The translations under genes and the position numbers were made by a program. The notes below the pieces were generated by a model, which ran no database searches, was not told the DNA's origin, and was given only the letters and a program-made list of their open reading frames with translations. DNA of 64,000 nt from Ensifer adhaerens (GTDB lineage Bacteria > Pseudomonadota > Alphaproteobacteria > Rhizobiales > Rhizobiaceae), in assembly GCF_002940685.1 (NCBI RefSeq), contig NZ_PNFP01000006.1, forward strand, positions 310,001 to 374,000. Reading direction: 5' to 3'. This document shows positions 1 through 64,000 of the stretch, piece after piece. How positions within the stretch are numbered: position 1 is the stretch's first letter; the number at the start of each line of letters is the position of its first letter.

Positions 1-904
1 CCGTGCCTTCGAACAGAAAATCGTCGCTGGTGGTCGTTTGCAGGTCTTCGGGCCGAACGCCGAAGCTCGCCGTCTTGCCGTTTTGCGCTGCGTCGCTCGG
101 GATATCGAGGGTCACGCTCTTGCCGCCAGTCAGCTTCACCGTCGTCTGCGCGCCGGTCGCCGTCACCGTCGACGGGATGATGTTCATCGCCGGCGAGCCG
201 ATGAAGCGTGCGACGAAGAGATTGGCAGGCCGCTCGTAGAGTTCCAGCGGCGCGCCCACCTGCTCGATATGGCCCTGCGACAACACGACGATGCGGTCGG
301 CGAGCGTCATCGCCTCCACCTGGTCGTGGGTGACGTAGATCATCGTCGTGTCCGCCATCTGCTCGCTGAGCTTGGCGATCTCGATGCGGGTGGCGACACG
401 CAGCGCCGCGTCGAGGTTCGAAAGCGGTTCGTCGAACAGGAAGACCTTGGGGTCGCGGCAGATCGCGCGGCCGATGGCGACGCGCTGGCGCTGGCCGCCG
501 GACAGCGCCTTTGGCAGGCGATCGAGGTACTTGGTGAGCTGGAGGATATCGGCGGCGTTGCGCACGCGGCGATCGATCTCCTCCTTGCTTTCCTTGGCGA
601 TCCGCATGCCAAAGGCCATGTTGTCGTAGACGGTCATGTGCGGATAGAGCGCGTAGGACTGGAACACCATGGCGATGCCGCGCTTCGACGGCGGCACGGT
701 GTTGACCCGCTCGCCGTCGATGAACATGTCGCCGCCGGTGATCTCCTCGAGACCGGCGATCATGCGCAGAAGCGTCGACTTTCCGCAGCCGGACGGGCCG
801 ACGAAGACGATGAACTCGCCCTGCTTGATGTCGAGATTGATGCCATGGATGACATCGACCGCGCCGTAGGATTTGCGGATATCTTTAAGCAGCAGACCCG
901 TCAT
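1..904 (-). CDS. aglK: Alpha-glucoside ABC transporter ATP-binding protein, 3' end outside window
   Basis: This is the ATPase that would power alpha-glucoside import through AglF/AglG. About 301 codons are visible from the ATG at 904, and the reading frame is still open at base 1. In order one sees Walker A (GPSGCGKST), the Q-loop ([13 protein letters not shown]), the signature [15 protein letters not shown], Walker B ([12 protein letters not shown]), the H-loop ([15 protein letters not shown]) and the start of the C-terminal regulatory domain typical of MsmK/UgpC-type sugar importers. It is the last gene of the minus-strand agl run, 61 bp after aglA. The name rests on this operon context. 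Confidence 0.93.
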
Positions 905-965
905 TGCACCCTCCCCTTCGGTTCTTCCCGTCAGTTCTTGCTCTCATTTTGGTTCGGCCGACCTA

Positions 966-2624
966 TCAGACCAACCGTGCGAAATACGCGCCCCAGGCGG
1001 GCAGATTGACCGTTCTGTCCTTCACTTCGGCGGTAAAACCGTGGCCCTCGAGCGCCGACACCGGCTCGTTCGGCAGGATGCCCGTCGCCCGTTCGCCGCT
1101 CATGTTGAACAGGCAGAAAAGTTTCTCGTTGCCGTAGCTCCGGACGAAGGCCAGCACCTGTCCGTCCGTATCCAGGAACTCGATCTCGCCCTTGGCGAAG
1201 GCCGGATATGCCTTGCGGAAATGCAGGAAGCGGCGGTAGTGCTCCAGCACCGACGCCTGATCCCCCTGCTGCGCCGATACGGCGCGCTGCAGATGTTCGG
1301 CCGGCACCGGAAGCCAGGGCCTGGCGCTGCCGAAGCCGCCATTGACCGCGCCGGCGTCCCAGACCATCGGCGTGCGGCAGCCGTCGCGTCCCTTGAAGTC
1401 CGGCCAGAACTGGATGCCATAGGGATCCTTCAGGTCCTCATAGGCCAGTTCCGCTTCGCTCAGCGCGAGTTCCTCGCCCTGATAGATGCAGACCGAACCG
1501 CGCAGCGACATCAGCAGGCTTGCCAGCAGCTTCGCGTGGGCGTCGCGATCGGCAACGCCCCGGCCCCAACGGCTGACATGACGCACGACGTCGTGGTTGG
1601 AAAAGGCCCAGCAGGCCCAGCCTTCGGGTGCCGCTTTCTGGAAATTGCGCAGCACTTCGGCGACGGTCGCCGGCGTCAGCGGGTCCGGCGCCAGGAATTC
1701 GAAAGCGTAGCACATCTGCATCTTGTCGCCGCCGGAGGTGTATTCGCCGGCGATCTCCAGCCCGCGCTGGCTGTCGCCAACCTCGCCGACCGCAGCAATC
1801 GCCGGGAACTCGTCCATGACCGCACGGAAGCGCTTCAGGAATTCCAGATTCTCCGGCTGGTTCTTGTCGTAGAGATGTTCCTGATAGTTGTACGGGTTCA
1901 CCGCCGGCGCGGTCTGGGCGTTGCGACGTTCCGGCGCCAGGGCCGGATTGTCGCGCAACTGCTTGTCGTGGAAGTAGAAGTTGATGGTGTCGAGGCGGAA
2001 GCCATCGACCCCACGCTCCAGCCAGAAGCGCTCGACCCCGAGCAGCGCGTCCTGAACGTCCGGATTGTGCAGGTTGAGGTCCGGCTGCGAGGTCAGGAAG
2101 TTGTGCATGTAGTATTGCAGGCGCGTCGGATCCCAGGCCCAGGCCGAGCCGCCGAAGATCGACAGCCAGTTGTTGGGCGGGGTGCCATCCGGTTTGGAGT
2201 CGGCCCACACATACCAGTCGGCCCTGGCATTGGTCCGGCTCGACCGGCTCTCGACGAACCAGGGATGCTGGTCCGACGTGTGCGACAGAACGAGGTCGAT
2301 CATCACCCGGATGCCGAGGCGATGCGCCTCCGCGATGACGGCATCGAAATCGGCAAGGCTGCCGAAGATCGGGTCGACATCGCTGTAGTTGGAGACGTCG
2401 TAACCGAAGTCCTTCATCGGCGAGGTGAAGAACGGCGAAATCCAGATCGCATCGGCACCGAGAGCGGCGATATGCGGCAACCGGGCAACGATGCCCTTGA
2501 GGTCGCCGATACCGTCGCCGTTGGAATCCTGGTAGGAGCGCGGATAGATCTGATAGATCACCGCGCCGCGCCACCAGTCCCGATCGGCCCGCAAGGTGGA
2601 AGTGCTCATTTCGGTCATGCTCAT
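966..2624 (-). CDS. aglA: Alpha-glucosidase, GH13 family
   Basis: A cytoplasmic alpha-glucosidase of 552 residues that would hydrolyse imported sucrose, maltose or trehalose-type sugars. The family GH13 motifs are all present: DLVLSHTSDQH near residue 110, GFRLDTINF with the nucleophile Asp at about 212, AVGEVGD with the acid/base Glu at about 281, and FSNHDVVRH with the transition-state Asp at about 345. There is no signal peptide, as expected for a protein acting after uptake. The ATG at 2624 is used; ATGs at 2618 and 2609 are alternatives, and no start has a strong ribosome binding site. It lies 22 bp downstream of aglG. Confidence 0.93.
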   Translation of the reverse strand: MSMTEMSTSTLRADRDWWRGAVIYQIYPRSYQDSNGDGIGDLKGIVARLPHIAALGADAIWISPFFTSPMKDFGYDVSNYSDVDPIFGSLADFDAVIAEAHRLGIRVMIDLVLSHTSDQHPWFVESRSSRTNARADWYVWADSKPDGTPPNNWLSIFGGSAWAWDPTRLQYYMHNFLTSQPDLNLHNPDVQDALLGVERFWLERGVDGFRLDTINFYFHDKQLRDNPALAPERRNAQTAPAVNPYNYQEHLYDKNQPENLEFLKRFRAVMDEFPAIAAVGEVGDSQRGLEIAGEYTSGGDKMQMCYAFEFLAPDPLTPATVAEVLRNFQKAAPEGWACWAFSNHDVVRHVSRWGRGVADRDAHAKLLASLLMSLRGSVCIYQGEELALSEAELAYEDLKDPYGIQFWPDFKGRDGCRTPMVWDAGAVNGGFGSARPWLPVPAEHLQRAVSAQQGDQASVLEHYRRFLHFRKAYPAFAKGEIEFLDTDGQVLAFVRSYGNEKLFCLFNMSGERATGILPNEPVSALEGHGFTAEVKDRTVNLPAWGAYFARLV

Positions 2625-2646
2625 TGTCTCAAGTAGTCCCAGGTTG

Positions 2647-3792
2647 TCAGCCGCCCTTGACCGAGCCCGCCAGCAGGCCGCGCACGAGATAGCGCTGCAG
2701 GCTGAAGAAGACGATCAGCGGAACGATGATGGTGATGAAGGCGGAGGCGGTCAGGATTTCCCAGTTGCCGCCGCGTGAACCCAAGAGGTTGACGAGCCGG
2801 CCCGTCAGAACCAGTTCGTCGGGCCCGGCCCCCAGGAACACGATCGCCACCAGCAGGTCGTTCCAGGTCCACAGGAACTGGAAGATCGCGAAGGAAGCGA
2901 GTGCCGGGAAGGACAGCGGCAGGATGATCTTGACGAAGATATCGAAATCGCTGGCGCCGTCGACGCGGGCAGATTCCATGATTTCGCGCGGCAGGCCGGC
3001 CATATAGTTGCGAAGCAGATAGATCGCCAGCGGCAGGCCGAAACCGGTATGTGCGAGCCAGATGCCGACATAGGTCTTGGCCGGCACGCCGAAGAAGGCG
3101 CCGACGCCGTTATAGAGCTTCAGAAGCGGGATCAGCGACATCTGCAGCGGCACGACGAGAAGGCCGACGACGACGGCGATCAGGATCGCCCGGCCCGGAA
3201 ACGGCATCCAGGCGAGCGCGTAGGCCGCGAAAGCGGCGATCATGATCGGGATGATCGTTGCGGGCACGGCAACCGTCAGCGAGTTGATGAAGGATCGCCC
3301 GATACCCTCGGCACTCAGAACCTCGACATAGTTGTCGAAGGTGAAGCGCGGCGGCGACGAGGCGGTAACGAAGACGCGCTGACCGCGCGAACCTTCCATC
3401 TTCCTGTCGGAGACGATCTCAAAATTGCCGTCGGCCTGCACGGTCAGCTTTTCGCCGTCGTTGAGTTCGGCGGTTTCGCCTACCTTGAATGCGGTCGGCT
3501 CACGGCTGTTAAAACCGAAGGCGGAGATCTGCCCCGCCTGCCCGTCAAGCAGGTTGCCGGAAATGACGAACTTGCCGTCGCGCTCAACCTGGGCGTCGGG
3601 GCCTGGAGCACGAACGACGATGTTCTGCGACGAGGTCGAAAGCGCCGTCCACCAGCCGGAGACGGCAAGCTGGTCCTTGTCGCGCAGCGACGAGATCAAG
3701 AGGCCCGCGGTCGGCAGCGTCCAGAGCGCGACGATCAGGAAGACCGAGAGGTGGACGACCCACATGAGGGGTGAGCGTGTCGCTGGATTCAT
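2647..3792 (-). CDS. aglG: Alpha-glucoside ABC transporter permease
   Basis: Inner-membrane permease of 381 residues, partner of AglF. It starts with a membrane segment at about residues 12-33. A soluble, probably periplasmic, insertion of roughly 110 residues follows, and then the usual five segments. The EAA loop that contacts the ATPase is visible at about residues 268-298 (ESARVDGASDFDIFVKIILP). The insertion makes it about 100 residues longer than a standard MalG-type permease. The aglF stop codon (3794-3796) lies just upstream of the ATG at 3790-3792, so the pair is probably translationally coupled. Confidence 0.92.
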   Translation of the reverse strand: MNPATRSPLMWVVHLSVFLIVALWTLPTAGLLISSLRDKDQLAVSGWWTALSTSSQNIVVRAPGPDAQVERDGKFVISGNLLDGQAGQISAFGFNSREPTAFKVGETAELNDGEKLTVQADGNFEIVSDRKMEGSRGQRVFVTASSPPRFTFDNYVEVLSAEGIGRSFINSLTVAVPATIIPIMIAAFAAYALAWMPFPGRAILIAVVVGLLVVPLQMSLIPLLKLYNGVGAFFGVPAKTYVGIWLAHTGFGLPLAIYLLRNYMAGLPREIMESARVDGASDFDIFVKIILPLSFPALASFAIFQFLWTWNDLLVAIVFLGAGPDELVLTGRLVNLLGSRGGNWEILTASAFITIIVPLIVFFSLQRYLVRGLLAGSVKGG

Positions 3793-3793
3793 C

Positions 3794-4807
3794 TCAGTGC
3801 CCCTTCATTTCCTTGGCCGCATTGCGGATGTTCCAGACCATGATCGGAATGACGAGGATCATGATGACGACGGCGATGGCCGCACCGCGACCGAAGTCGC
3901 CGCCCCCTCGGAACATCCAGTCGAACATGAGATTGGCGAGCACCTGGCTCTGCCATTGGCCGTTGGTCATGGCGAGAACGATATCGAAGACCTTCAGAAC
4001 GAGGATGGTAATCGTCGTCCAGACGACGGCGATCGTACCCCAGATCTGCGGCACCATGATCTTGAAGAAGATCTGCCATCCATTGGCGCCGTCGATGACG
4101 GCGGCCTCGATCGTCTCCTCGGGAATGCCGCGAAGCGCCGCCGACAGGATGACCATGGCAAAACCCGTCTGGATCCAGACGAGGATCGCCATCAGGAAGA
4201 AATTGTTCCAGAACGGCAGCGTGATCCAGGCCTGCGGCGCACCGCCGAAGGCAACGACGATGGCGTTCAGAAGGCCGATCTGCTCGGCGCCCTCGGGGCG
4301 GAAATCATAGATGAACTTCCAGATGACCGCGGCGCCAACGAAGGAGATCGCCATCGGCATGAAGATCAGCGTCTTGGCGATATTGCCCCACCAGATGCGA
4401 TCGGTCAGCGCGGCTATGACGAGACCGAAGAAGGTCGCAAGCGCCGGAACGACGAGCAGCCAGAGGAAGTTGTTGTAGATCGACTGGCGGAACTCGCCGT
4501 CGTTGACCATCCAGGCATAGTTGCTGACGCCGACGAAACTCTGCCCGGCACGGTCGTGGAAACTGTACCAGAGCGACATGATCACGGGATAGATGAGGTA
4601 GGTCGCCAGCGCAAAGAGCGCCGGCGCCAGGAACAGCCACGGGCGGATGGCATTGGTGATGCGCAGGTTTCGCGACGCGACGGCACCTGATTTTCCCTTG
4701 GACGGGAAGATCAGGTCGAGAACGAAACTGGTGCCCCAGAAGTAGGCGGCACAGCCGAGCACCCCCGCCAGCATGAATCCCGCCGCGGCGGCTAGCTGAT
4801 AAAACAT
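3794..4807 (-). CDS. aglF: Alpha-glucoside ABC transporter permease
   Basis: Inner-membrane permease of 337 residues (MalF type). It has an N-terminal membrane segment at about residues 4-30, further hydrophobic segments and an EAA loop (EETIEAAVIDGANGWQIFFK) at about residues 230-260. The frame stays open upstream to 4990, but the ATG at 4805-4807 is preferred. It is preceded by a purine-rich GGGAGGGA ribosome binding site, it begins with a hydrophobic segment, and the extension is low-complexity and Arg-rich. It follows aglE after 189 bp and is next to aglG. Confidence 0.92.
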   Translation of the reverse strand: MFYQLAAAAGFMLAGVLGCAAYFWGTSFVLDLIFPSKGKSGAVASRNLRITNAIRPWLFLAPALFALATYLIYPVIMSLWYSFHDRAGQSFVGVSNYAWMVNDGEFRQSIYNNFLWLLVVPALATFFGLVIAALTDRIWWGNIAKTLIFMPMAISFVGAAVIWKFIYDFRPEGAEQIGLLNAIVVAFGGAPQAWITLPFWNNFFLMAILVWIQTGFAMVILSAALRGIPEETIEAAVIDGANGWQIFFKIMVPQIWGTIAVVWTTITILVLKVFDIVLAMTNGQWQSQVLANLMFDWMFRGGGDFGRGAAIAVVIMILVIPIMVWNIRNAAKEMKGH

Positions 4808-4996
4808 GACATGTCCCTCCCCTTGGGTGCACGTCCCCGTGCAGGGCTGGCGATTGTCGCCGTTCTCATTGGGGCGCGCGCCTCGTAGGTTCAGTGCGGG
4901 AAACGAACGGAAAAAACCATACGCTTTTCCTCGTCCCGCGCTGGCCGCGAACCCGGATCGACTGCGGGCGGCATTTCTGCCGCCCGCCATCAGTTG

Positions 4997-6355
4997 TTAC
5001 TTGATGGCGTCCCAGGCCTTCTGAACGCCGTCGGCGACGTCGGCCGACGACTTGCCGCCGACGAAATCGACCATGCCGGTCCAGAACGCGCCGGCACCGA
5101 TCTTGCCCGGCATCAGGTCGGAACCATCGAAGCGGAAGGTGGTAGCGTTCAGAAGAATCTCGCCCTGCTTCTTCAGCGGCGGGTTGCCGTAGGTATCGAC
5201 GTTGACGCTCTTGTACGGCGTCAGGAAGCTCGTCTGCGCCATCCAGACTTCATGCGCAATCGGCGTCTTCAGGAATTCGATGAAGGCGCGCGCTGCCGGC
5301 GTATCCTTGGTGATCATCGCCAGCGTGCCGGCGCCGAGCACCGGATTGCCGAGCTCCTTCTTGCTCTCGTAAGGCGGCATGTAGAAGAAGTCTGCGTCCT
5401 CGCCGATTACGGTTCCCTCCGGGAAGAAGGACGGGATGAACGACGCCTGGTGGTGCAGGTAGCACTTCGGCGGCGAGGCGAAGAGCCCCTTCGGGCTGTC
5501 GCGGAAGTCGGTGGAGGCAACGGCTGCGGCACCGCCATCGACGAACTTGTCGTTCTTGGCAAACCAGCCGAACTCGTCGAGCGCGCCGATGACGGCCGGG
5601 TCGGTGAACGGGATCTCGTTCTTGACCCACTTGTCGTAGACATCGGCCGGCTGGGTGCGCAGCATCATGTCTTCAACCCAGTCGGTCGCCGGCCAGCCGG
5701 TGGCACCACCGGAGCCAAGGCCGATGCACCAGGGCTTGCCGCCGTCAGCGGCGATCTTCTCGGTCAGCGCCTTCAGCTCTTCCATGGTCTTCGGCACTTC
5801 GTAGCCGCCGTCCTCGAAGTTTTCAGGCGAGTACCAGACGAGCGACTTCACGTCGATCTTGTACGGGAAGGCATAGAGGGCGGCATTGCCGTCCTTGCCC
5901 TTGTAGGTCGAGAGGTCGACCCAGGACTGGCCGGCGGCGTAGTTGTCGAGCAGCCACTTCTGGGTGTCGTCGCCGAGCGGCGTCAGGTAGCCCTTGGAGG
6001 CGAGATCGGCGATCAGCCCCGGCTGCGGCAGGATCGAGATTTCGGAGGGACTGCCGGCCTGAGTGTCGATGACGATCTGCTGTTCGTAGTTTTCAGAGGA
6101 CGAGTACTTGATCTCGACGCCCGTCGCTTCGATGAAATAGGCATAGACGCTCTTGAACAGCGCCTCGTCCTCGCCGCGCCAGGGGCCGAAGATCGTCAGC
6201 GTCTGCCCCTTCAGGTCGTGACCCTTCTTGAACTCCTCGAAGCTCGCCCAGTTGAATTTCGTATCTTCGCCCGGCTTGAACTTGAGGTCCGCAGCACCGG
6301 CAGCGCCCGCCATGAGGGCAAACGCCGCCACGCCCAACAGCAATGATCTCTTCAC
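4997..6355 (-). CDS. aglE: Alpha-glucoside periplasmic substrate-binding protein
   Basis: Secreted sugar-binding protein of 452 residues (extracellular solute-binding family 1) that delivers alpha-glucosides to AglFG. The GTG at 6353-6355 is preferred: it follows GGGAGGAGAAGGAC and is followed at once by a signal peptide (KRSLLLGVAAFALMAGAAGA, cleavage before ADLKF). An upstream ATG at 6418 would bury the signal peptide and overlap the operator at 6415-6428. It is the first gene of the agl operon, with a palindromic LacI-type operator 60 bp upstream, so sugar induction through AglR is likely. Confidence 0.93.
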   Translation of the reverse strand: MKRSLLLGVAAFALMAGAAGAADLKFKPGEDTKFNWASFEEFKKGHDLKGQTLTIFGPWRGEDEALFKSVYAYFIEATGVEIKYSSSENYEQQIVIDTQAGSPSEISILPQPGLIADLASKGYLTPLGDDTQKWLLDNYAAGQSWVDLSTYKGKDGNAALYAFPYKIDVKSLVWYSPENFEDGGYEVPKTMEELKALTEKIAADGGKPWCIGLGSGGATGWPATDWVEDMMLRTQPADVYDKWVKNEIPFTDPAVIGALDEFGWFAKNDKFVDGGAAAVASTDFRDSPKGLFASPPKCYLHHQASFIPSFFPEGTVIGEDADFFYMPPYESKKELGNPVLGAGTLAMITKDTPAARAFIEFLKTPIAHEVWMAQTSFLTPYKSVNVDTYGNPPLKKQGEILLNATTFRFDGSDLMPGKIGAGAFWTGMVDFVGGKSSADVADGVQKAWDAIK

Positions 6356-6414
6356 GTCCTTCTCCTCCCAGGATGAACCCGGATCCCGCCGGGCAGTCGA
6401 CAATGCGCAAAAAT

Positions 6415-6428
6415 TCAAAGCGCTTTGA
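6415..6428. promoter_or_regulatory. Probable AglR operator upstream of aglE
   Basis: Perfect 14-bp palindrome TCAAAGCGCTTTGA with the central CG usual for LacI-family operators. It lies between aglE and aglR and shares the core CAAAGCGCTTTG with the site at 6620-6633. A TTGACT -35-like hexamer on the minus strand (6460-6465) lies upstream, so a bound repressor would sit over the aglE promoter or start of transcription. Confidence 0.75.
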
Positions 6429-6619
6429 GTTCGCTAACAAACCATTGCGACACGCGCGGAGTCAAGAGCTTTCCCGGAACCTGGTCTCCAGGCGACATTT
6501 TTGTGCTCTGCGGTAACGTTTTGCACCGCGCAATGGTTGAATTCCGCTTTGTTGCTCGAAAAACGGATGCTACACAAACCCTTGGCGCTGGGACCAAACA
6601 CCAAAAATCATACGGATAT

Positions 6620-6633
6620 CCAAAGCGCTTTGG
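6620..6633. promoter_or_regulatory. Probable AglR operator overlapping the aglR ribosome binding site
   Basis: Perfect 14-bp palindrome CCAAAGCGCTTTGG, identical over 12 bp to the site at 6415-6428. It overlaps the GGGAGGAAT ribosome binding region of aglR, so it may allow autorepression. The two centres are 205 bp apart, which would also permit looping by a tetrameric LacI-type protein. Confidence 0.72.
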
Positions 6634-6647
6634 GAGGAATCCTGACC

Positions 6648-7679
6648 ATGGCGGTCAATCTCAAGCAACTTGCGGAACTGCTCGGACTGTCGCAGACGAC
6701 GGTCAGCCGGGCTTTGAACGGCTTTCCGGAAGTCAACGCAGAGACCCGCCAGCGTGTGCTGCAAGCCGTGCGTGAGACCGGCTACAGGCCGAACCGCGCC
6801 GCCCAGCGGCTTGCCACCGGCAGGGCCTATTCGATCGGCATGGTCATGCCGATCGCCCCCGGCATCGATTCCGACGTGCATTTCGGCGAGTTCCTGGCGG
6901 GGCTCGCGGAAGAGGCGGTCAAGCACGACTTCCACTTCGTGCTCAATCCGAGCGCGCCCGAGGACGAGGAGGTGACGTTCCGGCGGCTTGCGGCCAGCGG
7001 CAATGTCGACGCCCTGTTCCTTGCCTACATGCGTGCCAACGACCCGCGCATCGCCATGCTGAAGTCGCTGTCGATCCCCTTCGTCGTGCACGGCCGGTCA
7101 ATCGGCGAAAGCCGCGACTATCCGTTCCTCGACATAGACAACACGAGCGCCTTCTACGATGCGACGCGGTTGCTCATTCAGCTCGGACACCAGCGGATCG
7201 CGCTGATCAACGGCCCGGAATATCTGGCTTTTTCCATTCGGCGGAAGAAGGGCATGGTGCGGGCACTCGCAGAGCACGGGCTTTCGCTCGACGAGGCGCT
7301 GGTCCAGCATTCGCTGATGACGGACGAACACGGCTACCGCAGCATGCAGCCCTTCCTGCAGCATGCCGACCCGCCGACGGCGGTGCTCTGTTCAAGTACG
7401 GTGCTGGCCCTTGGCGCGGTCAGGGCCATCAACCAGGCGGGATTGAAGATCGGCGAGGATATTTCGCTGATCGCCCATGACGACGTCTTGCCGATGCTGA
7501 AGCCCGAGAATTTCAGCGTTCCCCTGACGACGACACGCTCGTCGCTTCGGGCCGCCGGCGCCCGCATCGCCACCCGCCTGATCGGCGGCATCCTGAAACG
7601 CGGCGACTATCCGGAACAGGAACTCTGGCGCGCCGAACTCATCGTGCGCGCCTCGACCGGGCCGGCCCCGCAAAAATGA
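6648..7679 (+). CDS. aglR: LacI-family repressor of the alpha-glucoside operon
   Basis: DNA-binding regulator of 343 residues. An N-terminal LacI helix-turn-helix (NLKQLAELLGLSQTTVSRAL) with its hinge helix (GYRPNRAAQRLATGRA) is followed by a periplasmic-binding-protein-like sugar domain to the end. The ATG at 6648 follows GGGAGGAATCCTGACC and gives the standard LacI N-terminus. Earlier in-frame starts to 6501 would add unrelated sequence and run through the operator. It is divergent from aglE; the operators at 6415 and 6620 are its likely targets. Confidence 0.92.
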   Translation: MAVNLKQLAELLGLSQTTVSRALNGFPEVNAETRQRVLQAVRETGYRPNRAAQRLATGRAYSIGMVMPIAPGIDSDVHFGEFLAGLAEEAVKHDFHFVLNPSAPEDEEVTFRRLAASGNVDALFLAYMRANDPRIAMLKSLSIPFVVHGRSIGESRDYPFLDIDNTSAFYDATRLLIQLGHQRIALINGPEYLAFSIRRKKGMVRALAEHGLSLDEALVQHSLMTDEHGYRSMQPFLQHADPPTAVLCSSTVLALGAVRAINQAGLKIGEDISLIAHDDVLPMLKPENFSVPLTTTRSSLRAAGARIATRLIGGILKRGDYPEQELWRAELIVRASTGPAPQK

Positions 7680-7727
7680 AAACGCGCCGCAATCGCGACG
7701 CGTCTCGTCATTCGATCCGAGCCGGCA

Positions 7728-8627
7728 TCAGAAGCGCGGCGGCTTGCGGCCGGCCTTGCGGTGTGCGGCAATTACCGTGTTTGCCATCAACATGGCGATC
7801 GTCATCGGTCCGACGCCACCCGGCACGGGCGTGATCACGCTTGCTACCGCGGCCGCCTCAGCAAAAGCGACGTCACCAACCAGCTTGGATTTGCCCTCGC
7901 CCTTTTCCGGCGCCGGCACCCGGTTGATGCCGACATCGATGACTGTCGCGCCGGGCTTGACCCAATCGGCCTTCACCATCTCCGGACGGCCGACGGCGGC
8001 GACCAGGATATCGGCATTGCGGCAGACGGCCGGCAGATCCTTGGTGCGCGAATGGGCCGTCGTGACCGTCGCATTGGCGGCCAGCAGCAGGGCCGACATC
8101 GGCTTGCCAAACAGGTTCGAGCGGCCGATGACGACGGCGTTGAGACCCGAAAGATCATCGCCGTGGGTCTGGCGCACGAAGACCATGGCACCCGCCGGCG
8201 TGCAGGAAACGAGACCGCCTTCGAGATCGCCGGTTGCAAGCTTGCCGGCGTTGACGACGTGCAGGCCGTCGACGTCCTTTTCCGGCAGGATCGACTGGAT
8301 GATCGGCTCGGAGTTCAGGTGCTTGGGCAGCGGCAACTGCACGAGGATGCCGTGGATGGAGGGATCGGCGTTGAGTTCGGCGACGAGTGCGGCAAGCTCC
8401 TCCTGCGTGGTGGTCTCCGGCAGCGTGTGCTGGATCGACAGGAAGCCGCATTCCTTGGCCATCTTGCTCTTGGAAGAAACATAGGCATGGCTTGCCGGAT
8501 CGTCGCCGACGATCACGACGGCGAGACCTGTGCGAACGCCGGCATCCGTTTCGAGCGCACGGGTCGCGGCCTTCACGCTTTCGATCACCGAAGCAGCGAC
8601 CTGCCTGCCATCAATCACAGTCGTCAC
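7728..8627 (-). CDS. folD: Methylenetetrahydrofolate dehydrogenase / methenyltetrahydrofolate cyclohydrolase
   Basis: Bifunctional cytoplasmic enzyme of one-carbon metabolism, 299 residues, the usual FolD length. Family motifs are clear: [14 protein letters not shown] with the catalytic Lys, [18 protein letters not shown], the NADP-binding segment [14 protein letters not shown], and [19 protein letters not shown] near the end. The start is the GTG at 8625-8627, 8 nt after AGGAGG; the nearby ATG at 8632 is out of frame and closes at once. It is convergent with aglR and stands alone between the sugar locus and the polysaccharide genes. Its location suggests no link to either. Confidence 0.95.
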
Positions 8628-8878
8628 GGCATGTTCCTCCTGGCTTCCTGTTCACGCGGCACACTCTAGTTCGCCCGGGAAAAGGCGATGGCCTCAAAGC
8701 GCCCTATGCTGTCCCAAACGCATAAATGCAAGAGGCGGCGGCGAGGTTGGCTGCCGTTTCGCGTGCCCCGACGATATTTCCTCTCAAGACTGAGGGGTGA
8801 ACGTGGTTTCGCCGAAAGCCGTGAGGTCTCAGCCTCACAAGCCGTTCGCGAATGGAGCGTGCCTCTCCGCCCGTCGTA

Positions 8879-10876
8879 TCAGCGACGCGCGAGCTTCTGG
8901 CGGGAATAGTGCTCGACCCGGGACCTGAGCGCGCGCAGGCCTTCCTGGACCTTGGCGATGTCGGCGTCATCCTCGTCTGCGTCCTGCGACACCGGTCGGG
9001 CCGCGTGCGGCTCCGGCGCTACGCTGCGGCGCGCGACGGCGTAGGCAGCGCTCAGCGACTGCGCATGGTGCGCAGCGGGACTGAACTGCGGCGGCAGTTC
9101 GAGCTTGACTGAGGCCGGATCCGTTTGCGGCGGCTGGCGCCGCGCCGGCTCGGGGCCGCCATCGGGTTCCGGCGGCTCGGGCGCCCGATCGTCCTCGGCC
9201 TTGCCGGCTGCGGGGAACAATCCGTTCAAGCTGCGATAGATGCCGAGCAGCACGCCGAGGCCAAGGCCGGCAATGAAGCCCGCCATCGTGGCGGCAATCA
9301 CGATGATCTTGCGGGAGGGGCCCTTTGCCTGCAGCGCCGGCTCGGCCTTGGAGATCACCCGGATGTTCTTCGCGGTCAGCTTTTCCTCTTCGCGCGTTTC
9401 GCCGGCGCGTTTCAGGAAGGATTCGTAGATTTCGCGGGTCGCCGCCGCTTTTCGCTGCAACTCGCGCAGCTCGACGAATTCGGCGGAGCTATCGATCTGC
9501 CGTGCCTTCTGCACGGCAAGTTGCCGCACCAGATCCTGTTCCGTTCGCTGGGCGCGGTCGAGCTCGGTTCCGGCCGCTGCCGCGATCCGGCGCAGCTCGT
9601 TGGCGATCTCGGAGCGCGACGCCTCGAGCGCCTGCTGCACGGCGATGCGCTGCGGGTGGCGTGGCCCGAGGCTCGCGTCGAGGGCGCTCAGCTGCGCCCG
9701 GGTCGCGGCATATTGCTTGCGCAGTTCGGAGAGCGCCAGCGAGTTGATTTCCTCCGGATAGGCGCCCGTCAGGACATCGTTGAGCTGCACCTTGCCGGAA
9801 GCTTCGGCCTTGGCCTTCGCTTCGGCGATGCGATTGCGCGCGGCAGCGACCTGGTCACTGAGACTCAAGAGCTGCTTGTCAGCGATCAGTTCACCGCCGG
9901 CGCCGACGATATCGTTGCTCGCCTTGTAGTCTTCGACGGCTTTTTCGGCCGCGTCGAGCTCAGCCTTCAGCTCCTTGATGCGGGCGTCGAGCGCAACGGT
10001 CGTCTTCTGGAAGAAGCCGGATTGTGCCGCCGCCTCCTCGCCGAGGAACGTCTCCACCAGCCGGTTGGCGATCAGTGCCGATTTCTCGGGATCCCTGGTC
10101 TTCGCCTCGACGGTGACGATGAAGGTCTTCGGATCGCGCCAGACCTGAATGGCCTCGCCCATCGTCTTCAGGACGCGCGCGGACGCATCGCCACCGGACG
10201 TCCTGCCCGCGAACTCCGCGTCGTTTTCCAGATCCAGGCTGGCCGCGACCTTTTCCATGACCGTTCGCGAGCGCAGCACTTCGAGCTGGCTGTCGAGCAG
10301 GGCGAGAATGCCTTCGGTTGCGAGCGATTGCTTCGACAGGTCGGAGTCCGTCAGCCGCACCTCGCGCGGATCGACATAGAGCTTGCTCTCGGACACGAAG
10401 ACGCTCGGCGTCGACAGCGCCAGCAGAACGCCGCCGACCGCGCCAAGCGCCGTGGTCGCGAGTATGATCTTGCGAAGCTGCCAGACCGCGCGCAGCACGG
10501 TCTTGATGTCCACGAGCGGGCGGTCGCCGGCGGCCTGCAAATCGGCCGCAGCTGTCGCCGCGGCACGGTCCGGCGGTCTATCGGCCAGCCAGCGCGCAAA
10601 CTTGTCACGCATGCCGTCGAGGCCCGATTGGCCGCGTGCAGCCGAAGCCCTGCCTTTCGGCCGCGTCGTTTCACCGGATGTTTGCTGCCCCTCGAAGCGG
10701 CCTTCGCCACGCGTCGCTGCGCGATCGGCTGACCCTGCGGGTCCGGACAGTCGGTCGAGCAAGGACGAACCGGCGCGCGTATCTCGCGCACGCGCCTGCT
10801 CACGCGCGTCGTCGGCTGCAAAATCGAGCAACGATGCACGCGGAACCGGGCGTTTCTCGTCGTCGATGTTGAACAT
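8879..10876 (-). CDS. Wzz/GumC-type polysaccharide co-polymerase without kinase domain
   Basis: Inner-membrane chain-length or export protein of 665 residues. A polar, probably disordered N-terminus (1-120) is followed by a first membrane segment (about 137-157), a long periplasmic helical region (about 280-500), the GPSRKIIVIAATMAGFIAGL second membrane segment (about 520-545) and a Pro-rich cytoplasmic tail. There is no Walker A motif after the second segment, so the tyrosine-kinase module of ExoP-like proteins is missing. It is divergent from the flippase-like gene across 268 bp. Which polymer it serves cannot be told from the sequence. Confidence 0.82.
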   Translation of the reverse strand: MFNIDDEKRPVPRASLLDFAADDAREQARARDTRAGSSLLDRLSGPAGSADRAATRGEGRFEGQQTSGETTRPKGRASAARGQSGLDGMRDKFARWLADRPPDRAAATAAADLQAAGDRPLVDIKTVLRAVWQLRKIILATTALGAVGGVLLALSTPSVFVSESKLYVDPREVRLTDSDLSKQSLATEGILALLDSQLEVLRSRTVMEKVAASLDLENDAEFAGRTSGGDASARVLKTMGEAIQVWRDPKTFIVTVEAKTRDPEKSALIANRLVETFLGEEAAAQSGFFQKTTVALDARIKELKAELDAAEKAVEDYKASNDIVGAGGELIADKQLLSLSDQVAAARNRIAEAKAKAEASGKVQLNDVLTGAYPEEINSLALSELRKQYAATRAQLSALDASLGPRHPQRIAVQQALEASRSEIANELRRIAAAAGTELDRAQRTEQDLVRQLAVQKARQIDSSAEFVELRELQRKAAATREIYESFLKRAGETREEEKLTAKNIRVISKAEPALQAKGPSRKIIVIAATMAGFIAGLGLGVLLGIYRSLNGLFPAAGKAEDDRAPEPPEPDGGPEPARRQPPQTDPASVKLELPPQFSPAAHHAQSLSAAYAVARRSVAPEPHAARPVSQDADEDDADIAKVQEGLRALRSRVEHYSRQKLARR

Positions 10877-11144
10877 GACTGATCCCGCGGCTGCCGAAAC
10901 GGCGAATTCCGAATAGTGAAGCCAACCTAAGGAAACATGGAAAACAAATCGTTAACTTCCCTGCAAACGCGGGCGCGGACGACGTGATCTCACGCCTTAT
11001 TAAGCTTTCCCGCCTATGACGGAAGGACGAGCGCAATTCCAGGAGACCGCTTTGCAGGCCCTTTCCTTGGAACTGTGAGAAATCAAGGAGATAGAGCGTT
11101 TCCGTCGACAGTGACGAGGAGACGCGCTACCGGAAACGTCGGCC

Positions 11145-12410
11145 GTGCCCCATCGCGTCAAAGCGCTTTATCTCCGCCACCGGGCGCTCATCCACGCCTA
11201 CCTCTCGATGACCGGAGGCTCGGCAGGCCGGCTCGTGCTTTCGCTGGTCTATTTCATCGCCGTCGCCAACACGCTCGCGATCGCCGACTTCGGATTGTTC
11301 GCAACGGCATCCGCTGCCGGCATCATGATATCGCGCGTGCTTGCTTTCGGCTTCATGTCGCCGCTCTATCGCGTCGCGACCGTGAAGCCGCTGCTGGTCG
11401 GCACCTATAGCGCCGGCTTCCTGGTCGGCGCAGTACTTTCTTTGCCGCTGATCGCGATCATCTGCGCGATCACCTTCCTCGCCCTCTTTTCCCTCGACAT
11501 GGCGGCAGGCACCTTCGCGGCCTTCATGCTTGCCGAAATCCTCTGCTGGCGCGGGCTGGAGACCGCGGTCATCGTGCTGAACGGCCTTGGCCGCTTCGGG
11601 CGCGGGGCTCTGCTCGTGGTGATCGGAACGGCGATCCGCACCGGCGCGGCCCTCCTCCTTGCCTTCCTTCCCTGGGGTACACTTGAGGCCTGGTCCTACT
11701 TCTACCTGCTTGCGAATGCGCTCGGCCTCGCGGTCGCACTCCTCTGGTTCTATCCGCGCGTTCGCCTGCGCTGGCAGCCCCGGCTCTACTTCCGGCGGTG
11801 GGCGGATTCCGTGTCGGTCGCCGGTGCCGAAGTGCTCTTTTACATCCAATCGGAATTCGATAAGATCGCCGTGCTTGCGATCGGCGGGCCGGCCGTCTCG
11901 GGCCTCTATGCCATCCTGATGCGGCTCGCAGACCTGACGGCGCTGCCCGTGCGGTCGTTCAACACCCTGCTTGTCCAGCGCATCATGCGAACACCCGAGG
12001 CGATTGCCCGCTGGCGTGTCCGGCTGGCGATCGAACTCCTGGTCGCGCTTGCATCCTTCGCAGCCATCGCGGCCATGGCATTCTACCTATGGGTCTTCCC
12101 GGATGGCCTCGGGCGCAATGTTTCGGCCGCTGCCCCGATCGTCGCGATGATCCTGCTCGTGCCCTCGTTCCGCAACCTGATCGAGTACCACTCCGAACTG
12201 CTCTACGCGACCGGCCGCACGGTGCGGCGCATGCTCAACCTCATGATTGCCGGCATCGTCAAGGTGGGTCTGCTGGTGCTGTTGTTGCAGACGACGACCG
12301 ACGTCGCGACCTGGGCGCCGGCGCTCAACGGGATCTTCCTCGTCCTCTACGCGCTCTCGTTCGGGCTGACCTACTCAGCGCTCAGGAAGCCGACCGAACG
12401 GGTCATCTGA
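11145..12410 (+). CDS. Polysaccharide flippase-like membrane protein (Wzx-like)
   Basis: 421 residues with about twelve hydrophobic segments in the pattern of the MOP/Wzx family, which moves lipid-linked sugar repeat units across the inner membrane. The start used is the GTG at 11145; no strong ribosome binding site decides it, and an ATG 21 codons later (MTGGSAGRLVL) is possible. It ends 16 bp before the convergent DUF6492 gene. Its position among glycosyltransferases and a Wzz-like protein supports the call. Sequence motifs in this family are weak, so the substrate is unknown. Confidence 0.75.
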   Translation: MPHRVKALYLRHRALIHAYLSMTGGSAGRLVLSLVYFIAVANTLAIADFGLFATASAAGIMISRVLAFGFMSPLYRVATVKPLLVGTYSAGFLVGAVLSLPLIAIICAITFLALFSLDMAAGTFAAFMLAEILCWRGLETAVIVLNGLGRFGRGALLVVIGTAIRTGAALLLAFLPWGTLEAWSYFYLLANALGLAVALLWFYPRVRLRWQPRLYFRRWADSVSVAGAEVLFYIQSEFDKIAVLAIGGPAVSGLYAILMRLADLTALPVRSFNTLLVQRIMRTPEAIARWRVRLAIELLVALASFAAIAAMAFYLWVFPDGLGRNVSAAAPIVAMILLVPSFRNLIEYHSELLYATGRTVRRMLNLMIAGIVKVGLLVLLLQTTTDVATWAPALNGIFLVLYALSFGLTYSALRKPTERVI

Positions 12411-12426
12411 AAGATGAACGCCTAAC

Positions 12427-13320
12427 TCAGGCCGCGAGTTCAAACACCGCCCGGCGGATATCGTCGAGGTCGTGGCCGACGAAGGACTGCACACCGATGC
12501 CGATCTGGTGGGGCGCCATATCCTTCAGAAACGCCCTCAGACCGGAGAGATCCTGGCGGTAGCTGTCTTCGAACCAGAGCACATGGCAGAGCGCGGCATC
12601 GGAGGGAACATGCCCCTCCCCGCCCAGAACCTCGTCGACGAAACGGCCGTAGATCGTGCATTCGGAAAAGGCGCGCGTGCGTGTGACGGCCCGTATCCAG
12701 CTCCTGCCGTGCCGCGCCTCGATATGCTCAAGCAGCTTGCGGCAGGTATCGGTGCGCCAGGCGATCAGCGTGTTGATGTAGTCGTTGGCCGGCAGTGTAT
12801 ACGGGCCGATCCCGAGCAGCCGGTCGGAATGGGCGAGCCATTCGAGATGGTTGGAGCGCATATGCCGATCGATCGCCCCGTCCTTGCGGTAGAGCGTCAG
12901 CCGGTCCGCCTGCCAGAGGCTTGTGGGATCGAAGGGGCGCAGGAAGACGACATCGGAGTCGACCGCGAACATCGCCGGCTCGTCGATGTGGCGGGCGAGC
13001 GCCAGGCGGCGAAGCTGCTGGGCATGCCAGCCGCGCAGCGGCAGTCCGAAGGGGCTGAGCCACAGCTTGCGGCGACCGCCGGACAACGGATCGGTAACCG
13101 GGTGCAGCCACCAGGGCAGAAGATCGCGTTCGCTGATCACCTGGCGCCTCGAGCCTTCCAGTTGCCGGAACAGCTTAACGTCAAACTCGGCAACCAGCAG
13201 ATAGTGGCGCCAATCGCCCAGAAGCTGGCGGTCCATGCTTTCGCACATCAGCCGGCAGCGTTCGAAGTCGTTCGAATAGGACGCTGTGACAATGGCTGTG
13301 CGCATGGTCTGACCGTTCAC
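12427..13320 (-). CDS. DUF6492-type protein, possible glycosyltransferase
   Basis: About 297 residues. It resembles the DUF6492 group found in polysaccharide loci: an N-terminal beta strand (TAIVTASYSNDFERCRL), an AVDSDVVFLRPFDP segment with a DxD-like DSD typical of nucleotide-sugar transferases, and a C-terminal SECTIYGRFVDEVLG segment. The GTG at 13318-13320 overlaps the upstream stop codon as GTGA, exactly as at the next junction upstream, and is preferred. The ATG at 13305 would remove five residues. A transferase role is inference from fold-like features and context. Confidence 0.7.
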   Translation of the reverse strand: MNGQTMRTAIVTASYSNDFERCRLMCESMDRQLLGDWRHYLLVAEFDVKLFRQLEGSRRQVISERDLLPWWLHPVTDPLSGGRRKLWLSPFGLPLRGWHAQQLRRLALARHIDEPAMFAVDSDVVFLRPFDPTSLWQADRLTLYRKDGAIDRHMRSNHLEWLAHSDRLLGIGPYTLPANDYINTLIAWRTDTCRKLLEHIEARHGRSWIRAVTRTRAFSECTIYGRFVDEVLGGEGHVPSDAALCHVLWFEDSYRQDLSGLRAFLKDMAPHQIGIGVQSFVGHDLDDIRRAVFELAA

Positions 13321-14132
13321 GATGTTCCCGTCCGCAGGCTGGTGTCGGCGGCGCTTTCCCGCGCCCGCCCCGACAGCTTGTGCCAGAGGACGTGAAACAG
13401 GAAAAGCGGGTTTCCGAGGACATAGCGACGCCACATGCGCCGCGGCTCGACCGCCAGGCGGAAGAACCATTCCAGCCGCATCCGGCGCAGGAACTTCGGC
13501 GCCCGCGGAAAGGCTTCCGCGACGAAGTCGAAGAGCGCGCCGACGGTTATGACCAATCGGGCGTCCTGCGGCCCGACATGTGCATCGACCCATTTCTCCT
13601 GCCTGGGGCTTCCCATCGCCACCAGCAGGATGTCGGCGTCCAGCGCCCGAAGATCGGCGAGCACCTGCTCGGAGCGGTCACGATCGAAGAACCCGTCCGA
13701 AACGGGAACAAACTCGTGCCACGGCGCATGCCTGCGAAAATTTTCGGCCGCGCGCGCCAGCACCGTCGGCCGCGCGCCGATCATCGCGACGCGCAGCGGC
13801 CGTTCGACGAAGGTCAGCAGCGCCGGCACGAAATCGGTGCCATTGAGATTGGCGGGAAACATGCTGCCGTAAAAGAGAAAGGAGGCAATATCGACGCCGT
13901 GACCGTCGGGAAAGACGACTTGCCGGCTGAGGACCTCGCGGTACGCGCCGTCGCGCATCATCAGGTTGGCATTGTTGGCGTTGAGGAATGCGAGGGTCGT
14001 TTGCCCGCCCGGCCGCGAAAGGATGTCGGCCGCAAAGGCAAACGCGTTCTCCCAGTCGAAATCGACCACCGGCATGCCCAGGATAAGGCGCCTGGAAATG
14101 GCGGCGTTCGCGCCGGCGGCCGTCCTGGTCAC
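13317..14132 (-). CDS. WecG/TagA/CpsF family glycosyltransferase (GT26)
   Basis: 271 residues. The GT26 signature is visible: FLNANNANLMMRDGAYREVL early, VFPDGHGVDIASFL, GTDFVPAL, MIGARPTVLARAAENF, and DADILLVAMGSPRQEKWVDAH. These enzymes transfer a sugar such as ManNAc or GlcA to a lipid-linked acceptor at the inner membrane. The start is a GTG at 14130-14132 in a GTGA overlap with the upstream transferase, so the three minus-strand genes form one operon. The sugar is not predictable. Confidence 0.85.
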   Translation of the reverse strand: MTRTAAGANAAISRRLILGMPVVDFDWENAFAFAADILSRPGGQTTLAFLNANNANLMMRDGAYREVLSRQVVFPDGHGVDIASFLFYGSMFPANLNGTDFVPALLTFVERPLRVAMIGARPTVLARAAENFRRHAPWHEFVPVSDGFFDRDRSEQVLADLRALDADILLVAMGSPRQEKWVDAHVGPQDARLVITVGALFDFVAEAFPRAPKFLRRMRLEWFFRLAVEPRRMWRRYVLGNPLFLFHVLWHKLSGRARESAADTSLRTGTS

Positions 14133-15376
14133 GATCGCCCCCCGTCATGGAGCTTCAGCTCGGGCGGAACCGACAGTGGCTCGGCTGCCGCGCTGTGGCC
14201 AAGGCCAGCGAGCACATTACGCATGACCCGCATCAGCCGCGCCTTCTGGGCGCGATGGAAGAGCGCCCCGTCGAGACGCTGGCGGTCGCCGCCGCGCACC
14301 CGGGCAACCTTGTCGATCAACAGGCGCGCAAACTCCGCCGGATCTTCGGCCGCCGAGCAGTTTTCCGGAAGCGCCTCGATGCCGCGCAACGACGCCTGTG
14401 TCGCCACCGAAGGCATACCGAGTTCGAAGGTCTCGATGCTCTTCAATTGCACGCCCGTGCCGCCACGGCTGATGAGCGGTATGACGGCGCTTTCGGTAAC
14501 GAAGGCGCGGGCGTCCGGGACCCGCCCGACGAAACGAACGCCGGGATGGGAAACCGCGGGCATGCCGTCCATCTGGCCGGCAACGGCGATCGAGAAGTCC
14601 TGCGGCAGATGCGGCACGACCTCGGCGAGAAACCAGTCGAGCCCCAATCGGTTCGGCCGCCAGCTCCAGGTCCCGATCAGGCCGAGATCCTGACGCAGGT
14701 CAGGCTCGACGGTCGGTGCTGCGGCCGCCTCCCAACCGGTCACCAGCGGCAGCACGAAGGCCCGATCGCTGACGGCGCGGCCGAAACCGAAGCGATCGGC
14801 TTCGGCAAACGTCCAGACGGCGACCGCATTCTGCGCCAGCTTCTGTTCGTAGCGTTCAAGATATTGCGCTTCGCGCCGAAACAGGAAGCGCTCGACCGTA
14901 CCGCCTGCCCGTTCGGCACTCTCGAAGGCGGAATCCGCCTCGACATTATGGGCGACATAGATCGACGGATAGGGCCGGAAGACCTGCTGAAAGGCGGCCG
15001 GCAACTGCACCGAGTTGAGCACGAGGCCATCGAACGGGGCGAGGCTCTCCAGGAGAGACTGGATCCGGCTTGCCGGCACCACAAGCATCTTGCCTGACGA
15101 GACCGTCGTCCGGTTGAGGAAGGCGGTGGCGAGCCAGCTCAGCTTCTGGAGCGTCCCCACCTTGGCGTTGGTCACCTCGAGTTCGCCGAGCAAATGCATG
15201 TCGCAATCGGGCGCAGGCAGGTGTCCCGGCTGAAGAAAGCCGACGACGCTGACCCGGTGACCGAGCGCACGCAGGCCGTCGAGCACAGCCCGGTTGGCGA
15301 TGTCGAAACCGGACGCCGGACTGGCGACAGGAACGAGCGAGGAGACCAGGACCAGATGCATTTTGCCACGCGTCAT
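14129..15376 (-). CDS. Glycosyltransferase, GT4-like
   Basis: 415 residues. The N-terminal half starts with a Rossmann-type strand (MHLVLVSSLVPVASPASGFDI) and has the acceptor-side pattern IYVAHNVEADSAFE common in GT4 enzymes. The C-terminal half carries LIGTWSWRPNRLGLDWFLAE and VIPLISRGGTGVQLKSIETF, which match the donor-binding domain of that family. The ATG at 15376 is used and one at 15361 is possible. It heads the minus-strand GT4-GT26-DUF6492 operon and is divergent from the GT2 gene across 139 bp. Confidence 0.82.
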   Translation of the reverse strand: MTRGKMHLVLVSSLVPVASPASGFDIANRAVLDGLRALGHRVSVVGFLQPGHLPAPDCDMHLLGELEVTNAKVGTLQKLSWLATAFLNRTTVSSGKMLVVPASRIQSLLESLAPFDGLVLNSVQLPAAFQQVFRPYPSIYVAHNVEADSAFESAERAGGTVERFLFRREAQYLERYEQKLAQNAVAVWTFAEADRFGFGRAVSDRAFVLPLVTGWEAAAAPTVEPDLRQDLGLIGTWSWRPNRLGLDWFLAEVVPHLPQDFSIAVAGQMDGMPAVSHPGVRFVGRVPDARAFVTESAVIPLISRGGTGVQLKSIETFELGMPSVATQASLRGIEALPENCSAAEDPAEFARLLIDKVARVRGGDRQRLDGALFHRAQKARLMRVMRNVLAGLGHSAAAEPLSVPPELKLHDGGRS

Positions 15377-15515
15377 GAATGGAACTGGGCCTTCTTTAAC
15401 AGCATGGGGTGAAGGAGCGCTTAAAGACCCCTTTCAAAATCTGCCGCCAGGGTTCAGCATCTGTTTAGGAAGATTTGCTGTATTGCGCTACAATTTTGCT
15501 CTTACAGGTTTCGCC

Positions 15516-16505
15516 ATGACGACGACCGGCCAGGACATTTCCGTCTACTTCCGCACGGAGCTGGAAGACGCCGGCGACATCGAACTCGTCGTCGTGCTGC
15601 CGACGTTCCGCAGGCCGGAACATGTCGTCAAGACTCTGAAAACCATTGTTTCCCAGAGGCCTGACATCTCCTACGCCACGGTCGTCGTCGAGAACGACGC
15701 CGAGGGGCTGGCCGGTGCTGCGGCGGCAAAGGACTTCTTCCTGGGGCATCCTTCGGACTCCGTCGTGATCGTCGCGCATCAGCGCGGAAACTGCCACGCC
15801 TACAATGCCGGCTGGTCGACCGCTCTCGAAACCTATCCGAACCTGAAGGCCATCGCGATCATCGACGACGACGAAGTGGCGGCGCCGGAATGGCTCGATT
15901 GCCTCATCGCGGCACAGGAGGCGACGGGCGCCGACATGATCGGCGGCCCGCAGCTACCGGTCTTCGAGGGCGATGGCGGGCAGAAGTGGAAGCGTCACCC
16001 GGTTTTCACGCCCCATTATGATGCGACTGGCCCCGTGCCCATCCTCTATTCCTCCGGAAACGTGCTGGTCACGCGAAGGGTGCTGGACGCGATGCCGCGA
16101 CCTTTTCTCGACCCGGCCTTCAACTTCATCGGTGGCGGCGATGCCGATTTCTACAGCCGCTGCAAGGAGCAAGGCTTTTCCTTCGGCTGGGCGACAGACG
16201 CCTGGGTTGCCGAAACGGTGCCGGCCCGCCGCACCAGCGCGTCCTGGATCAGGGCGCGCAGCCTCCGGAACGGCGCCATCTCGACGATGCTCGAACATCG
16301 CCGCGACCCCAGCTTCAAAGGACGGCTGAGGACCTTCGGCAAATCGCTGGCGCTGCTTGGCGCATCGGTACCGCGCGGCCTGGAACTGTGGAACAAGAGC
16401 GGGCTGGCGGCGGCGGGACTATACCACTTCTATGTGGCGATCGGCCGACTGATGGCCGAACTCGGCCTCGTCAACGAGCAATACCGCACCCCTGAGAAGA
16501 ACTGA
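15516..16505 (+). CDS. Glycosyltransferase family 2 protein
   Basis: 329 residues with a GT-A fold. VVVLPTFRRPEHVVKTLKTI is the N-terminal nucleotide-binding strand. IAIIDDDEVAAPEWLD carries the DxD metal-binding motif and GGGDADFYSRCKEQGF the downstream acidic motif. There is no clear membrane segment, so it is probably a cytoplasmic transferase acting on a lipid-linked chain. The ATG at 15516 begins just before the conserved region; the longer frame from 15294 overlaps the divergent GT4 gene and is unlikely. It closes the polysaccharide island. Confidence 0.85.
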   Translation: MTTTGQDISVYFRTELEDAGDIELVVVLPTFRRPEHVVKTLKTIVSQRPDISYATVVVENDAEGLAGAAAAKDFFLGHPSDSVVIVAHQRGNCHAYNAGWSTALETYPNLKAIAIIDDDEVAAPEWLDCLIAAQEATGADMIGGPQLPVFEGDGGQKWKRHPVFTPHYDATGPVPILYSSGNVLVTRRVLDAMPRPFLDPAFNFIGGGDADFYSRCKEQGFSFGWATDAWVAETVPARRTSASWIRARSLRNGAISTMLEHRRDPSFKGRLRTFGKSLALLGASVPRGLELWNKSGLAAAGLYHFYVAIGRLMAELGLVNEQYRTPEKN

Positions 16506-16574
16506 CGACGGAGCGTTCCCGCCGACGGCATACGGCCGAGCGGAGACCCGCCCGGTCGCCCTTCGCCATGCTCA

Positions 16575-17141
16575 TCAGTGCGAGCTGCTTGCCTTGACGG
16601 CGCCTTCCGGCAGCTTGTCGCTGGCGACATTGCCGTTCTTGTCGGTGATCGGGACCGGCTTTTGCCGCGGCACGTTCTGACTGTTGGCGACGCGCTTGAC
16701 GTCCTCCTTGGTCAGGTATTCGAGCTGCTCGACGAGCACTTCGGTAATCACCTCTTCGCCAAGCTTCTTGTTCAGGCCGTCCTTCACCGTCGTCTTGAAG
16801 GTGGGCAGGTCGAACGTACCGGTGTCGGCGATATCGATGAATTTCGAACCGACGAGCAGATCATAGAGCTCGTCGGTGACCAACTGGCGCAGCGGCGCGC
16901 GGAGATTGTTGATCCCCTCCTTGGTGGCGGAGAAGGAGAGCTTGGTCAGGAAATAACCCTGAACGGAACCATCCCTGATGACCGGAATGGTGATCATCTC
17001 ACCGGGAACATATTGCTCCGATGCGCGCCGGGCGGCCTCGCCGTCCGGGACGGCGGGCGCCGACGCACTTTGCATCGAGAAATAGACCGATCCGAGCGTG
17101 ACGGCGCAGACCCAGATCCCGGTGAAAACGAGCTTCAGCAT
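16575..17141 (-). CDS. Membrane-anchored flagellar-locus protein, FliL-like layout
   Basis: 188 residues: an N-terminal membrane anchor (about residues 3-23), a short linker and a periplasmic domain. The segment LRQLVTDELYDLLVG, then FKTTVKDGLNKKLGEEVITE, resembles the C-terminal half of FliL, but identity is low and the protein is distinct from the fliL gene at 40158. The ATG at 17139-17141 overlaps the upstream stop by one base (TGATG). It ends the run that starts at flhA, so a role in the flagellar motor or export gate is plausible but unproven. Confidence 0.6.
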   Translation of the reverse strand: MLKLVFTGIWVCAVTLGSVYFSMQSASAPAVPDGEAARRASEQYVPGEMITIPVIRDGSVQGYFLTKLSFSATKEGINNLRAPLRQLVTDELYDLLVGSKFIDIADTGTFDLPTFKTTVKDGLNKKLGEEVITEVLVEQLEYLTKEDVKRVANSQNVPRQKPVPITDKNGNVASDKLPEGAVKASSSH

Positions 17142-17509
17142 CAAAAATCGCTATAGCGGAACTGCGCTTCCGAGTAGATGCCGTCCGCATCGGCATCCTG
17201 GGCGGCGGTCTTCAGGAGGTCGACGACGGCGCGAACCGCCTCGAGATGGGCTTCGACCTTCTGCGAATTGACAGACAGCTTCTCGCGCAGGTGAAGTGCA
17301 TGCGAGGAGAAGGCCGAGGAAGATTCGCCCGGCAGCATGTCACGGTGCAGCATCGTCAGTTCGTAGAGGCAGCGGCTCTTGTGCGCGTTCGATGTCTTGA
17401 TATCGAATTCCGGGTCGACGCCGATGCGGCTGTTCTCGTTGTCGAGGATCATTTCCAGGCGGCCGAGCACGTTCTGGATCCGGACGTCATTGGATGCCAA
17501 AGCTTCCAT
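17141..17509 (-). CDS. Small helical flagellar-locus protein, FlgN-like
   Basis: 122 residues, predicted almost wholly helical. The spacing of KSRCLYELTMLHRDML and LREKLSVNSQKVEAHLEAVRAVVDLL recalls FlgN, the chaperone for hook-junction proteins FlgK and FlgL. No FlgN is otherwise apparent here although flgK and flgL are present. It lies 14 bp after flgJ and overlaps the next gene. The family call is inference from length, helix pattern and context. Confidence 0.55.
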   Translation of the reverse strand: MEALASNDVRIQNVLGRLEMILDNENSRIGVDPEFDIKTSNAHKSRCLYELTMLHRDMLPGESSSAFSSHALHLREKLSVNSQKVEAHLEAVRAVVDLLKTAAQDADADGIYSEAQFRYSDF

Positions 17510-17523
17510 GGATCAACTCCCAA

Positions 17524-18078
17524 TTAGGCTTGCTTGTTCTTGTCGTCTTCGGTGGTAAAGCCGGTCAGCGTCTTGCGCTCGTATTCCTGCACGAGGCTTG
17601 CGGCGAGGTTCAGGCTGTTGCCGTCGAGCGATGCCTGGACCCGCTCGGACGCATCTGCGCCCGCGAGCTGGTCGGCGATACCGATGCCACCGCTCTTTGA
17701 AATCACGTCACCGATCTGTTCGGCCATCATGCTCTTCCAGATGTCACCGGCGTTGCCCTTGCCGAAGACGTTCTCGCTGTCGGTCGGCAGCATCGACTTC
17801 ACGAAGTTCTGCAGCACCATGGCCTCGAACTTGCGATAGGTTTCCGGAATCTTCTTCTGCTCGACGCGGTTGTTGATGTCGCCGAGCCCGCTCGATCCTT
17901 CGGGCGAGAGATTGAGAACGTTGACGGCGGCAGCAAAGCCATTGCCGTTTTCCGCCAGGCTCGTCGCCTTGAACGCGGCACGGTTGGCCTTCAGGCGCGC
18001 CTGCGCTTCCTGCACTTCGGCGGGGTCGGCGGCGCGCACGACATCCATCACCAGATCGCTGGGCGGAGAGATGGCCAT
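17524..18078 (-). CDS. flgJ: Rod-binding protein FlgJ, single-domain form
   Basis: 184 residues. The rod-binding domain is clear at about residues 85-145 (KFEAMVLQNFVKSMLP, then IWKSMMAEQIGDVISKSGG and IGIADQL). The C-terminal muramidase domain of enterobacterial FlgJ is absent, as known for alphaproteobacteria; the separate transglycosylase at 27838-28410 may supply that activity. The ATG at 18078 has GAGG about 8 nt upstream. The frame runs on to 18159, but that extension carries no conserved sequence and would overlap the ribosome binding region. Confidence 0.8.
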   Translation of the reverse strand: MAISPPSDLVMDVVRAADPAEVQEAQARLKANRAAFKATSLAENGNGFAAAVNVLNLSPEGSSGLGDINNRVEQKKIPETYRKFEAMVLQNFVKSMLPTDSENVFGKGNAGDIWKSMMAEQIGDVISKSGGIGIADQLAGADASERVQASLDGNSLNLAASLVQEYERKTLTGFTTEDDKNKQA

Positions 18079-18158
18079 GACGAATCCTCTCAAAATCGAG
18101 CCTGGGCATTGGTCGGACCGGGTCAGCTCCGCCATCGGAGCAGACCGGCAATGACGCA

Positions 18159-18572
18159 CTATCGCCCGTCAAGCTTACCGGAAGCTGGCGCGTTGCCCGT
18201 AACGTGTTGATCGATCAGGTCGTAGATGGAGTTGTCGGCCTCTTCGCGGTCCTCGGACTGGCGCGCCTCCTTCATGTTTTCCTCGAGCCGGTCGGCTTTC
18301 GCGCGCTCCCTCAGCATGCGCGCCTCGTGCGTTTGCTGGATACCGTGCAGCATCTGGTCCTTCTGCACGAGCCGCCCGATCTGCGAGGAATAGTGGCCGG
18401 AAAACATGCGATGCATCGGATGAGCCGACCCCATGGCGTCGACGACGACATCGATCGTCTCGGCCAGGGCTTCGCGCTGCCGCACCATCTCGACGTAGTC
18501 GGCCTCCGCCATCTGTTCGAGATGACGCTGGACCGCGACCAGGCGCTTGAGTTTCTGCGAGCGGGTCTTCAT
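18159..18572 (-). CDS. Coiled-coil flagellar-locus protein, FliJ-like
   Basis: 137 residues, strongly charged and helical from residue 5 to about 120 (SQKLKRLVAVQRHLEQMAEA at the start, then RERAKADRLEENMKEARQSE). Length and heptad-like pattern fit FliJ, the export-ATPase stalk and chaperone-escort protein, and no other fliJ is visible although fliI is present at 46246. It starts 4 bp after the fliR stop on the minus strand. The family call is inference. Confidence 0.55.
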   Translation of the reverse strand: MKTRSQKLKRLVAVQRHLEQMAEADYVEMVRQREALAETIDVVVDAMGSAHPMHRMFSGHYSSQIGRLVQKDQMLHGIQQTHEARMLRERAKADRLEENMKEARQSEDREEADNSIYDLIDQHVTGNAPASGKLDGR

Positions 18573-18576
18573 GCGG

Positions 18577-19329
18577 CTATCCTCCCTGCATGACCGGGGC
18601 GAAACCGTCGCCGAAGAGACGCAGCATGGCGGCGATGCCGAGATAGAGCAGGAACATGCCGCCCATGATCAGATAGGGCTGCGAGATGAAGTAGATCGGG
18701 ATCTGCGGCGCCAGCTTGTTCACCATGCCGATCGCCACGTTGAAAAGCAGGCCATAGATGACGAAGGGGCTCGCAAGCCTCAGCATGATCATGAAGGTCT
18801 GGGCCAGCGAATCCGTGAGCGTGATCAGCACCCCTTGCGGGTCGAAGGCGGTGCCGATCGGCATGGCGCGATAGGATTGCACGATCGCCTCGATCATCAC
18901 GTGATGGAAATCCAGCATGAAAAGCACCATCAGGCCGGCGAAGCTGATCAGGCTGGTCACCTGGTTTTCGGGCGTGTCTTCGATCACGTCCGGCGAGGGC
19001 GGCGAGGCAAAGCCCATCAGCGTGGTGATCACCGTGCCGGCGAACTGCAGTCCAAGGACGTAGTAGCGGGCGACAAGGCCCATGACCACGCCGACGGCCG
19101 TCTCGGCGGCGATGAGGTAGATGTAGGTGTGCCCCTTGCCGGTCACCTGCGGATAGATGTCCGTCCACATGACGGGCAGGATCGCCATGGAAACCGCCAC
19201 GGCGATGAACAGCCGCACCTGCATCGGAACGCGCGCGCTGGAGAACCCGGGCATGATCATGATGCAGCCGCCGATCCGGCAGAAGGCCGCGAACAGCGCC
19301 AGCACCGTGCCCTCCGGGTCGGTGATCAT
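18577..19329 (-). CDS. fliR: Flagellar export gate protein FliR
   Basis: 250 residues with about six membrane segments; part of the FliPQR gate of the flagellar type III export apparatus. Family features include the N-terminal [20 protein letters not shown] and the conserved segment [20 protein letters not shown]. The ATG overlaps the flhA stop codon as ATGA, showing translational coupling with FlhA, its export-gate partner. Confidence 0.95.
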
Positions 19330-21413
19330 GAAATGGAGCCGATGATCTTGATCTCGAGGCCCTTGGCAAGCTCGACATGCGAGAGCACGGGCAAGGTGGC
19401 AAAGAGGCGTTCGATGATCATGCGCACATAAGAACGGGATTCGGGCGAACTTACCAGTACGAAGGGCATGCCGCGATCGAGATGTTCACGGATAACTTTC
19501 GTCGCCTGTTCGCTGAATTCCTCGAGATGGCGCGGGTCGATGTCGAACTCGACGACCTCGCCCTTGGCGTCGCGCTTGAGCGCCTGATGGAAGACCATGT
19601 CCCACTTGTTGCCGAGCCTCAGGACCCTGAGGACCCCGTTGTCGGCGAGGTCACCGCAGAGCTGCTGCGACATGCGCACGCGCACGTGCTCGACGATCTG
19701 CTCGGTCTTGCGCACATGTGGCGCGAGTTCGGCGACCGCCTCGAGGATCAGATGCAGGTTGCGGATCGAGACGCGCTCGGCCAGCAGCAGCTTCAGCACG
19801 GCCTGCAGGCCGGAATAGGACATGTGCGAGGTGCAGATCTCGTCGGCAAGCTTGCGGTATTCGGGATCAAGCCGCTCGATCAGCACCTTGACGTCCTTGT
19901 AGGAAAGCAGGTGCGGCAGGTTGTTGCGGATCACCTCGCTCAGGTGCGTCAGCACCACGGAGACGTTGTCGATGGGGTGGAAGCCCTCGCGCTTCAGGTC
20001 CTCGGTGAAGGTCTCGAGGATCGAAACCGCCGGCATGCCGAAGGCGGGTTCGCGGATCTCGTCGCCGGGCACGCTCGGCCGGCGGCCGCCGCCGGTGACC
20101 ACCAGGACTTCGCCGACGCGCACGGTGTTGGACGCAATCGTCGTGCCGTGAATGCGGATATGGTAGGCCTTGTCCGGGATGCTGATATCGTCGGAGACCT
20201 TGATTTCCGGAATGACCAGGCCGTATTGCCCGGCAAACTTGCGGCGCATCTTGCCGACGCGGAAGGCCAGTTCCTGGTGCGCGCCGAGCAGGCGGGTCGA
20301 GACCTGCTTGCCGAGAAGCAGTTCGATCTCGGCGGTCTTCAGCACCGACTTGACGGAGTCCTGTTCGCCTTCCTTGGTCTGCTGGACTTTCGCGGCTTCC
20401 TCCGCGCGCCGGGCAGCGTTCGCCGCTTCGATCTGGCGCGGCACGAGCCAGCTCAGGAACGCCATGCCGCCGCCGAGAACGGCAAACGGCAGGAACGGAA
20501 GGCCCGGGACCACGGACAACAGAATGATCAGACCGGAGGCGACCATCAGCGCCTTCGGGTAGCCGCCGAGCTGACCGACGACGGCCTGGTCGGTCGAGCC
20601 GGCGGTGCCACCGCGCGACACGAGCAGGCCGGCCGCCAGCGACACGATGAGGGCCGGGATCTGCGAAACGAGGCCGTCACCGACCGACAGCTTAACGAAA
20701 ACGTCGGCCGCTTCGCCGATCGGCATGCCATGACGCAGGTAACCGATGATGATGCCGCCGAAGATGTTGATCGCGGTGATGATCAGGCCGGCGATGGCGT
20801 CGCCGCGTACGAACTTCGAGGCACCGTCCATGGCGCCGTAGAAGGAGCTTTCCTCTTCGAGCTCACGCCGGCGGCGCTGTGCTTCCTTCTCGTCGATCAG
20901 GCCCGCCGACAGGTCGGCGTCGATCGACATCTGCTTGCCGGGGATCGCATCGAGGGTGAAGCGCGCGCCGACTTCGGCGATACGCGTCGCGCCCTTGGTG
21001 ATGACGATGAAGTTCACCGTGATGAGGATGAGGAAGACGATCAGACCGATGACGAAATCGCCGGACATGACGAGGCTGGCAAAGCCGGAAATGACGCCGC
21101 CGGCAGCGCCGTGGCCCTCGTGGCCGTGCGAAAGAATGACGCGGGTGGTGGCGATGTTCAACGCCAGGCGCACCATGGTCGAGATCAGCAGGATGGTCGG
21201 GAACGAGGAGAACTCGAGCGGCCGCTGGATCCACAGCGAGACCATCAGGATCAGCACGGAAAAGGCGATCGAGAAGGCCAGTCCCATGTCGATGAGGAAC
21301 GGCGGGATCGGCAGGAAGAGGATCGACAGGATCGCCACGATCCCGAGCGCGAAGCCGACGTCCCGGCCCTTCGGTGCCACTTTCGGGATGATCAGCGCTG
21401 CTTGTTGTGCCAT
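19326..21413 (-). CDS. flhA: Flagellar export gate protein FlhA
   Basis: 695 residues, normal FlhA length. The N-terminal half has about eight membrane segments and the FHIPEP-family signature region (LVIMSGDF-type stretch [20 protein letters not shown], then [20 protein letters not shown]). The C-terminal half is the cytoplasmic substrate- and chaperone-docking domain. It starts a new transcription unit: 132 bp separate it from fliQ, and a flagellar promoter-like element lies 68 bp upstream of its ATG (21481-21498). It is coupled to fliR. Confidence 0.97.
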
Positions 21414-21480
21414 GTCTCTTCCGTCTCATCATGAGATCAAGGCAGCATTCACACGCGCTGCCCCACTATAGAGACGGAGA

Positions 21481-21498
21481 TAGCGGTCCAAGCTTGCG
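21481..21498 (-). promoter_or_regulatory. Flagellar promoter-like element upstream of flhA
   Basis: Reading in the gene direction, CTCGCGCAAG is followed by 9 bases and CTA. It fits all 13 defined positions of YYCRCGCAAG-N9-STA. It lies 68 bp upstream of the flhA ATG in the only sizeable gap of this gene run. Confidence 0.65.
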
Positions 21499-21545
21499 CG
21501 AGGGTTTCACACCGCAGCTTGAGAACAAGCCTTGGCGCTGCCGCA

Positions 21546-21812
21546 TCAGAATCCGGACTGGATGCGCGAGAAGACGATGTCGGTGAAGATGGAAATCTGG
21601 GCGCCGATAAAGGGCGCGGACACGGCGACCGTGATCATGACGGCGAGAATCTTCGGGACGAAGGTCAGCGTCATTTCCTGGACCTGGGTCAGCGCCTGGA
21701 TGAAGGCGATGACGACGCCGACGACCATGGCGGCGAGAACGGCGGGCCCCGAGGCCACGATCACGGTCCAGATCGCGGCCTGCACGATATCGAGGGCATC
21801 CGCCTCATTCAT
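21546..21812 (-). CDS. fliQ: Flagellar export gate protein FliQ
   Basis: 88 residues with two membrane helices, the standard FliQ form; part of the FliPQR gate. The stretch ALTQVQEMTLTFVPKILAV between and into the second helix is family-typical. It follows flgD after 7 bp and is the last gene of the flgE-to-fliQ run. Confidence 0.95.
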   Translation of the reverse strand: MNEADALDIVQAAIWTVIVASGPAVLAAMVVGVVIAFIQALTQVQEMTLTFVPKILAVMITVAVSAPFIGAQISIFTDIVFSRIQSGF

Positions 21813-21819
21813 GGAGTTA

Positions 21820-23014
<1,195 letters not shown>

Positions 23015-23048
23015 TCAGACATCCTTCATGTTTGTCCGGCTCCTCACA

Positions 23049-24104
23049 TTAGAGGAAATTGAGCAAGCTCATCTGCTGTAGTCGCGACGTTAGTGTATAG
23101 GACGTTTCCAACTGCACCTTGAGCGTATTGATCCGGGTCGCGGTTTCCTCGACGTCGATACCCTCGAGGTCAGCCACATGGCTCTTCATGAGCTTGAGCT
23201 GATCGTCGATCGACGTGTTCGCCTTCTTCACCCGCGATTCCCCGATGCCGAGCGAGCTGCGTTCGCCGTTGAGGCCGGCGATGCCCTTCTCGACGTAGTC
23301 CAGCGCCGCGGTGCCGACGGCGGCGCGCGCTGCGGGCGTGATATTCCTGTCCATCAGTTCGGCGGAGATCACGCTGGCAAGCGCGAACATCCGGAAGCCC
23401 TTGGTATTGGCGTTGGTCGAGCTTTCGATCACTTCGCTGGCGCTGATCCGGCTCGTCATGTTCTGGCTGGACGCGTTCGACCAGTTGGTATCCCAGTAAC
23501 CTCCCGGGGTCGTATCCATGAAGCTCGCTTCAAGTCCGGTGATGAACGTCGTCATCTGCGCGGCGGTGATCTGGTCATCGGAGGTGATGCCATTGGCCGA
23601 CTTGAACGATGCAAACGCAGTGTCGAAAGCCGTCTTTGCCGCCGAGGTGGCGGTGTAGTCGGCGAAAGGCTTGGCATCGGTATTGATGCCCGAGAACAGG
23701 AACTCGCCATTGAAGGAGGTGTTGGCGGCCGCGGTGAAGGTCTGCAGCGCGCCCATGATCTCGGTCTTCTGGATCTTCAGCTGGCTTGCGGCATCGTTGC
23801 CCTTGTAGGTGACGAGCGTGTCGCGCACCTTCTCGGCCGCCTTCGCCATCGTCTCGAGCGCGCCCTGCGAGCCGGAGAGGCGCTGGGTCACGACGGAGTT
23901 GGTGCTCTTCATCGAGTTCAGCCGGTCGATCTCGCGCTGAAGGTTGAGCGAGCGCGAGGCCGACGCGCCGAGCGTGAGGCCGACGTCATAGTGCCGGCCG
24001 GTCGTCTGCTCCTGGGTCGCCTTCAGCAAATCCATCTGGTTCTGCGCGATCGTCATGCGCATGGCGGTCTGGATCGCCAGATTAGAAACGTAGGACGTCT
24101 TCAT
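23049..24104 (-). CDS. flgL: Hook-filament junction protein FlgL
   Basis: 351 residues. Flagellin-like D0/D1 helices occur at both ends (MTIAQNQMDLLKATQEQTTG at the start and LETSYTLTSRLQQMSLLNFL at the end). FlgL joins FlgK to the flagellin filament. It starts 2 bp after flgK ends. Confidence 0.94.
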   Translation of the reverse strand: MKTSYVSNLAIQTAMRMTIAQNQMDLLKATQEQTTGRHYDVGLTLGASASRSLNLQREIDRLNSMKSTNSVVTQRLSGSQGALETMAKAAEKVRDTLVTYKGNDAASQLKIQKTEIMGALQTFTAAANTSFNGEFLFSGINTDAKPFADYTATSAAKTAFDTAFASFKSANGITSDDQITAAQMTTFITGLEASFMDTTPGGYWDTNWSNASSQNMTSRISASEVIESSTNANTKGFRMFALASVISAELMDRNITPAARAAVGTAALDYVEKGIAGLNGERSSLGIGESRVKKANTSIDDQLKLMKSHVADLEGIDVEETATRINTLKVQLETSYTLTSRLQQMSLLNFL

Positions 24105-24106
24105 GA

Positions 24107-25570
24107 TTACCTCACAGCTTCCATCAAGGCCGCCATCATGGCGTCCACGGTGCTCACCAGCTTGGCCGATGCTTTGTAGGATTGTTCGAGATCGAGCAGC
24201 AGCGACAGCTCTTCGTCGATGCTGACACCCGTCTGCTTGCTGAGCGCCTCCTGGGTGCGCGACAGCATCGCCTTCTTATTGTCGTCGGCGGTCGATGCGA
24301 TCTTGCGCGTCTGCTCGAGCCAGCCGACCGACCCGGTCGCGAAGTTCAGCAGGCTGCTGGTGCCGTCGAGGCCGGTCGACGGGTCGAACGACATGTTCTC
24401 GCCCATCTTGTTGATGAAGCCATCGATCAGGCCCGTGTAGCCGGGGCTGGGATTTCCAGCGCCGCCGGGGTTCGATACCACGCCGTTAAAGCCGCCATCA
24501 CGCAACAGAAGCGGGTTGGCCTTGGCCAGCGCATTGACCGTGATCTTCGACGCCAGGCCGGGAACGACTGTCCCCGTCGCCGGCATCGCCGCCAAAGCCG
24601 GATCCGTCGTAAACAGGCCGGGCTTGTAGGGGATCGGGGTCGCCGCGCCGGGATCGCCTTCCTTGAAAAGTTCGATCAGGCCGCGCGCGATTTCGTCGAG
24701 CTGCGACTGGAACTTCGGTGCAATGTCGTCGCGCAGCTGCACAAGGCTCGCGAGTTTGCCCTTGGCCGTGGTGTCGGCGCCGCTTCCGGGCGCGATCGGC
24801 ACACCGTCGACGAAAATCTTGTTGCCAACCGTTGCGGCGTCATAGGCCGTGGTCGGAGCGAAAGTGACCTTGCGCGCGCTGTTCTCGAAGAGCACCGTGC
24901 CGTCGGTGGTGAAGATCACCGTGTCGTTGTTGCCGCGGGTCACGGTGGAGATGCCGATGATCTCCGACACCTGCTTCAGGATCTTGTCGCGCTGGTCGAG
25001 CGCATCGCTGGCGTCTTCGCCTTGGGCGGTTAACGCCTTGATCTCGTTGTTCGCCTTCTCGAAGTCCGCGAGCAGGCTGTTCAGCTTGTCGACCTCAAGC
25101 GCGATTTCCTTGTCGGCATCCTCACGCAGATCCTGAACCGACCTGGAGGTTTTGTTGAGCGAGTTGGCGAGATCCTGCGCACTGGTGACGGCGGACGCCG
25201 CGATCGTCTTGTTGCCGGGAGTCGACGCCAGGGTCTGCAGGCTGGTGCGGAACTCCGACAGCAGCTTCGACGGCGCTGTCTCGTAGTTGTTCCCGCCGAG
25301 TGCCGATTTCAGGAGCTCCAGTCCATCGCGAAGCCGGGCCTGGCCCGAGGCTTCGCCGATGCTGGCGATGCTCTGCTTGAGCAGCGCCTCGTTCTGGGCA
25401 CGGTAGATGGATACGACCTGCGCGCCGCTGCCGGTGCTCCCGAGCAGCGCGAGGCGACGCGAATAATCCGCATTGCCCGCATTCGCGATGTTCTTCGACA
25501 CGATCGCGGTCTGCTGCGCCGTGTTGCTGAAGGCCTGCTGTGCGATGGATATTGCGGAGGACAGCGACAT
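24107..25570 (-). CDS. flgK: Hook-associated protein FlgK
   Basis: 487 residues. The N-terminal rod/hook-type motif (AIVSKNIANAGNADYSRR) and the C-terminal helix (DEELSLLLDLEQSYKASAKL) are both intact, giving the normal FlgK layout. It forms the first junction ring on the hook. It lies 23 bp after flgE and 2 bp before flgL. Confidence 0.96.
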   Translation of the reverse strand: MSLSSAISIAQQAFSNTAQQTAIVSKNIANAGNADYSRRLALLGSTGSGAQVVSIYRAQNEALLKQSIASIGEASGQARLRDGLELLKSALGGNNYETAPSKLLSEFRTSLQTLASTPGNKTIAASAVTSAQDLANSLNKTSRSVQDLREDADKEIALEVDKLNSLLADFEKANNEIKALTAQGEDASDALDQRDKILKQVSEIIGISTVTRGNNDTVIFTTDGTVLFENSARKVTFAPTTAYDAATVGNKIFVDGVPIAPGSGADTTAKGKLASLVQLRDDIAPKFQSQLDEIARGLIELFKEGDPGAATPIPYKPGLFTTDPALAAMPATGTVVPGLASKITVNALAKANPLLLRDGGFNGVVSNPGGAGNPSPGYTGLIDGFINKMGENMSFDPSTGLDGTSSLLNFATGSVGWLEQTRKIASTADDNKKAMLSRTQEALSKQTGVSIDEELSLLLDLEQSYKASAKLVSTVDAMMAALMEAVR

Positions 25571-25593
25571 GACGCGGACCGTATCTCTTTCAA

Positions 25594-26805
25594 TTACCGT
25601 TTCAGGTTGACCAGCACGTCAAGCAGGTCCGAGGCGGTCTGGAACACCTTGGAGTTTGCCGTGTAGTTGCGCTGCGCCTCGATCATCGAGGTGAGCTCAT
25701 TGGCAATGTCGACGTTGGAGTTTTCGAGCGCCTTGGACTTGATGTCGCCGAAGGCTCCGGAACCCGCAAAGCCGGTGACGATGACACCGGAATCCGCGCC
25801 CTGGGTATAGACGTTGCCCGATTCCGGCTGCAGCTTGTCCGGGCTCTGCACGTTGGCGAGCGCGATGCGGAACTTCGGCACGAGGTTGTCGCCGTACTTG
25901 GCGTAGACGATGCCTTCCTTGTCGATCTCGAAGCCCGTCATTTTCGAAGGCTTGCTACCGTTGATGGTGCCGCCATCGGTTTCGAATTTTTCGCCCGCCT
26001 GCGTCGTCTTGGAGAAGTCGATGCTCAGCGGGGCGAGCGTGGCGCCGCTACCGGCGAAGGGGCCCAGAGGAAGCGTCGACAGCGGTGCCGGGTTCGCCGG
26101 CGTCAGCTTGCCGGCGGCATCGAACGTTAAGTTCTGCGTTGCCAGGGTGGTGTTGCTTTGACGATCGACGATCGTCAGGGACCACGCGCCGTTACCGGCC
26201 GATTTCGTATAGGTGAAGTCGAGAAGGCGCGAGTTGCCCTGGCTGTCGTAGACGGAAAGCGACGATTTATGCTGGTCGCCGGTCGCGGCATTGCCTGGAA
26301 GGGTTGCGCCCATCGAGCCCTTGGTGGAGCCGGAAGCCACCACGCCGTCGTCCGCGAGCTTGACCGGCACCAGGCCGTCAAAACCGTTGACGACAACGGT
26401 CGGGTCGACGCCGGCCTTGTACTCGTAACCCATCAGCGTGTAGCCGGCGGTGTTGACGAGGTTACCGTTCTTGTCCGGCACGAAGGAGCCGGCGCGCGTC
26501 AGGAAGTTCTGGCCGCCATTGCCCGAGACGATGAAGAAGCCGCCGCCGTTGATCATCAGATCACTTGCCGACGTCGTGTAGCTGGAGCCGCCCTGCTGGG
26601 AGATGCTGTAGCGCACCTGGGTCTCGACGCCGCCGGAATTGTAGTTGCCGCCGCCCGAAGGCAGGATCATCGACGAAAACTCAGTGGAGGCGCGCTTGTA
26701 GCCGGTCGTGTTGGAGTTCGCGATGTTTTCGGCGACGGTGCCCAGACGGTTCGACTGGGCGTTCATACCGGACACACCCGTTCTCATGCTGCCATAGAGA
26801 CTCAT
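25594..26805 (-). CDS. flgE: Flagellar hook protein FlgE
   Basis: 403 residues. The N-terminal motif (SNRLGTVAENIANSNTTGYK) and C-terminal helix (DIANELTSMIEAQRNYTANS) are those of hook proteins, with the D1/D2 beta region between. It is the first gene of the flgE-flgK-flgL-flaF-flbT-flgD-fliQ run. A strong flagellar promoter-like element lies 33-50 bp upstream of the ATG (26838-26855). Confidence 0.96.
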   Translation of the reverse strand: MSLYGSMRTGVSGMNAQSNRLGTVAENIANSNTTGYKRASTEFSSMILPSGGGNYNSGGVETQVRYSISQQGGSSYTTSASDLMINGGGFFIVSGNGGQNFLTRAGSFVPDKNGNLVNTAGYTLMGYEYKAGVDPTVVVNGFDGLVPVKLADDGVVASGSTKGSMGATLPGNAATGDQHKSSLSVYDSQGNSRLLDFTYTKSAGNGAWSLTIVDRQSNTTLATQNLTFDAAGKLTPANPAPLSTLPLGPFAGSGATLAPLSIDFSKTTQAGEKFETDGGTINGSKPSKMTGFEIDKEGIVYAKYGDNLVPKFRIALANVQSPDKLQPESGNVYTQGADSGVIVTGFAGSGAFGDIKSKALENSNVDIANELTSMIEAQRNYTANSKVFQTASDLLDVLVNLKR

Positions 26806-26837
26806 ATCGGATCCTCATTTCCTTGTTACGGCGACAC

Positions 26838-26855
26838 TAGGAAGCGGGCCTTGCG
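26838..26855 (-). promoter_or_regulatory. Flagellar promoter-like element upstream of flgE
   Basis: In the gene direction TTCACGCAAG is followed by 9 bases and CTA. It matches YYCRCGCAAG-N9-STA at all defined positions. CTA lies 33 bp before the flgE ATG, a spacing that would suit a -10-like position. Confidence 0.7.
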
Positions 26856-26896
26856 TGAACCTGTCTTGGCTCAGCGCCCGCCCATTGGCGTGGCGC

Positions 26897-27568
26897 TCAG
26901 TTCCAGTCGATGCAGTAGCCAAGGAAACGCTTCGAATCGATCGGGTCGAAGCCGAGCTTCTTGCGCAGTTTCTTGCGCAGCTTGCTGATGTGGCTCTCGA
27001 CGACGTTTTCCTCGACGTCCTCGTCGAAGATCCCGTAGATCGCATTGAAGATCTGCGACTTGGATACGCGACGGCCGCGGTTTGCGACCAAGTATTCGAG
27101 AATACGGCGCTCGCGGCGCGGAAGCGCAAAGACTTCGCCGTTGATTTCCGGGTCACGGCCGTCGGCAAAGACGCGGATCGGACCGATGTCGGTAAAGTTG
27201 GCGATCGCCTTCAGACGTCGGCGGATCGCAGCGACGCGGGCGAGAATTTCGCGGGGGTGGATAGGCTTGCGCACGACGTCGTCGACGCCGCAATCAAAGA
27301 GTGCAAGCGTATTTTCAAGGGACGGCGTGTCGCTCATCGCGATGACAGGCGCCATCGAGCGATCGCGGATGGCCCGCGGCAGCGTGAAGGTGGTGTCGCC
27401 CTGCCCGATCAGGAAGGCCTCTACCGCATCGATATCCGAATCAGCAGCCGCATTCACCCACTCCCCGAACTCGCGGGGATCGAACCCCGTCGAGGGAATA
27501 CCTTCGCGCCCGAAGAGGGACGCGTACCCGTCCTTCACCAGCTCTCTTTCATCAACCACTACGATCAT
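26897..27568 (-). CDS. rem: Motility activator Rem, orphan OmpR-type regulator
   Basis: 223 residues. The C-terminal half (about 125-223) is a winged-helix OmpR/PhoB DNA-binding domain ([20 protein letters not shown] and [20 protein letters not shown]). The N-terminal half has receiver-like length, but the usual phospho-Asp strand is replaced by [12 protein letters not shown], so phosphorylation is unlikely. In S. meliloti Rem acts below VisNR and activates swimming genes. It lies 91 bp upstream of flgE and has a 269-bp AT-rich upstream region with a weaker flagellar element. Confidence 0.93.
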
Positions 27569-27754
27569 TCGCCCGCCTCCGAATCAGTATGGCTCCGCAC
27601 TGATTGAGAGGTACGAATCGAGGGATTCATGAACAACTAGAGGAAGTTACTGGGTGGAATTAATAATTGATTAACCATGTTTCGCCGATTTGATCTATAT
27701 CTAGTAGCACCCATCCCAAATCGACACTAAAATAATGTGGAAAAGTTAACGGAC

Positions 27755-27772
27755 TACGACAATTCGCTTGCG
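27755..27772 (-). promoter_or_regulatory. Weaker flagellar promoter-like element upstream of rem
   Basis: In the gene direction the hexamer CGCAAG is followed by 9 bases and GTA, but the 5' part (TGAC) departs from the YYCR consensus. It lies 187 bp upstream of the rem ATG in AT-rich DNA. A TGGTTAA box (27672-27678) lies nearer the gene. Autoregulation or VisNR control is possible. Confidence 0.45.
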
Positions 27773-27837
27773 GTCACATTGTCCGCGCATTGTCGCCACA
27801 ATGCGGCAAACTCGACGCTAATACACTCATTGGTTGC

Positions 27838-28410
27838 TTATTGGCAAAACTGCGTGGCGTTCGGCGTCCACTTGCCGTAGCCGGTCGCGACAAGATTCGC
27901 GATCACCCGGCAGACGTATTTTTTCTGCGCCGGGTCGTTGTTCGGGCCTGCGTGATAGCGCGCAACGGCCATCGTCCAGGTCTCGTGCCTGGCATGGAGA
28001 TTGGCCAGGAAACGCGCGGCATACTCGACGTTCTTGCGCGGGTCAAGCATCTCCTGCGGCGAGCTGAAATGCTCGCCATGGAAGTAATAGTTGATCTGCA
28101 TGCAGCCGAGATCGATGAGCTTGGCACCCTGTGCACGGGCGTTGCCGAACTGGGTCAGAACATCCTGCTCGCTGCTACCGAAATAGGCCTTTCCCTCGAT
28201 GTTCATGGCGTAGGGTTGAAGCGATCCCTTGCGGCCGGTTTCGGTCAGCCCGACCGAATAGAGGATCCCGGCCGGGATGTCGTACTTTGCCGCCGCGCTG
28301 ATGATCTCGCGTTCGCAGACGCCCGCGTCGGCACTGGCAAGGGCGCTACATGTAGACGTGGCCAGTACGAGAGCGCTCAGTGCCGGCAGCCGCATCGTCC
28401 GTCCCGCCAT
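27838..28410 (-). CDS. Secreted lytic transglycosylase (SltF-like)
   Basis: 190 residues with an N-terminal signal peptide ending near ALASADAG and an SLT-type domain. The catalytic Glu is in SVGLTETGRKG, followed by GCMQINYYFHGEHF and VARYHAGPNN, all family-typical. It would cut peptidoglycan for rod assembly and so complement the single-domain FlgJ. The ATG at 28410 is chosen; a TTG at 28416 and an ATG at 28395 are alternatives. Its 5' end overlaps fliK by 65 bp in another frame, which suggests coupling. Confidence 0.8.
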   Translation of the reverse strand: MAGRTMRLPALSALVLATSTCSALASADAGVCEREIISAAAKYDIPAGILYSVGLTETGRKGSLQPYAMNIEGKAYFGSSEQDVLTQFGNARAQGAKLIDLGCMQINYYFHGEHFSSPQEMLDPRKNVEYAARFLANLHARHETWTMAVARYHAGPNNDPAQKKYVCRVIANLVATGYGKWTPNATQFCQ

Positions 28411-29767
28411 TGCCAACCCACCTTTCCGCCGCCGAAGACTGGCTGTCGTCCTGTCGCTGCTGCCGTCCCTGGCCGTTGCCTTCGGCTCGGTCCCGACCCT
28501 GTTGCCCGGCCTGGGCCTGGGTCTGGGGCTGCGAACCGCCGCCAGACGACGTGTCTCCGCCGGAATTGAACACGATGTTCACCTGATCGACGGCAAAGCC
28601 CTGAGCGCGCAGCGCCTTGACCAGGTCGTTCTGGTCGTCGCGCATCTGCCGGAAGGCGTCGCCGGTCTCGACCTTCAGCTCGACCTGCAACTCGTCATCC
28701 TTCAGGCGCAGCGTGGCCGTGACGAGGCCAAGCTCGATTGGATGGAGCTGGATCTTCAGGGTGTTGAGCGTCTTGCCCGCTTGCGTCCACGAACCCGGCT
28801 GGCCAAGTGCGGCGCTCGGCTGCAGCGACTGGGTGGTCGCCTCGCCCGCGATCGCATCGGCGACCGCAGTGGTATTCGGGTTCACCGAAATGCCGAGATA
28901 CCGCCGGGCCTCGAGCACCGTGACGTTTTCAGCCTTGGCAGTGGCCTGCGAACGGGCAGCTTCGAACGCCGCGTCACCGTCCTTCGAGAGGCTCATGGAA
29001 ACGGCCTGTCCCTTGCCGTCGGCCCGGGCGAAACGGAAGAGCCGATCGGGATCGTTCTCGCCCGGCTGCGCCTCGGCTTTCGCGCCATGCTCGCTACCGC
29101 CGGCAACCGCTGCCGCGCCCTCGCCCTGAACGCCAGCCGCCTGATGGGCAGCCGCCATCCGGCCCTGAGGCTGCGCCGCCTGCGCGCCGCCAAGCAGCGT
29201 CAGCAGGTCGTCCATTGCCGTCTGGGGCTGCTGGGTTTCCGCGCCTTCGCCACCGGCGTTGACGTCGCCGTCGACAGCGGCGTCGTCCGCCGACGCCTTG
29301 CCAAGACCCTTCGTAAGCGCGGCAATGCGCTCAGCGAGTTCGTCATCGACCGCCGCTTGCGCCAGATCGTCAGCCCCGGCGGCCATCTGCGCCGGATCGG
29401 TCTTGTCGGCGGCACGTTTGCCGCCGACGCCGCGCTCAGCCATTGCGAAATGGTCGCGCAACGCATGCTCGTCAAACTGTTCGTTGCGCCCGAGGCTGAT
29501 GCTGCGCGTCGCGACCCTGCCCGCGGTCTTGGCTATATTGTCCTTGTCGATCAACGCTCCCGCCTCCGCGTCGCCGCCGGCAGCGGCGTCGTTCAAACCT
29601 TTGCCCGCGCCTGGCTGATCATTCGGCTTTTGCCGCCCGGCGTTGGTCACGGCATCTTCAAACGCGCCGGCCGATGCACCACCGGCCTGCTCCTTGCCGC
29701 CCGTTCGCTCGCTTCCCTTGCCGGCCGGTGCCGGGGGCATGCGCAGGGTGTCGTCAAGAGCCCTCAT
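28346..29767 (-). CDS. fliK: Hook-length control protein FliK (formerly MotD)
   Basis: 473 residues. The N-terminal two thirds is low-complexity, rich in Ala, Gly and Asp, as in hook-length rulers. The C-terminal Flg_hook domain (about 340-430) shows LNTLKIQLHPIELGLVTATL and LVKALRAQGFAVDQVNIVF. FliK switches export from hook to filament substrates. The ATG overlaps the motC stop by ATGA. Confidence 0.88.
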   Translation of the reverse strand: MRALDDTLRMPPAPAGKGSERTGGKEQAGGASAGAFEDAVTNAGRQKPNDQPGAGKGLNDAAAGGDAEAGALIDKDNIAKTAGRVATRSISLGRNEQFDEHALRDHFAMAERGVGGKRAADKTDPAQMAAGADDLAQAAVDDELAERIAALTKGLGKASADDAAVDGDVNAGGEGAETQQPQTAMDDLLTLLGGAQAAQPQGRMAAAHQAAGVQGEGAAAVAGGSEHGAKAEAQPGENDPDRLFRFARADGKGQAVSMSLSKDGDAAFEAARSQATAKAENVTVLEARRYLGISVNPNTTAVADAIAGEATTQSLQPSAALGQPGSWTQAGKTLNTLKIQLHPIELGLVTATLRLKDDELQVELKVETGDAFRQMRDDQNDLVKALRAQGFAVDQVNIVFNSGGDTSSGGGSQPQTQAQAGQQGRDRAEGNGQGRQQRQDDSQSSAAERWVGNGGTDDAAAGTERSRTGHVYM

Positions 29768-31065
29768 TCGTTTTCTCCCTTCAGGAGCGCGTCGATCTCT
29801 TCGATCTTCGATCGTCCTTTGGCCACGAAGCCATCGTGCTGCGGATCCCCCGCCTCATCAGTGCCGGAAGCCGCCACAGCCGCCTGTTCAGCCGCCGTGG
29901 TCTGCCCGCTTCCGAAGGGGCTCATGCCGCTGCCGGTTCCCTCGCTCGCGGCCGACGCACCCGCTTCGACCGGTCTGTCGGGTTTAGACGCAAACGCTTG
30001 CGTGAGGCTTTCATCGGCCGGTGGTCTGACGACGGCATCCGCCACAGCCTTTGCAGCGTCGCGCAAGGCACGGTCGCGCGGCGAAAGCTCCGCATCCGAT
30101 ATCGCCGCCAGGCTTGCCGTCGCGGCGAAGACGTCATTGGAGGGCACCGCAGCCAGGCCGGCATAGAAGCCGGCAAGCAGTTTCGGCTGTGTGGCGCCGT
30201 CCGCACCCAGCGCCTCGGCACGTTCCGAGGCAAGCTTCGCAAGCTCCTGCTTGCCGGCAATCGCCGCGCGGCGGGCGACGCGAAGAAAGACCTCGCGCTG
30301 GCGCGGCGCATCCATGAAACTGAGAATCTCGGAGATCCGCTCCTGCGCCTCACCATCGAAATGAGCAACCGCGAGCTCGACGAAGACGTCCGCGAACTGG
30401 CTGGCATAGGGGGATGTCAGGTAGCGGCGGGCATAGGCCAGCGCATAGCGGAATCCCTTGTCCGCATCGCCCGCCTGAACCGCCAGGAAAACCGAGCGAC
30501 GCAGCGCCGCCTCTTCGATGATCGTGCCCGGGGCCGCAAGGCGGGCCCAGTCATAATACTTCATCGCACCCACCGGATCCTGCTGCGACGTGGCGTTGCC
30601 GAGGATGAGATAGAGATAGGGACCGATGCGGGCGCTGCGGTATTCGGGCGCGGCCTTGGACAGGTTCTCGACGATCAGGCCGCCCTTGCCGCCCAGATAT
30701 TGCCGGAGCGCGTCGGTGACGCGGGAATCGAAGTTGCCGGCGACGTCATGATCCGAAAGGTACTTCAGCGTCTCCGGATTGCCGCCGCTCATGGCATAGA
30801 CCAACGCCGCATCGACGTTGCGCGGGTCGCGGAAGACGGTCGCGTCGGCCGCGCGCAGGCGCTTGTCGATCGCCCCCAGCATGAAGCGTTGCATTTCGAT
30901 TGCGGAATGGTCGCCAAGAACGACCGAGTCCTGCACATATTGCAGGGACCGGATCATCTTGAAGGGCGCGAGCTCCTCGACATCGTCCGCCCTGGCGCCC
31001 CCTGTCGCCAACGGGGTCGCCAGCACGCAGCAGGCCATCAGAGCGGATCGCAGGCGTCTCAGCAT
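29764..31065 (-). CDS. motC: Periplasmic motor protein MotC
   Basis: 433 residues with a signal peptide (LRSALMACCVLATPLATGGA, cleavage near ARADD). The mature part is mainly helical with repeat-like pairs (YAMSGGNPETLKYLSDHD, AKLASERAEALGADG). MotC is a rhizobial motility protein that acts in the periplasm with MotB. It is placed 5 bp after motB and coupled to fliK. Its folding partner MotE is encoded at 41389. Confidence 0.92.
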   Translation of the reverse strand: MLRRLRSALMACCVLATPLATGGARADDVEELAPFKMIRSLQYVQDSVVLGDHSAIEMQRFMLGAIDKRLRAADATVFRDPRNVDAALVYAMSGGNPETLKYLSDHDVAGNFDSRVTDALRQYLGGKGGLIVENLSKAAPEYRSARIGPYLYLILGNATSQQDPVGAMKYYDWARLAAPGTIIEEAALRRSVFLAVQAGDADKGFRYALAYARRYLTSPYASQFADVFVELAVAHFDGEAQERISEILSFMDAPRQREVFLRVARRAAIAGKQELAKLASERAEALGADGATQPKLLAGFYAGLAAVPSNDVFAATASLAAISDAELSPRDRALRDAAKAVADAVVRPPADESLTQAFASKPDRPVEAGASAASEGTGSGMSPFGSGQTTAAEQAAVAASGTDEAGDPQHDGFVAKGRSKIEEIDALLKGENE

Positions 31066-31070
31066 GGCGC

Positions 31071-32315
31071 TTAACCCGGAGCCGATTGCAACAGGATCTC
31101 GATGCGTCGGTTACCCGGCGCATAGGGATCGCCCGGGATCTGCAGCCGCCGGTCGGCGAAGCCGCTGATCTGGCTGACGCGGTCTTCCTTCAGGCCGCCG
31201 CGGACGAGCATGTAGTAGGCGCTCTGGGCGCGGGCTGCGGAAAGCCGCCAGTTATCGTAGGTGCCGTCCTTGAAGGGACGGCCGTCGGTATGGCCGCGGA
31301 TCGCCACCGCACCCGGACGCCCTGCCAGAAGGTGGCCGATCTTTTCCATCGCCAGCACCAGCTCCTTCTGCGGTACGGCCGAGCCGATGGCGAACATCTG
31401 GGCATCGGTCCGCTCGCTGATTGTCACCATCAGGCCGCCTTCGGCCGGCGTTACCACAAGTCCCTCGGCAAGCTGGCCCGCCTCGCCGGCAAGCTGCTTC
31501 TTCAGCTCGGCCTGGAGTTCGGCCGCCTGCTTCTCGGCGTCAGCCTCGGCGGCCTCCGGCTTCGGCTTTTCGCCGGCGGCAGTTTCGGGTTCTCCGGCGG
31601 CCGGGCTGGTCTTTTCGGCGGCCTTGTCCGTACCCTCGACTTCGGCCGTGGACTTGCCTTCGACCGTCGGCGTCGCTCCTGCCGGCATCGTCGTCTTGGC
31701 GGCCAGCGCAACCTGGCTTTCGGCTACGTTACCCGCGTCCTGCACTTCGACCTGCTTCGTCCAGAAGTCGGGATCGAACGGATCGCGGTAAGCTTCGCCG
31801 CCATCGGCACCGGTGGCCGGCCCCGACTGCGCCGCACCGCCCTCGCCCTTGACGCTGATATTTGCCTGCTGCCCCACTTCGCGCGCGATCTCCGAGAGCA
31901 CCGAATACGGGTTCTCGAAGAAATCGGCGTCGGAGTATTTCGTCTCTTCGCCCGATGTCGCCGTCAGCTGATCGCCGGTCTTGGCCGAACCACCGGACTT
32001 CTGCTGCTCGCCGTCGACCTTCGAGCGCTGCTGCGTTTCCTCCCCTTGCGCATCCTTGGCCGGATCCTTCAAGCCGCGTTCGGCAGGCTTCTGGTCGGTC
32101 AGTTGCACCGGGTTGAAGTAGGAGGCGATCGCCGCCTTCGTTTCTTCGTTGGCGGCGTTGATCAGCCACATCACGAGGAAGAAGGCCATCATCGCCGTCA
32201 TGAAGTCGGCATAGGCGATCTTCCAGGAGCCGCCATGATGACCATCGTGGCTGCCGCTGTGGCGCTTGACGATGATGATCTCGTGCTTGCCGTTGTGGTG
32301 GTTTTCGTCGCTCAT
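31071..32315 (-). CDS. motB: Stator protein MotB
   Basis: 414 residues. A single membrane helix near residues 31-53 (WKIAYADFMTAMMAFFLVMW) carries the proton-binding Asp at about 37. A long charged linker rich in Glu, Ala and Pro runs to about 280, and the OmpA-like peptidoglycan-binding domain follows (IRGHTDGRPF, NWRLSAARAQSA, GNRRIEILL). The linker makes it about 100 residues longer than enterobacterial MotB, as known in rhizobia. The ATG overlaps the upstream stop by ATGA. MotA is encoded separately at 49347. Confidence 0.95.
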   Translation of the reverse strand: MSDENHHNGKHEIIIVKRHSGSHDGHHGGSWKIAYADFMTAMMAFFLVMWLINAANEETKAAIASYFNPVQLTDQKPAERGLKDPAKDAQGEETQQRSKVDGEQQKSGGSAKTGDQLTATSGEETKYSDADFFENPYSVLSEIAREVGQQANISVKGEGGAAQSGPATGADGGEAYRDPFDPDFWTKQVEVQDAGNVAESQVALAAKTTMPAGATPTVEGKSTAEVEGTDKAAEKTSPAAGEPETAAGEKPKPEAAEADAEKQAAELQAELKKQLAGEAGQLAEGLVVTPAEGGLMVTISERTDAQMFAIGSAVPQKELVLAMEKIGHLLAGRPGAVAIRGHTDGRPFKDGTYDNWRLSAARAQSAYYMLVRGGLKEDRVSQISGFADRRLQIPGDPYAPGNRRIEILLQSAPG

Positions 32316-32965
32316 GCGAGAACTTTCCGAACTGTATCGGCCCAGGCGGCCATGCGCGTCACCAGGATGGTGCCATCCACTTCGACGGCGAGATCGACCT
32401 CGTCGGATTCGACATGACGCAAGGACGGCATGTCTTCTGCAAGCTGGCGCTTCAGCGCCTCGAAGAGCGGCGTCGGTCCCCTGACGACGATGGCGCAGCC
32501 TTCGCCGGCCACAAGTCCCTGGCGCAGCATCTGCGCCATGTCGGCGACGGCGCGCTGCATGAGGGCGTCCCCCATGACCGGCGCGAGCACGCGGGCGGCC
32601 TGATCGCCGAGCGCCACGGCAAGACCCTCGGTCATTTCGGCGATACGCTCCGCGAGACGGTTCGCAGTTTCCTCCTCGAAGCGCCGCGTCAGCGCTTCAA
32701 GCTCGGCCGCGTGCGCCGCCTCGAGTTCGGCAATCTGCTTTTCGTGTTCGAAGACGAGTTCCGCGGTCGCCTCGGCCCGCCCCTCGGCAAAGGCACCCCG
32801 GCGTTCCGCATCGATATCGATTTCCGGCATGGCTGGTCTCGCGCCGAGGCGATCGCCATCGGCATAGTCGGCATCCAGATCGGGGAAATACTTCGGCGGC
32901 ATCAGCGACAGCTCGACCTTCGGCGCGCTGAAATCCTTGAGATAGCGGGAGAGCATTGCACTCAT
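32312..32965 (-). CDS. FliH-like flagellar protein
   Basis: 217 residues. A Pro/Asp-rich N-terminus is followed by a charged helix (about 52-112, EHEKQIAELEAAHAAELEAL) and a C-terminal domain (LFEALKRQLAEDMPSLRHVE, then VDLAVEVDGTILVTRMAAWA). This helix-plus-domain layout and the C-terminal pattern resemble FliH/SctL, the regulator of the export ATPase FliI. No other fliH is visible. The ATG at 32965 has AGGAGG 7 nt upstream and is preferred to the longer frame from 33202. It heads the fliH-motB-motC-fliK operon. Confidence 0.6.
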   Translation of the reverse strand: MSAMLSRYLKDFSAPKVELSLMPPKYFPDLDADYADGDRLGARPAMPEIDIDAERRGAFAEGRAEATAELVFEHEKQIAELEAAHAAELEALTRRFEEETANRLAERIAEMTEGLAVALGDQAARVLAPVMGDALMQRAVADMAQMLRQGLVAGEGCAIVVRGPTPLFEALKRQLAEDMPSLRHVESDEVDLAVEVDGTILVTRMAAWADTVRKVLA

Positions 32966-33225
32966 GGCCGGCCTCCTGCATCGGAGCTGCGGCAATGCGG
33001 CAATCCCCATCTGCTTGACAGGCGGCGCTTTCCGGCGCGGACTTCCATTGCTCCTGGCACTGCTGACATGTCTCCCTCGGGCCCGACCGTCGGATACGGC
33101 GAACCCAGCATTCTTGACGTACATCAGCGTGATCCGGGGTCGGTTTTCCCGGAGCGATCCGATGCAGGCGGCGGCGCAAAGGTCATTTTGGCCGGCAGTC
33201 ATCCGACAGGACTGCGAGGGAAGGC

Positions 33226-33243
33226 TATTCGGTCAAACTTGTG
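33226..33243 (-). promoter_or_regulatory. Flagellar promoter-like element upstream of the fliH-like/motB operon
   Basis: In the gene direction TTCGCACAAG is followed by 9 bases and ATA. It matches YYCRCGCAAG at nine of ten positions, and the 3' triplet is ATA instead of STA. It lies 260 bp upstream of the fliH-like ATG. Confidence 0.5.
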
Positions 33244-33257
33244 CGAAAATGAATGTG

Positions 33258-33290
33258 TTGGACCGCGCCAGGGCAATTAGCGCGGTCCAA
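33258..33290. repeat. Perfect 11-bp inverted repeat, possible terminator of the third flagellin gene
   Basis: TTGGACCGCGC (33258-33268) and GCGCGGTCCAA (33280-33290) form an 11-bp stem with an 11-nt loop. It lies about 130 bp beyond the flagellin stop on the minus strand. No long U-run follows, so termination is uncertain. Confidence 0.45.
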
Positions 33291-33419
33291 CCGTTTCCAC
33301 CGGGTGCCGTGACCGACGACGTGGCAGAACTTGAAGATGCCGTCATCCGCATGTGGGGCGATGGGCTCAATTTTGGCGAGTCTGCGCGGCCATGCCCGGC
33401 CGCCGCCCGCGGCCGCGCC

Positions 33420-34394
33420 TTACTGCTGGAATAGGCGCAGGATGTTTTCGGAGTTGGTGTTGGCGATCGAAAGCGCCTGGATGCCCAGCTGCTGCTGCGT
33501 CTGCAGCGCCTTCAGCCGCGTCGATTCCTCGTTCATGTCGGCATCGACGAGACGACCGACGCCCTTGTCGATCGTATCCATCAGGTTGGCGATGAAGCCC
33601 TCCTGCAGCTCGATGCGCTTGGTGATGGCGCCAAGCGTGGAGCCGGCATCCGTCAACTGGTTGAGGATGCGCTCGACGACGCTGATCATGTCGGCCATCT
33701 CGGCTGGCGTCGTCGACGCGGTCAGCTTGACTTCCGCCGTCGTTCCGATCGGCGTCGTCGCCGGCGCGCCGATCAGATGGTACAGGCGCGCGCCCGCCGT
33801 GCCGGGCGGAGAGGTGAGCTGGGCGGCGTCGTAGTTCCTGGTCAGGATGCCTCGGCTGGCATTCTGCTTGTCGATCAGCATCGACTGGGAGGTGTCGAAA
33901 TCGAGCGTCGTCACCGACACATTGCCGTTGGCGTCACGGTTGAACGATGCCACGACGGACTTGGTGCCCACCGGGGCCGGGCTGGCGTTGTAGAGCCAGT
34001 TTTCGCTGGAGAAGGATGCGGACTGGGCAGCCGAGATCAGCTGGTTCTTGAGCTCGGTGATTTCCTTGTCGATCTTCAGTTTGTCGACGCCCGGCTCGCT
34101 CGCCGCGACGAGCTTGCGCTTGATCTCGCTGACGACCTCGATCGAAGAGTTCATCGCCGCATAGGCGGTGTCGATCTTGGCGGCGCCGAGGCCAAGCGCG
34201 TCCTGAACGGTGGAGAGCGCGGCGTTGTCGGAGCGCATGGTGGTCGCGATCGACCAATAGGCGGCGTTGTCCGCAGCCGTCTGCACACGGTATCCCGAGG
34301 AGATGCGGTCCTGCACTTCCGCCATTTCGGAATTGATCGAACGCAATGTCTGGAGAGCCGCCATGGCGGCGGTATTGGTCATGATGCTGGTCAT
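33420..34394 (-). CDS. Flagellin, divergent third copy
   Basis: 324 residues. The conserved D0/D1 ends are present (LRSINSEMAEVQDRISSGYR at the start; ESTRLKALQTQQQLGIQALS at the end). The central region differs from the other two copies and carries a Pro/Gly-rich extra segment (SPPGTAGARLYHLIGAPATT). It is probably a minor filament subunit, equivalent to flaC or flaD of S. meliloti. The ATG is at 34394. The leader shares the structured element found upstream of flaA and flaB. Confidence 0.95.
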   Translation of the reverse strand: MTSIMTNTAAMAALQTLRSINSEMAEVQDRISSGYRVQTAADNAAYWSIATTMRSDNAALSTVQDALGLGAAKIDTAYAAMNSSIEVVSEIKRKLVAASEPGVDKLKIDKEITELKNQLISAAQSASFSSENWLYNASPAPVGTKSVVASFNRDANGNVSVTTLDFDTSQSMLIDKQNASRGILTRNYDAAQLTSPPGTAGARLYHLIGAPATTPIGTTAEVKLTASTTPAEMADMISVVERILNQLTDAGSTLGAITKRIELQEGFIANLMDTIDKGVGRLVDADMNEESTRLKALQTQQQLGIQALSIANTNSENILRLFQQ

Positions 34395-34470
34395 TGGTCA
34401 CCTGCCCCGAATGAATTTCTAAGGACATTCCGGAGTGTGGCACCGGCAGCGATGGGACTGGCATCATGCG
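34395..34470 (-). promoter_or_regulatory. Structured 5' leader of the third flagellin gene
   Basis: The conserved block (34423-34470) reads in the gene direction GCATGATGCC, then CCGG, a 9-nt loop, CCGG and AATGTCC. The UGUCC(U) end can pair with GGGGCA (34403-34408) in the Shine-Dalgarno region, using two G-U pairs. The two CCGG copies can form a small hairpin. The same pattern is found upstream of flaA and flaB. Confidence 0.6.
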
Positions 34471-34530
34471 AATCGCCCCTGTTTTGCCCTGGAGGCGACC
34501 CTTCGCTCTTAACCATTATGTAACGATCCC

Positions 34531-34550
34531 ATGGTTAACAAATGGTTAAC
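34531..34550 (-). promoter_or_regulatory. Paired GTTAACCAT boxes upstream of the third flagellin gene
   Basis: Two copies of ATGGTTAAC (plus-strand reading) start 11 bp apart, one helical turn. A further inverted TTAACCAT lies at 34509-34516. The first copy is about 61 bp from the leader block, nearly the same distance as the single box upstream of flaB (35848-35855). It looks like an activator site for the flagellin class. Confidence 0.45.
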
Positions 34551-34678
34551 GCCATTAGGAAGTCAGTAACGAAGGTGAACAAAAATAAGGGAATATGGAC
34601 GAAACGTTAAGCTGCTCGGGTCGGAACAGCCACCGCGGCGCGCTCCGTGCCTGGCCGTCATCCGTTTGGAAGGCAAAC

Positions 34679-34713
34679 GAAAAAGCCGCACGATCCCTTC
34701 GGATGTGCGGCTT
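34679..34713 (-). terminator. Intrinsic terminator of flaB
   Basis: AAGCCGCAC (34683-34691) and GTGCGGCTT (34705-34713) form a 9-bp stem with a 13-nt loop. On the minus strand a run of U follows (34680-34684). It lies about 50 bp after the flaB stop. Confidence 0.85.
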
Positions 34714-34761
34714 CTCTTGGAAGTGACGGGCGAAGACCGCCCGTCCTATGCGGCGTGCCGA

Positions 34762-35703
34762 TTAACGGAACAGCGACAGGATGTTCTGCGAGTTCGAGTT
34801 GGCGATCGTAAGCGCCTGGATGCCGAGCTGCTGCTGCGTCTGCAGAGCCTTCAGGCGGGTCGATTCCTCGTTCATGTCGGCGTCGACGAGACGGCCAACG
34901 CCCTTCTCGATCGAGTCCGAGAGGTTGTCGACAAAGCCCTTCTGCAGGTCGATACGGGCGTTGAGCGCACCGAGGTCGGCCGCTGCGTCGGTCATCTGCG
35001 ACAGGACGGAGTCGACACCCGACAGAGCCTGGGCCAGCGAGCCGGTCGTCATGTTGGTGATGTCGAGCGTCAGGACGCTGTAGTTCAGCGAGATGGTCGC
35101 ACCGCCGGTCGAGTCCATGTAGGAGATGTTGCTGGAGAGCAGGCCCGTGCCGGTTGTGTTGTAGGCCGTGCCGTTCATCTCGATCAGCGAGCTCTTGTTG
35201 GTGTCGTACTGCAGCGTCGTCAGGCTGACATTGCCCTTGGCGTCGCGGTTGAACGAACCGACAACGGACTTCGTGCCGACAGCGTTGTTGGCGTCGTGGT
35301 AGACCCAGTTTTCGCCGGAGAACGAAGCCGACTTGGCAATGCTGATGAGCTGCTTCTGCAGCTCCGAGATTTCCTTCTGGATCTTGCTCTTGTCAACGCC
35401 CGGTTCGCTGGCGGTAACCAGCTTCTTCTTGATTTCGTCGACGACGTCCTTGGAATTTTCCATGGCCGACGAAGCAACGTCGGTCTTGGCAGCGCCGAGG
35501 CCGAGGGCGTCCTGAACGGCCGAGAGGGCCTTGTTGTCCGAACGCATGGTGGTTGCGATCGACCAGTAAGCAGCGTTGTCAGCAGCGGTGCCGACGCGCA
35601 GACCCGACGAAATGCGCTCCTGGGTGGTTTCCATCGAGGAGTTGATCGAACGCAGGGTGGCGAGTGCGCCCATGGCGGAAGAGTTGGTCAGAATGCTCGT
35701 CAT
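34762..35703 (-). CDS. flaB: Flagellin, second copy
   Basis: 313 residues, one of two nearly identical flagellins. It differs from the copy at 35992 at 9 positions by my count. Conserved ends are TLRSINSSMETTQERISSGL and ESTRLKALQTQQQLGIQALT. The ATG at 35703 is chosen because the same MTSI start is found in all three copies and AAGGGG lies 8 nt upstream; the frame continues to 35748 through the leader element. The flaB name assumes the S. meliloti order. It has its own terminator and probably its own promoter. Confidence 0.95.
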   Translation of the reverse strand: MTSILTNSSAMGALATLRSINSSMETTQERISSGLRVGTAADNAAYWSIATTMRSDNKALSAVQDALGLGAAKTDVASSAMENSKDVVDEIKKKLVTASEPGVDKSKIQKEISELQKQLISIAKSASFSGENWVYHDANNAVGTKSVVGSFNRDAKGNVSLTTLQYDTNKSSLIEMNGTAYNTTGTGLLSSNISYMDSTGGATISLNYSVLTLDITNMTTGSLAQALSGVDSVLSQMTDAAADLGALNARIDLQKGFVDNLSDSIEKGVGRLVDADMNEESTRLKALQTQQQLGIQALTIANSNSQNILSLFR

Positions 35704-35785
35704 TGGCTGAGTGCCCCTTGTTGGCAAAGATGAAATGGAAAGGGACATTCCGGGATTACCGGGAAACGGCGGTCAGCCTCATGCC
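35704..35785 (-). promoter_or_regulatory. Structured 5' leader of flaB
   Basis: The conserved 44-nt block (35742-35785) begins GGCATGAGGC in the gene direction and ends CCGG, TAATC, CCGGAATGTCCC. UGUCCCUU can pair with AAGGGGCA (35712-35719), the Shine-Dalgarno region, over 8 bp with one G-U pair. The CCGG copies can form a second hairpin. Confidence 0.65.
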
Positions 35786-35847
35786 TGCTGACGCTCTGAA
35801 CTGTTCGGGTCAACCCGCCGTTTCGATGCTTACAACAAACACCATCG

Positions 35848-35855
35848 TGGTTAAC
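35848..35855 (-). promoter_or_regulatory. GTTAACCA box upstream of flaB
   Basis: A single GTTAACCA box (gene direction) lies 63 bp upstream of the flaB leader block. The spacing matches that of the paired boxes before the third flagellin gene. It lies between the flaA terminator and the flaB leader, where the flaB promoter must be. Confidence 0.4.
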
Positions 35856-35910
35856 GAACCCTAAAACCCAGAGAAACTTTTCGAAGTTTTTTCAGTGCAT
35901 TGGCGACAAC

Positions 35911-35941
35911 GAAAAACCGCGCCTCTTGCGAGGCGCGGTTT
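35911..35941 (-). terminator. Intrinsic terminator of flaA
   Basis: AAACCGCGCCTC (35914-35925), a TTGC loop and GAGGCGCGGTTT (35930-35941) form a perfect 12-bp stem. On the minus strand a U-run follows (35912-35916). It starts about 50 bp after the flaA stop. Confidence 0.9.
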
Positions 35942-35991
35942 CGTTTCGTCTGCCGGGAGCGGGCCGTGGCCCGCCCCTTTCAGCCTACCGA

Positions 35992-36933
35992 TTAACGGAA
36001 GAGCGACAGGACGTTCTGCGAGTTCGAGTTGGCGATCGAAAGCGCCTGGATGCCGAGCTGCTGCTGCGTCTGCAGAGCCTTCAGGCGGGTCGATTCCTCG
36101 TTCATGTCGGCGTCGACGAGGCGGCCAACGCCCTTCTCGATCGAGTCCGAGAGGTTTTCGACGAAGCCCTTCTGCAGGTCGATACGAGCGTTGAGCGCAC
36201 CGAGGTCGGCAGCCGCGTCGGTCATCTGCGTCAGGACGGAGTCGACACCCGACAGAGCCTGGGCCAGCGAGCCGGTCGTCATGTTGGTGATGTCGAGCGT
36301 CAGGACGCTGAAGTTCAGCGAGATGGTCGCACCGCCGGTCGAGTCCATGTAGGAGATGTTGCTGGAGAGCAGGCCCGTGCCGGTCGTGTTGTAGGCCGTG
36401 CCGTTCATCTCGATCAGCGAGCTCTTGTTGGTGTCGTACTGCAGCGTCGTCAGGCTGACATTGCCCTTGGCGTCGCGGTTGAACGAACCGACAACAGACT
36501 TGGTGCCGACAGCGTTGTTGGCGTCGTGGTAGACCCAGTTTTCGCCGGAGAAGGAAGCCGACTTGGCAATGCTCACGAGCTGGTTCTGCAGCTCCTTGAT
36601 TTCCTTCTGGATCTTGCTCTTGTCAACGCCCGGCTCGCTGGCGGTAACCAGCTTCTTCTTGATTTCGTCGACGACGTCCTTGGAGTTTTCCATGGCCGAC
36701 GAAGCAACGTCGGTCTTGGCGGCGCCGAGGCCGAGGGCGTCCTGAACGGCCGAGAGGGCCTTGTTGTCCGAACGCATGGTGGTGGCGATCGACCAGTAAG
36801 CGGCGTTGTCAGCAGCGGTGCCGACGCGCAGACCCGACGAAATGCGCTCCTGGGTGGTTTCCATCGAGGAGTTGATCGAACGCAGGGTGGCGAGTGCGCC
36901 CATGGCGGAAGAATTGGTGATGATGCTCGTCAT
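35992..36933 (-). CDS. flaA: Flagellin, first copy
   Basis: 313 residues, about 97% identical to flaB by eye. D0/D1 ends are intact and the variable centre (about 120-240) is short, typical of rhizobial complex filaments. The ATG at 36933 has AAGGGA 6 nt upstream. It is divergent from the GT41 gene across 372 bp. The flaA name assumes that the copy nearest fliP is the S. meliloti flaA equivalent. Candidate glycan acceptors are the Ser/Thr-rich stretch near residues 185-210 (NGTAYNTTGTGLLSSNISYM). Confidence 0.95.
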   Translation of the reverse strand: MTSIITNSSAMGALATLRSINSSMETTQERISSGLRVGTAADNAAYWSIATTMRSDNKALSAVQDALGLGAAKTDVASSAMENSKDVVDEIKKKLVTASEPGVDKSKIQKEIKELQNQLVSIAKSASFSGENWVYHDANNAVGTKSVVGSFNRDAKGNVSLTTLQYDTNKSSLIEMNGTAYNTTGTGLLSSNISYMDSTGGATISLNFSVLTLDITNMTTGSLAQALSGVDSVLTQMTDAAADLGALNARIDLQKGFVENLSDSIEKGVGRLVDADMNEESTRLKALQTQQQLGIQALSIANSNSQNVLSLFR

Positions 36934-37011
36934 TAGAGTGTCCCTTGATTACTTTAGACGATTTTGGGGGACATACCGGACTTACCGGTGATGGCGGATC
37001 GGCTTCATGCC
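36934..37011 (-). promoter_or_regulatory. Structured 5' leader of flaA
   Basis: The conserved 44-nt block (36968-37011) begins GGCATGAAGC in the gene direction and ends CCGG, TAAGT, CCGGTATGTCCC. UGUCCC can pair perfectly with GGGACA (36939-36944), which includes the Shine-Dalgarno sequence 5 nt before the ATG. The block has the same length as in flaB. Confidence 0.65.
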
Positions 37012-37221
37012 ACTCGGTTCCAACAATCTCGGAAGAAACCAAACCCGTCATGTAAAATCGACTATCGCCGGCAAAGCTTGAGAATTGATTAAGTGCGCCA
37101 GCGCGCCTGAGCCCAGACAATTTATACTTAACAAGACTTTAACTTCACACTTGGGAGCACCGATGGCACTGGGCCGCGGACGCGGGTAACGGCCAGCGAG
37201 CACGGGATCGCTCATGCCTGA

Positions 37222-37239
37222 GGCAAGCTCCCCCGGGTA
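37222..37239 (+). promoter_or_regulatory. Flagellar-type promoter-like element upstream of the GT41 gene
   Basis: GGCAAG is followed by 9 bases and GTA. This matches the CGCAAG-N9-STA pattern except for the first base of the hexamer; the 5' part fits YYCR only partly. It lies 67 bp before the GTG start, as expected for a promoter. Confidence 0.4.
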
Positions 37240-37305
37240 AACTCGGCATCAAACATGGTCTAGCAAGCCGGCGCCGGTCGCCGCGCATCTTCGACGGAGC
37301 ACTCA

Positions 37306-39219
37306 GTGAACGCCCAAGCCATCTTTTCGACAGCTTCCCGGCACTACCAGAAGGGACAGTATACGGACGCGCTCACCCAATTGAACGCGCTGATGGAGCT
37401 TAACCGCGACACCAAGACCTATGTGCTCCTGGCGAAGGTGCTTTCCAAGCTTGGCTTCAAGCCGGAAGCGGCGCGCGCCTACCAGCTCGCCGGCGAAGCC
37501 GGTGGCTCACGGGCAGAAGACTATCTGAGCGAGGCCATGAAGCTCTACTTCCTCAACGGCAACGAGGACGAGGCATTGAGCATCGGCCTGCCGCTTCTGG
37601 ATAAAGCCAAGACCGACGCCGAGATCGCCTTCATCATCGCCTCGATCTTCTTAAAACGGGGCGAGAAACAGATCCTCGGCCTCTTCAAGACACCGCTGAC
37701 GCTCAGCAAGAACCACCTTCACAACGGACTTGCCTTCAAACTGCTGACCGCAGACATCAACGACATGCAGGATCGTGATGCGCTCGCCAATCTCTTCCGC
37801 AACTATCCGAAGAACGTAACGTTGCGAGCGGCCTATCTCGTCTATGCGCGCGAAGCCAATGATTATCCCGATATGGAGAAATACGATCGCGATACCCAGA
37901 AGGAACTGAAAGCGGGGGAAACCGCCTTTATCGTCGCCGAGGCACCATACTATCACGCTACCTGGTGCGGTGACGAGCGCCTGAACCGTATCGCCGGCAG
38001 CCAGCTTCACCCGTTCCCCCCGAGCTTGACGGAAACGCGCCGCAGCGTGCCGCACCGCTGGGGCGAACGCATCCGCATAGGCTATGTGTCGTCGGACTTC
38101 TGGGACGATCACGCAACGATGAAGCTCTTGAAGTCGGTACTGATGGCGCATGACAAGAGCCGCTTCGACGTGACGCTGTTCTGCCATACCGGCAGCATGC
38201 ACGTGACGCGCGACAAGGACATCCGCGAAAAATGGGGCCGCATCGTCCAGATCGGCGACCTCAGCGACCAGCAGACGGCCGAACTCATCCGCCGGGAAAA
38301 CATAGACATCCTGATCGATCTCAAGGGTCATACGCTGGATAGCCGCGTCTTGATCTTCAACCAGGCCGCAGCGCCGATCCAGGTGGGATGGCTCGGCTTT
38401 CCCGGAACGACCGCCAACGTCGATCTCGACTACATCATCGGCGACCCCTACGTCCTTCCCGACGCCAGCAAGGCGTTCTACCACGAAAAATACTGCCGCC
38501 TGCCGGAGACCTACCAGCCCAACGACCCTTACGAGCGGCCGCGTCCCGGCTCCGTTTCCAGAGAGATGGTCGGCCTTCCCGAAGGCGCGTTCGTCTTCGC
38601 GTCGTTCAACACCAACCGCAAGATCTCGCTGCAGACAATCAATCTCTGGATCGACATCCTCCGGCAAACGCCGGAAAGCCACCTGTGGCTCATGTGCGAC
38701 CGCAAGGACGCGCGCGCGAACCTGTTGGCCAAGTTCAAGAGCGCCGGCATCGACACGAAGCGCATCATCCTGTGCAACAAGATGCCGTACCAGAACCACA
38801 TCACCCGTATTCCCCTTGCCGACGTCGGTCTCGACACCTTCCCCTACAACGGCCACACCACGACCTCCGAGAAGCTTTGGGCCGGCCTGCCGGTCCTGAC
38901 CTTCAAGGGTACCAACTTCGCTTCGCGCGTGAGCGAAAGCCTGTTGAACGCCATCGGCCTGCCGGAGCTCGTGGCTGAGGGGCCGGAAGACTACGTCAAG
39001 CAAGCCGTCGCGCTCTACAACAACCGTGACAAGGTTGCCGAGTATCGACAGCGGCTTGAGGAAAACCGGTTCCGAATGCCGTTGTTCGACGCCGAACGCT
39101 TCTGCCTGCATCTTGAGAAGGGTTACGAAATGATGGTTGATCGCGCCAAGCGCGGACTTGTCCCTGATCACATCGACGTCCCGGCATTGCCGGCGCGAAG
39201 CGGCTCGTTCGAGCGCTGA
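37306..39219 (+). CDS. GT41 (O-GlcNAc-transferase-like) protein, candidate flagellin glycosyltransferase
   Basis: 637 residues. Residues 1-200 are helical and TPR-like (YQKGQYTDALTQLNALMELN, LSKLGFKPEAARAYQLAGEA). Residues 255-560 match the GT41 catalytic region: RIGYVSSDFWDDHA with the His (about 269) at the OGT active-site position, DILIDLKGHT, QVGWLGFPGTT, DYIIGDPYVLP, FASFNTNRKISLQT with the UDP-contacting Lys (about 439), and YNGHTTTSEKLWAGLPVL. It has no signal peptide. The GTG at 37306 follows GGAG. It is divergent from flaA, ends in a strong terminator, and probably modifies flagellin on Ser/Thr in the cytoplasm, like Caulobacter FlmG. Confidence 0.85.
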   Translation: MNAQAIFSTASRHYQKGQYTDALTQLNALMELNRDTKTYVLLAKVLSKLGFKPEAARAYQLAGEAGGSRAEDYLSEAMKLYFLNGNEDEALSIGLPLLDKAKTDAEIAFIIASIFLKRGEKQILGLFKTPLTLSKNHLHNGLAFKLLTADINDMQDRDALANLFRNYPKNVTLRAAYLVYAREANDYPDMEKYDRDTQKELKAGETAFIVAEAPYYHATWCGDERLNRIAGSQLHPFPPSLTETRRSVPHRWGERIRIGYVSSDFWDDHATMKLLKSVLMAHDKSRFDVTLFCHTGSMHVTRDKDIREKWGRIVQIGDLSDQQTAELIRRENIDILIDLKGHTLDSRVLIFNQAAAPIQVGWLGFPGTTANVDLDYIIGDPYVLPDASKAFYHEKYCRLPETYQPNDPYERPRPGSVSREMVGLPEGAFVFASFNTNRKISLQTINLWIDILRQTPESHLWLMCDRKDARANLLAKFKSAGIDTKRIILCNKMPYQNHITRIPLADVGLDTFPYNGHTTTSEKLWAGLPVLTFKGTNFASRVSESLLNAIGLPELVAEGPEDYVKQAVALYNNRDKVAEYRQRLEENRFRMPLFDAERFCLHLEKGYEMMVDRAKRGLVPDHIDVPALPARSGSFER

Positions 39220-39241
39220 ACGGCGATCCCCCTCAAAGACA

Positions 39242-39271
39242 AAAGGCAGCGCCGCGGCGCTGCCTTTTTTG
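39242..39271 (+). terminator. Intrinsic terminator of the GT41 gene
   Basis: AAAGGCAGCGCC, a GC centre and GGCGCTGCCTTT form a perfect 12-bp stem followed by a run of T. It lies 22 bp after the GT41 stop. The A-run on the other side could also end minus-strand transcripts from fliP. Confidence 0.92.
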
Positions 39272-39411
39272 TTGTCGCGTTTTGAAGATCGCAGGCCCCG
39301 ATGGCGGGATTGTTCCGAAGTGCGGCGCGCTGAAGCGGACGCACTGCAGCCGTTCGGAAGCGGCTCGTTTGTCGCCGTCGTTCCTTTGCTTCGCGCGCTT
39401 GCGCGACAGGC

Positions 39412-40149
39412 CTAACTGAAGGAGCGCACCAGACTGCCGACGAGCAGATTCCAGCCGTCGATCAACACGAAGAAGAGGATCTTGAACGGCAGCGAGATCG
39501 CTGTCGGCGGCAGCATCATCATGCCCATGGCCATGGTGATGGTGGCCACGATCAGGTCGATCACCAGGAACGGCAGCATGATCAGGAAGCCGATTTCAAA
39601 GCCGCGGCGAATTTCCGAGATCATGAAGGCCGGAACGAGCGCGCGCAGGTCGACCTTGTCGTCGACGACGACCGTCTGGCCCTTTTCCTTGGCGATATCG
39701 ATGAAGAGCTGCAGATCCTTGTCGCGGGTGTTGGCGAGCATGAAGTCGCGGAAGGGCTCGGTGATCCGCGGGATCGCCTCCGTCTCGGTGATCTGGTTCT
39801 TCATGAGCGGGTCGATGCCGTCGCGCCACGCGCGATCGAAAGTCGGCCCCATGACATAGAAGGTCATGAACAGCGCCAGCGAAACCATGATCATGTTGGA
39901 CGGCGTGGTTGCCAGGCCCATGCCCGTGCGCAGGATGGCAAAGGCGATCACGAAGCGCGGAAAGCTGGTGACCATGATCAGGATGCCGGGGGCCACCGAC
40001 AGCACGGTCAGAAGACCGAAGGTGCGGATGATCCACGACGCGGCAGAGCCGTCGATAGGCGTATTCAGGATATCAGAGGGGAAGCTCTGGGCGCCGGCGA
40101 TACCGGACATCGCCATCATGGCAACTATAAAGGCGACTAGCCGGACCAT
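39412..40149 (-). CDS. fliP: Flagellar export gate protein FliP
   Basis: 245 residues with a cleavable signal peptide (ending near SGIAGAQ) and four membrane helices. Family motifs are TSFPRFVIAFAILRTGMGLA and MMMLPPTAISLPFKILFFVL. FliP forms the core of the export channel with FliQ and FliR. It ends the flgB-to-fliP run and is convergent with the GT41 gene. Confidence 0.96.
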   Translation of the reverse strand: MVRLVAFIVAMMAMSGIAGAQSFPSDILNTPIDGSAASWIIRTFGLLTVLSVAPGILIMVTSFPRFVIAFAILRTGMGLATTPSNMIMVSLALFMTFYVMGPTFDRAWRDGIDPLMKNQITETEAIPRITEPFRDFMLANTRDKDLQLFIDIAKEKGQTVVVDDKVDLRALVPAFMISEIRRGFEIGFLIMLPFLVIDLIVATITMAMGMMMLPPTAISLPFKILFFVLIDGWNLLVGSLVRSFS

Positions 40150-40157
40150 TTACCGAA

Positions 40158-40655
40158 TCATTGGATGACGAAGGTTCTGAACATCACATTGGTTACGCGG
40201 CCATCGGAGCGCAGGTCAACCCGCTCCTGAATGTCATCCCGGAGATATTGAAAGCCGCGCGGTCCCTGGATCTGCTGCAGGGAAACGGTTTTCAGATAGG
40301 CGGCGATGTCCTGGTGGATCTGCTCGGCCAGTTTGGGGTCGGGCGCGCCATCGAACTGCAGCGCCACTTCCAGGCGGATCCAGTTTTCCGAGGGATAGGC
40401 AAGGTTGGTGGTGATCGGCTCGAGCTGGACGACGCCGTTCGCCTCCGTCGCCACCTTCGGCAGACCCTCTTCGCCGGTCGCATTGGCCGCCGGCTCCGTG
40501 GTTGCCTCCACCTCGGCCTTCGGCGGAGGCGGGGCGAGTAGGCCGCCGACCAGCCAGCCGCCGCCACCGGCAACCAGCGTCAGCACGGCGATTGCCGCGA
40601 TCGTCAGCACCTTCGACGGCTGCTTCGGGCCGTTGGCGGGGTCGAGTTCTTCCAT
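40158..40655 (-). CDS. fliL: Flagellar basal body-associated protein FliL
   Basis: 165 residues: one membrane helix (about 16-41, VLTIAAIAVLTLVAGGGGWL) and a periplasmic FliL domain (ENWIRLEVALQFDG, FQYLRDDIQERVDLRSDGRV, MFRTFVIQ). FliL supports stator function. The ATG at 40655 is preferred; the frame extends to 41342, but that part is a shadow of flgH. It lies 8 bp before fliP. Confidence 0.92.
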   Translation of the reverse strand: MEELDPANGPKQPSKVLTIAAIAVLTLVAGGGGWLVGGLLAPPPPKAEVEATTEPAANATGEEGLPKVATEANGVVQLEPITTNLAYPSENWIRLEVALQFDGAPDPKLAEQIHQDIAAYLKTVSLQQIQGPRGFQYLRDDIQERVDLRSDGRVTNVMFRTFVIQ

Positions 40656-40678
40656 CTTGCCGTTCCCTGCCGATCGGA

Positions 40679-41392
40679 TCAGATCGGCGAAAATAGATCC
40701 ATGAACTGCTGGCCGTAGGGCGGCTGCTGCACTTCGGTCAGGCGACCGCGGCCGCCATAGGAGATGCGCGCCTCGGCAATGCGGTCGTAGGAGATGACGT
40801 TGTCGGCATCGACGTCCCGCGGCCGGACGATGCCGGCGACGTTGAGGATGCGCAGTTCGTGGTTGACGCGCACTTCCTGCGAGCCGCTGATCAAGAGGTT
40901 GCCGTTTTCGAGAACGCCGGTGACAACCGCCGCGACGAGCACCCGCAGCTTCTCCGAACGCTCCGTCGTGCCGTCGCCTTCGGTTTTGGTGTTGGACCCA
41001 TATTTCAGGTTGCCCTCCCAGCCAAAATCGCTGACCTCCGACTTGCCATTGGCGCCGACGTTGAAGCCGCTGGTGTTCTTGCGGCTTCGATCGGTCTTGT
41101 TGTCGAAGGTGGCACCTTCGTTGATCTTGATGTCGACCGTCAGGATGTCGCCGACATTGATGGCGCGCGCGTCCTTGAAGAGCGCCGACTGCTGGTCGTT
41201 CCACAGCGAATAGCCGTTCACCATCTGGCGCGGCTGTTTCGGGTACATCGCCAGCTGCGGCGTCTGCGAGTACTGCAGGCCGCTGCCGATCGGGCTCATC
41301 GACGGCGCGCGGCCGATCTCGTTGAGCGCCTGGTTCTGACATCCCGCAAGGAGGGCGGCCCCGGTCAGCATGGCCGTTAGACGCGTTTTCAT
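40679..41392 (-). CDS. flgH: L-ring lipoprotein FlgH
   Basis: 237 residues with a lipobox (TGAALLAGC), so the mature protein is a lipoprotein of the outer-membrane L-ring. Family motifs are ARAINVGDILTVDIKINEGA, RVLVAAVVTGVLENGNLLIS and VNHELRILNVAGIVRPRDVD. It overlaps motE by 4 bp. Confidence 0.96.
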   Translation of the reverse strand: MKTRLTAMLTGAALLAGCQNQALNEIGRAPSMSPIGSGLQYSQTPQLAMYPKQPRQMVNGYSLWNDQQSALFKDARAINVGDILTVDIKINEGATFDNKTDRSRKNTSGFNVGANGKSEVSDFGWEGNLKYGSNTKTEGDGTTERSEKLRVLVAAVVTGVLENGNLLISGSQEVRVNHELRILNVAGIVRPRDVDADNVISYDRIAEARISYGGRGRLTEVQQPPYGQQFMDLFSPI

Positions 41393-41928
41393 GATGGTTC
41401 CTTCGAGGTATTCGGGTCGGTGGCGCTCGATATGATGTTGGTAAGGATCGCCGCCTTCTCGTCGGTCATCTCGCTCAAGATCAGCGAGGACTGGCGCGGC
41501 GGCAGCCGCATGACGATGGCGGCGGCAATCTCCGGCCTCACCATTTCAAGCTTGCCGGCGGCTGCGTCCGGCTTCATCGTCTTGTAGATATCGACAAGGC
41601 CGAGCTCAGCCTGCTTGAGGAAGTCGTTGCGACGCTTCAGCCAGTCTTCGTATTCTTCGCGACGTTTCTCCAGGGTCGCGATGCGCTCGTCGATGCCTGC
41701 CTGAAGCGTCTCGAGATCCTTGCGCTGCAGCACGTAGCGCTGGTCGCGCGCCGCATCGGCAATGTTGGTGCAGAACTGCTGGATCTCGTTCTGCGTCGCG
41801 TCGCTGGCGGGCGGCGCCGTAACGTCCTGGGCAAAGGCGCCAGGCATCGACAGCATGGACGCGACAGCCGCTGCGGCGAGCAGCAGCTTGCGGGTCCGGC
41901 CGAGAGAGTGATTGTCATTTGCCGTCAT
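41389..41928 (-). CDS. motE: MotC chaperone MotE
   Basis: 179 residues with a signal peptide (ending near MPGAFAQ). A charged coiled coil follows (about 75-115, ERIATLEKRREEYEDWLKRR), then an MgtE-N/FliG-like motif (MRLPPRQSSLILSEMTDEKA). In S. meliloti MotE is a periplasmic protein needed for the stability of MotC. It is coupled to flgI and flgH by 4-bp overlaps. Confidence 0.88.
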   Translation of the reverse strand: MTANDNHSLGRTRKLLLAAAAVASMLSMPGAFAQDVTAPPASDATQNEIQQFCTNIADAARDQRYVLQRKDLETLQAGIDERIATLEKRREEYEDWLKRRNDFLKQAELGLVDIYKTMKPDAAAGKLEMVRPEIAAAIVMRLPPRQSSLILSEMTDEKAAILTNIISSATDPNTSKEPS

Positions 41929-43040
41929 TGCAGCACGAGCTCCGCCTGGAGGGCACCGGCCGTCTTGATGCTCTGCAGGATGGCGATGATGCCATCCGGC
42001 TTGACGCCGATATTGTTGAGGCCGGCGACGAGCGAACGCAGGCTCGATCCGTTGAGGATCGCCACCGTGCCGCCGTCCGACTGCGCGTTGATCGTCGTGT
42101 TCGGTTCCATCTCCGTCTGTCCGCGCGAGAAGGGCAGCGGCTGCACGACCGTCGGTGTCTCACTGACCTCGACAGTGAGAGTGCCGTAACTCACTGCCAC
42201 TTCGTTGACCCGGACATCCTGGCCGATCACGATCGTACCGGTGCGCTCATTGATAACGACGCGCGCCGGCACATCAGTCTCGATGACAAGGTTTTCGATG
42301 TCGGCCATCAGCCGGGCGAGATCCGCCATCTTCGGCTTTTCGACGAGAACGGCCTGGCTATCGCGCGCCTCGGCAATGCGTCCGCCATACTGCTGGGCCG
42401 CATATTTGTTGATCGCAGCCGCCATGCCGACAGCGGTCGAGAAGTCCGGGTTGCGCAATTGCAGAACGAGGTTGAAGCCGTCCTTGAACTTGGACGGAAG
42501 CTCGCGCTCGATGATGGCGCCGTTCGGCACGCGCCCGGCTGTCGTGACGCCCTGGTTAAGGGTCGCGGCGTCGCCCTGAGCGTTGAAGCCGGTCACGACG
42601 ACGGAGCCTTGCGCCACCGCATAGATCTGACCGTCGGCGCCGGAAAGCGACGTCATCACCAGAGTGCCGCCGCGCAACGAGGTGGAATCACCGAGCGAGC
42701 CGACGGTTACGTCGACGCGACTGCCGGGGCTCGCGAAGGGGGGCAGCGTCGCCGTCACCAACACCGCCGCAACGTTGCGCGTGCGGGAATCGCCGCCCTG
42801 CGTGGAAATGCCAAGGTTCTGCAGCATCGCGCGGATCGACTGGTCGGTGAACGGCGACGAACGAAGGTTGTCGCCGGTTCCCTGAAGACCAACGACGAGG
42901 CCGTAGCCGATCAACTGGTTGTCGCGGCCCGCCTGGAGCGAGGCGACATCCTTGATCCTGGATGCGCCGAAGGCAGGCGTCAGTCCCACGGAGAACGCGA
43001 CGGCCAGCGTCAGGAACCATTTGCATGCAAGCATTTTCAT
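41925..43040 (-). CDS. flgI: P-ring protein FlgI
   Basis: 371 residues with a signal peptide (ending near TPAFGAS). The conserved start ASRIKDVASLQAGRDNQLIG and the segment GRTPIVI-like TGTIVIGQDVRVNEVAVSYG are typical. FlgI forms the periplasmic P-ring around the rod. It overlaps flgA and motE by 4 bp each. Confidence 0.97.
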   Translation of the reverse strand: MKMLACKWFLTLAVAFSVGLTPAFGASRIKDVASLQAGRDNQLIGYGLVVGLQGTGDNLRSSPFTDQSIRAMLQNLGISTQGGDSRTRNVAAVLVTATLPPFASPGSRVDVTVGSLGDSTSLRGGTLVMTSLSGADGQIYAVAQGSVVVTGFNAQGDAATLNQGVTTAGRVPNGAIIERELPSKFKDGFNLVLQLRNPDFSTAVGMAAAINKYAAQQYGGRIAEARDSQAVLVEKPKMADLARLMADIENLVIETDVPARVVINERTGTIVIGQDVRVNEVAVSYGTLTVEVSETPTVVQPLPFSRGQTEMEPNTTINAQSDGGTVAILNGSSLRSLVAGLNNIGVKPDGIIAILQSIKTAGALQAELVLQ

Positions 43041-43549
43041 TTCGCCACCACATGGATAGTGCCGTCGGCCATCACCGTCCCGGAAACGATGACGCCGGTA
43101 TCGATGTTACGCGCCCGGATGAGCTCGCCGACGGCGGCGTCCTGGAGCGGCGATCCGGCGGCGCTGATGGTCAGGCCGCCATTGCTGAAGACGAGGCGCA
43201 CGGTCGAGCCGCGCTCGACGGCGTATTGCTCGCGAAGGGCGCTGACGAGGATCACCCGGCCGGGCAGAAGTGTACGCTTGGTGACCTTGCCGTCGATTTC
43301 GTTCAAGGTTCTGACGTAGCCGTCGGCAAGGTCGGGATTGGTGACGTCGACCACTTCGACGCGGCTCGCGTCGACCGTCTCGCCCGGATAGATGGTCTGG
43401 GTGGGGATCACCGCCGTCGGCCGCTCCGCATGGCCTGCCGAAGGCAGCAGGAACGTGGCGGCAAGCAGGACGCCTGCCGCCAGCCGCCGCGCCTTGAATG
43501 CGCGGCCGGCCTGCGAAGCCTCGATGTCTACGGATCGGCGAAACGTCAT
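43037..43549 (-). CDS. flgA: P-ring assembly chaperone FlgA
   Basis: 170 residues with a signal peptide (LLAATFLLPSAGHA) preceded by a basic N-terminus. The SAF-like domain is visible (IYPGETVDASRVEVVDVTNP, and GTVMADGTIHVV at the end). FlgA helps FlgI assemble in the periplasm. It lies 17 bp after flgG and overlaps flgI. Confidence 0.92.
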   Translation of the reverse strand: MTFRRSVDIEASQAGRAFKARRLAAGVLLAATFLLPSAGHAERPTAVIPTQTIYPGETVDASRVEVVDVTNPDLADGYVRTLNEIDGKVTKRTLLPGRVILVSALREQYAVERGSTVRLVFSNGGLTISAAGSPLQDAAVGELIRARNIDTGVIVSGTVMADGTIHVVAK

Positions 43550-43566
43550 GTTTGCCCCCTTTTTCG

Positions 43567-44355
43567 TTACCTGAGGTTCTTGCTCACCGTGGCGGCCATT
43601 TCGTCGGCCGCCTGAATGATCTTGGAGTTCATCTCGTAGGCGCGCTGCGCCGAGATGAGGTCGGTGATCTCCTTGACGGGATCGACGTTCGACGCTTCGA
43701 GGTACTTCTGCTTGATCTGGGCGAAGCCCGGATCCGCCGGGGTGCCGATGATCGGCTCGCCGGAGGCCGGCGTCTGCTTGAACAGGTTTTCGCCCTGCGG
43801 CTCCAGGCCCGCCTCGTTGACGAAATTGGCGACCGTCAACTGGCCGACTTCCTGCAGCGCCGGATCGTTGCCGATGCGCACCATCACCTGACCGGACTTG
43901 GTAAAGACGATTTCCGTCGCATCCTGCGGAACGGTCACGCCCGGAACCACGGTGTAGCCGTCGATGGTGACGAGCTGGCCCTGGGCGTTCTTGTTGAACG
44001 CGCCGGCGCGGGTGTAGACCGTTTCGCCGTCCGGCGTCTCGACCTGGAACCAGCCGCGGCCGATCAGCGCCAGGTCGTAGTCGTTGCCGGTCGAGACCAT
44101 GCTGCCCTGGATGTGAAGGTTGCGCACGGCGGCGGTCTGGACGCCGAGGCCGATGATCGCGCCTTCAGGAACGATCGCCTGGTTGGAGCGGTTCGGCACG
44201 CCCTGGGCGCGCTCGGTCTGGTAGAGCAGATCGGAGAACTCGGCGCGCGCGCGCTTGTAGCCCGTCGTGTTGATGTTCGCGATGTTGTTCGCGATGACTT
44301 CGAGGTTCAATTGCTGGGCGTTCATGCCGGTGGCGGCAATGGAAAGGGCCTTCAT
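43567..44355 (-). CDS. flgG: Distal rod protein FlgG
   Basis: 262 residues, the normal length. The N-terminal motif ([20 protein letters not shown]) and C-terminal helix ([20 protein letters not shown]) are canonical, and [16 protein letters not shown] identifies FlgG rather than FlgF. It forms the distal rod inside the P and L rings. Confidence 0.96.
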
Positions 44356-44366
44356 GTCTCGTTCCT

Positions 44367-44708
44367 TCAGATCTGCATGCGCGCGATTTCGAGGTAGGCG
44401 GTGACCACCTTGTCGCGGATGGCGATCGCGGTCTGCAGCGACTGTTCGGCGCTCATGACCGCATCGACGACTTCACGGGTGTTGGCCTGGCCGCGGATGC
44501 CGTCGAGCGACGCGCCTTCGGCCTTCTTCATGGCGCTGATGGCGTCGCTCGCCATGTCGCCGAGAACCGAGGCAAAGCTCTGCCCCTGCGGGACACCCGG
44601 CGTTGCGGCCGGCATGCCGAAGACCGACGAGGAGGACGACGTGGAGCGGGTGCCGTCGGTCTCCTTGGTGACCGAGAACGCGCCGAGGGATTTAACTGCA
44701 TCGATCAT
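44367..44708 (-). CDS. fliE: Hook-basal body protein FliE
   Basis: 113 residues. The C-terminal region is typical of FliE ([20 protein letters not shown], then [13 protein letters not shown]). FliE links the MS-ring or export gate to the rod. It overlaps the flgC stop by one base. Confidence 0.95.
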
Positions 44709-45127
44709 TATTGCGAGGCTCTCAACAGGTCGATTGTCTGGGAAATCAGGTCGCGGGACTGCTTGATGGTCTGGAGATTGGCCTCATAGGCGCGGTTGGC
44801 TTCGCGCATGTCGGCCATCTCGACCAGAATGTTGACGTTCGGCAGCTTGACCATGCCCTTCTCGTCCGCGGCCGGATTGCCCGGATCGAACTCGATGTTG
44901 TAGTCCGAATCGTCCGTGCCCAGCCGCTCGATCTCGACCAGCGAGGCGCCGCTTGCCCGGTCGACTTCGGCGGCAAAGCTGATGGTCTTGCGGCGATAGG
45001 GATCCGAACCCGGCGCGTCACCGGTCGAGCGGGCGTTGGCGATGTTTTCGGAGACGATGCGAAGGCGGGTCGATTCCGCCTGCAGGCCGGAGGCCGATAC
45101 CTTGAGGGCCGAGGTCAATGGATCCAT
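44708..45127 (-). CDS. flgC: Proximal rod protein FlgC
   Basis: 139 residues. The rod motif ([20 protein letters not shown]) and C-terminal helix ([20 protein letters not shown]) are family-typical. It lies 5 bp after flgB and next to fliE, the usual rod gene order. Confidence 0.96.
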
Positions 45128-45132
45128 GGTTC

Positions 45133-45513
45133 TTACTTCCGTACCGTCATCAGCATCATTCGGTGAAAGGCCTTCACAAGGCCGGCGGAGAGCTCGTAGT
45201 CGCGCTTGATCTCGCCGGTCTTCATCATTTCCTGCTCTATCGCGACGCTGTTGCCGGACTGCTGGATCTGCACGCCGTCGACCATGCCGACTTCAGCCAC
45301 CTGAGAAGCCGCAAGCCCCTCGGTGAAGTGCGCCTTGTGGGTTGCCGCCATCTGGATGCCGGCGTCCTGCAGCACGGTTTCGAACGGCTTGACGTCCTTC
45401 GCCTTGTAGTGCGGCGTGTTCGCATTGGCGATGTTGCCGGCCACCACGTTCTGGCGAACGGTCAGCCACTGGGCCTGCCGGGACGCGAGTTCGAAAAGCT
45501 GAATCGGTTGCAT
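45133..45513 (-). CDS. flgB: Proximal rod protein FlgB
   Basis: 126 residues with the rod motif [20 protein letters not shown]. The ATG at 45513 has GGAG 6 nt upstream and is preferred to the ATG at 45525 and the longer frame to 45612. It is the first gene of the flgB-flgC-fliE-flgG-flgA-flgI-motE-flgH-fliL-fliP run. A flagellar promoter-like element lies 30-47 bp upstream. Confidence 0.93.
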
Positions 45514-45542
45514 CAAAAGCTCCATGCTTGGTGATGCGAACC

Positions 45543-45560
45543 TAGGCCGGTAATCTTGCG
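45543..45560 (-). promoter_or_regulatory. Flagellar promoter-like element upstream of flgB
   Basis: In the gene direction CCCACGCAAG is followed by 9 bases and CTA, a full match to YYCRCGCAAG-N9-STA. It lies 30 bp before the flgB ATG. The longer flgB reading frame would run through it, which also argues for the shorter start. Confidence 0.7.
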
Positions 45561-45688
45561 TGGGACTTTCGTCGGAAAGCGGTGCCGGGGAGAACGCCGT
45601 CCTGGCCGGCATAGGTCGCCCAGAAGGCGGAAAGCCGCGTCATCCGGCAAGATGGCGCGGCGGTCGGCGACAAGAACGGCAGGCGACG

Positions 45689-46240
45689 TCAGTCGGCCTG
45701 GTACATTTCGCCCGAGGAGGTGATCATCACCCAATGGCCGTCGCGTTGCTCGAGCGTCGCGAGGCGCGTGTTGTCGGGCAGAACCGAGCCGATGCGCACG
45801 ATATACATGCCACTTGCGTCCTCGATCAGCGCCCGGCCGTTGGCGACATGCATCAACTTGAAGCCCGACTTGCCGGGAAAAGGCTGTGACAACCCCTCTC
45901 GGGCGGCAGTACCTTCCGGTGCCGGGCCTGCGCCGATGCCGGGCACCGACGCCGTCGTCAGCTGGTCGATCGCGGCCAGGGCTTCGCCATCCGCATCCGG
46001 CATGGCGAGCGGCGATACCGAGACGACGTTGCGCGCGGCACGCTCCGGCAGATCGCGGGTCGAGCCCTGCCACAGCGGCGGCATGGTGAACTTGTCCTGA
46101 TGGAAGAAGGCATACCAGGGAAAGAAGGTCGCGAATGCGGCAAGCGCCACGCCGGTCGCGGCCAGGAACTTGTCGGTCATCGGCATGCGGCTGCTGCGCT
46201 TGCGCTGGTGAACCATCTCGTCCGCATCATAATCGGTCAT
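45689..46240 (-). CDS. Conserved flagellar-locus membrane protein of unknown function
   Basis: 183 residues. A charged N-terminus is followed by one membrane helix (about 24-44, FLAATGVALAAFATFFPWYA) and a probably periplasmic domain with a beta-rich C-terminus (RALIEDASGMYIVRIGSVLP). The ATG at 46240 has GAGGTGA upstream. An ATG at 46246 and a GTG at 46249, which would overlap the fliI stop, are possible. It corresponds by position to the unnamed gene between fliI and flgB in S. meliloti. No function can be assigned. Confidence 0.75.
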   Translation of the reverse strand: MTDYDADEMVHQRKRSSRMPMTDKFLAATGVALAAFATFFPWYAFFHQDKFTMPPLWQGSTRDLPERAARNVVSVSPLAMPDADGEALAAIDQLTTASVPGIGAGPAPEGTAAREGLSQPFPGKSGFKLMHVANGRALIEDASGMYIVRIGSVLPDNTRLATLEQRDGHWVMITSSGEMYQAD

Positions 46241-46245
46241 GGTCA

Positions 46246-47637
46246 TCACCTCGCTCTCGCACCCGGCTGATTGCCCATCGCCGCCGCCTTCAGCGCATTG
46301 GCGAGATCGGCAAAGGCGTCCTGCGCCGGGCGCTCACCGGCGGTTTGCGTCAATACGTCGTAGATGACCGGAACCTGCTTGATCGCCATGTCGAGATCCG
46401 GATCGCCGCCGGGGCGATAGCCGCCGATCAGGCGAAGGTCGCGGGTCTCCTCAAAGCGGTGGATCAGCGCCTTCAGGCGCGAGACCAGCTTCTCCTGGTC
46501 CGGGGTCCAGGCCTTGCGTGCAAGGCGCGAAATCGAGGCAAGCGGATTGATGGGCGGATAGCGCCCCTCCTCCGCAAGGCTGCGCTCCAGCACGATGTGA
46601 CCATCGAGGATACCGCGCGTCGAGTCGGCAACCGGATCGTTGTGGTTGTCGCCGTCGACGAGGATGGAGATGATCGCGGTGATGGTGCCGGCGCCTTCGG
46701 TGCCGGGGCCGGCGCGCTCCAGCAGGCGCGGCAGTTCGGTGAAGACGGAAGCCGGGTAGCCGCGCGCGATCGGAGGCTCGCCCGATGCGGTTGCGACCTC
46801 GCGGATCGCATGGGCGAAACGGGTGACGCTGTCGACGATCAGGAGAACGTTGTCGCCATTGTCGCGATAGTGCTCGGCGATGGTGACGGCGGTGAGCGGC
46901 GCCATCTTGCGCAGCATCGGGCTCTCGTCGCTGGTCGCCACGACAGCGACGGACTTCGCGAGATTGTCGCCCAGCGTATCCTCGATGAATTCGCGCACTT
47001 CACGGCCGCGTTCGCCGACCAGCGCAATCACCACCTTGTCGAAGGCATCGGCCCGCGCCAACATGGAGAGCAGCGTCGACTTGCCGACGCCGGAGCCGGC
47101 GAAGATGCCGAGACGCTGGCCAAGGCAGAGCGGCGAGAAGATGTCGATCGCGCGCACGCCGGTCAGGAAGCCCTTCTCGACCCGCTTGCGCGTCATCGAT
47201 GGCGGCGCGGTGTTGGTGATCGAGCGGCGCACATCGCCCTGCTGCAGCGGACCGAGACCATCGATCGGCTCGCCGAGCGCATTGATCGCACGGCCGCACC
47301 ACTGGTCGGTCGGCGCGACGCGGAAGGCGCCCTTGCGAATGACGGTGTCGTGGATACCGATCGGATCGCCGGGCTCGATCGGGCAGACGACCACCCGCTC
47401 CGGCTCGACACGAACCACTTCGCCGAGGTGAGTTCCGGTGACGCTCTTGTGGGCGACGAAGTCGCCGAGCCGCACATGCCGCGACAGGCCCGTTACCGTG
47501 TAGTGGCCGGGCGAGATCGTCTGGACGTGACCGCCAGGTGCGATCGAAAACTCGGGTTTGGCATAGCGCTCGACAAGGCCGGCAAGTGCCGCCAGAGATG
47601 TCGATCCCGCGCTTGTTTTCTGGCCTTCGCTTTGCAT
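46246..47637 (-). CDS. fliI: Flagellar export ATPase FliI
   Basis: 463 residues. Walker A is at about residues 180-188 (GIFAGSGVGKSTLLSML) and Walker B ends at Asp 269 (DNVLLIVDSVTRFA). VGERGREVREFIED and the FliI-type GYPASVFTELPRLLERAG are also clear. It drives substrate and chaperone release at the export gate. It lies 18 bp after flgF. Its usual partners FliH and FliJ are represented only by the diverged candidates at 32312 and 18159. Confidence 0.97.
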   Translation of the reverse strand: MQSEGQKTSAGSTSLAALAGLVERYAKPEFSIAPGGHVQTISPGHYTVTGLSRHVRLGDFVAHKSVTGTHLGEVVRVEPERVVVCPIEPGDPIGIHDTVIRKGAFRVAPTDQWCGRAINALGEPIDGLGPLQQGDVRRSITNTAPPSMTRKRVEKGFLTGVRAIDIFSPLCLGQRLGIFAGSGVGKSTLLSMLARADAFDKVVIALVGERGREVREFIEDTLGDNLAKSVAVVATSDESPMLRKMAPLTAVTIAEHYRDNGDNVLLIVDSVTRFAHAIREVATASGEPPIARGYPASVFTELPRLLERAGPGTEGAGTITAIISILVDGDNHNDPVADSTRGILDGHIVLERSLAEEGRYPPINPLASISRLARKAWTPDQEKLVSRLKALIHRFEETRDLRLIGGYRPGGDPDLDMAIKQVPVIYDVLTQTAGERPAQDAFADLANALKAAAMGNQPGARAR

Positions 47638-47655
47638 GCCGATATCCGTCAGAGA

Positions 47656-48381
47656 TTAGCGGCTGCCGCCAAGCGTCTTGACCGCTTCTTCGAGCGATCC
47701 TTCGCTGTCGCGCAGCAGGGCGGTGATGTTGTCGAAGGCGCGGGTGACCATGATCAGCTGCGACATTTCCTGGATCGCATTGACATTGGACTCCTCGAGG
47801 AAGCCCTGCATGACGCCGACGTCGAAGCGGTCGACCACCGGCTCGGCCTGCGCCGCCGGCTGGACGGCGCTGTTGTCGAGGCGCACGAAGCCCTTGCTGA
47901 AATCGGCTTCATAGAGACCGAGCGAGGCGACGGCGACGCCGTTCTGGTGAAGCGCACCATCGGCGCCGACGGTGATCTCGCCGCCGTTGCCGTTGAGCTG
48001 GATCGGCGCGCCTCCGGCATCGAGCACCGGATAGCCGCGGATGGTGACGAGTTCGCCGGTATCGGTCAGCGTGAACCGCCCGTCGCGCGTCAGCGCCGGA
48101 CCGGCGGGCGTCTCGATCTGGAACCAGGCGTCGCCCTTGATGGCGAAATCGAGCGCCGAGCCGGTGCGCGTCAGCGAACCGTTGCTGGTGTTGAGGAATT
48201 CCTCGCCCTTGCTGACATAGGCGACCTTGGTCGGCTTCGTGTCGCCGAGCATCTCGTTGAACTTCACCTCGGTGCCGCGGAAGCCGACGGTGTTGGAGTT
48301 CGCGATGTTGTCGGCAAGCGTGTTGAGGCGCTTCTCAAGCGCCATCTGCGACGAAATCGCGACGTAAAGGCCGGTTTGCAC
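47656..48381 (-). CDS. flgF: Rod protein FlgF
   Basis: 241 residues. The rod motif (LNTLADNIANSNTVGFRGTE) and C-terminal helix (IQEMSQLIMVTRAFDNITAL) are typical; length and KFNEMLGDTKPTKVAY point to FlgF. It lies 2 bp after the DUF1217 gene and 18 bp before fliI. Confidence 0.93.
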   Translation of the reverse strand: MQTGLYVAISSQMALEKRLNTLADNIANSNTVGFRGTEVKFNEMLGDTKPTKVAYVSKGEEFLNTSNGSLTRTGSALDFAIKGDAWFQIETPAGPALTRDGRFTLTDTGELVTIRGYPVLDAGGAPIQLNGNGGEITVGADGALHQNGVAVASLGLYEADFSKGFVRLDNSAVQPAAQAEPVVDRFDVGVMQGFLEESNVNAIQEMSQLIMVTRAFDNITALLRDSEGSLEEAVKTLGGSR

Positions 48382-48383
48382 GT

Positions 48384-49163
48384 TCAGTTTCCCCCGAGTT
48401 TCAGGCTGTTGATGGACAGGAGAAGATCGGAAGAAATGCCGTAGCCGCTCGATGAGCCGAAGACCGCGAGCGGATCGTAACCGTCCGTTGAATGTTTGGT
48501 TTCCCAGAGCGCGGTGAACCGGTCGAGAAACTCGGTCACCTTGGTCGGATCCTGGAAGTCCTTGAAGTCGAGCGCCTGTTCATAGGCCTCGGCCTGACGA
48601 TCGACATTGGTTGCGGCGAATTCGTCCGGCAGCTGCAGGGCCGTGCGCACCACCTGCGCCAGGGCCTCGTCGGCGATGATGGCGTAGCCGCTGTCGATCG
48701 TCGGCGCCATGCGCGAAAAATAGAGCGCGAGCCTGACGCCGGCATTCTCTTCGCCTGCGTCCTGCTCCAGGGTCTGGCGGGTGTATTTTTCCGCAACGCC
48801 CTTTTGTGCCCGGTCGAAGGACGTGGCGGCGCTGCCGTGAGCGGCGAAGTTCAGCGATTCGACCAGCTGCTTGTAGCGGCTGTCGGTCAGCTTGTTGGCA
48901 AAGGCATCCTCGTTGTCGACGCCTTCGGTCAGTACCTTGCGCATGAAGGCCTTGGCATAACCCATGTCTTCGAGGCCATGCGCCTTCATCGCGTAATTGT
49001 AGAGCCTGGAATCGGCGAAGAAGTCGTCGATCGTTTTGACGTCGCCGATCTTCGAGAGATAGTACTCGGTCTCGCGCGCCACGTCCGGCTGCTCGGCAAC
49101 GCGGGCAAGCGACTTCGTCAAGTCGGCCGTTATCAGCTTGTAGCTCGTATAGGTCGTGGTCAC
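48384..49163 (-). CDS. DUF1217 flagellar-locus protein
   Basis: 259 residues, mostly helical, matching the DUF1217 family found in flagellar clusters of Rhizobiales (ETEYYLSKIGDVKTIDDFFA, SRLYNYAMKAHGLEDMGYAK). The GTG at 49163 has GGAG 5 nt upstream and is preferred to the long frame from 49268, which would run through the divergent promoter region. It heads the DUF1217-flgF-fliI run. Function is unknown; the abundance of short helices and its place before a rod gene suggest a secreted or rod-associated factor. Confidence 0.8.
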   Translation of the reverse strand: MTTTYTSYKLITADLTKSLARVAEQPDVARETEYYLSKIGDVKTIDDFFADSRLYNYAMKAHGLEDMGYAKAFMRKVLTEGVDNEDAFANKLTDSRYKQLVESLNFAAHGSAATSFDRAQKGVAEKYTRQTLEQDAGEENAGVRLALYFSRMAPTIDSGYAIIADEALAQVVRTALQLPDEFAATNVDRQAEAYEQALDFKDFQDPTKVTEFLDRFTALWETKHSTDGYDPLAVFGSSSGYGISSDLLLSINSLKLGGN

Positions 49164-49188
49164 GATCGCTCCGCCCCTGCCGGAATGA

Positions 49189-49266
49189 GACAGGCGGCCC
49201 CTTAGGCCTGCCCTGACAAATCCTGACCGGACAGCCTTGCGCGAACCTGTTCCGACAGGCGGCCCC
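49189..49266. repeat. 13-bp direct repeat in the DUF1217/motA divergent region
   Basis: GACAGGCGGCCCC occurs at 49189-49201 and again at 49254-49266, 65 bp apart. The copies lie on either side of the minus-strand flagellar element at 49224-49241. They may be protein-binding sites or the remains of a small duplication. Confidence 0.5.
49224..49241 (-). promoter_or_regulatory. Flagellar promoter-like element upstream of DUF1217-flgF-fliI
   Basis: In the gene direction TTCGCGCAAG is followed by 9 bases and TCA. The 5' decamer is a full match to YYCRCGCAAG, but the 3' triplet is not STA. It lies 61 bp upstream of the GTG. Confidence 0.55.
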
Positions 49267-49289
49267 ATCGCCAGTGCCGGCCAGCCTCA

Positions 49290-49307
49290 CGCAAGGATGA
49301 AACCGTA
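49290..49307 (+). promoter_or_regulatory. Flagellar promoter-like element upstream of motA
   Basis: CTCACGCAAG (from 49286) is followed by 9 bases and GTA, a full match to YYCRCGCAAG-N9-STA. It lies 39 bp before the motA ATG. With the minus-strand copy at 49224-49241 it makes this a two-way flagellar promoter region. Confidence 0.7.
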
Positions 49308-49346
49308 TCCCGTTAGCGGAAAATAAGATCGCGACAGGTATCGAAT

Positions 49347-50225
49347 ATGAACATCATCATCGGGCTTCTTGTGACGTTCGGCTGTATCCTCGGCGGCTAT
49401 CTGGCGATGGGCGGCCACATGGAAGTCCTCAACCAGCCCTTCGAGCTGCTGATCATCGGTGGCGCCGGCGTCGGCGGCTTCATCATGGCCAACTCCATGA
49501 AGGTGGTGAAGGATACCGGCAAGGCCCTCGGCGAAGCCTTTCGCCACAAGGTGCCGAAGGAGCGCGAGTATCTCGACACGCTCGGCGTTCTCTACTCGCT
49601 GATGCGGGACCTGCGCACGAAGTCGCGCAACGAGATCGAAAGCCACATCGACAACCCCGAGGAATCCTCGATCTTCCAGTCGGCCCCGACGGTTCTGAAG
49701 AACAAGGAACTGACCGCCTTCATCTGCGATTACGTGCGCCTGATCATCATCGGCAACGCCCGCTCGCACGAGATCGAAGCGCTGATGGACGAGGAAATCC
49801 AGACCATCACCCACGACAAGATGAAGTGCTACCACGCACTGACGACGATGGGCGACGCCTTCCCGGCGATCGGTATCGTCGCGGCCGTTCTCGGTGTCAT
49901 CAAGGCGATGGGCGCGATCAGCGAAGCGCCGGAAGTTCTGGGCGCCAAGATCGCAGCCGCCCTCGTCGGCACCCTGCTCGGCGTGTTCCTATCCTATTCG
50001 ATCGTCGCGCCGCTCGTCGCCAACGTCAAATCGGTGCGCGAGAAGCAGAACCGTCTCTACGTCATCGTCAAGCAGACGCTGCTTGCCTACATGAACGGCT
50101 CGGTTCCGCAGGTCGCTCTCGAATATGGCCGCAAGACCATCTCGGCCTACGAGCGTCCGTCGATCGACGCGGTCGAGCAGGAAATGATGAACCCCGGTGG
50201 CGGCGGCGAAAGCAAGGCGGCTTGA
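49347..50225 (+). CDS. motA: Stator protein MotA
   Basis: 292 residues with four membrane helices and a large cytoplasmic loop. The loop before helix 3 is followed by [20 protein letters not shown], which contains the functional Pro. It forms the proton channel with MotB (31071). It is the first gene of motA-fliM-fliN-fliG. Confidence 0.97.
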
Positions 50226-50229
50226 TTCC

Positions 50230-51171
50230 ATGACTTCCCCGACATCCAACGTTCACGCATTCGACCGGAAACTCCTGGCGCGCATGACCGGCGCGCTGGG
50301 CGACGACCGGGTGATCGGCCGGCTGGCCCTCGAACTCGGCCAGGTCTTCAGCGAATTCCTGCCGGATATCTGCCGGGCGGAGACGGGTCTCGACATCACC
50401 ATCGGCTATGCCGGCCACCGGACCGGGATGCGCCGCGAGTTGATCTCGACGATGGGCACGGGCGTGCTCATCAGCGAGGTTTCGCTGCGCAACTGGTGCA
50501 CGGACTTTCAGATCGGCTGCGACAGCCCGATCATCATCGCTCTGGTGGAGGCGCTGCTTGGTGCCGAGCCGGCCGGGATCGAGGAACCGCAGCCGCGCGC
50601 ACTGTCCCCGATCGAGATCGACGTGGCCGTGCCGCTCATCGAAAAGATCGCCGATGTGCTGCGCACGGCCGTCAATGCCCCTGGCGGCTTCGAGCCGATC
50701 GTCGAGCGCCCGCTCAACAGCACGGCCCGGCCCAAGCCCGATCCGATGATCGAGGACGTCCATGCCGGCGCCATCGACATGACGATCGGCTTCGGCCCGG
50801 TGCTTTCCACATTCTCGGTCATCGTTCCGCAAAGCGTACTTCTGAAGACCTCGATCGTCTTCCCCAAGGGCGGACAGCAGCGCAAGGCGAAAGCCGAGTG
50901 GACCGAGCAGCTGGAGGAACAGGTTCGCCGTTCGGCGGTGACGATCGAGGCGCGCATCCGGCTCGAAAGCCTGACGCTCGATACGATCAGCCGCCTGCAA
51001 CCGGGCGACGTCATCCCTTTCCTCGACGCCCAGGACGTTCGCGTCGACGTCAACGCCAATGGCCGCGACCTTTATGTCTGCGAATTCGGGCGCGCCGGAT
51101 CGAAATATACGGTTCGGGTCAAGGATACGCACGGATCCGAACAGGACATCCTTCGCCACATCATGAGTTAA
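50230..51171 (+). CDS. fliM: Flagellar switch protein FliM, diverged
   Basis: 313 residues. The call rests on position between motA and fliN and on a C-terminal FliN-like domain (about 235-313, RLQPGDVIPFLDAQDVRVDV). The middle region is only loosely like enterobacterial FliM. No LSQxEIDxLL-type CheY-binding peptide is seen at the N-terminus. The ATG at 50230 follows the motA stop by 4 bp. It would form the C-ring wall with FliG and FliN. Confidence 0.85.
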   Translation: MTSPTSNVHAFDRKLLARMTGALGDDRVIGRLALELGQVFSEFLPDICRAETGLDITIGYAGHRTGMRRELISTMGTGVLISEVSLRNWCTDFQIGCDSPIIIALVEALLGAEPAGIEEPQPRALSPIEIDVAVPLIEKIADVLRTAVNAPGGFEPIVERPLNSTARPKPDPMIEDVHAGAIDMTIGFGPVLSTFSVIVPQSVLLKTSIVFPKGGQQRKAKAEWTEQLEEQVRRSAVTIEARIRLESLTLDTISRLQPGDVIPFLDAQDVRVDVNANGRDLYVCEFGRAGSKYTVRVKDTHGSEQDILRHIMS

Positions 51172-51231
51172 ATCGGCCTGCCGCGCACGCGCAGCATGCC
51201 TGAGGCAAGCTTCAACTGGAATAGTTCTCAC

Positions 51232-51840
51232 ATGGCACCCAAGAAAGCACCCATCAACGAACAGGCCGAAGCCGCTGTCGGAGACATGGAACTCGACCAG
51301 GCGATCAACGACCTGCGCGGTGTCCTGAAACAGGATTCCGACACGCCTGCAGCGTTCGGCTCGGAATTCGGCGGCGAAACGCTTGGCACGAGCGATTTCG
51401 GCAGCGACTTTGGCGCACCGGCAGCGGGCGGTCTCGACGCATTCGGCGGCGATTTTGGCTCCAGCGACTTTGGCGCCGATCTCGGCGGCCCGGCCGCGAC
51501 GAGCGATTTCGGCGGCACGGATTTTGCCGCGACGTCCTTCGACAGCGCTGATGTGGCCGTCGATACCCCGCCCGGCAGCGGCATGAACGCCAATCTCGAC
51601 CTGATCATGGACATTCCGATCGACGTCCAGATCGTGCTCGGCTCGAGCCGGATGCAGGTTTCAGGCCTCATGAACCTCAGCGAAGGCGCAACGATCGCGC
51701 TGGATCGCCGCATCGGCGAGCCGGTGGAGATCATGGTCAACGGTCGGGTGATCGGCCGTGGCGAAATTACCGTTCTCGAAGGCGACGATACCCGCTTCGG
51801 CGTCAAACTCATCGAGATCAAGGGCAATAAGAAGTCGTAG
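51232..51840 (+). CDS. fliN: Flagellar switch protein FliN with FG-rich linker
   Basis: 202 residues. The C-terminal SpoA domain (about 125-202) is canonical ([20 protein letters not shown], then [20 protein letters not shown]). An N-terminal acidic helix ([16 protein letters not shown]) is followed by a linker of about 70 residues with eight FG dipeptides in Ser/Asp-rich context. Typical FliN has about 137 residues. The ATG at 51232 is preferred. The one at 51196 lies in a 17-bp sequence also found in the noncoding region before the GT41 gene. Confidence 0.9.
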
Positions 51841-51869
51841 GGCCCAATGATTGGGCGAAGGATGAATCC

Positions 51870-52901
51870 ATGATGGATTTCGAAAGTTTCGAGGCTCAGG
51901 CGCTATCAAGGCCGCTCAGCCAGACGGACAAGGCGGCGGCCGTTCTGCTTGCCATGGGCAAGGGCGTCGCCAGCAAACTGCTGAAATTCTTCACCCAGAG
52001 CGAACTGCAGTCGATCATCGCGTCGGCGCAGTCGCTGCGCGCCATTCCACCGCATGAACTCGAAGCGCTCGTCAACGAGTTCGAAGACCTCTTCACAGAG
52101 GGTGCCGGCCTCATGGACAACGCCAAGGCGATCGAGAGCATTCTCGAGGAAGGCCTGACGCCGGACGAAGTCGACGGCCTGCTCGGCCGTCGCGCCACGT
52201 TCCAGTCCTATGAAGCCAACATCTGGGACCGCCTGCAGGAATGCGACCCGGTGGCCGTTTCCGTACAGCTTGCCAAGGAACATCCGCAGACGATCGCCTA
52301 CGTTCTTTCGATGATGCCGTCGAGCTTCGGCGCCAAGGTGCTGCTGCAGCTGTCCGAAGAACAGCGACCGGACATCCTGAAGCGCGCCGTCAACATGAAG
52401 GACGTCAACCCGAAGGCCGCGGCGATCATCGAGAACCGCGTGATGGAAATGATCGGCGAGATGGAAGCGGAACGCAACTCGGCGGGCCCGGCCAAGATCG
52501 CCGAGGTGATGAACGAACTCGACAAGCCGCAGGTCGATACGCTGCTCGCCTCGCTCGAATCGCTCAGCACCGCTTCGGCCAACAAGGTTCGCCCGAAGAT
52601 CTTCCTCTTCGACGACGTGCTCTACATGCCGCAGCGCAGCCGCGTTCAGCTTTTCAACGACGTGTCGACCGACATCATCACGATGGCGCTGCGCGGCTCG
52701 ACGTCGGAACTGCGCGAATCGGTGCTCGCCTCGATCGGCGCGCGCCAGCGCCGCATGATCGAGTCCGATCTCGCCATGGGCGATGCCGGCATCAATCCGC
52801 GCGACATCGCCATTGCGCGGCGCTCGATCACGCAGGAAGCCATTCGCCTGGCCGCGAACGGACAGCTCGAACTCAAGGAAAAGGACGTCCAGGCGGCCTG
52901 A
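51870..52901 (+). CDS. fliG: Flagellar switch protein FliG
   Basis: 343 residues with the three-domain FliG layout. The EHPQT motif of the middle domain is present (LAKEHPQTIAYVLSMMP). The C-terminal torque helix keeps charged residues (LRESVLASIGARQRRMIESD). FliG links FliF to the C-ring and contacts MotA. A hairpin (52968-52995) lies between it and flhB. Confidence 0.96.
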   Translation: MMDFESFEAQALSRPLSQTDKAAAVLLAMGKGVASKLLKFFTQSELQSIIASAQSLRAIPPHELEALVNEFEDLFTEGAGLMDNAKAIESILEEGLTPDEVDGLLGRRATFQSYEANIWDRLQECDPVAVSVQLAKEHPQTIAYVLSMMPSSFGAKVLLQLSEEQRPDILKRAVNMKDVNPKAAAIIENRVMEMIGEMEAERNSAGPAKIAEVMNELDKPQVDTLLASLESLSTASANKVRPKIFLFDDVLYMPQRSRVQLFNDVSTDIITMALRGSTSELRESVLASIGARQRRMIESDLAMGDAGINPRDIAIARRSITQEAIRLAANGQLELKEKDVQAA

Positions 52902-52967
52902 GGTCCGCCTTCGTCCGATGAGCGGCACAAAGCGGCCGGTCGACCGCTCCGCAAAGGCTAATTTCTG

Positions 52968-52995
52968 TTGAGCCCCGGTGAATGCCGGGGCTCAA
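52968..52995 (+). terminator. Hairpin between fliG and flhB, probable terminator
   Basis: TTGAGCCCCGG (52968-52978), a TGAATG loop and CCGGGGCTCAA (52985-52995) form a perfect 11-bp stem. CTCTTG follows without a long U-run. It may end the motA-fliG transcript, since flhB has its own promoter-like element downstream at 53034. Confidence 0.6.
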
Positions 52996-53033
52996 CTCTT
53001 GCCTGGCTCCCGCACTGGGTCCACTACAGGAAG

Positions 53034-53051
53034 CGCAAGCTTGAACGCATG
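53034..53051 (+). promoter_or_regulatory. Weaker flagellar promoter-like element upstream of flhB
   Basis: CGCAAG at 53034-53039 is followed by 9 bases and ATG. The 5' bases (GAAG) depart from YYCR. It lies between the hairpin and the flhB ATG at 53101, where a promoter would be expected. Confidence 0.35.
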
Positions 53052-53100
53052 TCCGCCGGGACGCGCGTCGCCGTAGAGGAACCGGGAGCCATCCTGTCTC

Positions 53101-54177
53101 ATGTCGGACGATCAGGATAAAGACAGCAAAACAGAGGCCCCGTCAGAGAAGAAGATCTCCGACGCAGCGGATAAGGGCAACGTGCCCTTCTCGCGCGAGG
53201 CCACGATGTTCGCATCGACGCTCGCGATCTACATTTTCTTCGTTTTCTTCCTGACCGATGGCGTCGCCACCCTCACCGAGGCGCTCAAGGACATCTTCGA
53301 GCAACCGGAGGCCTGGCGGCTGGAAAACGCCACCGACGTGGTGGCGCTGATCACCCATCTCGTCTGGAAATCGACGGCCCTCGTCGTCCCGGTCTTCGTC
53401 CTGCTCATCGTCTTCGGCGTCGGCGCCTCAATCTTCCAGAACCTGCCTCGGCCGGTTCTTGACCGTATTGCGCCCAAGTTCAACCGGGTTTCGCCGATGG
53501 CGGGCCTCAAGCGGATCTTCGGCATCCAGGGCCTGGTCGAATTCGGCAAGTCGCTGTTCAAGATCATCATCGTGTCGGTCGTCGTCGTTCTGGTGCTCTG
53601 GAACGACTACTTCGCCACGCTCGACCTGATGTTTTCCGACCCGGTCACGATGTTTGCGACGATGGCGAACGACCTCAACGAGATCATGATCGTCATTCTG
53701 CTTGCGACCGCAGTGCTGGCGATCGCCGACCTCTTCTGGTCGCGGCATCATTGGTACACCGAACTGATGATGACCAAGCAGGAAGTGAAGGAGGAAATGA
53801 AACAGGCGCAGGGCGATCCGATCGTCAAGTCGCGCCTGCGTTCGATGCAGCGCGACCGGGCGCGCAAGCGCATGATTTCGTCGGTGCCGCGCGCCACGCT
53901 CGTGATCGCCAACCCGACCCACTATGCCGTCGCGCTGCGTTATGTCCGAGAGGAGAGCGACGCGCCCATCGTCGTGGCGATGGGGCAGGACCTGGTTGCC
54001 CTCAAGATCCGTGAAATCGCAGAGAAAAACGGCGTTCCCGTCTTCGAGGACCCGCCGCTTGCACGCTCCATGTTTGCACAAGTCTCGGTGGATAGTGTGA
54101 TTCCACCGGTGTTTTACAAGGCTGTTGCCGAACTCATTCACCGGGTGCATGCGTCGCAACCAAAACGGATGACATAA
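53101..54177 (+). CDS. flhB: Flagellar export specificity protein FlhB
   Basis: 358 residues: charged N-terminus, four membrane segments, and a cytoplasmic domain with the self-cleaving NPTH motif at residues 271-274 ([15 protein letters not shown]). FlhB switches export specificity together with FliK. It ends 5 bp before the next gene. Confidence 0.97.
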
Positions 54178-54182
54178 CTCCG

Positions 54183-54623
54183 ATGAAAAAGTGCGAATTC
54201 TCCGAAAAGCGAGAACAGATCGTAGCTGAAGCAATTCGCCCCGTGGCGACCGAACTGCGTCTGATCGACGCCGCCGATTTCATCGCGCTGTTGCGGTTCG
54301 AGTCCTATGCCAGCCTTGCTGACCTCGTCGAATCGGCGGCCGAGCTCTATTTTCTACCCGGCACGGTCAATTTCGGCCTCGGCGGCAACTACAATCTGGA
54401 TTGGGACTGCGAGCCGGAAATCGTGCTCGACCTCGAACTGAAACCACGCGGTGTGACCATCTATGTCCGCCTGTCGCTTGGCAACGAGACGGCCGGGATC
54501 GAGATCAGCCATATCAATTTCCAGACCCCCTCGTCCGACCCGGACGAAAACACGGCCTTCCTGGCGCGGAGCCTGGCCGAGGCGAAATTCATCAAGTCCT
54601 ATGAGTTGCCGCTGGCAAGCTGA
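54183..54623 (+). CDS. Conserved flagellar-locus protein of unknown function
   Basis: 146 residues, no signal peptide or membrane segment, acidic. A helical N-terminal part (LRLIDAADFIALLRFESYAS) is followed by a beta-rich part (GVTIYVRLSLGNETAGIEIS). It is tightly linked to flhB and occupies the same place as an unnamed gene in S. meliloti. I do not recognise a family; a role linked to export or to VisNR control is only suggested by position. Confidence 0.75.
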   Translation: MKKCEFSEKREQIVAEAIRPVATELRLIDAADFIALLRFESYASLADLVESAAELYFLPGTVNFGLGGNYNLDWDCEPEIVLDLELKPRGVTIYVRLSLGNETAGIEISHINFQTPSSDPDENTAFLARSLAEAKFIKSYELPLAS

Positions 54624-54640
54624 AGCGCCGTTCGGATCAG

Positions 54641-54704
54641 GCCTCAAGCGACCGCGTGACGGCAGCCGCCGGGTTTTATCCCGTCGGAACCGTCGCCTTG
54701 AGGC
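54641..54704. terminator. Structured region between convergent genes, possible two-way terminator
   Basis: Outer arms GCCTCAAG (54641-54648) and CTTGAGGC (54697-54704) enclose a smaller hairpin CGGG-TTTTAT-CCCG (54670-54683) and GACGG/CCGTC arms. It lies between the flhB-linked gene and visR, which point toward each other. Confidence 0.5.
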
Positions 54705-54727
54705 AGGTGCGATCGGTCTGTTGACAG

Positions 54728-55474
54728 CTAGCTGATGTAGCCGAGGCGGATCGCCTTGGCGATCGCCTGGATGCGGTTGACCGAATCGAGCTTCGTCGTC
54801 GCAGCACCCAGATAGGCGTTGACCGTATGGACCGAAAGCCCCATGCGCTCGGCGATCTCTTCGCTGATGTGACCGTCGCCGGCCATCTGCAGACAGGCGA
54901 TCTCGCGGTCGCTCAAGGTTTCCGCCGGCGCGACGCGCTTCTCGTCGGCCGCCAGAAGGTCCGTCATGATCATGCAACTGCGGCCGTGCAGATCGACGAC
55001 CTGCTCGGTGGTGGCATCGACATAGCTGCCGGCGAAGACGACATAGCCGTTGCCCTGGGCGCCGAGCCTGACGGGAAAGGCGATGCCGGAATAGGACAGC
55101 TTGCGGCCCTTCAGGCGATGGGCAAACGGTGCAAGGTCGGAGAGTTCGGCCGCCTGGTGCTCGCCGGCGCCGTTCCAAAGGATCGGCAGCAATGACTGGT
55201 CGAGATGGGCAACCAGCTCTTCGCCATAGGCCGTGACGAGATCATGGGCGTTCGCCTCGGCCGCGACACCCCAGTTGTCGAGGACACAGGTGAGCTTTCG
55301 TGCACCGCCTGTCCCCTTGCCATTGAGGCGCAGGACCGCGAAGTTCTTGGCGTTGATCTGGCGCTGCATGGCCTGCAGGCGCGTGACCAATGTGGCTGCG
55401 CGCGCGGCGCGATTGCCGTTCCTTGCGAGCTTCTGCTCGTCCTCGATCCGCCCGCCGCCAAGAAAATGCGTCAT
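54728..55474 (-). CDS. visR: LuxR-type motility master regulator VisR
   Basis: 248 residues. The N-terminal part (about 20-165) resembles an autoinducer-binding-type domain and the C-terminal part is a LuxR helix-turn-helix (LSDREIACLQMAGDGHISEE, then MGLSVHTVNAYLGAATTKL). In S. meliloti VisN and VisR act together at the top of the flagellar hierarchy and activate rem. It lies 12 bp after visN. Confidence 0.93.
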   Translation of the reverse strand: MTHFLGGGRIEDEQKLARNGNRAARAATLVTRLQAMQRQINAKNFAVLRLNGKGTGGARKLTCVLDNWGVAAEANAHDLVTAYGEELVAHLDQSLLPILWNGAGEHQAAELSDLAPFAHRLKGRKLSYSGIAFPVRLGAQGNGYVVFAGSYVDATTEQVVDLHGRSCMIMTDLLAADEKRVAPAETLSDREIACLQMAGDGHISEEIAERMGLSVHTVNAYLGAATTKLDSVNRIQAIAKAIRLGYIS

Positions 55475-55486
55475 CGCGTCCGTCCC

Positions 55487-56227
55487 TCACACAAGATTAT
55501 TGCGCACCGCGTAGGCAATCGCTTCCGACCGCGTCCTGGTCGCGGTCTTGCGCATGACGCTGGTGATGTAGTTGTTGATGGTATTTCGCGAGATGCCGAG
55601 GATCACCGCGATCTCTTCGCTCGTCTTGCCTTCGGCAATCCAGAACAGGCACTCCAGCTCGCGCTCCGTAAGCTCGAAGTCCCGGTCATGGCGGACCTCG
55701 GCGCGCGTGGTGAAGCTCGCCAGGTACCCTGCCAGGAGCGTGACGTCGCGCAGATTCTCCTGCGACAGGATCACGTCATCCGGGACCAGCAGCATCAGGG
55801 AAAAACGCAGCCGCCCGACGTTGAAGGTGATTGCGCAATATTCGCGGCTGATGCCGCGCGGCAGTTCGATATCATCAGGCAGCGCATGAAAACACGGCTG
55901 CAGCACGGCGAGGCACTTTTCCAGCTCGGTGGTCTTGGCATGAATGGCGGTGATCACGCCGGAAAGGCGCCGGACGACGTCGAAGGGCCAATCCGAGCAG
56001 ACGACATGGTCGAGCCCGCTGTCCTGCGAGAGATCGTAGCGGGCCAGGAGATAATGGCTCGCGCCGACATATTCCGTCAGCGCCGAAAGGCCGCTACCGA
56101 GACCACCCCGCCCGGCGACTTCGCCCAGTCGTCGCAAGAGCTGATCGCGAGAAAACGCGCCGCCGCGTGCGCGTGTCGGTGCCGTCGGCAAAGGCCAGAC
56201 AGCAATGTCTGCTTGCGAAATGTCCAT
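55487..56227 (-). CDS. visN: LuxR-type motility master regulator VisN
   Basis: 246 residues with the same two-domain layout as VisR; the C-terminal helix-turn-helix is LTERELECLFWIAEGKTSEE with LGISRNTINNYITSVMRKTA. It is the partner of VisR. The ATG at 56227 has no strong ribosome binding site. A long AT-rich noncoding region lies upstream. Confidence 0.93.
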   Translation of the reverse strand: MDISQADIAVWPLPTAPTRARGGAFSRDQLLRRLGEVAGRGGLGSGLSALTEYVGASHYLLARYDLSQDSGLDHVVCSDWPFDVVRRLSGVITAIHAKTTELEKCLAVLQPCFHALPDDIELPRGISREYCAITFNVGRLRFSLMLLVPDDVILSQENLRDVTLLAGYLASFTTRAEVRHDRDFELTERELECLFWIAEGKTSEEIAVILGISRNTINNYITSVMRKTATRTRSEAIAYAVRNNLV

Positions 56228-57069
56228 GAGTTCAGCCCCTGTGCCGGATCCACATCCCGGAACTGCATGTGCGCTGCCGCCGCCAACAGCCGGCCGAAGC
56301 CGATTATTACCACCAGTCGCAGATCAGGACGCGAATCAACTGCTAAAAATGTACATCGGCACGAGAAAAAAAACACCGCCCTCTTCTGGCTATTTACTTC
56401 GCGTCGCAGGCATGTCGCGATTCGTGACCGAAACACCCTGCAGGAGCCCCTCCTCCACCGCGCAAATCATAGCAAACTCGCAACACGCTGAAAGACAAAG
56501 GCTTTTCTCGCGAAAATCCACCGTTTCCACGACCGAACCGGGATTGGCAGCCGGGTCGCGGCCGGAAAATGGGGCGATTTCATCCCAAAAAAGGGCACTT
56601 TTTCACGCGCATGGAATTTTGAGTTCGCGGGATATTATACTTTGTTTTCAGAAGCTGTTGCTCAAATGCACCAGCTGATTTTCAGACAATGCTCATTTTA
56701 TCGATATATAAATTGTGAAACTCATAGAATAAATCCGGCTATTAACATTAATATAGTTACACTGAACTCTGTATTGCCGGAATCCGGCATAGTAGATGGC
56801 AGCGTGGAATGCACGTCATGCGGGCGCGCCGAATCTATAAATTAAGATATCGTTAAAGTATTACCATCCTGGCAGCCGGCGGGACTCAGCCGGCCTCACT
56901 TCGAAACTTGAAGCAATTTCGAAGCCAGATCAAAACCGGCAGCCAGACTCCCGCAATATTTGCGCCGAACATCAAAGCGCGCTGCCAGCGCGAACAGGCG
57001 TGCCACGACAAAGAAAAATCCCGCCACAAGGGCGGGATCTGCAAGAAATCGCGAAGCGTTTCCTGTCTG
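56228..57069. other. Long AT-rich intergenic region between visN and fliF
   Basis: No convincing gene is seen in these 842 bp. The stretch 56630-56860 is much richer in A/T than the rest of the window. It probably contains the visNR promoter and binding sites for upstream regulators. The fliF terminator lies at its right end (57013-57038). Small open frames at 56642-56845 and 56205-56678 lack family features. Confidence 0.65.
57013..57038 (-). terminator. Intrinsic terminator of fliF
   Basis: ATCCCGCC (57018-57025), an ACAAG loop and GGCGGGAT (57031-57038) form an 8-bp stem. On the minus strand a U-run follows. It lies 32 bp after the fliF stop. Confidence 0.88.
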
Positions 57070-58743
57070 TCAGGCCGCTTTGTCGAGAGCCCACTTGCGC
57101 AGGATCTTGGCCGCGCGCTCTTCGCTGATCTCGACCATGCGCGCCAGGCGCCGTTCCGGTCCTTCCTTGACGCGTCGGTTGAAGCCGCCGTCGTCGCCCA
57201 TGTTGAGCAGGTCGTCGGTGCTGTCGAACCCGAAGTCCGAGCCGAAGCCGTCCATGAGGGCTCCGCCGGCGCCAGCGTTCGCCGGTGAGAAGTCCGGCAG
57301 TTCGAGGCCCGCGGCTTCGCCCTGGATCTGGCCGGCACTGCCGCCGAGACCGAGCTGGCGGGCGAGCGGCCGCATGCCCATCCAGACGACCAGGAAGGCG
57401 ACCACGATGAAGGCAAGGGCATTGATGATGCCGCCGAGGTTGCGGGTCAGCGTCTCCATCACGCCGGGACCGGCGACAGCTTGGTCGAGCAACTGCGTCT
57501 CGACGAAGTCCATGGCGGTCAGGGTCACGATATCGCCGCGGCTGGTGTCGAGGCCGGCGGCCGAAGCGACGATCTTCTGCATGTCGGCGAGATAGGCATC
57601 GATCTTCGCCTGGTCGGCCGGTTCGCCGACCATCGCGGCCAGGCGGCCGCGGTTGACGACGACGGCGACGGAGAGGCGCTCGACCGTGTAGCTGTTCTTG
57701 ACGGTGGCGATCGTCTTGCTGTTGATTTCGTAGTTGGTCTGCTCTTCTTTTTTCTCGGCTTCGTCGCTCGACCGCGGGCCGGCGCCGCCGGTCGGAGCGG
57801 CCTGCGGAATGTTCTGCTGCACGGTCGCGGCATTGTCCGGCTGCTGCTGGCTGGATTTCTGCTCTTCCTTGGTCACGCGCGTCGAGCGCTCGACGCGCGA
57901 TTCCGGATCGAAGACCGTTTCCTGGATCTGCTGCGTATCGGTGTTGAGGCGCGCCGTGACGCTGGAGCGGAAGTTGTCCATGCCCAGGAACGGTGCCAGA
58001 GCATTGTCGATCTTCTTCTCAAGCTCGGTCTGGACGTTCTGAACGACGCCGAGCGACTGGTTGAGGGCGCTGTTGGCCGGATCGTCGCCAGAGGCGAGCA
58101 ACTGCCCGGTCGAATCGAGCACGGTCACGTCGTCGACGTCGAGCCCCGGTACGGAAGAGGCGACGAGATGACGGATCGAGGCGGCGGCGCTGCGGCCGAC
58201 CGTGGCGCTGGCGCGGATCATGACCGAGGCGGTCGGATTCTGGTCAGCCTTGCGGAAGCTGCCGCGCTCCGGCATCACGATGTGGACGCGGGCGGCGGCA
58301 ATGCCGGAAATCTGCTGGATGGTGCGGCCGATTTCGCCTTCAAGCGCGCGCACGCGGGTCACTTCCTGCATGAAGGAGGTGAGGCCCAGCGAGCCGACAT
58401 TGTCGAAGAGTTCGTAGCCGGCGTTGGCGCTGCTCGGCAGGCCGCGCTCGGCGAGCAGCAGGCGCGCCTTGCTGGTCATGCCAACGGGAACCTGGAGGCT
58501 GGCGCCGTCAGCCCCGACATTGAAGTCGATGTTGGCCTCGGCCAGCGCGATGCTGATCTGAGTGACATCGCTGCGTTCGAGCCCGACATAGAGCGTCTCG
58601 AACGAGGGTCTGTTGACGTAAATTCCGGCCCCGAGAACCATGCCGACCGCAACAATGCCGGCCGCGGCCAGCGCAATCAGCTTGCCTTGCCCGAGACTGC
58701 TCAGGTTCTTCGTGAACGTCGAGAGTTGATCCAACAGACTCAT
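57070..58743 (-). CDS. fliF: MS-ring protein FliF
   Basis: 557 residues. Membrane helices are at about 21-44 and 445-468. The periplasmic ring-building region lies between (GYELFDNVGSLGLTSFMQEV, then RVHIVMPERGSFRKADQNPT). The C-terminal tail for FliG binding carries DGFGSDFGFDSTDDLLNMG, an FG-rich stretch shared with FliN, then RRLARMVEISEERAAKILRK. It has its own promoter-like element and terminator. Confidence 0.96.
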   Translation of the reverse strand: MSLLDQLSTFTKNLSSLGQGKLIALAAAGIVAVGMVLGAGIYVNRPSFETLYVGLERSDVTQISIALAEANIDFNVGADGASLQVPVGMTSKARLLLAERGLPSSANAGYELFDNVGSLGLTSFMQEVTRVRALEGEIGRTIQQISGIAAARVHIVMPERGSFRKADQNPTASVMIRASATVGRSAAASIRHLVASSVPGLDVDDVTVLDSTGQLLASGDDPANSALNQSLGVVQNVQTELEKKIDNALAPFLGMDNFRSSVTARLNTDTQQIQETVFDPESRVERSTRVTKEEQKSSQQQPDNAATVQQNIPQAAPTGGAGPRSSDEAEKKEEQTNYEINSKTIATVKNSYTVERLSVAVVVNRGRLAAMVGEPADQAKIDAYLADMQKIVASAAGLDTSRGDIVTLTAMDFVETQLLDQAVAGPGVMETLTRNLGGIINALAFIVVAFLVVWMGMRPLARQLGLGGSAGQIQGEAAGLELPDFSPANAGAGGALMDGFGSDFGFDSTDDLLNMGDDGGFNRRVKEGPERRLARMVEISEERAAKILRKWALDKAA

Positions 58744-59101
58744 TCTGTTTCCGCACCCAGTATCGCAAGGTCTTCGAGCCGGTCATCGGCCGAGCGCCCT
58801 GCGCAGTTCCAACATTCGGGTTTTCTGGGTATCGACATGCCGAGTATCGACTTCCAATGCGCGCGAATCCACCAGTCCCGATCCGGACCGTAGGAAACGA
58901 AACTTGCGCGAACTTGGCCTGATGAGCCCTGCCGGAGCGGCTGAGGCTTCATGACAGGACTTATCCACGGGCACGGAAAGGGCTGCTCGGCGCGGAAAAA
59001 TCGGCGTGCAAGACCGTCGCCACATCAGGGCACGACACGGTAAACCGCTGATTTTACACGGGTATTTTCAGATTCTCGTCCGGGAATGCACTTTGCGAGC
59101 G
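58744..59101. other. Intergenic region between cheT and fliF
   Basis: No gene is seen in these 358 bp. The region carries a full-match flagellar promoter-like element for fliF (58891-58908). No clear terminator of the che run was found here, so che transcripts may read into fliF. Confidence 0.6.
58891..58908 (-). promoter_or_regulatory. Flagellar promoter-like element upstream of fliF
   Basis: In the gene direction TTCGCGCAAG is followed by 9 bases and CTA, a full match to YYCRCGCAAG-N9-STA. It lies 148 bp upstream of the fliF ATG. Confidence 0.68.
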
Positions 59102-59494
59102 TCAGAACGCTTCGAAATCGCCGGCCGCCTTCGTCAACGGCTGCGAGTGGCCGTGGCGCAACATGCCGTTGCCAAGTGCCTTTTTCATGTCGGCAAGCTT
59201 CACCAGATTGACGGCCGTGGTGACGTCGACCATCCAGGCGTCCGGGATCGACGCGGTAATCGTGTCGATGAACTCGGCAAGGCCGCGGGTCTTCTGCACA
59301 GCCAGGTCGATGCCCTGCAGCACCATCATCTTGTCGGGGTTCGCAAGCGCATCGACGCCCTCGTCGCCGGCGAGCTGCGGTTCGATCCGCTCGATCAGAT
59401 AGGCGACGTCATGCAGTTCTGTGACAATGCGCATCAGCACTTCGGGGAGCGCTTCTTCCACGTGCGGCATGTGGCCCTTGTAGTCGGTCTGCAT
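59102..59494 (-). CDS. cheT: Chemotaxis protein CheT
   Basis: 130 residues, helical, cytoplasmic. A DxxxQ motif (Asp 63 to Gln 67, IDLAVQKTRGL) recalls the CheY-phosphate phosphatase motif of CheZ, and the surrounding helices fit a short CheZ-like hairpin. CheT of S. meliloti has been tied to signal termination, as I recall. It is the last gene of the che run, 73 bp after cheD. It is shorter than CheZ (about 214 residues in E. coli). Confidence 0.85.
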   Translation of the reverse strand: MQTDYKGHMPHVEEALPEVLMRIVTELHDVAYLIERIEPQLAGDEGVDALANPDKMMVLQGIDLAVQKTRGLAEFIDTITASIPDAWMVDVTTAVNLVKLADMKKALGNGMLRHGHSQPLTKAAGDFEAF

Positions 59495-59567
59495 CGGTAT
59501 GTCTCACGTGGCTCGGGGCTTCGGTAGAAGTCGTATTTCAGGCCTGCGAGGCGCCTGCCTCGCAGGA

Positions 59568-60122
59568 TCAGAAGAATTCGATGGAGCTTTCGACCGGCTT
59601 CGGCGCAACGATCGGGCGTTCCTCCAGCTGCACGGTGCGCTGGGCCTCGACGCCGGTCAGGGCGTATTGCCGGGCGCGACCGCTGGACGGCCAGTATTCG
59701 AGCTTGCGGCCATGCTCGCCGCCAGTGCTCTCGCCGACGATGCGGATGCCCTCGTCGAGCAGGAACTGGCGCGCGAAGGCGGCGTTCTGCTCGCCGACAT
59801 TGGAGAAGCGCGCGATCGTCTTGGCGCCGCCGAAGATCTTGGCTTCGAGACGGTCTCGCCTCGCGCCCTGCTTCAGGAGGCCGTTGATGAGCAGCTCCAT
59901 CAGGTGAACCCCGTAGCGGGTCGCATCGCCGCCGGAGGTCGGCGACGTCGCGGAACCGGGCAGCAGAAAGTGGTTCATGCCGCCGACGCCGACCACGGGA
60001 TCGCGCATGCAGGCTGCCACGCAGGAACCGAGAATGGTCGACAGCACGATGTTCGGATCGTTGAAGACCTTGTACTCGCCCTGAATGACATGCACGCGCT
60101 TGCCGGCGGCTTCCATGTTCAT
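59568..60122 (-). CDS. cheD: Chemoreceptor glutamine deamidase CheD
   Basis: 184 residues. The catalytic Cys (about 34, [15 protein letters not shown]) and His (about 51, GGMNHFLLP) are in the expected places, with Thr 29 before them. CheD deamidates receptor glutamines. It overlaps cheY2 by ATGA. Confidence 0.95.
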
Positions 60123-60508
60123 TTGAGCGCCCCGAATACGGCTTCGATCGCAGCCTTCATCTTTTCGATGGTGAAGGGCTTGGCCAGAACATTGTTGGCA
60201 CCGAGCGCGGCCGCCTTCTGAACGAGGGCACGATCGCCCTGAGCCGTCAGGATGATGAAGGCCGCCTTCTTCGTCGCCGGGTTGGAGCGGACCGCCTGCA
60301 GCAGGCCAAGGCCGTCCATTTTCGGCATGTTGAAGTCGGAGATCACCAGATGGTGCGGGTTCTGGGCCATGATCTTCATGCCCTGCTCCCCGTCACCGGC
60401 GGCGGTGATCTGCTTGAAGCCGAGCTGCTGCAGGGCGTCACCCAGGAGCAGGCGGCTCGTCACCTGATCGTCGACGATCAGAACTTTGATTTTTTCGGCG
60501 ATGGACAT
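60119..60508 (-). CDS. cheY2: Chemotaxis response regulator CheY2
   Basis: 129 residues, a single receiver domain. The acidic pair is Asp 13/14, the phospho-acceptor Asp 58 ([12 protein letters not shown]), the switch Thr 88 and the Lys 110. In S. meliloti CheY2 is the motor-binding regulator and CheY1 acts as a phosphate sink; the position between cheB and cheD identifies this as CheY2. It overlaps cheB by one base (TAATG). Confidence 0.93.
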
Positions 60509-61569
60509 TATTCGCTTCCTTCCTTGCGGAGCGCCGCTGCTTTCAGGACCTCCTCCCCGATGGAACCGAGGGGGAGCTGGGTTTCAACGGCGCCCAATTC
60601 ATAGGCGACTCTCGGCATGCCGTAGACGACACATGTCTTTTCGTTCTGGCCGAAGGTCTTTGCTCCGGCATGCCGCATTTTCAGGAGACCGGAGGCGCCG
60701 TCGCGCCCCATGCCGGTCAGAATGACACCGATCGCATTGCGGCCGGCAAGCTCGGCAACGGAATCGAACAGCACATCGACCGAAGGGCGATGGCCGTTGA
60801 CCGGATCGCGGTCGACCAGGCGGCAGCAGGGTGCCGTCGCATTGGCGACCTGCAGATGACGCTCGCCGCCGGGCGCCAGATAGACCTTGCCGACTTCGAG
60901 CCGCGCCCCATCCGTCGCCTCCTGCACCGTCGGCGCGCAGAGGCGGTTCAGCCGCTCGGCGAAGCTCTTGGTGAAGGTGTGCGGCATGTGCTGCGTGATG
61001 ACCGTCGGCGGGCAATTGGCCGGGAACTTCTGCAATACCGTGATCAGGGCTTCGACGCCGCCGGTCGAGGCGCCGATGGCGACGATCTTGCGGCCGGCCC
61101 GATACTCCGAGGCGGTGTTGCCATTGGCGGCCGCCGGAGAGCCTGCGATCTTGTTGCCGGTGATGATGAACTTGCGCTGCGAACGCGCGGCCGCCTTCAC
61201 CTTGTCGACGAGGCCGGCAAAGGGATGCGGGTCGCCCGGATGCGGCTTGCCGACGCAATCGAAGGCGCCGATTTCGAGCGCAGCGATCGTCGCTTCGGCG
61301 CCCTTGTGCGTCAGCGTCGAAACCATGATGACCGGCATGGGCCTCAGCCGCATGATCTTGTCGAGGAATTCGAGGCCGTTCATGTTCGGCATTTCGATGT
61401 CGAGGGTGATGACATCGGGATCGAGCTGCTTGATCGCCTGGCGTGCTTCCATGGCGTCGGCTGCCTGGCCGACGACGGTCACGTCGGGATCGGCGTTCAA
61501 GACAGCGGTGATCAGGCCACGCATGGTGGCGGAGTCGTCAACGACGAGAACACGAGCGGGAGCGGTCAT
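60508..61569 (-). CDS. cheB: Chemotaxis methylesterase CheB
   Basis: 353 residues. Receiver domain with Asp 11/12 and phospho-Asp 57, linker, then the methylesterase domain with catalytic Ser 168 ([12 protein letters not shown]), His 194 ([17 protein letters not shown]) and Asp 290 ([10 protein letters not shown]). It removes methyl groups from receptors. The ATG at 61569 overlaps the cheR stop by ATGA; the longer frame to 61860 is inside cheR. Confidence 0.97.
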
Positions 61570-62474
61570 GCCCGTCCTCCATGAAACTTGCCGGTATGGC
61601 GGTAGGTGGTGATGCCGATGTTGTCGAAGTGCGCCTTGGCGTCGCCCGACACGCGCTCGGAATGGCCGATGTAAAGATGACCGTCGGTGTTGAGCATGCC
61701 GGCGAAACGCGACCAGATCTTCATCTGCGTCGGCTCGTCGAAATAGATGACGACGTTGCGGCAGAAGATGACATCGAACGGCCCCTTGAACGGCCATTGC
61801 GCCATCAGGTTCAGCTCGTTGAAGGTAATCAGACGCTTGACGCGATCGTCGACCTGCCACTTGAAGCGGCCGCCGGCATTGACCTCCGAGAAATATTGCT
61901 TGCGCATCGCCGGATTGACGGTTTCGAGCGCGGTCGCGTCGTAGGCTCCGGCGCGGGCAAGCGCCAGGATCTTCGGGTCGATGTCGGTCGCCAGGATGCG
62001 GAAGTCGTAGTCGGCCGCATTCGGCAGCAGCGACAGAACCGTGAGCGCGATCGAATAGGGCTCCTGTCCGTCCGAACAGGCGGCCGACCAGATGCGCACC
62101 CGACCACCGGCCTTCGCACGGGCAATCAGCTCCGGCAGTACGTCGGTCTTCAGGTGCTCGAAGTGATGGTTCTCGCGGAAGAACCGCGTGAAGTTCGTCG
62201 TCAGATGCGAAAGCATGTCACGGCGCGCGGCGGCACCGGCGGGCGAGGAGACCAGCTGGCAGTACTCGCGGAAACCCTTGAGACCGAGATTGCGGATATG
62301 CTTCGACAGCCGCGAATAGACGAGCGACGCCTTGGTCTCGTTGAGATAGATGCCGGCGTCCGCGTAAATCATCGCGGCGATCTCGCTGAGATCGCGACGG
62401 GTCAACGGATACTCACCACTTGCAAGGCACTCGTCCGGCGACAGCTTCTGTTCGAATGCGACCTGGTTCCTCAT
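61566..62474 (-). CDS. cheR: Chemotaxis receptor methyltransferase CheR
   Basis: 302 residues. The N-terminal helical domain is followed by an SAM-binding domain ([52 protein letters not shown]). It methylates receptor glutamates. The ATG at 62474 overlaps the cheW stop by ATGA. Confidence 0.97.
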
Positions 62475-62947
62475 GCGGCTTCCCTTTCTTCCTGCGGGAA
62501 GATGGCTTCCAGCTCGATGAGGCAGATCATCCGGCCTTCGATCGCGAGCACGCCGCGGGCGAAGCTCTTTTCGAACTCGGACGACACGACATCCGGTGTC
62601 GGCTGGATCTTGTCGTCGGTAATGGTCAGGATGTCGGAGACGGCGTCGACCAGAAGGCCGACGACCTGGCTCTTGACCTGCGCGACGATGATGACGTGAC
62701 GCACGGTCGGCTCGGCCGGCGTCATGCCGAGCCGGGCCGAGAGATCGACGATCGGCAGCACGGCACCGCGAAGGTTGATGACACCGAGCACATAGGATGG
62801 CGCATGCGGCATGGATGTCGCAGGCGTCCAGCCACGGATCTCGCGTACCGACATGATGTTCACGCAGAATTCCTGAGCGCCGACCCGGAAAGCGATCAGC
62901 TCCCGTCCGTCCGTCGTCAGATTTTTTGCGGCATAGGTCATTGGCAT
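62471..62947 (-). CDS. cheW: Chemotaxis coupling protein CheW
   Basis: 158 residues with the CheW SH3-like fold ([40 protein letters not shown]). It couples receptors to CheA. It overlaps the cheA stop by one base and cheR by ATGA. Confidence 0.97.
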
Positions 62948-64000
62948 TATCCGGCAGCAGCAAGTGACATTTCAGGCTTCAGCGATTGCCCGCGCGAGGC
63001 AGCGACGATCGCGTCGACATCGAGGATGAGCGCCACGCGGCCGTCGCCGAGAATGGTCGCGGCAGCAATGCCCGGCACGTGGGTATAGTTGGCCTCGAGA
63101 CTCTTGATCACCACCTGGCGCTGCCCCTGGATCGCATCGACCATCAGGGCGCGCTGGCCGCCGCCTTCCGATTCCACCAGGAGCGCAACGCCCTCGACCG
63201 GGTTCGCCTGGATGGCGCGGAAGTTGAGGATGCGGCCGACGTCGACGAGCGGGCAGAAGGAGTTGCGGATCGAGATCAGCCGCTGGTTGGCGCCGAAGGA
63301 GTGGATCGCCGAGGCTTCCGGCTGCAGCGTCTCGACGATCGCGGTCAAGGGCACGACGAGCGTCTGGTTGGCGACCGTCACCACCATGCCGTCGAGGACG
63401 GCGAGCGTCAGCGGCAGGCTCATGGTGAAGACCGAGCCGTGACCCGGCTTCGACGAAATGTTGATGCGACCGCCGAGCGCCTGGATCGAGCGCTTGACCA
63501 CGTCCATGCCGACGCCGCGGCCGGAGATATCGGAGATCTTGTCGGCCGTCGAGAAGCCGGCGTGGAAGATCAGGTTGTCGATCTCTTCATCCGAGAGATT
63601 GGCGTCGGCGGCGATCAGGTCGTTGTCGATCGCCTTCTGGCGCACCTTCTCGCGGTTGATGCCGGCGCCGTCGTCGGCAAGCTCGATTACGATACGGCCG
63701 GAACGGTGCTTCGCCGTCAGGCGCACCGTGCCTTCGGCGCTCTTGCCGGCGGCAAGGCGTTTTTCCGGCGTTTCGAGACCGTGGTCGACCGCGTTGCGGA
63801 TCATGTGGGTCAGCGGCTCGGCGAGCTTGTCGATGACCGTCTTGTCGACTTCGGTGTTTTCACCTTCGGTGATGAGGCGCACCGACTTGCCGGTCATGTC
63901 GGCGATTTCGCGAACGATACGCGACATGCGCTGGAACACCGGCTTCACCGGCTGCGCGCGGATCGCCATCACCGAATCCTGGATCTCGCGGGTGAGCTGC
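62947..64000 (-). CDS. cheA: Chemotaxis histidine kinase CheA, C-terminal part
   Basis: The frame is open at the right edge, so about 351 C-terminal codons are visible. They contain the end of the dimerisation domain ([20 protein letters not shown]), the ATPase domain with N box ([11 protein letters not shown]), G1 (LADDGAGIN) and G2 ([27 protein letters not shown]), and the CheW-like P5 domain to the end. The phosphotransfer His lies outside the window. It is the first visible gene of the che run. Confidence 0.96.

Follow-up and report, generated by a model that had tools for sequence, protein, structure and literature searches.

A 22-base element heads the class II flagellar operons of Ensifer adhaerens: a direct repeat with a period of 11 bp (MMAS-N7-CAAG), with a TANNNT −10 box following at a distance of exactly 10 bases. 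Judged by its sequence, the element is best read as an OmpR/PhoB-type activator box that takes the place of the −35 in class II flagellar promoters, and it very probably forms the operator–promoter unit of Rem, which is predicted to bind it. Since 2006 the literature has presented Rem as the class II activator of rhizobial flagella. The first-pass annotation of this DNA, in which the element was noticed, had put its length at 18 bp; the pattern spans 22 bases. Positions below refer to the window, the whole 64,000-nucleotide stretch that was analysed.

A direct repeat at a fixed distance from the −10 box

Shifted against itself, the box is most self-similar at 11 bp (0.56); at the other shifts from 6 to 25 the values range from 0.01 to 0.41, with 0.41 at shift 10 and most near 0.25, as a direct repeat of about 10–11 bp would give. 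The C at −2 and 0, CAAG and TA were fixed by the search pattern and are conserved by construction in the PWM scans and the alignments of relatives, so the TA requirement was dropped for the test of spacing. Of 226 distinct sites in this −10-free search, 225 had TA at offset 10; no other offset between 0 and 19 had it in more than 4% of them. Such a fixed distance marks an OmpR/PhoB-type activator box in class II position, and the alignment columns at the usual place of a −35, 16–18 bp from the −10, hold the box itself (MA..YYC).

The E. coli phoA promoter, when checked, had the same geometry: its pho box, the target of PhoB, is a direct repeat of two half-sites with a period of 11 bp and 10 bases to the −10, and it does not need a −35. 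The CtrA box of the Caulobacter flagellar switch (TTAA-N7-TTAA) resembles the Rem box in that an OmpR-family activator acts through an 11-bp direct repeat on early flagellar operons; sequence and protein differ. The pho box is likewise different in sequence (CTGTCAT as against the CAAG type) and in regulon, and PhoB needs phosphorylation, whereas Rem is reported in passages of PMC9812332 to be active without it.

Sites in the cluster and in the genome

All five full matches of the first-pass annotation are present, upstream of the operons of flhA (21481–21502; box with −10 at 21477..21509, minus strand, PWM score 30.6), flgE (26838–26859; 26834..26866, minus, 34.3), flgB (45543–45564; 45539..45571, minus, 27.9), motA (49286–49307; 49279..49311, plus, 25.6) and fliF (58891–58912; 58887..58919, minus, 28.4). 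A sixth exact match, absent from its list, lies in motC, in the 3′ part of the gene and some 220 bp upstream of fliK (29985–30006; 29981..30013, minus, 18.2). Two further sites that had been called near matches are real. The one at 33226, upstream of the fliH-like/motB/motC/fliK/(rem) operon (33222..33254, minus), fits the refined 26-base pattern MANNYYCRCRCAAGN10TA and has the second-best PWM score in the window, 31.4. The other, at 49224, belongs to the DUF1217-flgF-fliI operon, divergent from motA (49220..49252, minus, 17.4); its −10 begins with CA, not TA, and its core is conserved in relatives.

The whole 7.5-Mb genome has six copies of the exact pattern, each of them inside the flagellar cluster, as the genome-wide search proposed in the first-pass annotation would have it; the same pattern read backwards occurs three times. 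The six matches in the window compare with a mean of 0.03 and a maximum of 1 in 300 first-order Markov simulations, which bears out the claim that the element is not random. Because five of the cluster sites had been used to build the pattern, the in-cluster count is circular; this does not apply to the absence of matches elsewhere in the genome or to conservation in other genomes. The refined pattern gives 10 genome matches, 7 of them in the cluster, and none in the control. When up to two mismatches are allowed, the 16 matches in the window do not exceed the expected 18.4, and a near match was therefore accepted only where relatives conserve it. Two matches outside the cluster (L220 and L221) score low (16.4 and 19.9), found no support in relatives at the loci compared and are likely due to chance.

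Conservation in related genomes

A search of relatives, also proposed at the outset, found the box before five operons almost without exception. At a PWM score of at least 20 it precedes flhA in 19 of 21 related clusters, flgE in 23 of 24, motA and flgB in 21 of 21 each and fliF in 21 of 22, counts that come from related genomes and not from independent samples; a PWM scan of 1.33 Mb of reversed sequence, the control for these clusters, gave no match. In a separate comparison of named loci it stands before flhA in 75 of 79 and before flgE in 78 of 79. In several relatives the first half-site before flgB is itself CGCAAG.

Elsewhere in the cluster conservation is more varied. On the DUF1217 side, the best site has the core in 21 related clusters and scores at least 15 in 17 of them; in 9 of the 21 the −10 begins with CA rather than TA, and one of the 21 best sites lies 575 bp from the motA box. 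The motB-operon box was assigned before the fliH-like gene in four related clusters, and most related-cluster sites with no assigned gene probably belong there too, by position. The motC-internal box is lineage-specific, being found before fliK at a score of at least 15 in 4 of 24 clusters and as the full pattern in 10 of 14 named loci with a placeable fliK start.

Three weaker sites had also been put forward. The one before the GT41 gene (37222) has a box in 1 of only 4 alignable related copies. Those before rem (27755) and flhB (53034) were rejected as chance, having no conservation in relatives: for rem none of 25 clusters has a site, nor any of 80 named loci save one stray match in the loosest form, and for flhB none of 21 clusters. 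The claim that nearly all flagellar operons carry the element thus stands for flhA, flgE, flgB, motA, fliF, the motB operon and DUF1217, and falls for rem and flhB. Across the related clusters there is no box at the starts of rem, fliI, fliM, fliG, flhB, motC, VisR or VisN (0 of 20 clusters upstream of VisR and 0 of 21 upstream of VisN). Boxes before class II operons and none before other genes of the cluster are the distribution expected of a Rem operator. Relatives bear out that the flagellin genes lack the element: with each of three queries, none of 23 has the relaxed pattern, and the PWM scan gave a single match, before fla2 in one genome. The flagellin genes of three outgroup genomes do have the box.

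Co-occurrence with Rem

The proposed binder is encoded alongside the boxes. By alignment and by Pfam (Trans_reg_C, 1.8e-16), the gene at 26897..27568 (minus) is rem, for an OmpR/PhoB-type response regulator whose receiver domain falls under the Pfam cut-off. Two LuxR-type regulators with a Pfam GerE domain are encoded at 54728..56227 (minus); from their position we take them to be VisR and VisN.

Enrichment of the pattern is limited to genomes that carry Rem. Within the family, 102 genomes with Rem gave 518 matches against 76 in the control, and 19 without a Rem match gave 15 against 12; outside it, 12 genomes with FliF and Rem gave 29 against 10, and 56 flagellated genomes with FliF and no Rem gave 20 against 43. 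Among the 13 Rem-bearing outgroup genomes whose examined stretches include flagellar genes, 10 have a box within 200 bp of a flagellar start, and the control gave no match in 428 kb. Boxes are not found at the flagellar operons of every Rem-bearing genome. In three outgroup genomes no examined flagellar start has a box within 200 bp (G100, and the partly covered G001 and G068), two have one each (G030 and G022), outgroup boxes are patchy, at only some operons per genome, and 4 of the 102 family genomes have no match to the refined pattern (G120, G128, G135 and G193). In two small family genomes with no VisN/VisR matches (G189 and G191), a match lies just downstream of rem. Rem presence goes together with one flagellar lineage, and so the box may be linked to the gene set and not to the Rem protein itself.

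Alternative explanations

Chance similarity, or common ancestry of the flanking DNA, would agree with the missing window excess at two mismatches or fewer, and its probability is close to nil: five different promoters in many genera carry the box while the 1.33-Mb control is empty, and the genome-wide count, the conservation in relatives and the TA spacing refute it. It is highly improbable that the element is instead the core promoter (−35 and −10) of an alternative sigma factor, a reading that the fixed spacing to a conserved TA would suit. The two parts of such a promoter are normally 16–18 bases apart, and the 10 bases from CRCAAG to TA are too short for that; moreover, the second copy 11 bp upstream would be left unexplained, and the pattern tracks Rem across families. 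The first-pass annotation had named a class II promoter, a Rem site and a VisNR site as candidate identities. The former two are well supported and are one and the same thing, an activator box at a fixed spacing from the −10; the last is disfavoured. LuxR-type proteins normally use inverted repeats, and the element is an 11-bp direct repeat, one reason why direct control of class II genes by VisNR bound to the element is very unlikely in spite of the two LuxR-type genes in the same cluster. Another is that the Rem-bearing outgroups have boxes with no convincing VisN/VisR, only C-terminal or 24%-identity matches, so that boxes occur without a recognisable VisN or VisR. VisNR is reported to be required for virtually all motility genes (PMC4018554), but rem, a reported VisNR target in passages of PMC8429497, has no box (CRC forms, none in 25 clusters or 80 named loci).

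Unlikely, too, is that another regulator of the same gene set, such as a second OmpR-type protein, binds the box and that Rem acts indirectly. Rem binding to the box is a prediction, and the ChIP-seq motif reported for FtcR, the Brucella orthologue of Rem, is TGTGGGCA (PMC9456535), unlike the box; this 8-mer occurs in 2 of 21 motA upstream regions and in none of the flhA, flgE, flgB or fliF sets, so that box and published motif do not agree. According to passages of a CtrA study in S. meliloti, CtrA acts indirectly on flgBCDH and fliEFIL, flagellar genes fell on CtrA depletion yet rem was neither bound nor altered, and a further intermediate regulator is proposed (PMC4433202). Against such a regulator, FtcR is reported to bind the fliF upstream region (cited in PMC9456535), direct activation of class II genes is reported for Rem (PMC9812332), and Rem is the sole OmpR-type among the annotated window proteins, which represent part of the window genes. 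Direct Rem targets reported in passages of PMC8429497 include fliM and orf38; as far as they could be matched, the fliM and orf38 operons and fliF, dependent on regulators of the Rem/FtcR/LafR/ActR group of Rhizobiales, are among the box bearers. The passages located in our literature search held no published consensus for the operator of this group. The box is not among the motifs given in the text of a de novo search on S. meliloti start sites (PMC3616915), and CGCAAG appears in the flagellar and rhizobial passages checked as primers or as a proposed RosR-box for flbT at position 74 (PMC4696191).

A proposed mechanism

If the element is the Rem operator, a Rem dimer would bind the two half-sites head-to-tail, one helical turn (11 bp) apart. 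The distal half-site, at about −39 to −34, is degenerate (consensus ..MMAS), and the proximal one, at about −28 to −23, is strict (CRCAAG), with 10 bases to the T of TANNNT. Bound Rem would stand in for the −35 and keep the housekeeping sigma factor on the promoter, like PhoB at the pho box. Transcription is predicted to start about 10–11 bases after TA, close to the 5–10 bp of the first-pass annotation. VisNR would make Rem, on which the class II operons would fire together, and Rem, reported to be active in unphosphorylated form, would itself be governed by how much of it is present and by inhibitors such as MirA. Because the motB-operon box heads transcription toward rem, read-through could give positive feedback.

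A probable embedded promoter and a possible wider regulon

The 3′ end of flhB probably hides a further, new promoter, marked by rare synonymous codons: a box with a TAGTGT −10 (54066..54098, plus, PWM 24.3). The box is present in 16 of 21 related clusters, and the rare synonymous codons are kept. It lies 106 bp before an open reading frame for a 146-residue protein (54183..54623, plus) for which tblastn found a match in 21 of 25 clusters. None of ten open reading frames tested, this one included, could be placed in a Pfam family, and NCBIfam placed none of seven, again including it, save one P0003 match far under the cut-off.

Candidate Rem targets outside the cluster are also new. Beyond the window, a site at contig position 377816, presumably the promoter of the che operon, is one base off the refined pattern, scores only 4.9 by PWM and was not called in the PWM scan at threshold 6. 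Its GGAATTAACCATA resembles ‘Motif 2’, TTTGTTAACCAT, in passages of PMC3616915.

We tentatively propose, with rather less confidence than for the Rem operator itself, that one box may serve as the Rem/FtcR/LafR/ActR operator across Rhizobiales and be older than the VisNR step. The regulon would then be wider. It would take in the flhB-embedded promoter, held by rare codons and driving the unnamed 146-residue protein; a small protein encoded after pcm; a family of small membrane proteins; and, in lineages without VisNR, the flagellins. In that case, direct control by Rem would have been lost from the flagellins of Rhizobiaceae. Going by the geometry, a response regulator that reportedly lacks the key aspartates would have kept the promoter architecture of PhoB. 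From the pattern, start sites can be predicted with an error of a few bases; it also calls the FtcR motif in the literature into question and offers testable new members. With 7 of its 10 genome matches in the cluster, the 26-base form would make the Rem regulon readable from sequence, and the box a simple handle with which to list the genes that Rem switches on.

Occurrence and conservation of the element

The pattern YYCRCGCAAG-N9-STA, which the first-pass annotation described as an 18-bp element, holds as written but spans 22 bases, and the five full matches reported for it, before flhA, flgE, flgB, motA and fliF, are all present in the window. A search of the window adds a sixth exact match, inside motC and about 220 bp upstream of fliK; a Markov model of the window predicts a mean of 0.03 exact matches (maximum 1 in 300 runs) versus the 6 found. 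The proposed tie to flagellar genes is borne out across the whole genome (7,518,942 bases in 81 contigs), where the only 6 matches are the same six of the cluster and the reversed pattern gives 3. The genome's Rem is identical in sequence to Rem from an Ensifer adhaerens strain, which makes a Sinorhizobium/Ensifer source probable. A 26-base form, MANNYYCRCRCAAGN10TA, has 10 matches in this genome, 7 of them within the cluster, and 0 in the control.

We compared 80 loci around rem from Ensifer, Sinorhizobium, Rhizobium, Shinella, Agrobacterium and others, which ranked highest among 573 confirmed candidates and are therefore close relatives. Among them, CRCGCAAG-N9-NTA lies upstream of flhA in 75/79 and of flgE in 78/79, one locus without a match to each gene being left out; three of the four flhA exceptions read CGCACAAG. 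In 25 flagellar clusters of the family, counting only gene starts placeable within 60 residues, a relaxed form of the pattern precedes flhA (19/21), flgE (24/24), flgB (18/21, all three exceptions reading CTGACGCAAG), motA (21/21) and fliF (21/22). The exclusion of unplaced starts was heaviest for fliK (2 left), the gene of the fliH-like/motB operon (4 left) and duf1217 (15 left). A matrix built from 103 sites, with the same five promoters serving for training and scoring, gave scores of at least 20 at flgE (23/24), fliF (21/22), motA (21/21), flgB (21/21) and flhA (19/21), and at no site in 1.33 Mb of reversed sequence.

Elsewhere in these clusters the relaxed form is found upstream of flgF in 1/22 and duf1217 in 1/15, and is absent upstream of motC (0/24), fliI (0/21), fliM (0/15), fliG (0/21), VisR (0/20) and VisN (0/21). 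The weaker sites suggested before rem and flhB did not survive comparison: CRCGCAAG-N9-NTA precedes rem in 0/80 loci and the relaxed form in 0/25 clusters, and the relaxed form precedes flhB in 0/21. The flagellin genes do lack the element, as had been noted, with 0/23 for each of three flagellin queries.

Architecture of the box

In each of the eight elements (the six exact matches, DUF1217 and the one heading the motB operon), M-A stands eight and seven bases ahead of CRCAAG, a feature absent from the first-pass description, and the A at −7 is present in 99% of the five-promoter set. Comparison of the box with itself peaks at a shift of 11 bp, with 0.56 of positions matching GCAAG, versus 0.41 at 10 and mostly around 0.25 elsewhere; the flgB box of several relatives has the form CGCAAG-N5-CGCAAG. 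When the box alone was required, with no −10, 250 of the 267 upstream regions of these five genes contained it, and TA follows exactly 10 bases after it in 225 of 226 distinct sites, the other offsets from 0 to 19 each accounting for at most 4%. A T stands five bases past the first T of TA in 60% of sites, and the −10 is thus read as TANNNT; counting that first T as −12 places the half-sites at −39 to −34 and −28 to −23. The E. coli phoA promoter, whose sequence was located 5′ of the phoA gene in a named record, shares both the period of 11 and the 10 bases to the −10.

Further boxes within and outside the cluster

In 21/21 clusters the top-scoring site on the DUF1217 side is the DUF1217 box, its −10 starting with CA for TA in 9 of the 21. 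The motC box, which scores at least 15 in 4/24 clusters, is lineage-specific.

A promoter-like box also lies in the last codons of flhB (54066–54098, + strand), 106 bp upstream of a conserved 146-aa ORF without an assigned family (54183–54623, + strand), and scores at least 20 in 16/21 clusters. We examined its codons in this genome and in 18 of the 25 clusters, the 19 genomes in which the peptide fitted the search expression; they are relatives and not independent samples. Gln is encoded by CAA in 19/19 and Asp by GAT in 19/19, versus 12% and 30%, respectively, across a set of twelve flagellar genes here; AGT, which makes the −10 TAGTGT, accounts for 13 of 15 Ser codons, versus 3% in those genes, and the remaining four genomes have Asn in place of Ser. 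The remainder of the box has decayed in seven genomes reading MYK or MFK. The retained rare synonymous codons (CAA, GAT and AGT) point to DNA-level selection.

Outside the cluster, 18 stretches were chosen by hand among the matches listed. A strong box (score 30.1, contig C7:196890) precedes a 214-aa ORF that follows a gene we take to be pcm; its counterpart in genome G156 encodes a small protein with the same ‘R.SLS..ALL.LS’ stretch, and the ORF is a possible Rem target. A family of small membrane proteins (‘AFP.EAIR.LH.TAD’) has a box upstream in three genomes (L288, L294 and L299), and its member here is preceded by a weak site (C7:204979, one mismatch, score 11.1). Separately, the spacer GGAATTAACCATA after CAAG is common to the DUF1217 promoter of G203 and the promoter of a probable chemotaxis operon, both here (C55:377816, equivalent to position 67816 and so outside the window) and in G195; it resembles the S. 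meliloti ‘Motif 2’, TTTGTTAACCAT.

Association with Rem

With Rem called at E values up to 1e-45, 121 genomes of the family divide into 102 with Rem, in which the 26-base pattern has 518 matches versus 76 in the control, and 19 without, in which it has 15 versus 12. Outside the family, genomes with FliF and Rem (n = 12) give 29 versus 10, and those with FliF and no Rem (n = 56) give 20 versus 43. Binding by VisN/VisR is the alternative. None of 15 Rem-bearing outgroup genomes gave a convincing partner when queried with these two proteins: the matches were confined to the C-terminal part, except in G017, where most of the length aligned at 24% identity. Flagellar genes fell within the stretches examined in 13 of the 15 (G001 and G068 covered in part), and 10 of the 13 have at least one box scoring 15 or more no further than 200 bp from the start of a flagellar gene, most often motA and flgB, 46–94 bp upstream; the control gave 0 in 428 kb. 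Within the stretches examined, G100 and the partly covered G001 and G068 have no box within 200 bp of flagellar starts. Unlike those of Rhizobiaceae, flagellin genes of three outgroup genomes (L249, L256 and L261) have a box 132–144 bp upstream. G189 and G191, small genomes of the family that have Rem but gave no VisN/VisR matches, each carry a pattern match just downstream of rem. Because of the counts with and without Rem, and the boxes in genomes without convincing VisN/VisR, the element tracks Rem rather than VisNR.

FliF scores 183–234 bits in Rem-bearing genomes at the order level (G035 has a second FliF at 304) and 268–323 bits in flagellated genomes without Rem, a split that suggests two flagellar lineages. 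In G117, a divergent motA/flgF-like pair (C2:124716–124847) has its own box on each side, about 55 kb from rem on the same contig.

By gene order, we take one operon here to be orf38. Rem is reported to activate fliM and orf38 (PMC8429497), and the motA-fliM operon and the presumed orf38 operon both carry boxes, matching these targets. Pfam identifies an OmpR/PhoB DNA-binding domain in Rem here and scores its receiver domain below the cut-off, consistent with the reported absence of key aspartates from Rem and its reported activity in the unphosphorylated state (PMC9812332); MirA is reported to inhibit it (PMC12632262). PMC4433202 lists flgBCDH and fliEFIL as indirect CtrA targets, with rem neither CtrA-bound nor altered under CtrA depletion and another intermediate proposed. 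The FtcR ChIP-seq motif, TGTGGGCA in PMC9456535, counts against the Rem reading; that word occurs upstream of motA in 2/21 and is absent from the flhA, flgE, flgB and fliF sets. For S. meliloti promoters, three de novo motifs are listed, none of them the box (PMC3616915), and our literature search, whose reach did not extend to the possible sources Rotter 2006, Leonard 2007 and the 2017 LafR paper, found no published consensus.

The element is a real, conserved operator-promoter unit and very probably the Rem site; its predicted mechanism is like that of PhoB at the pho box.
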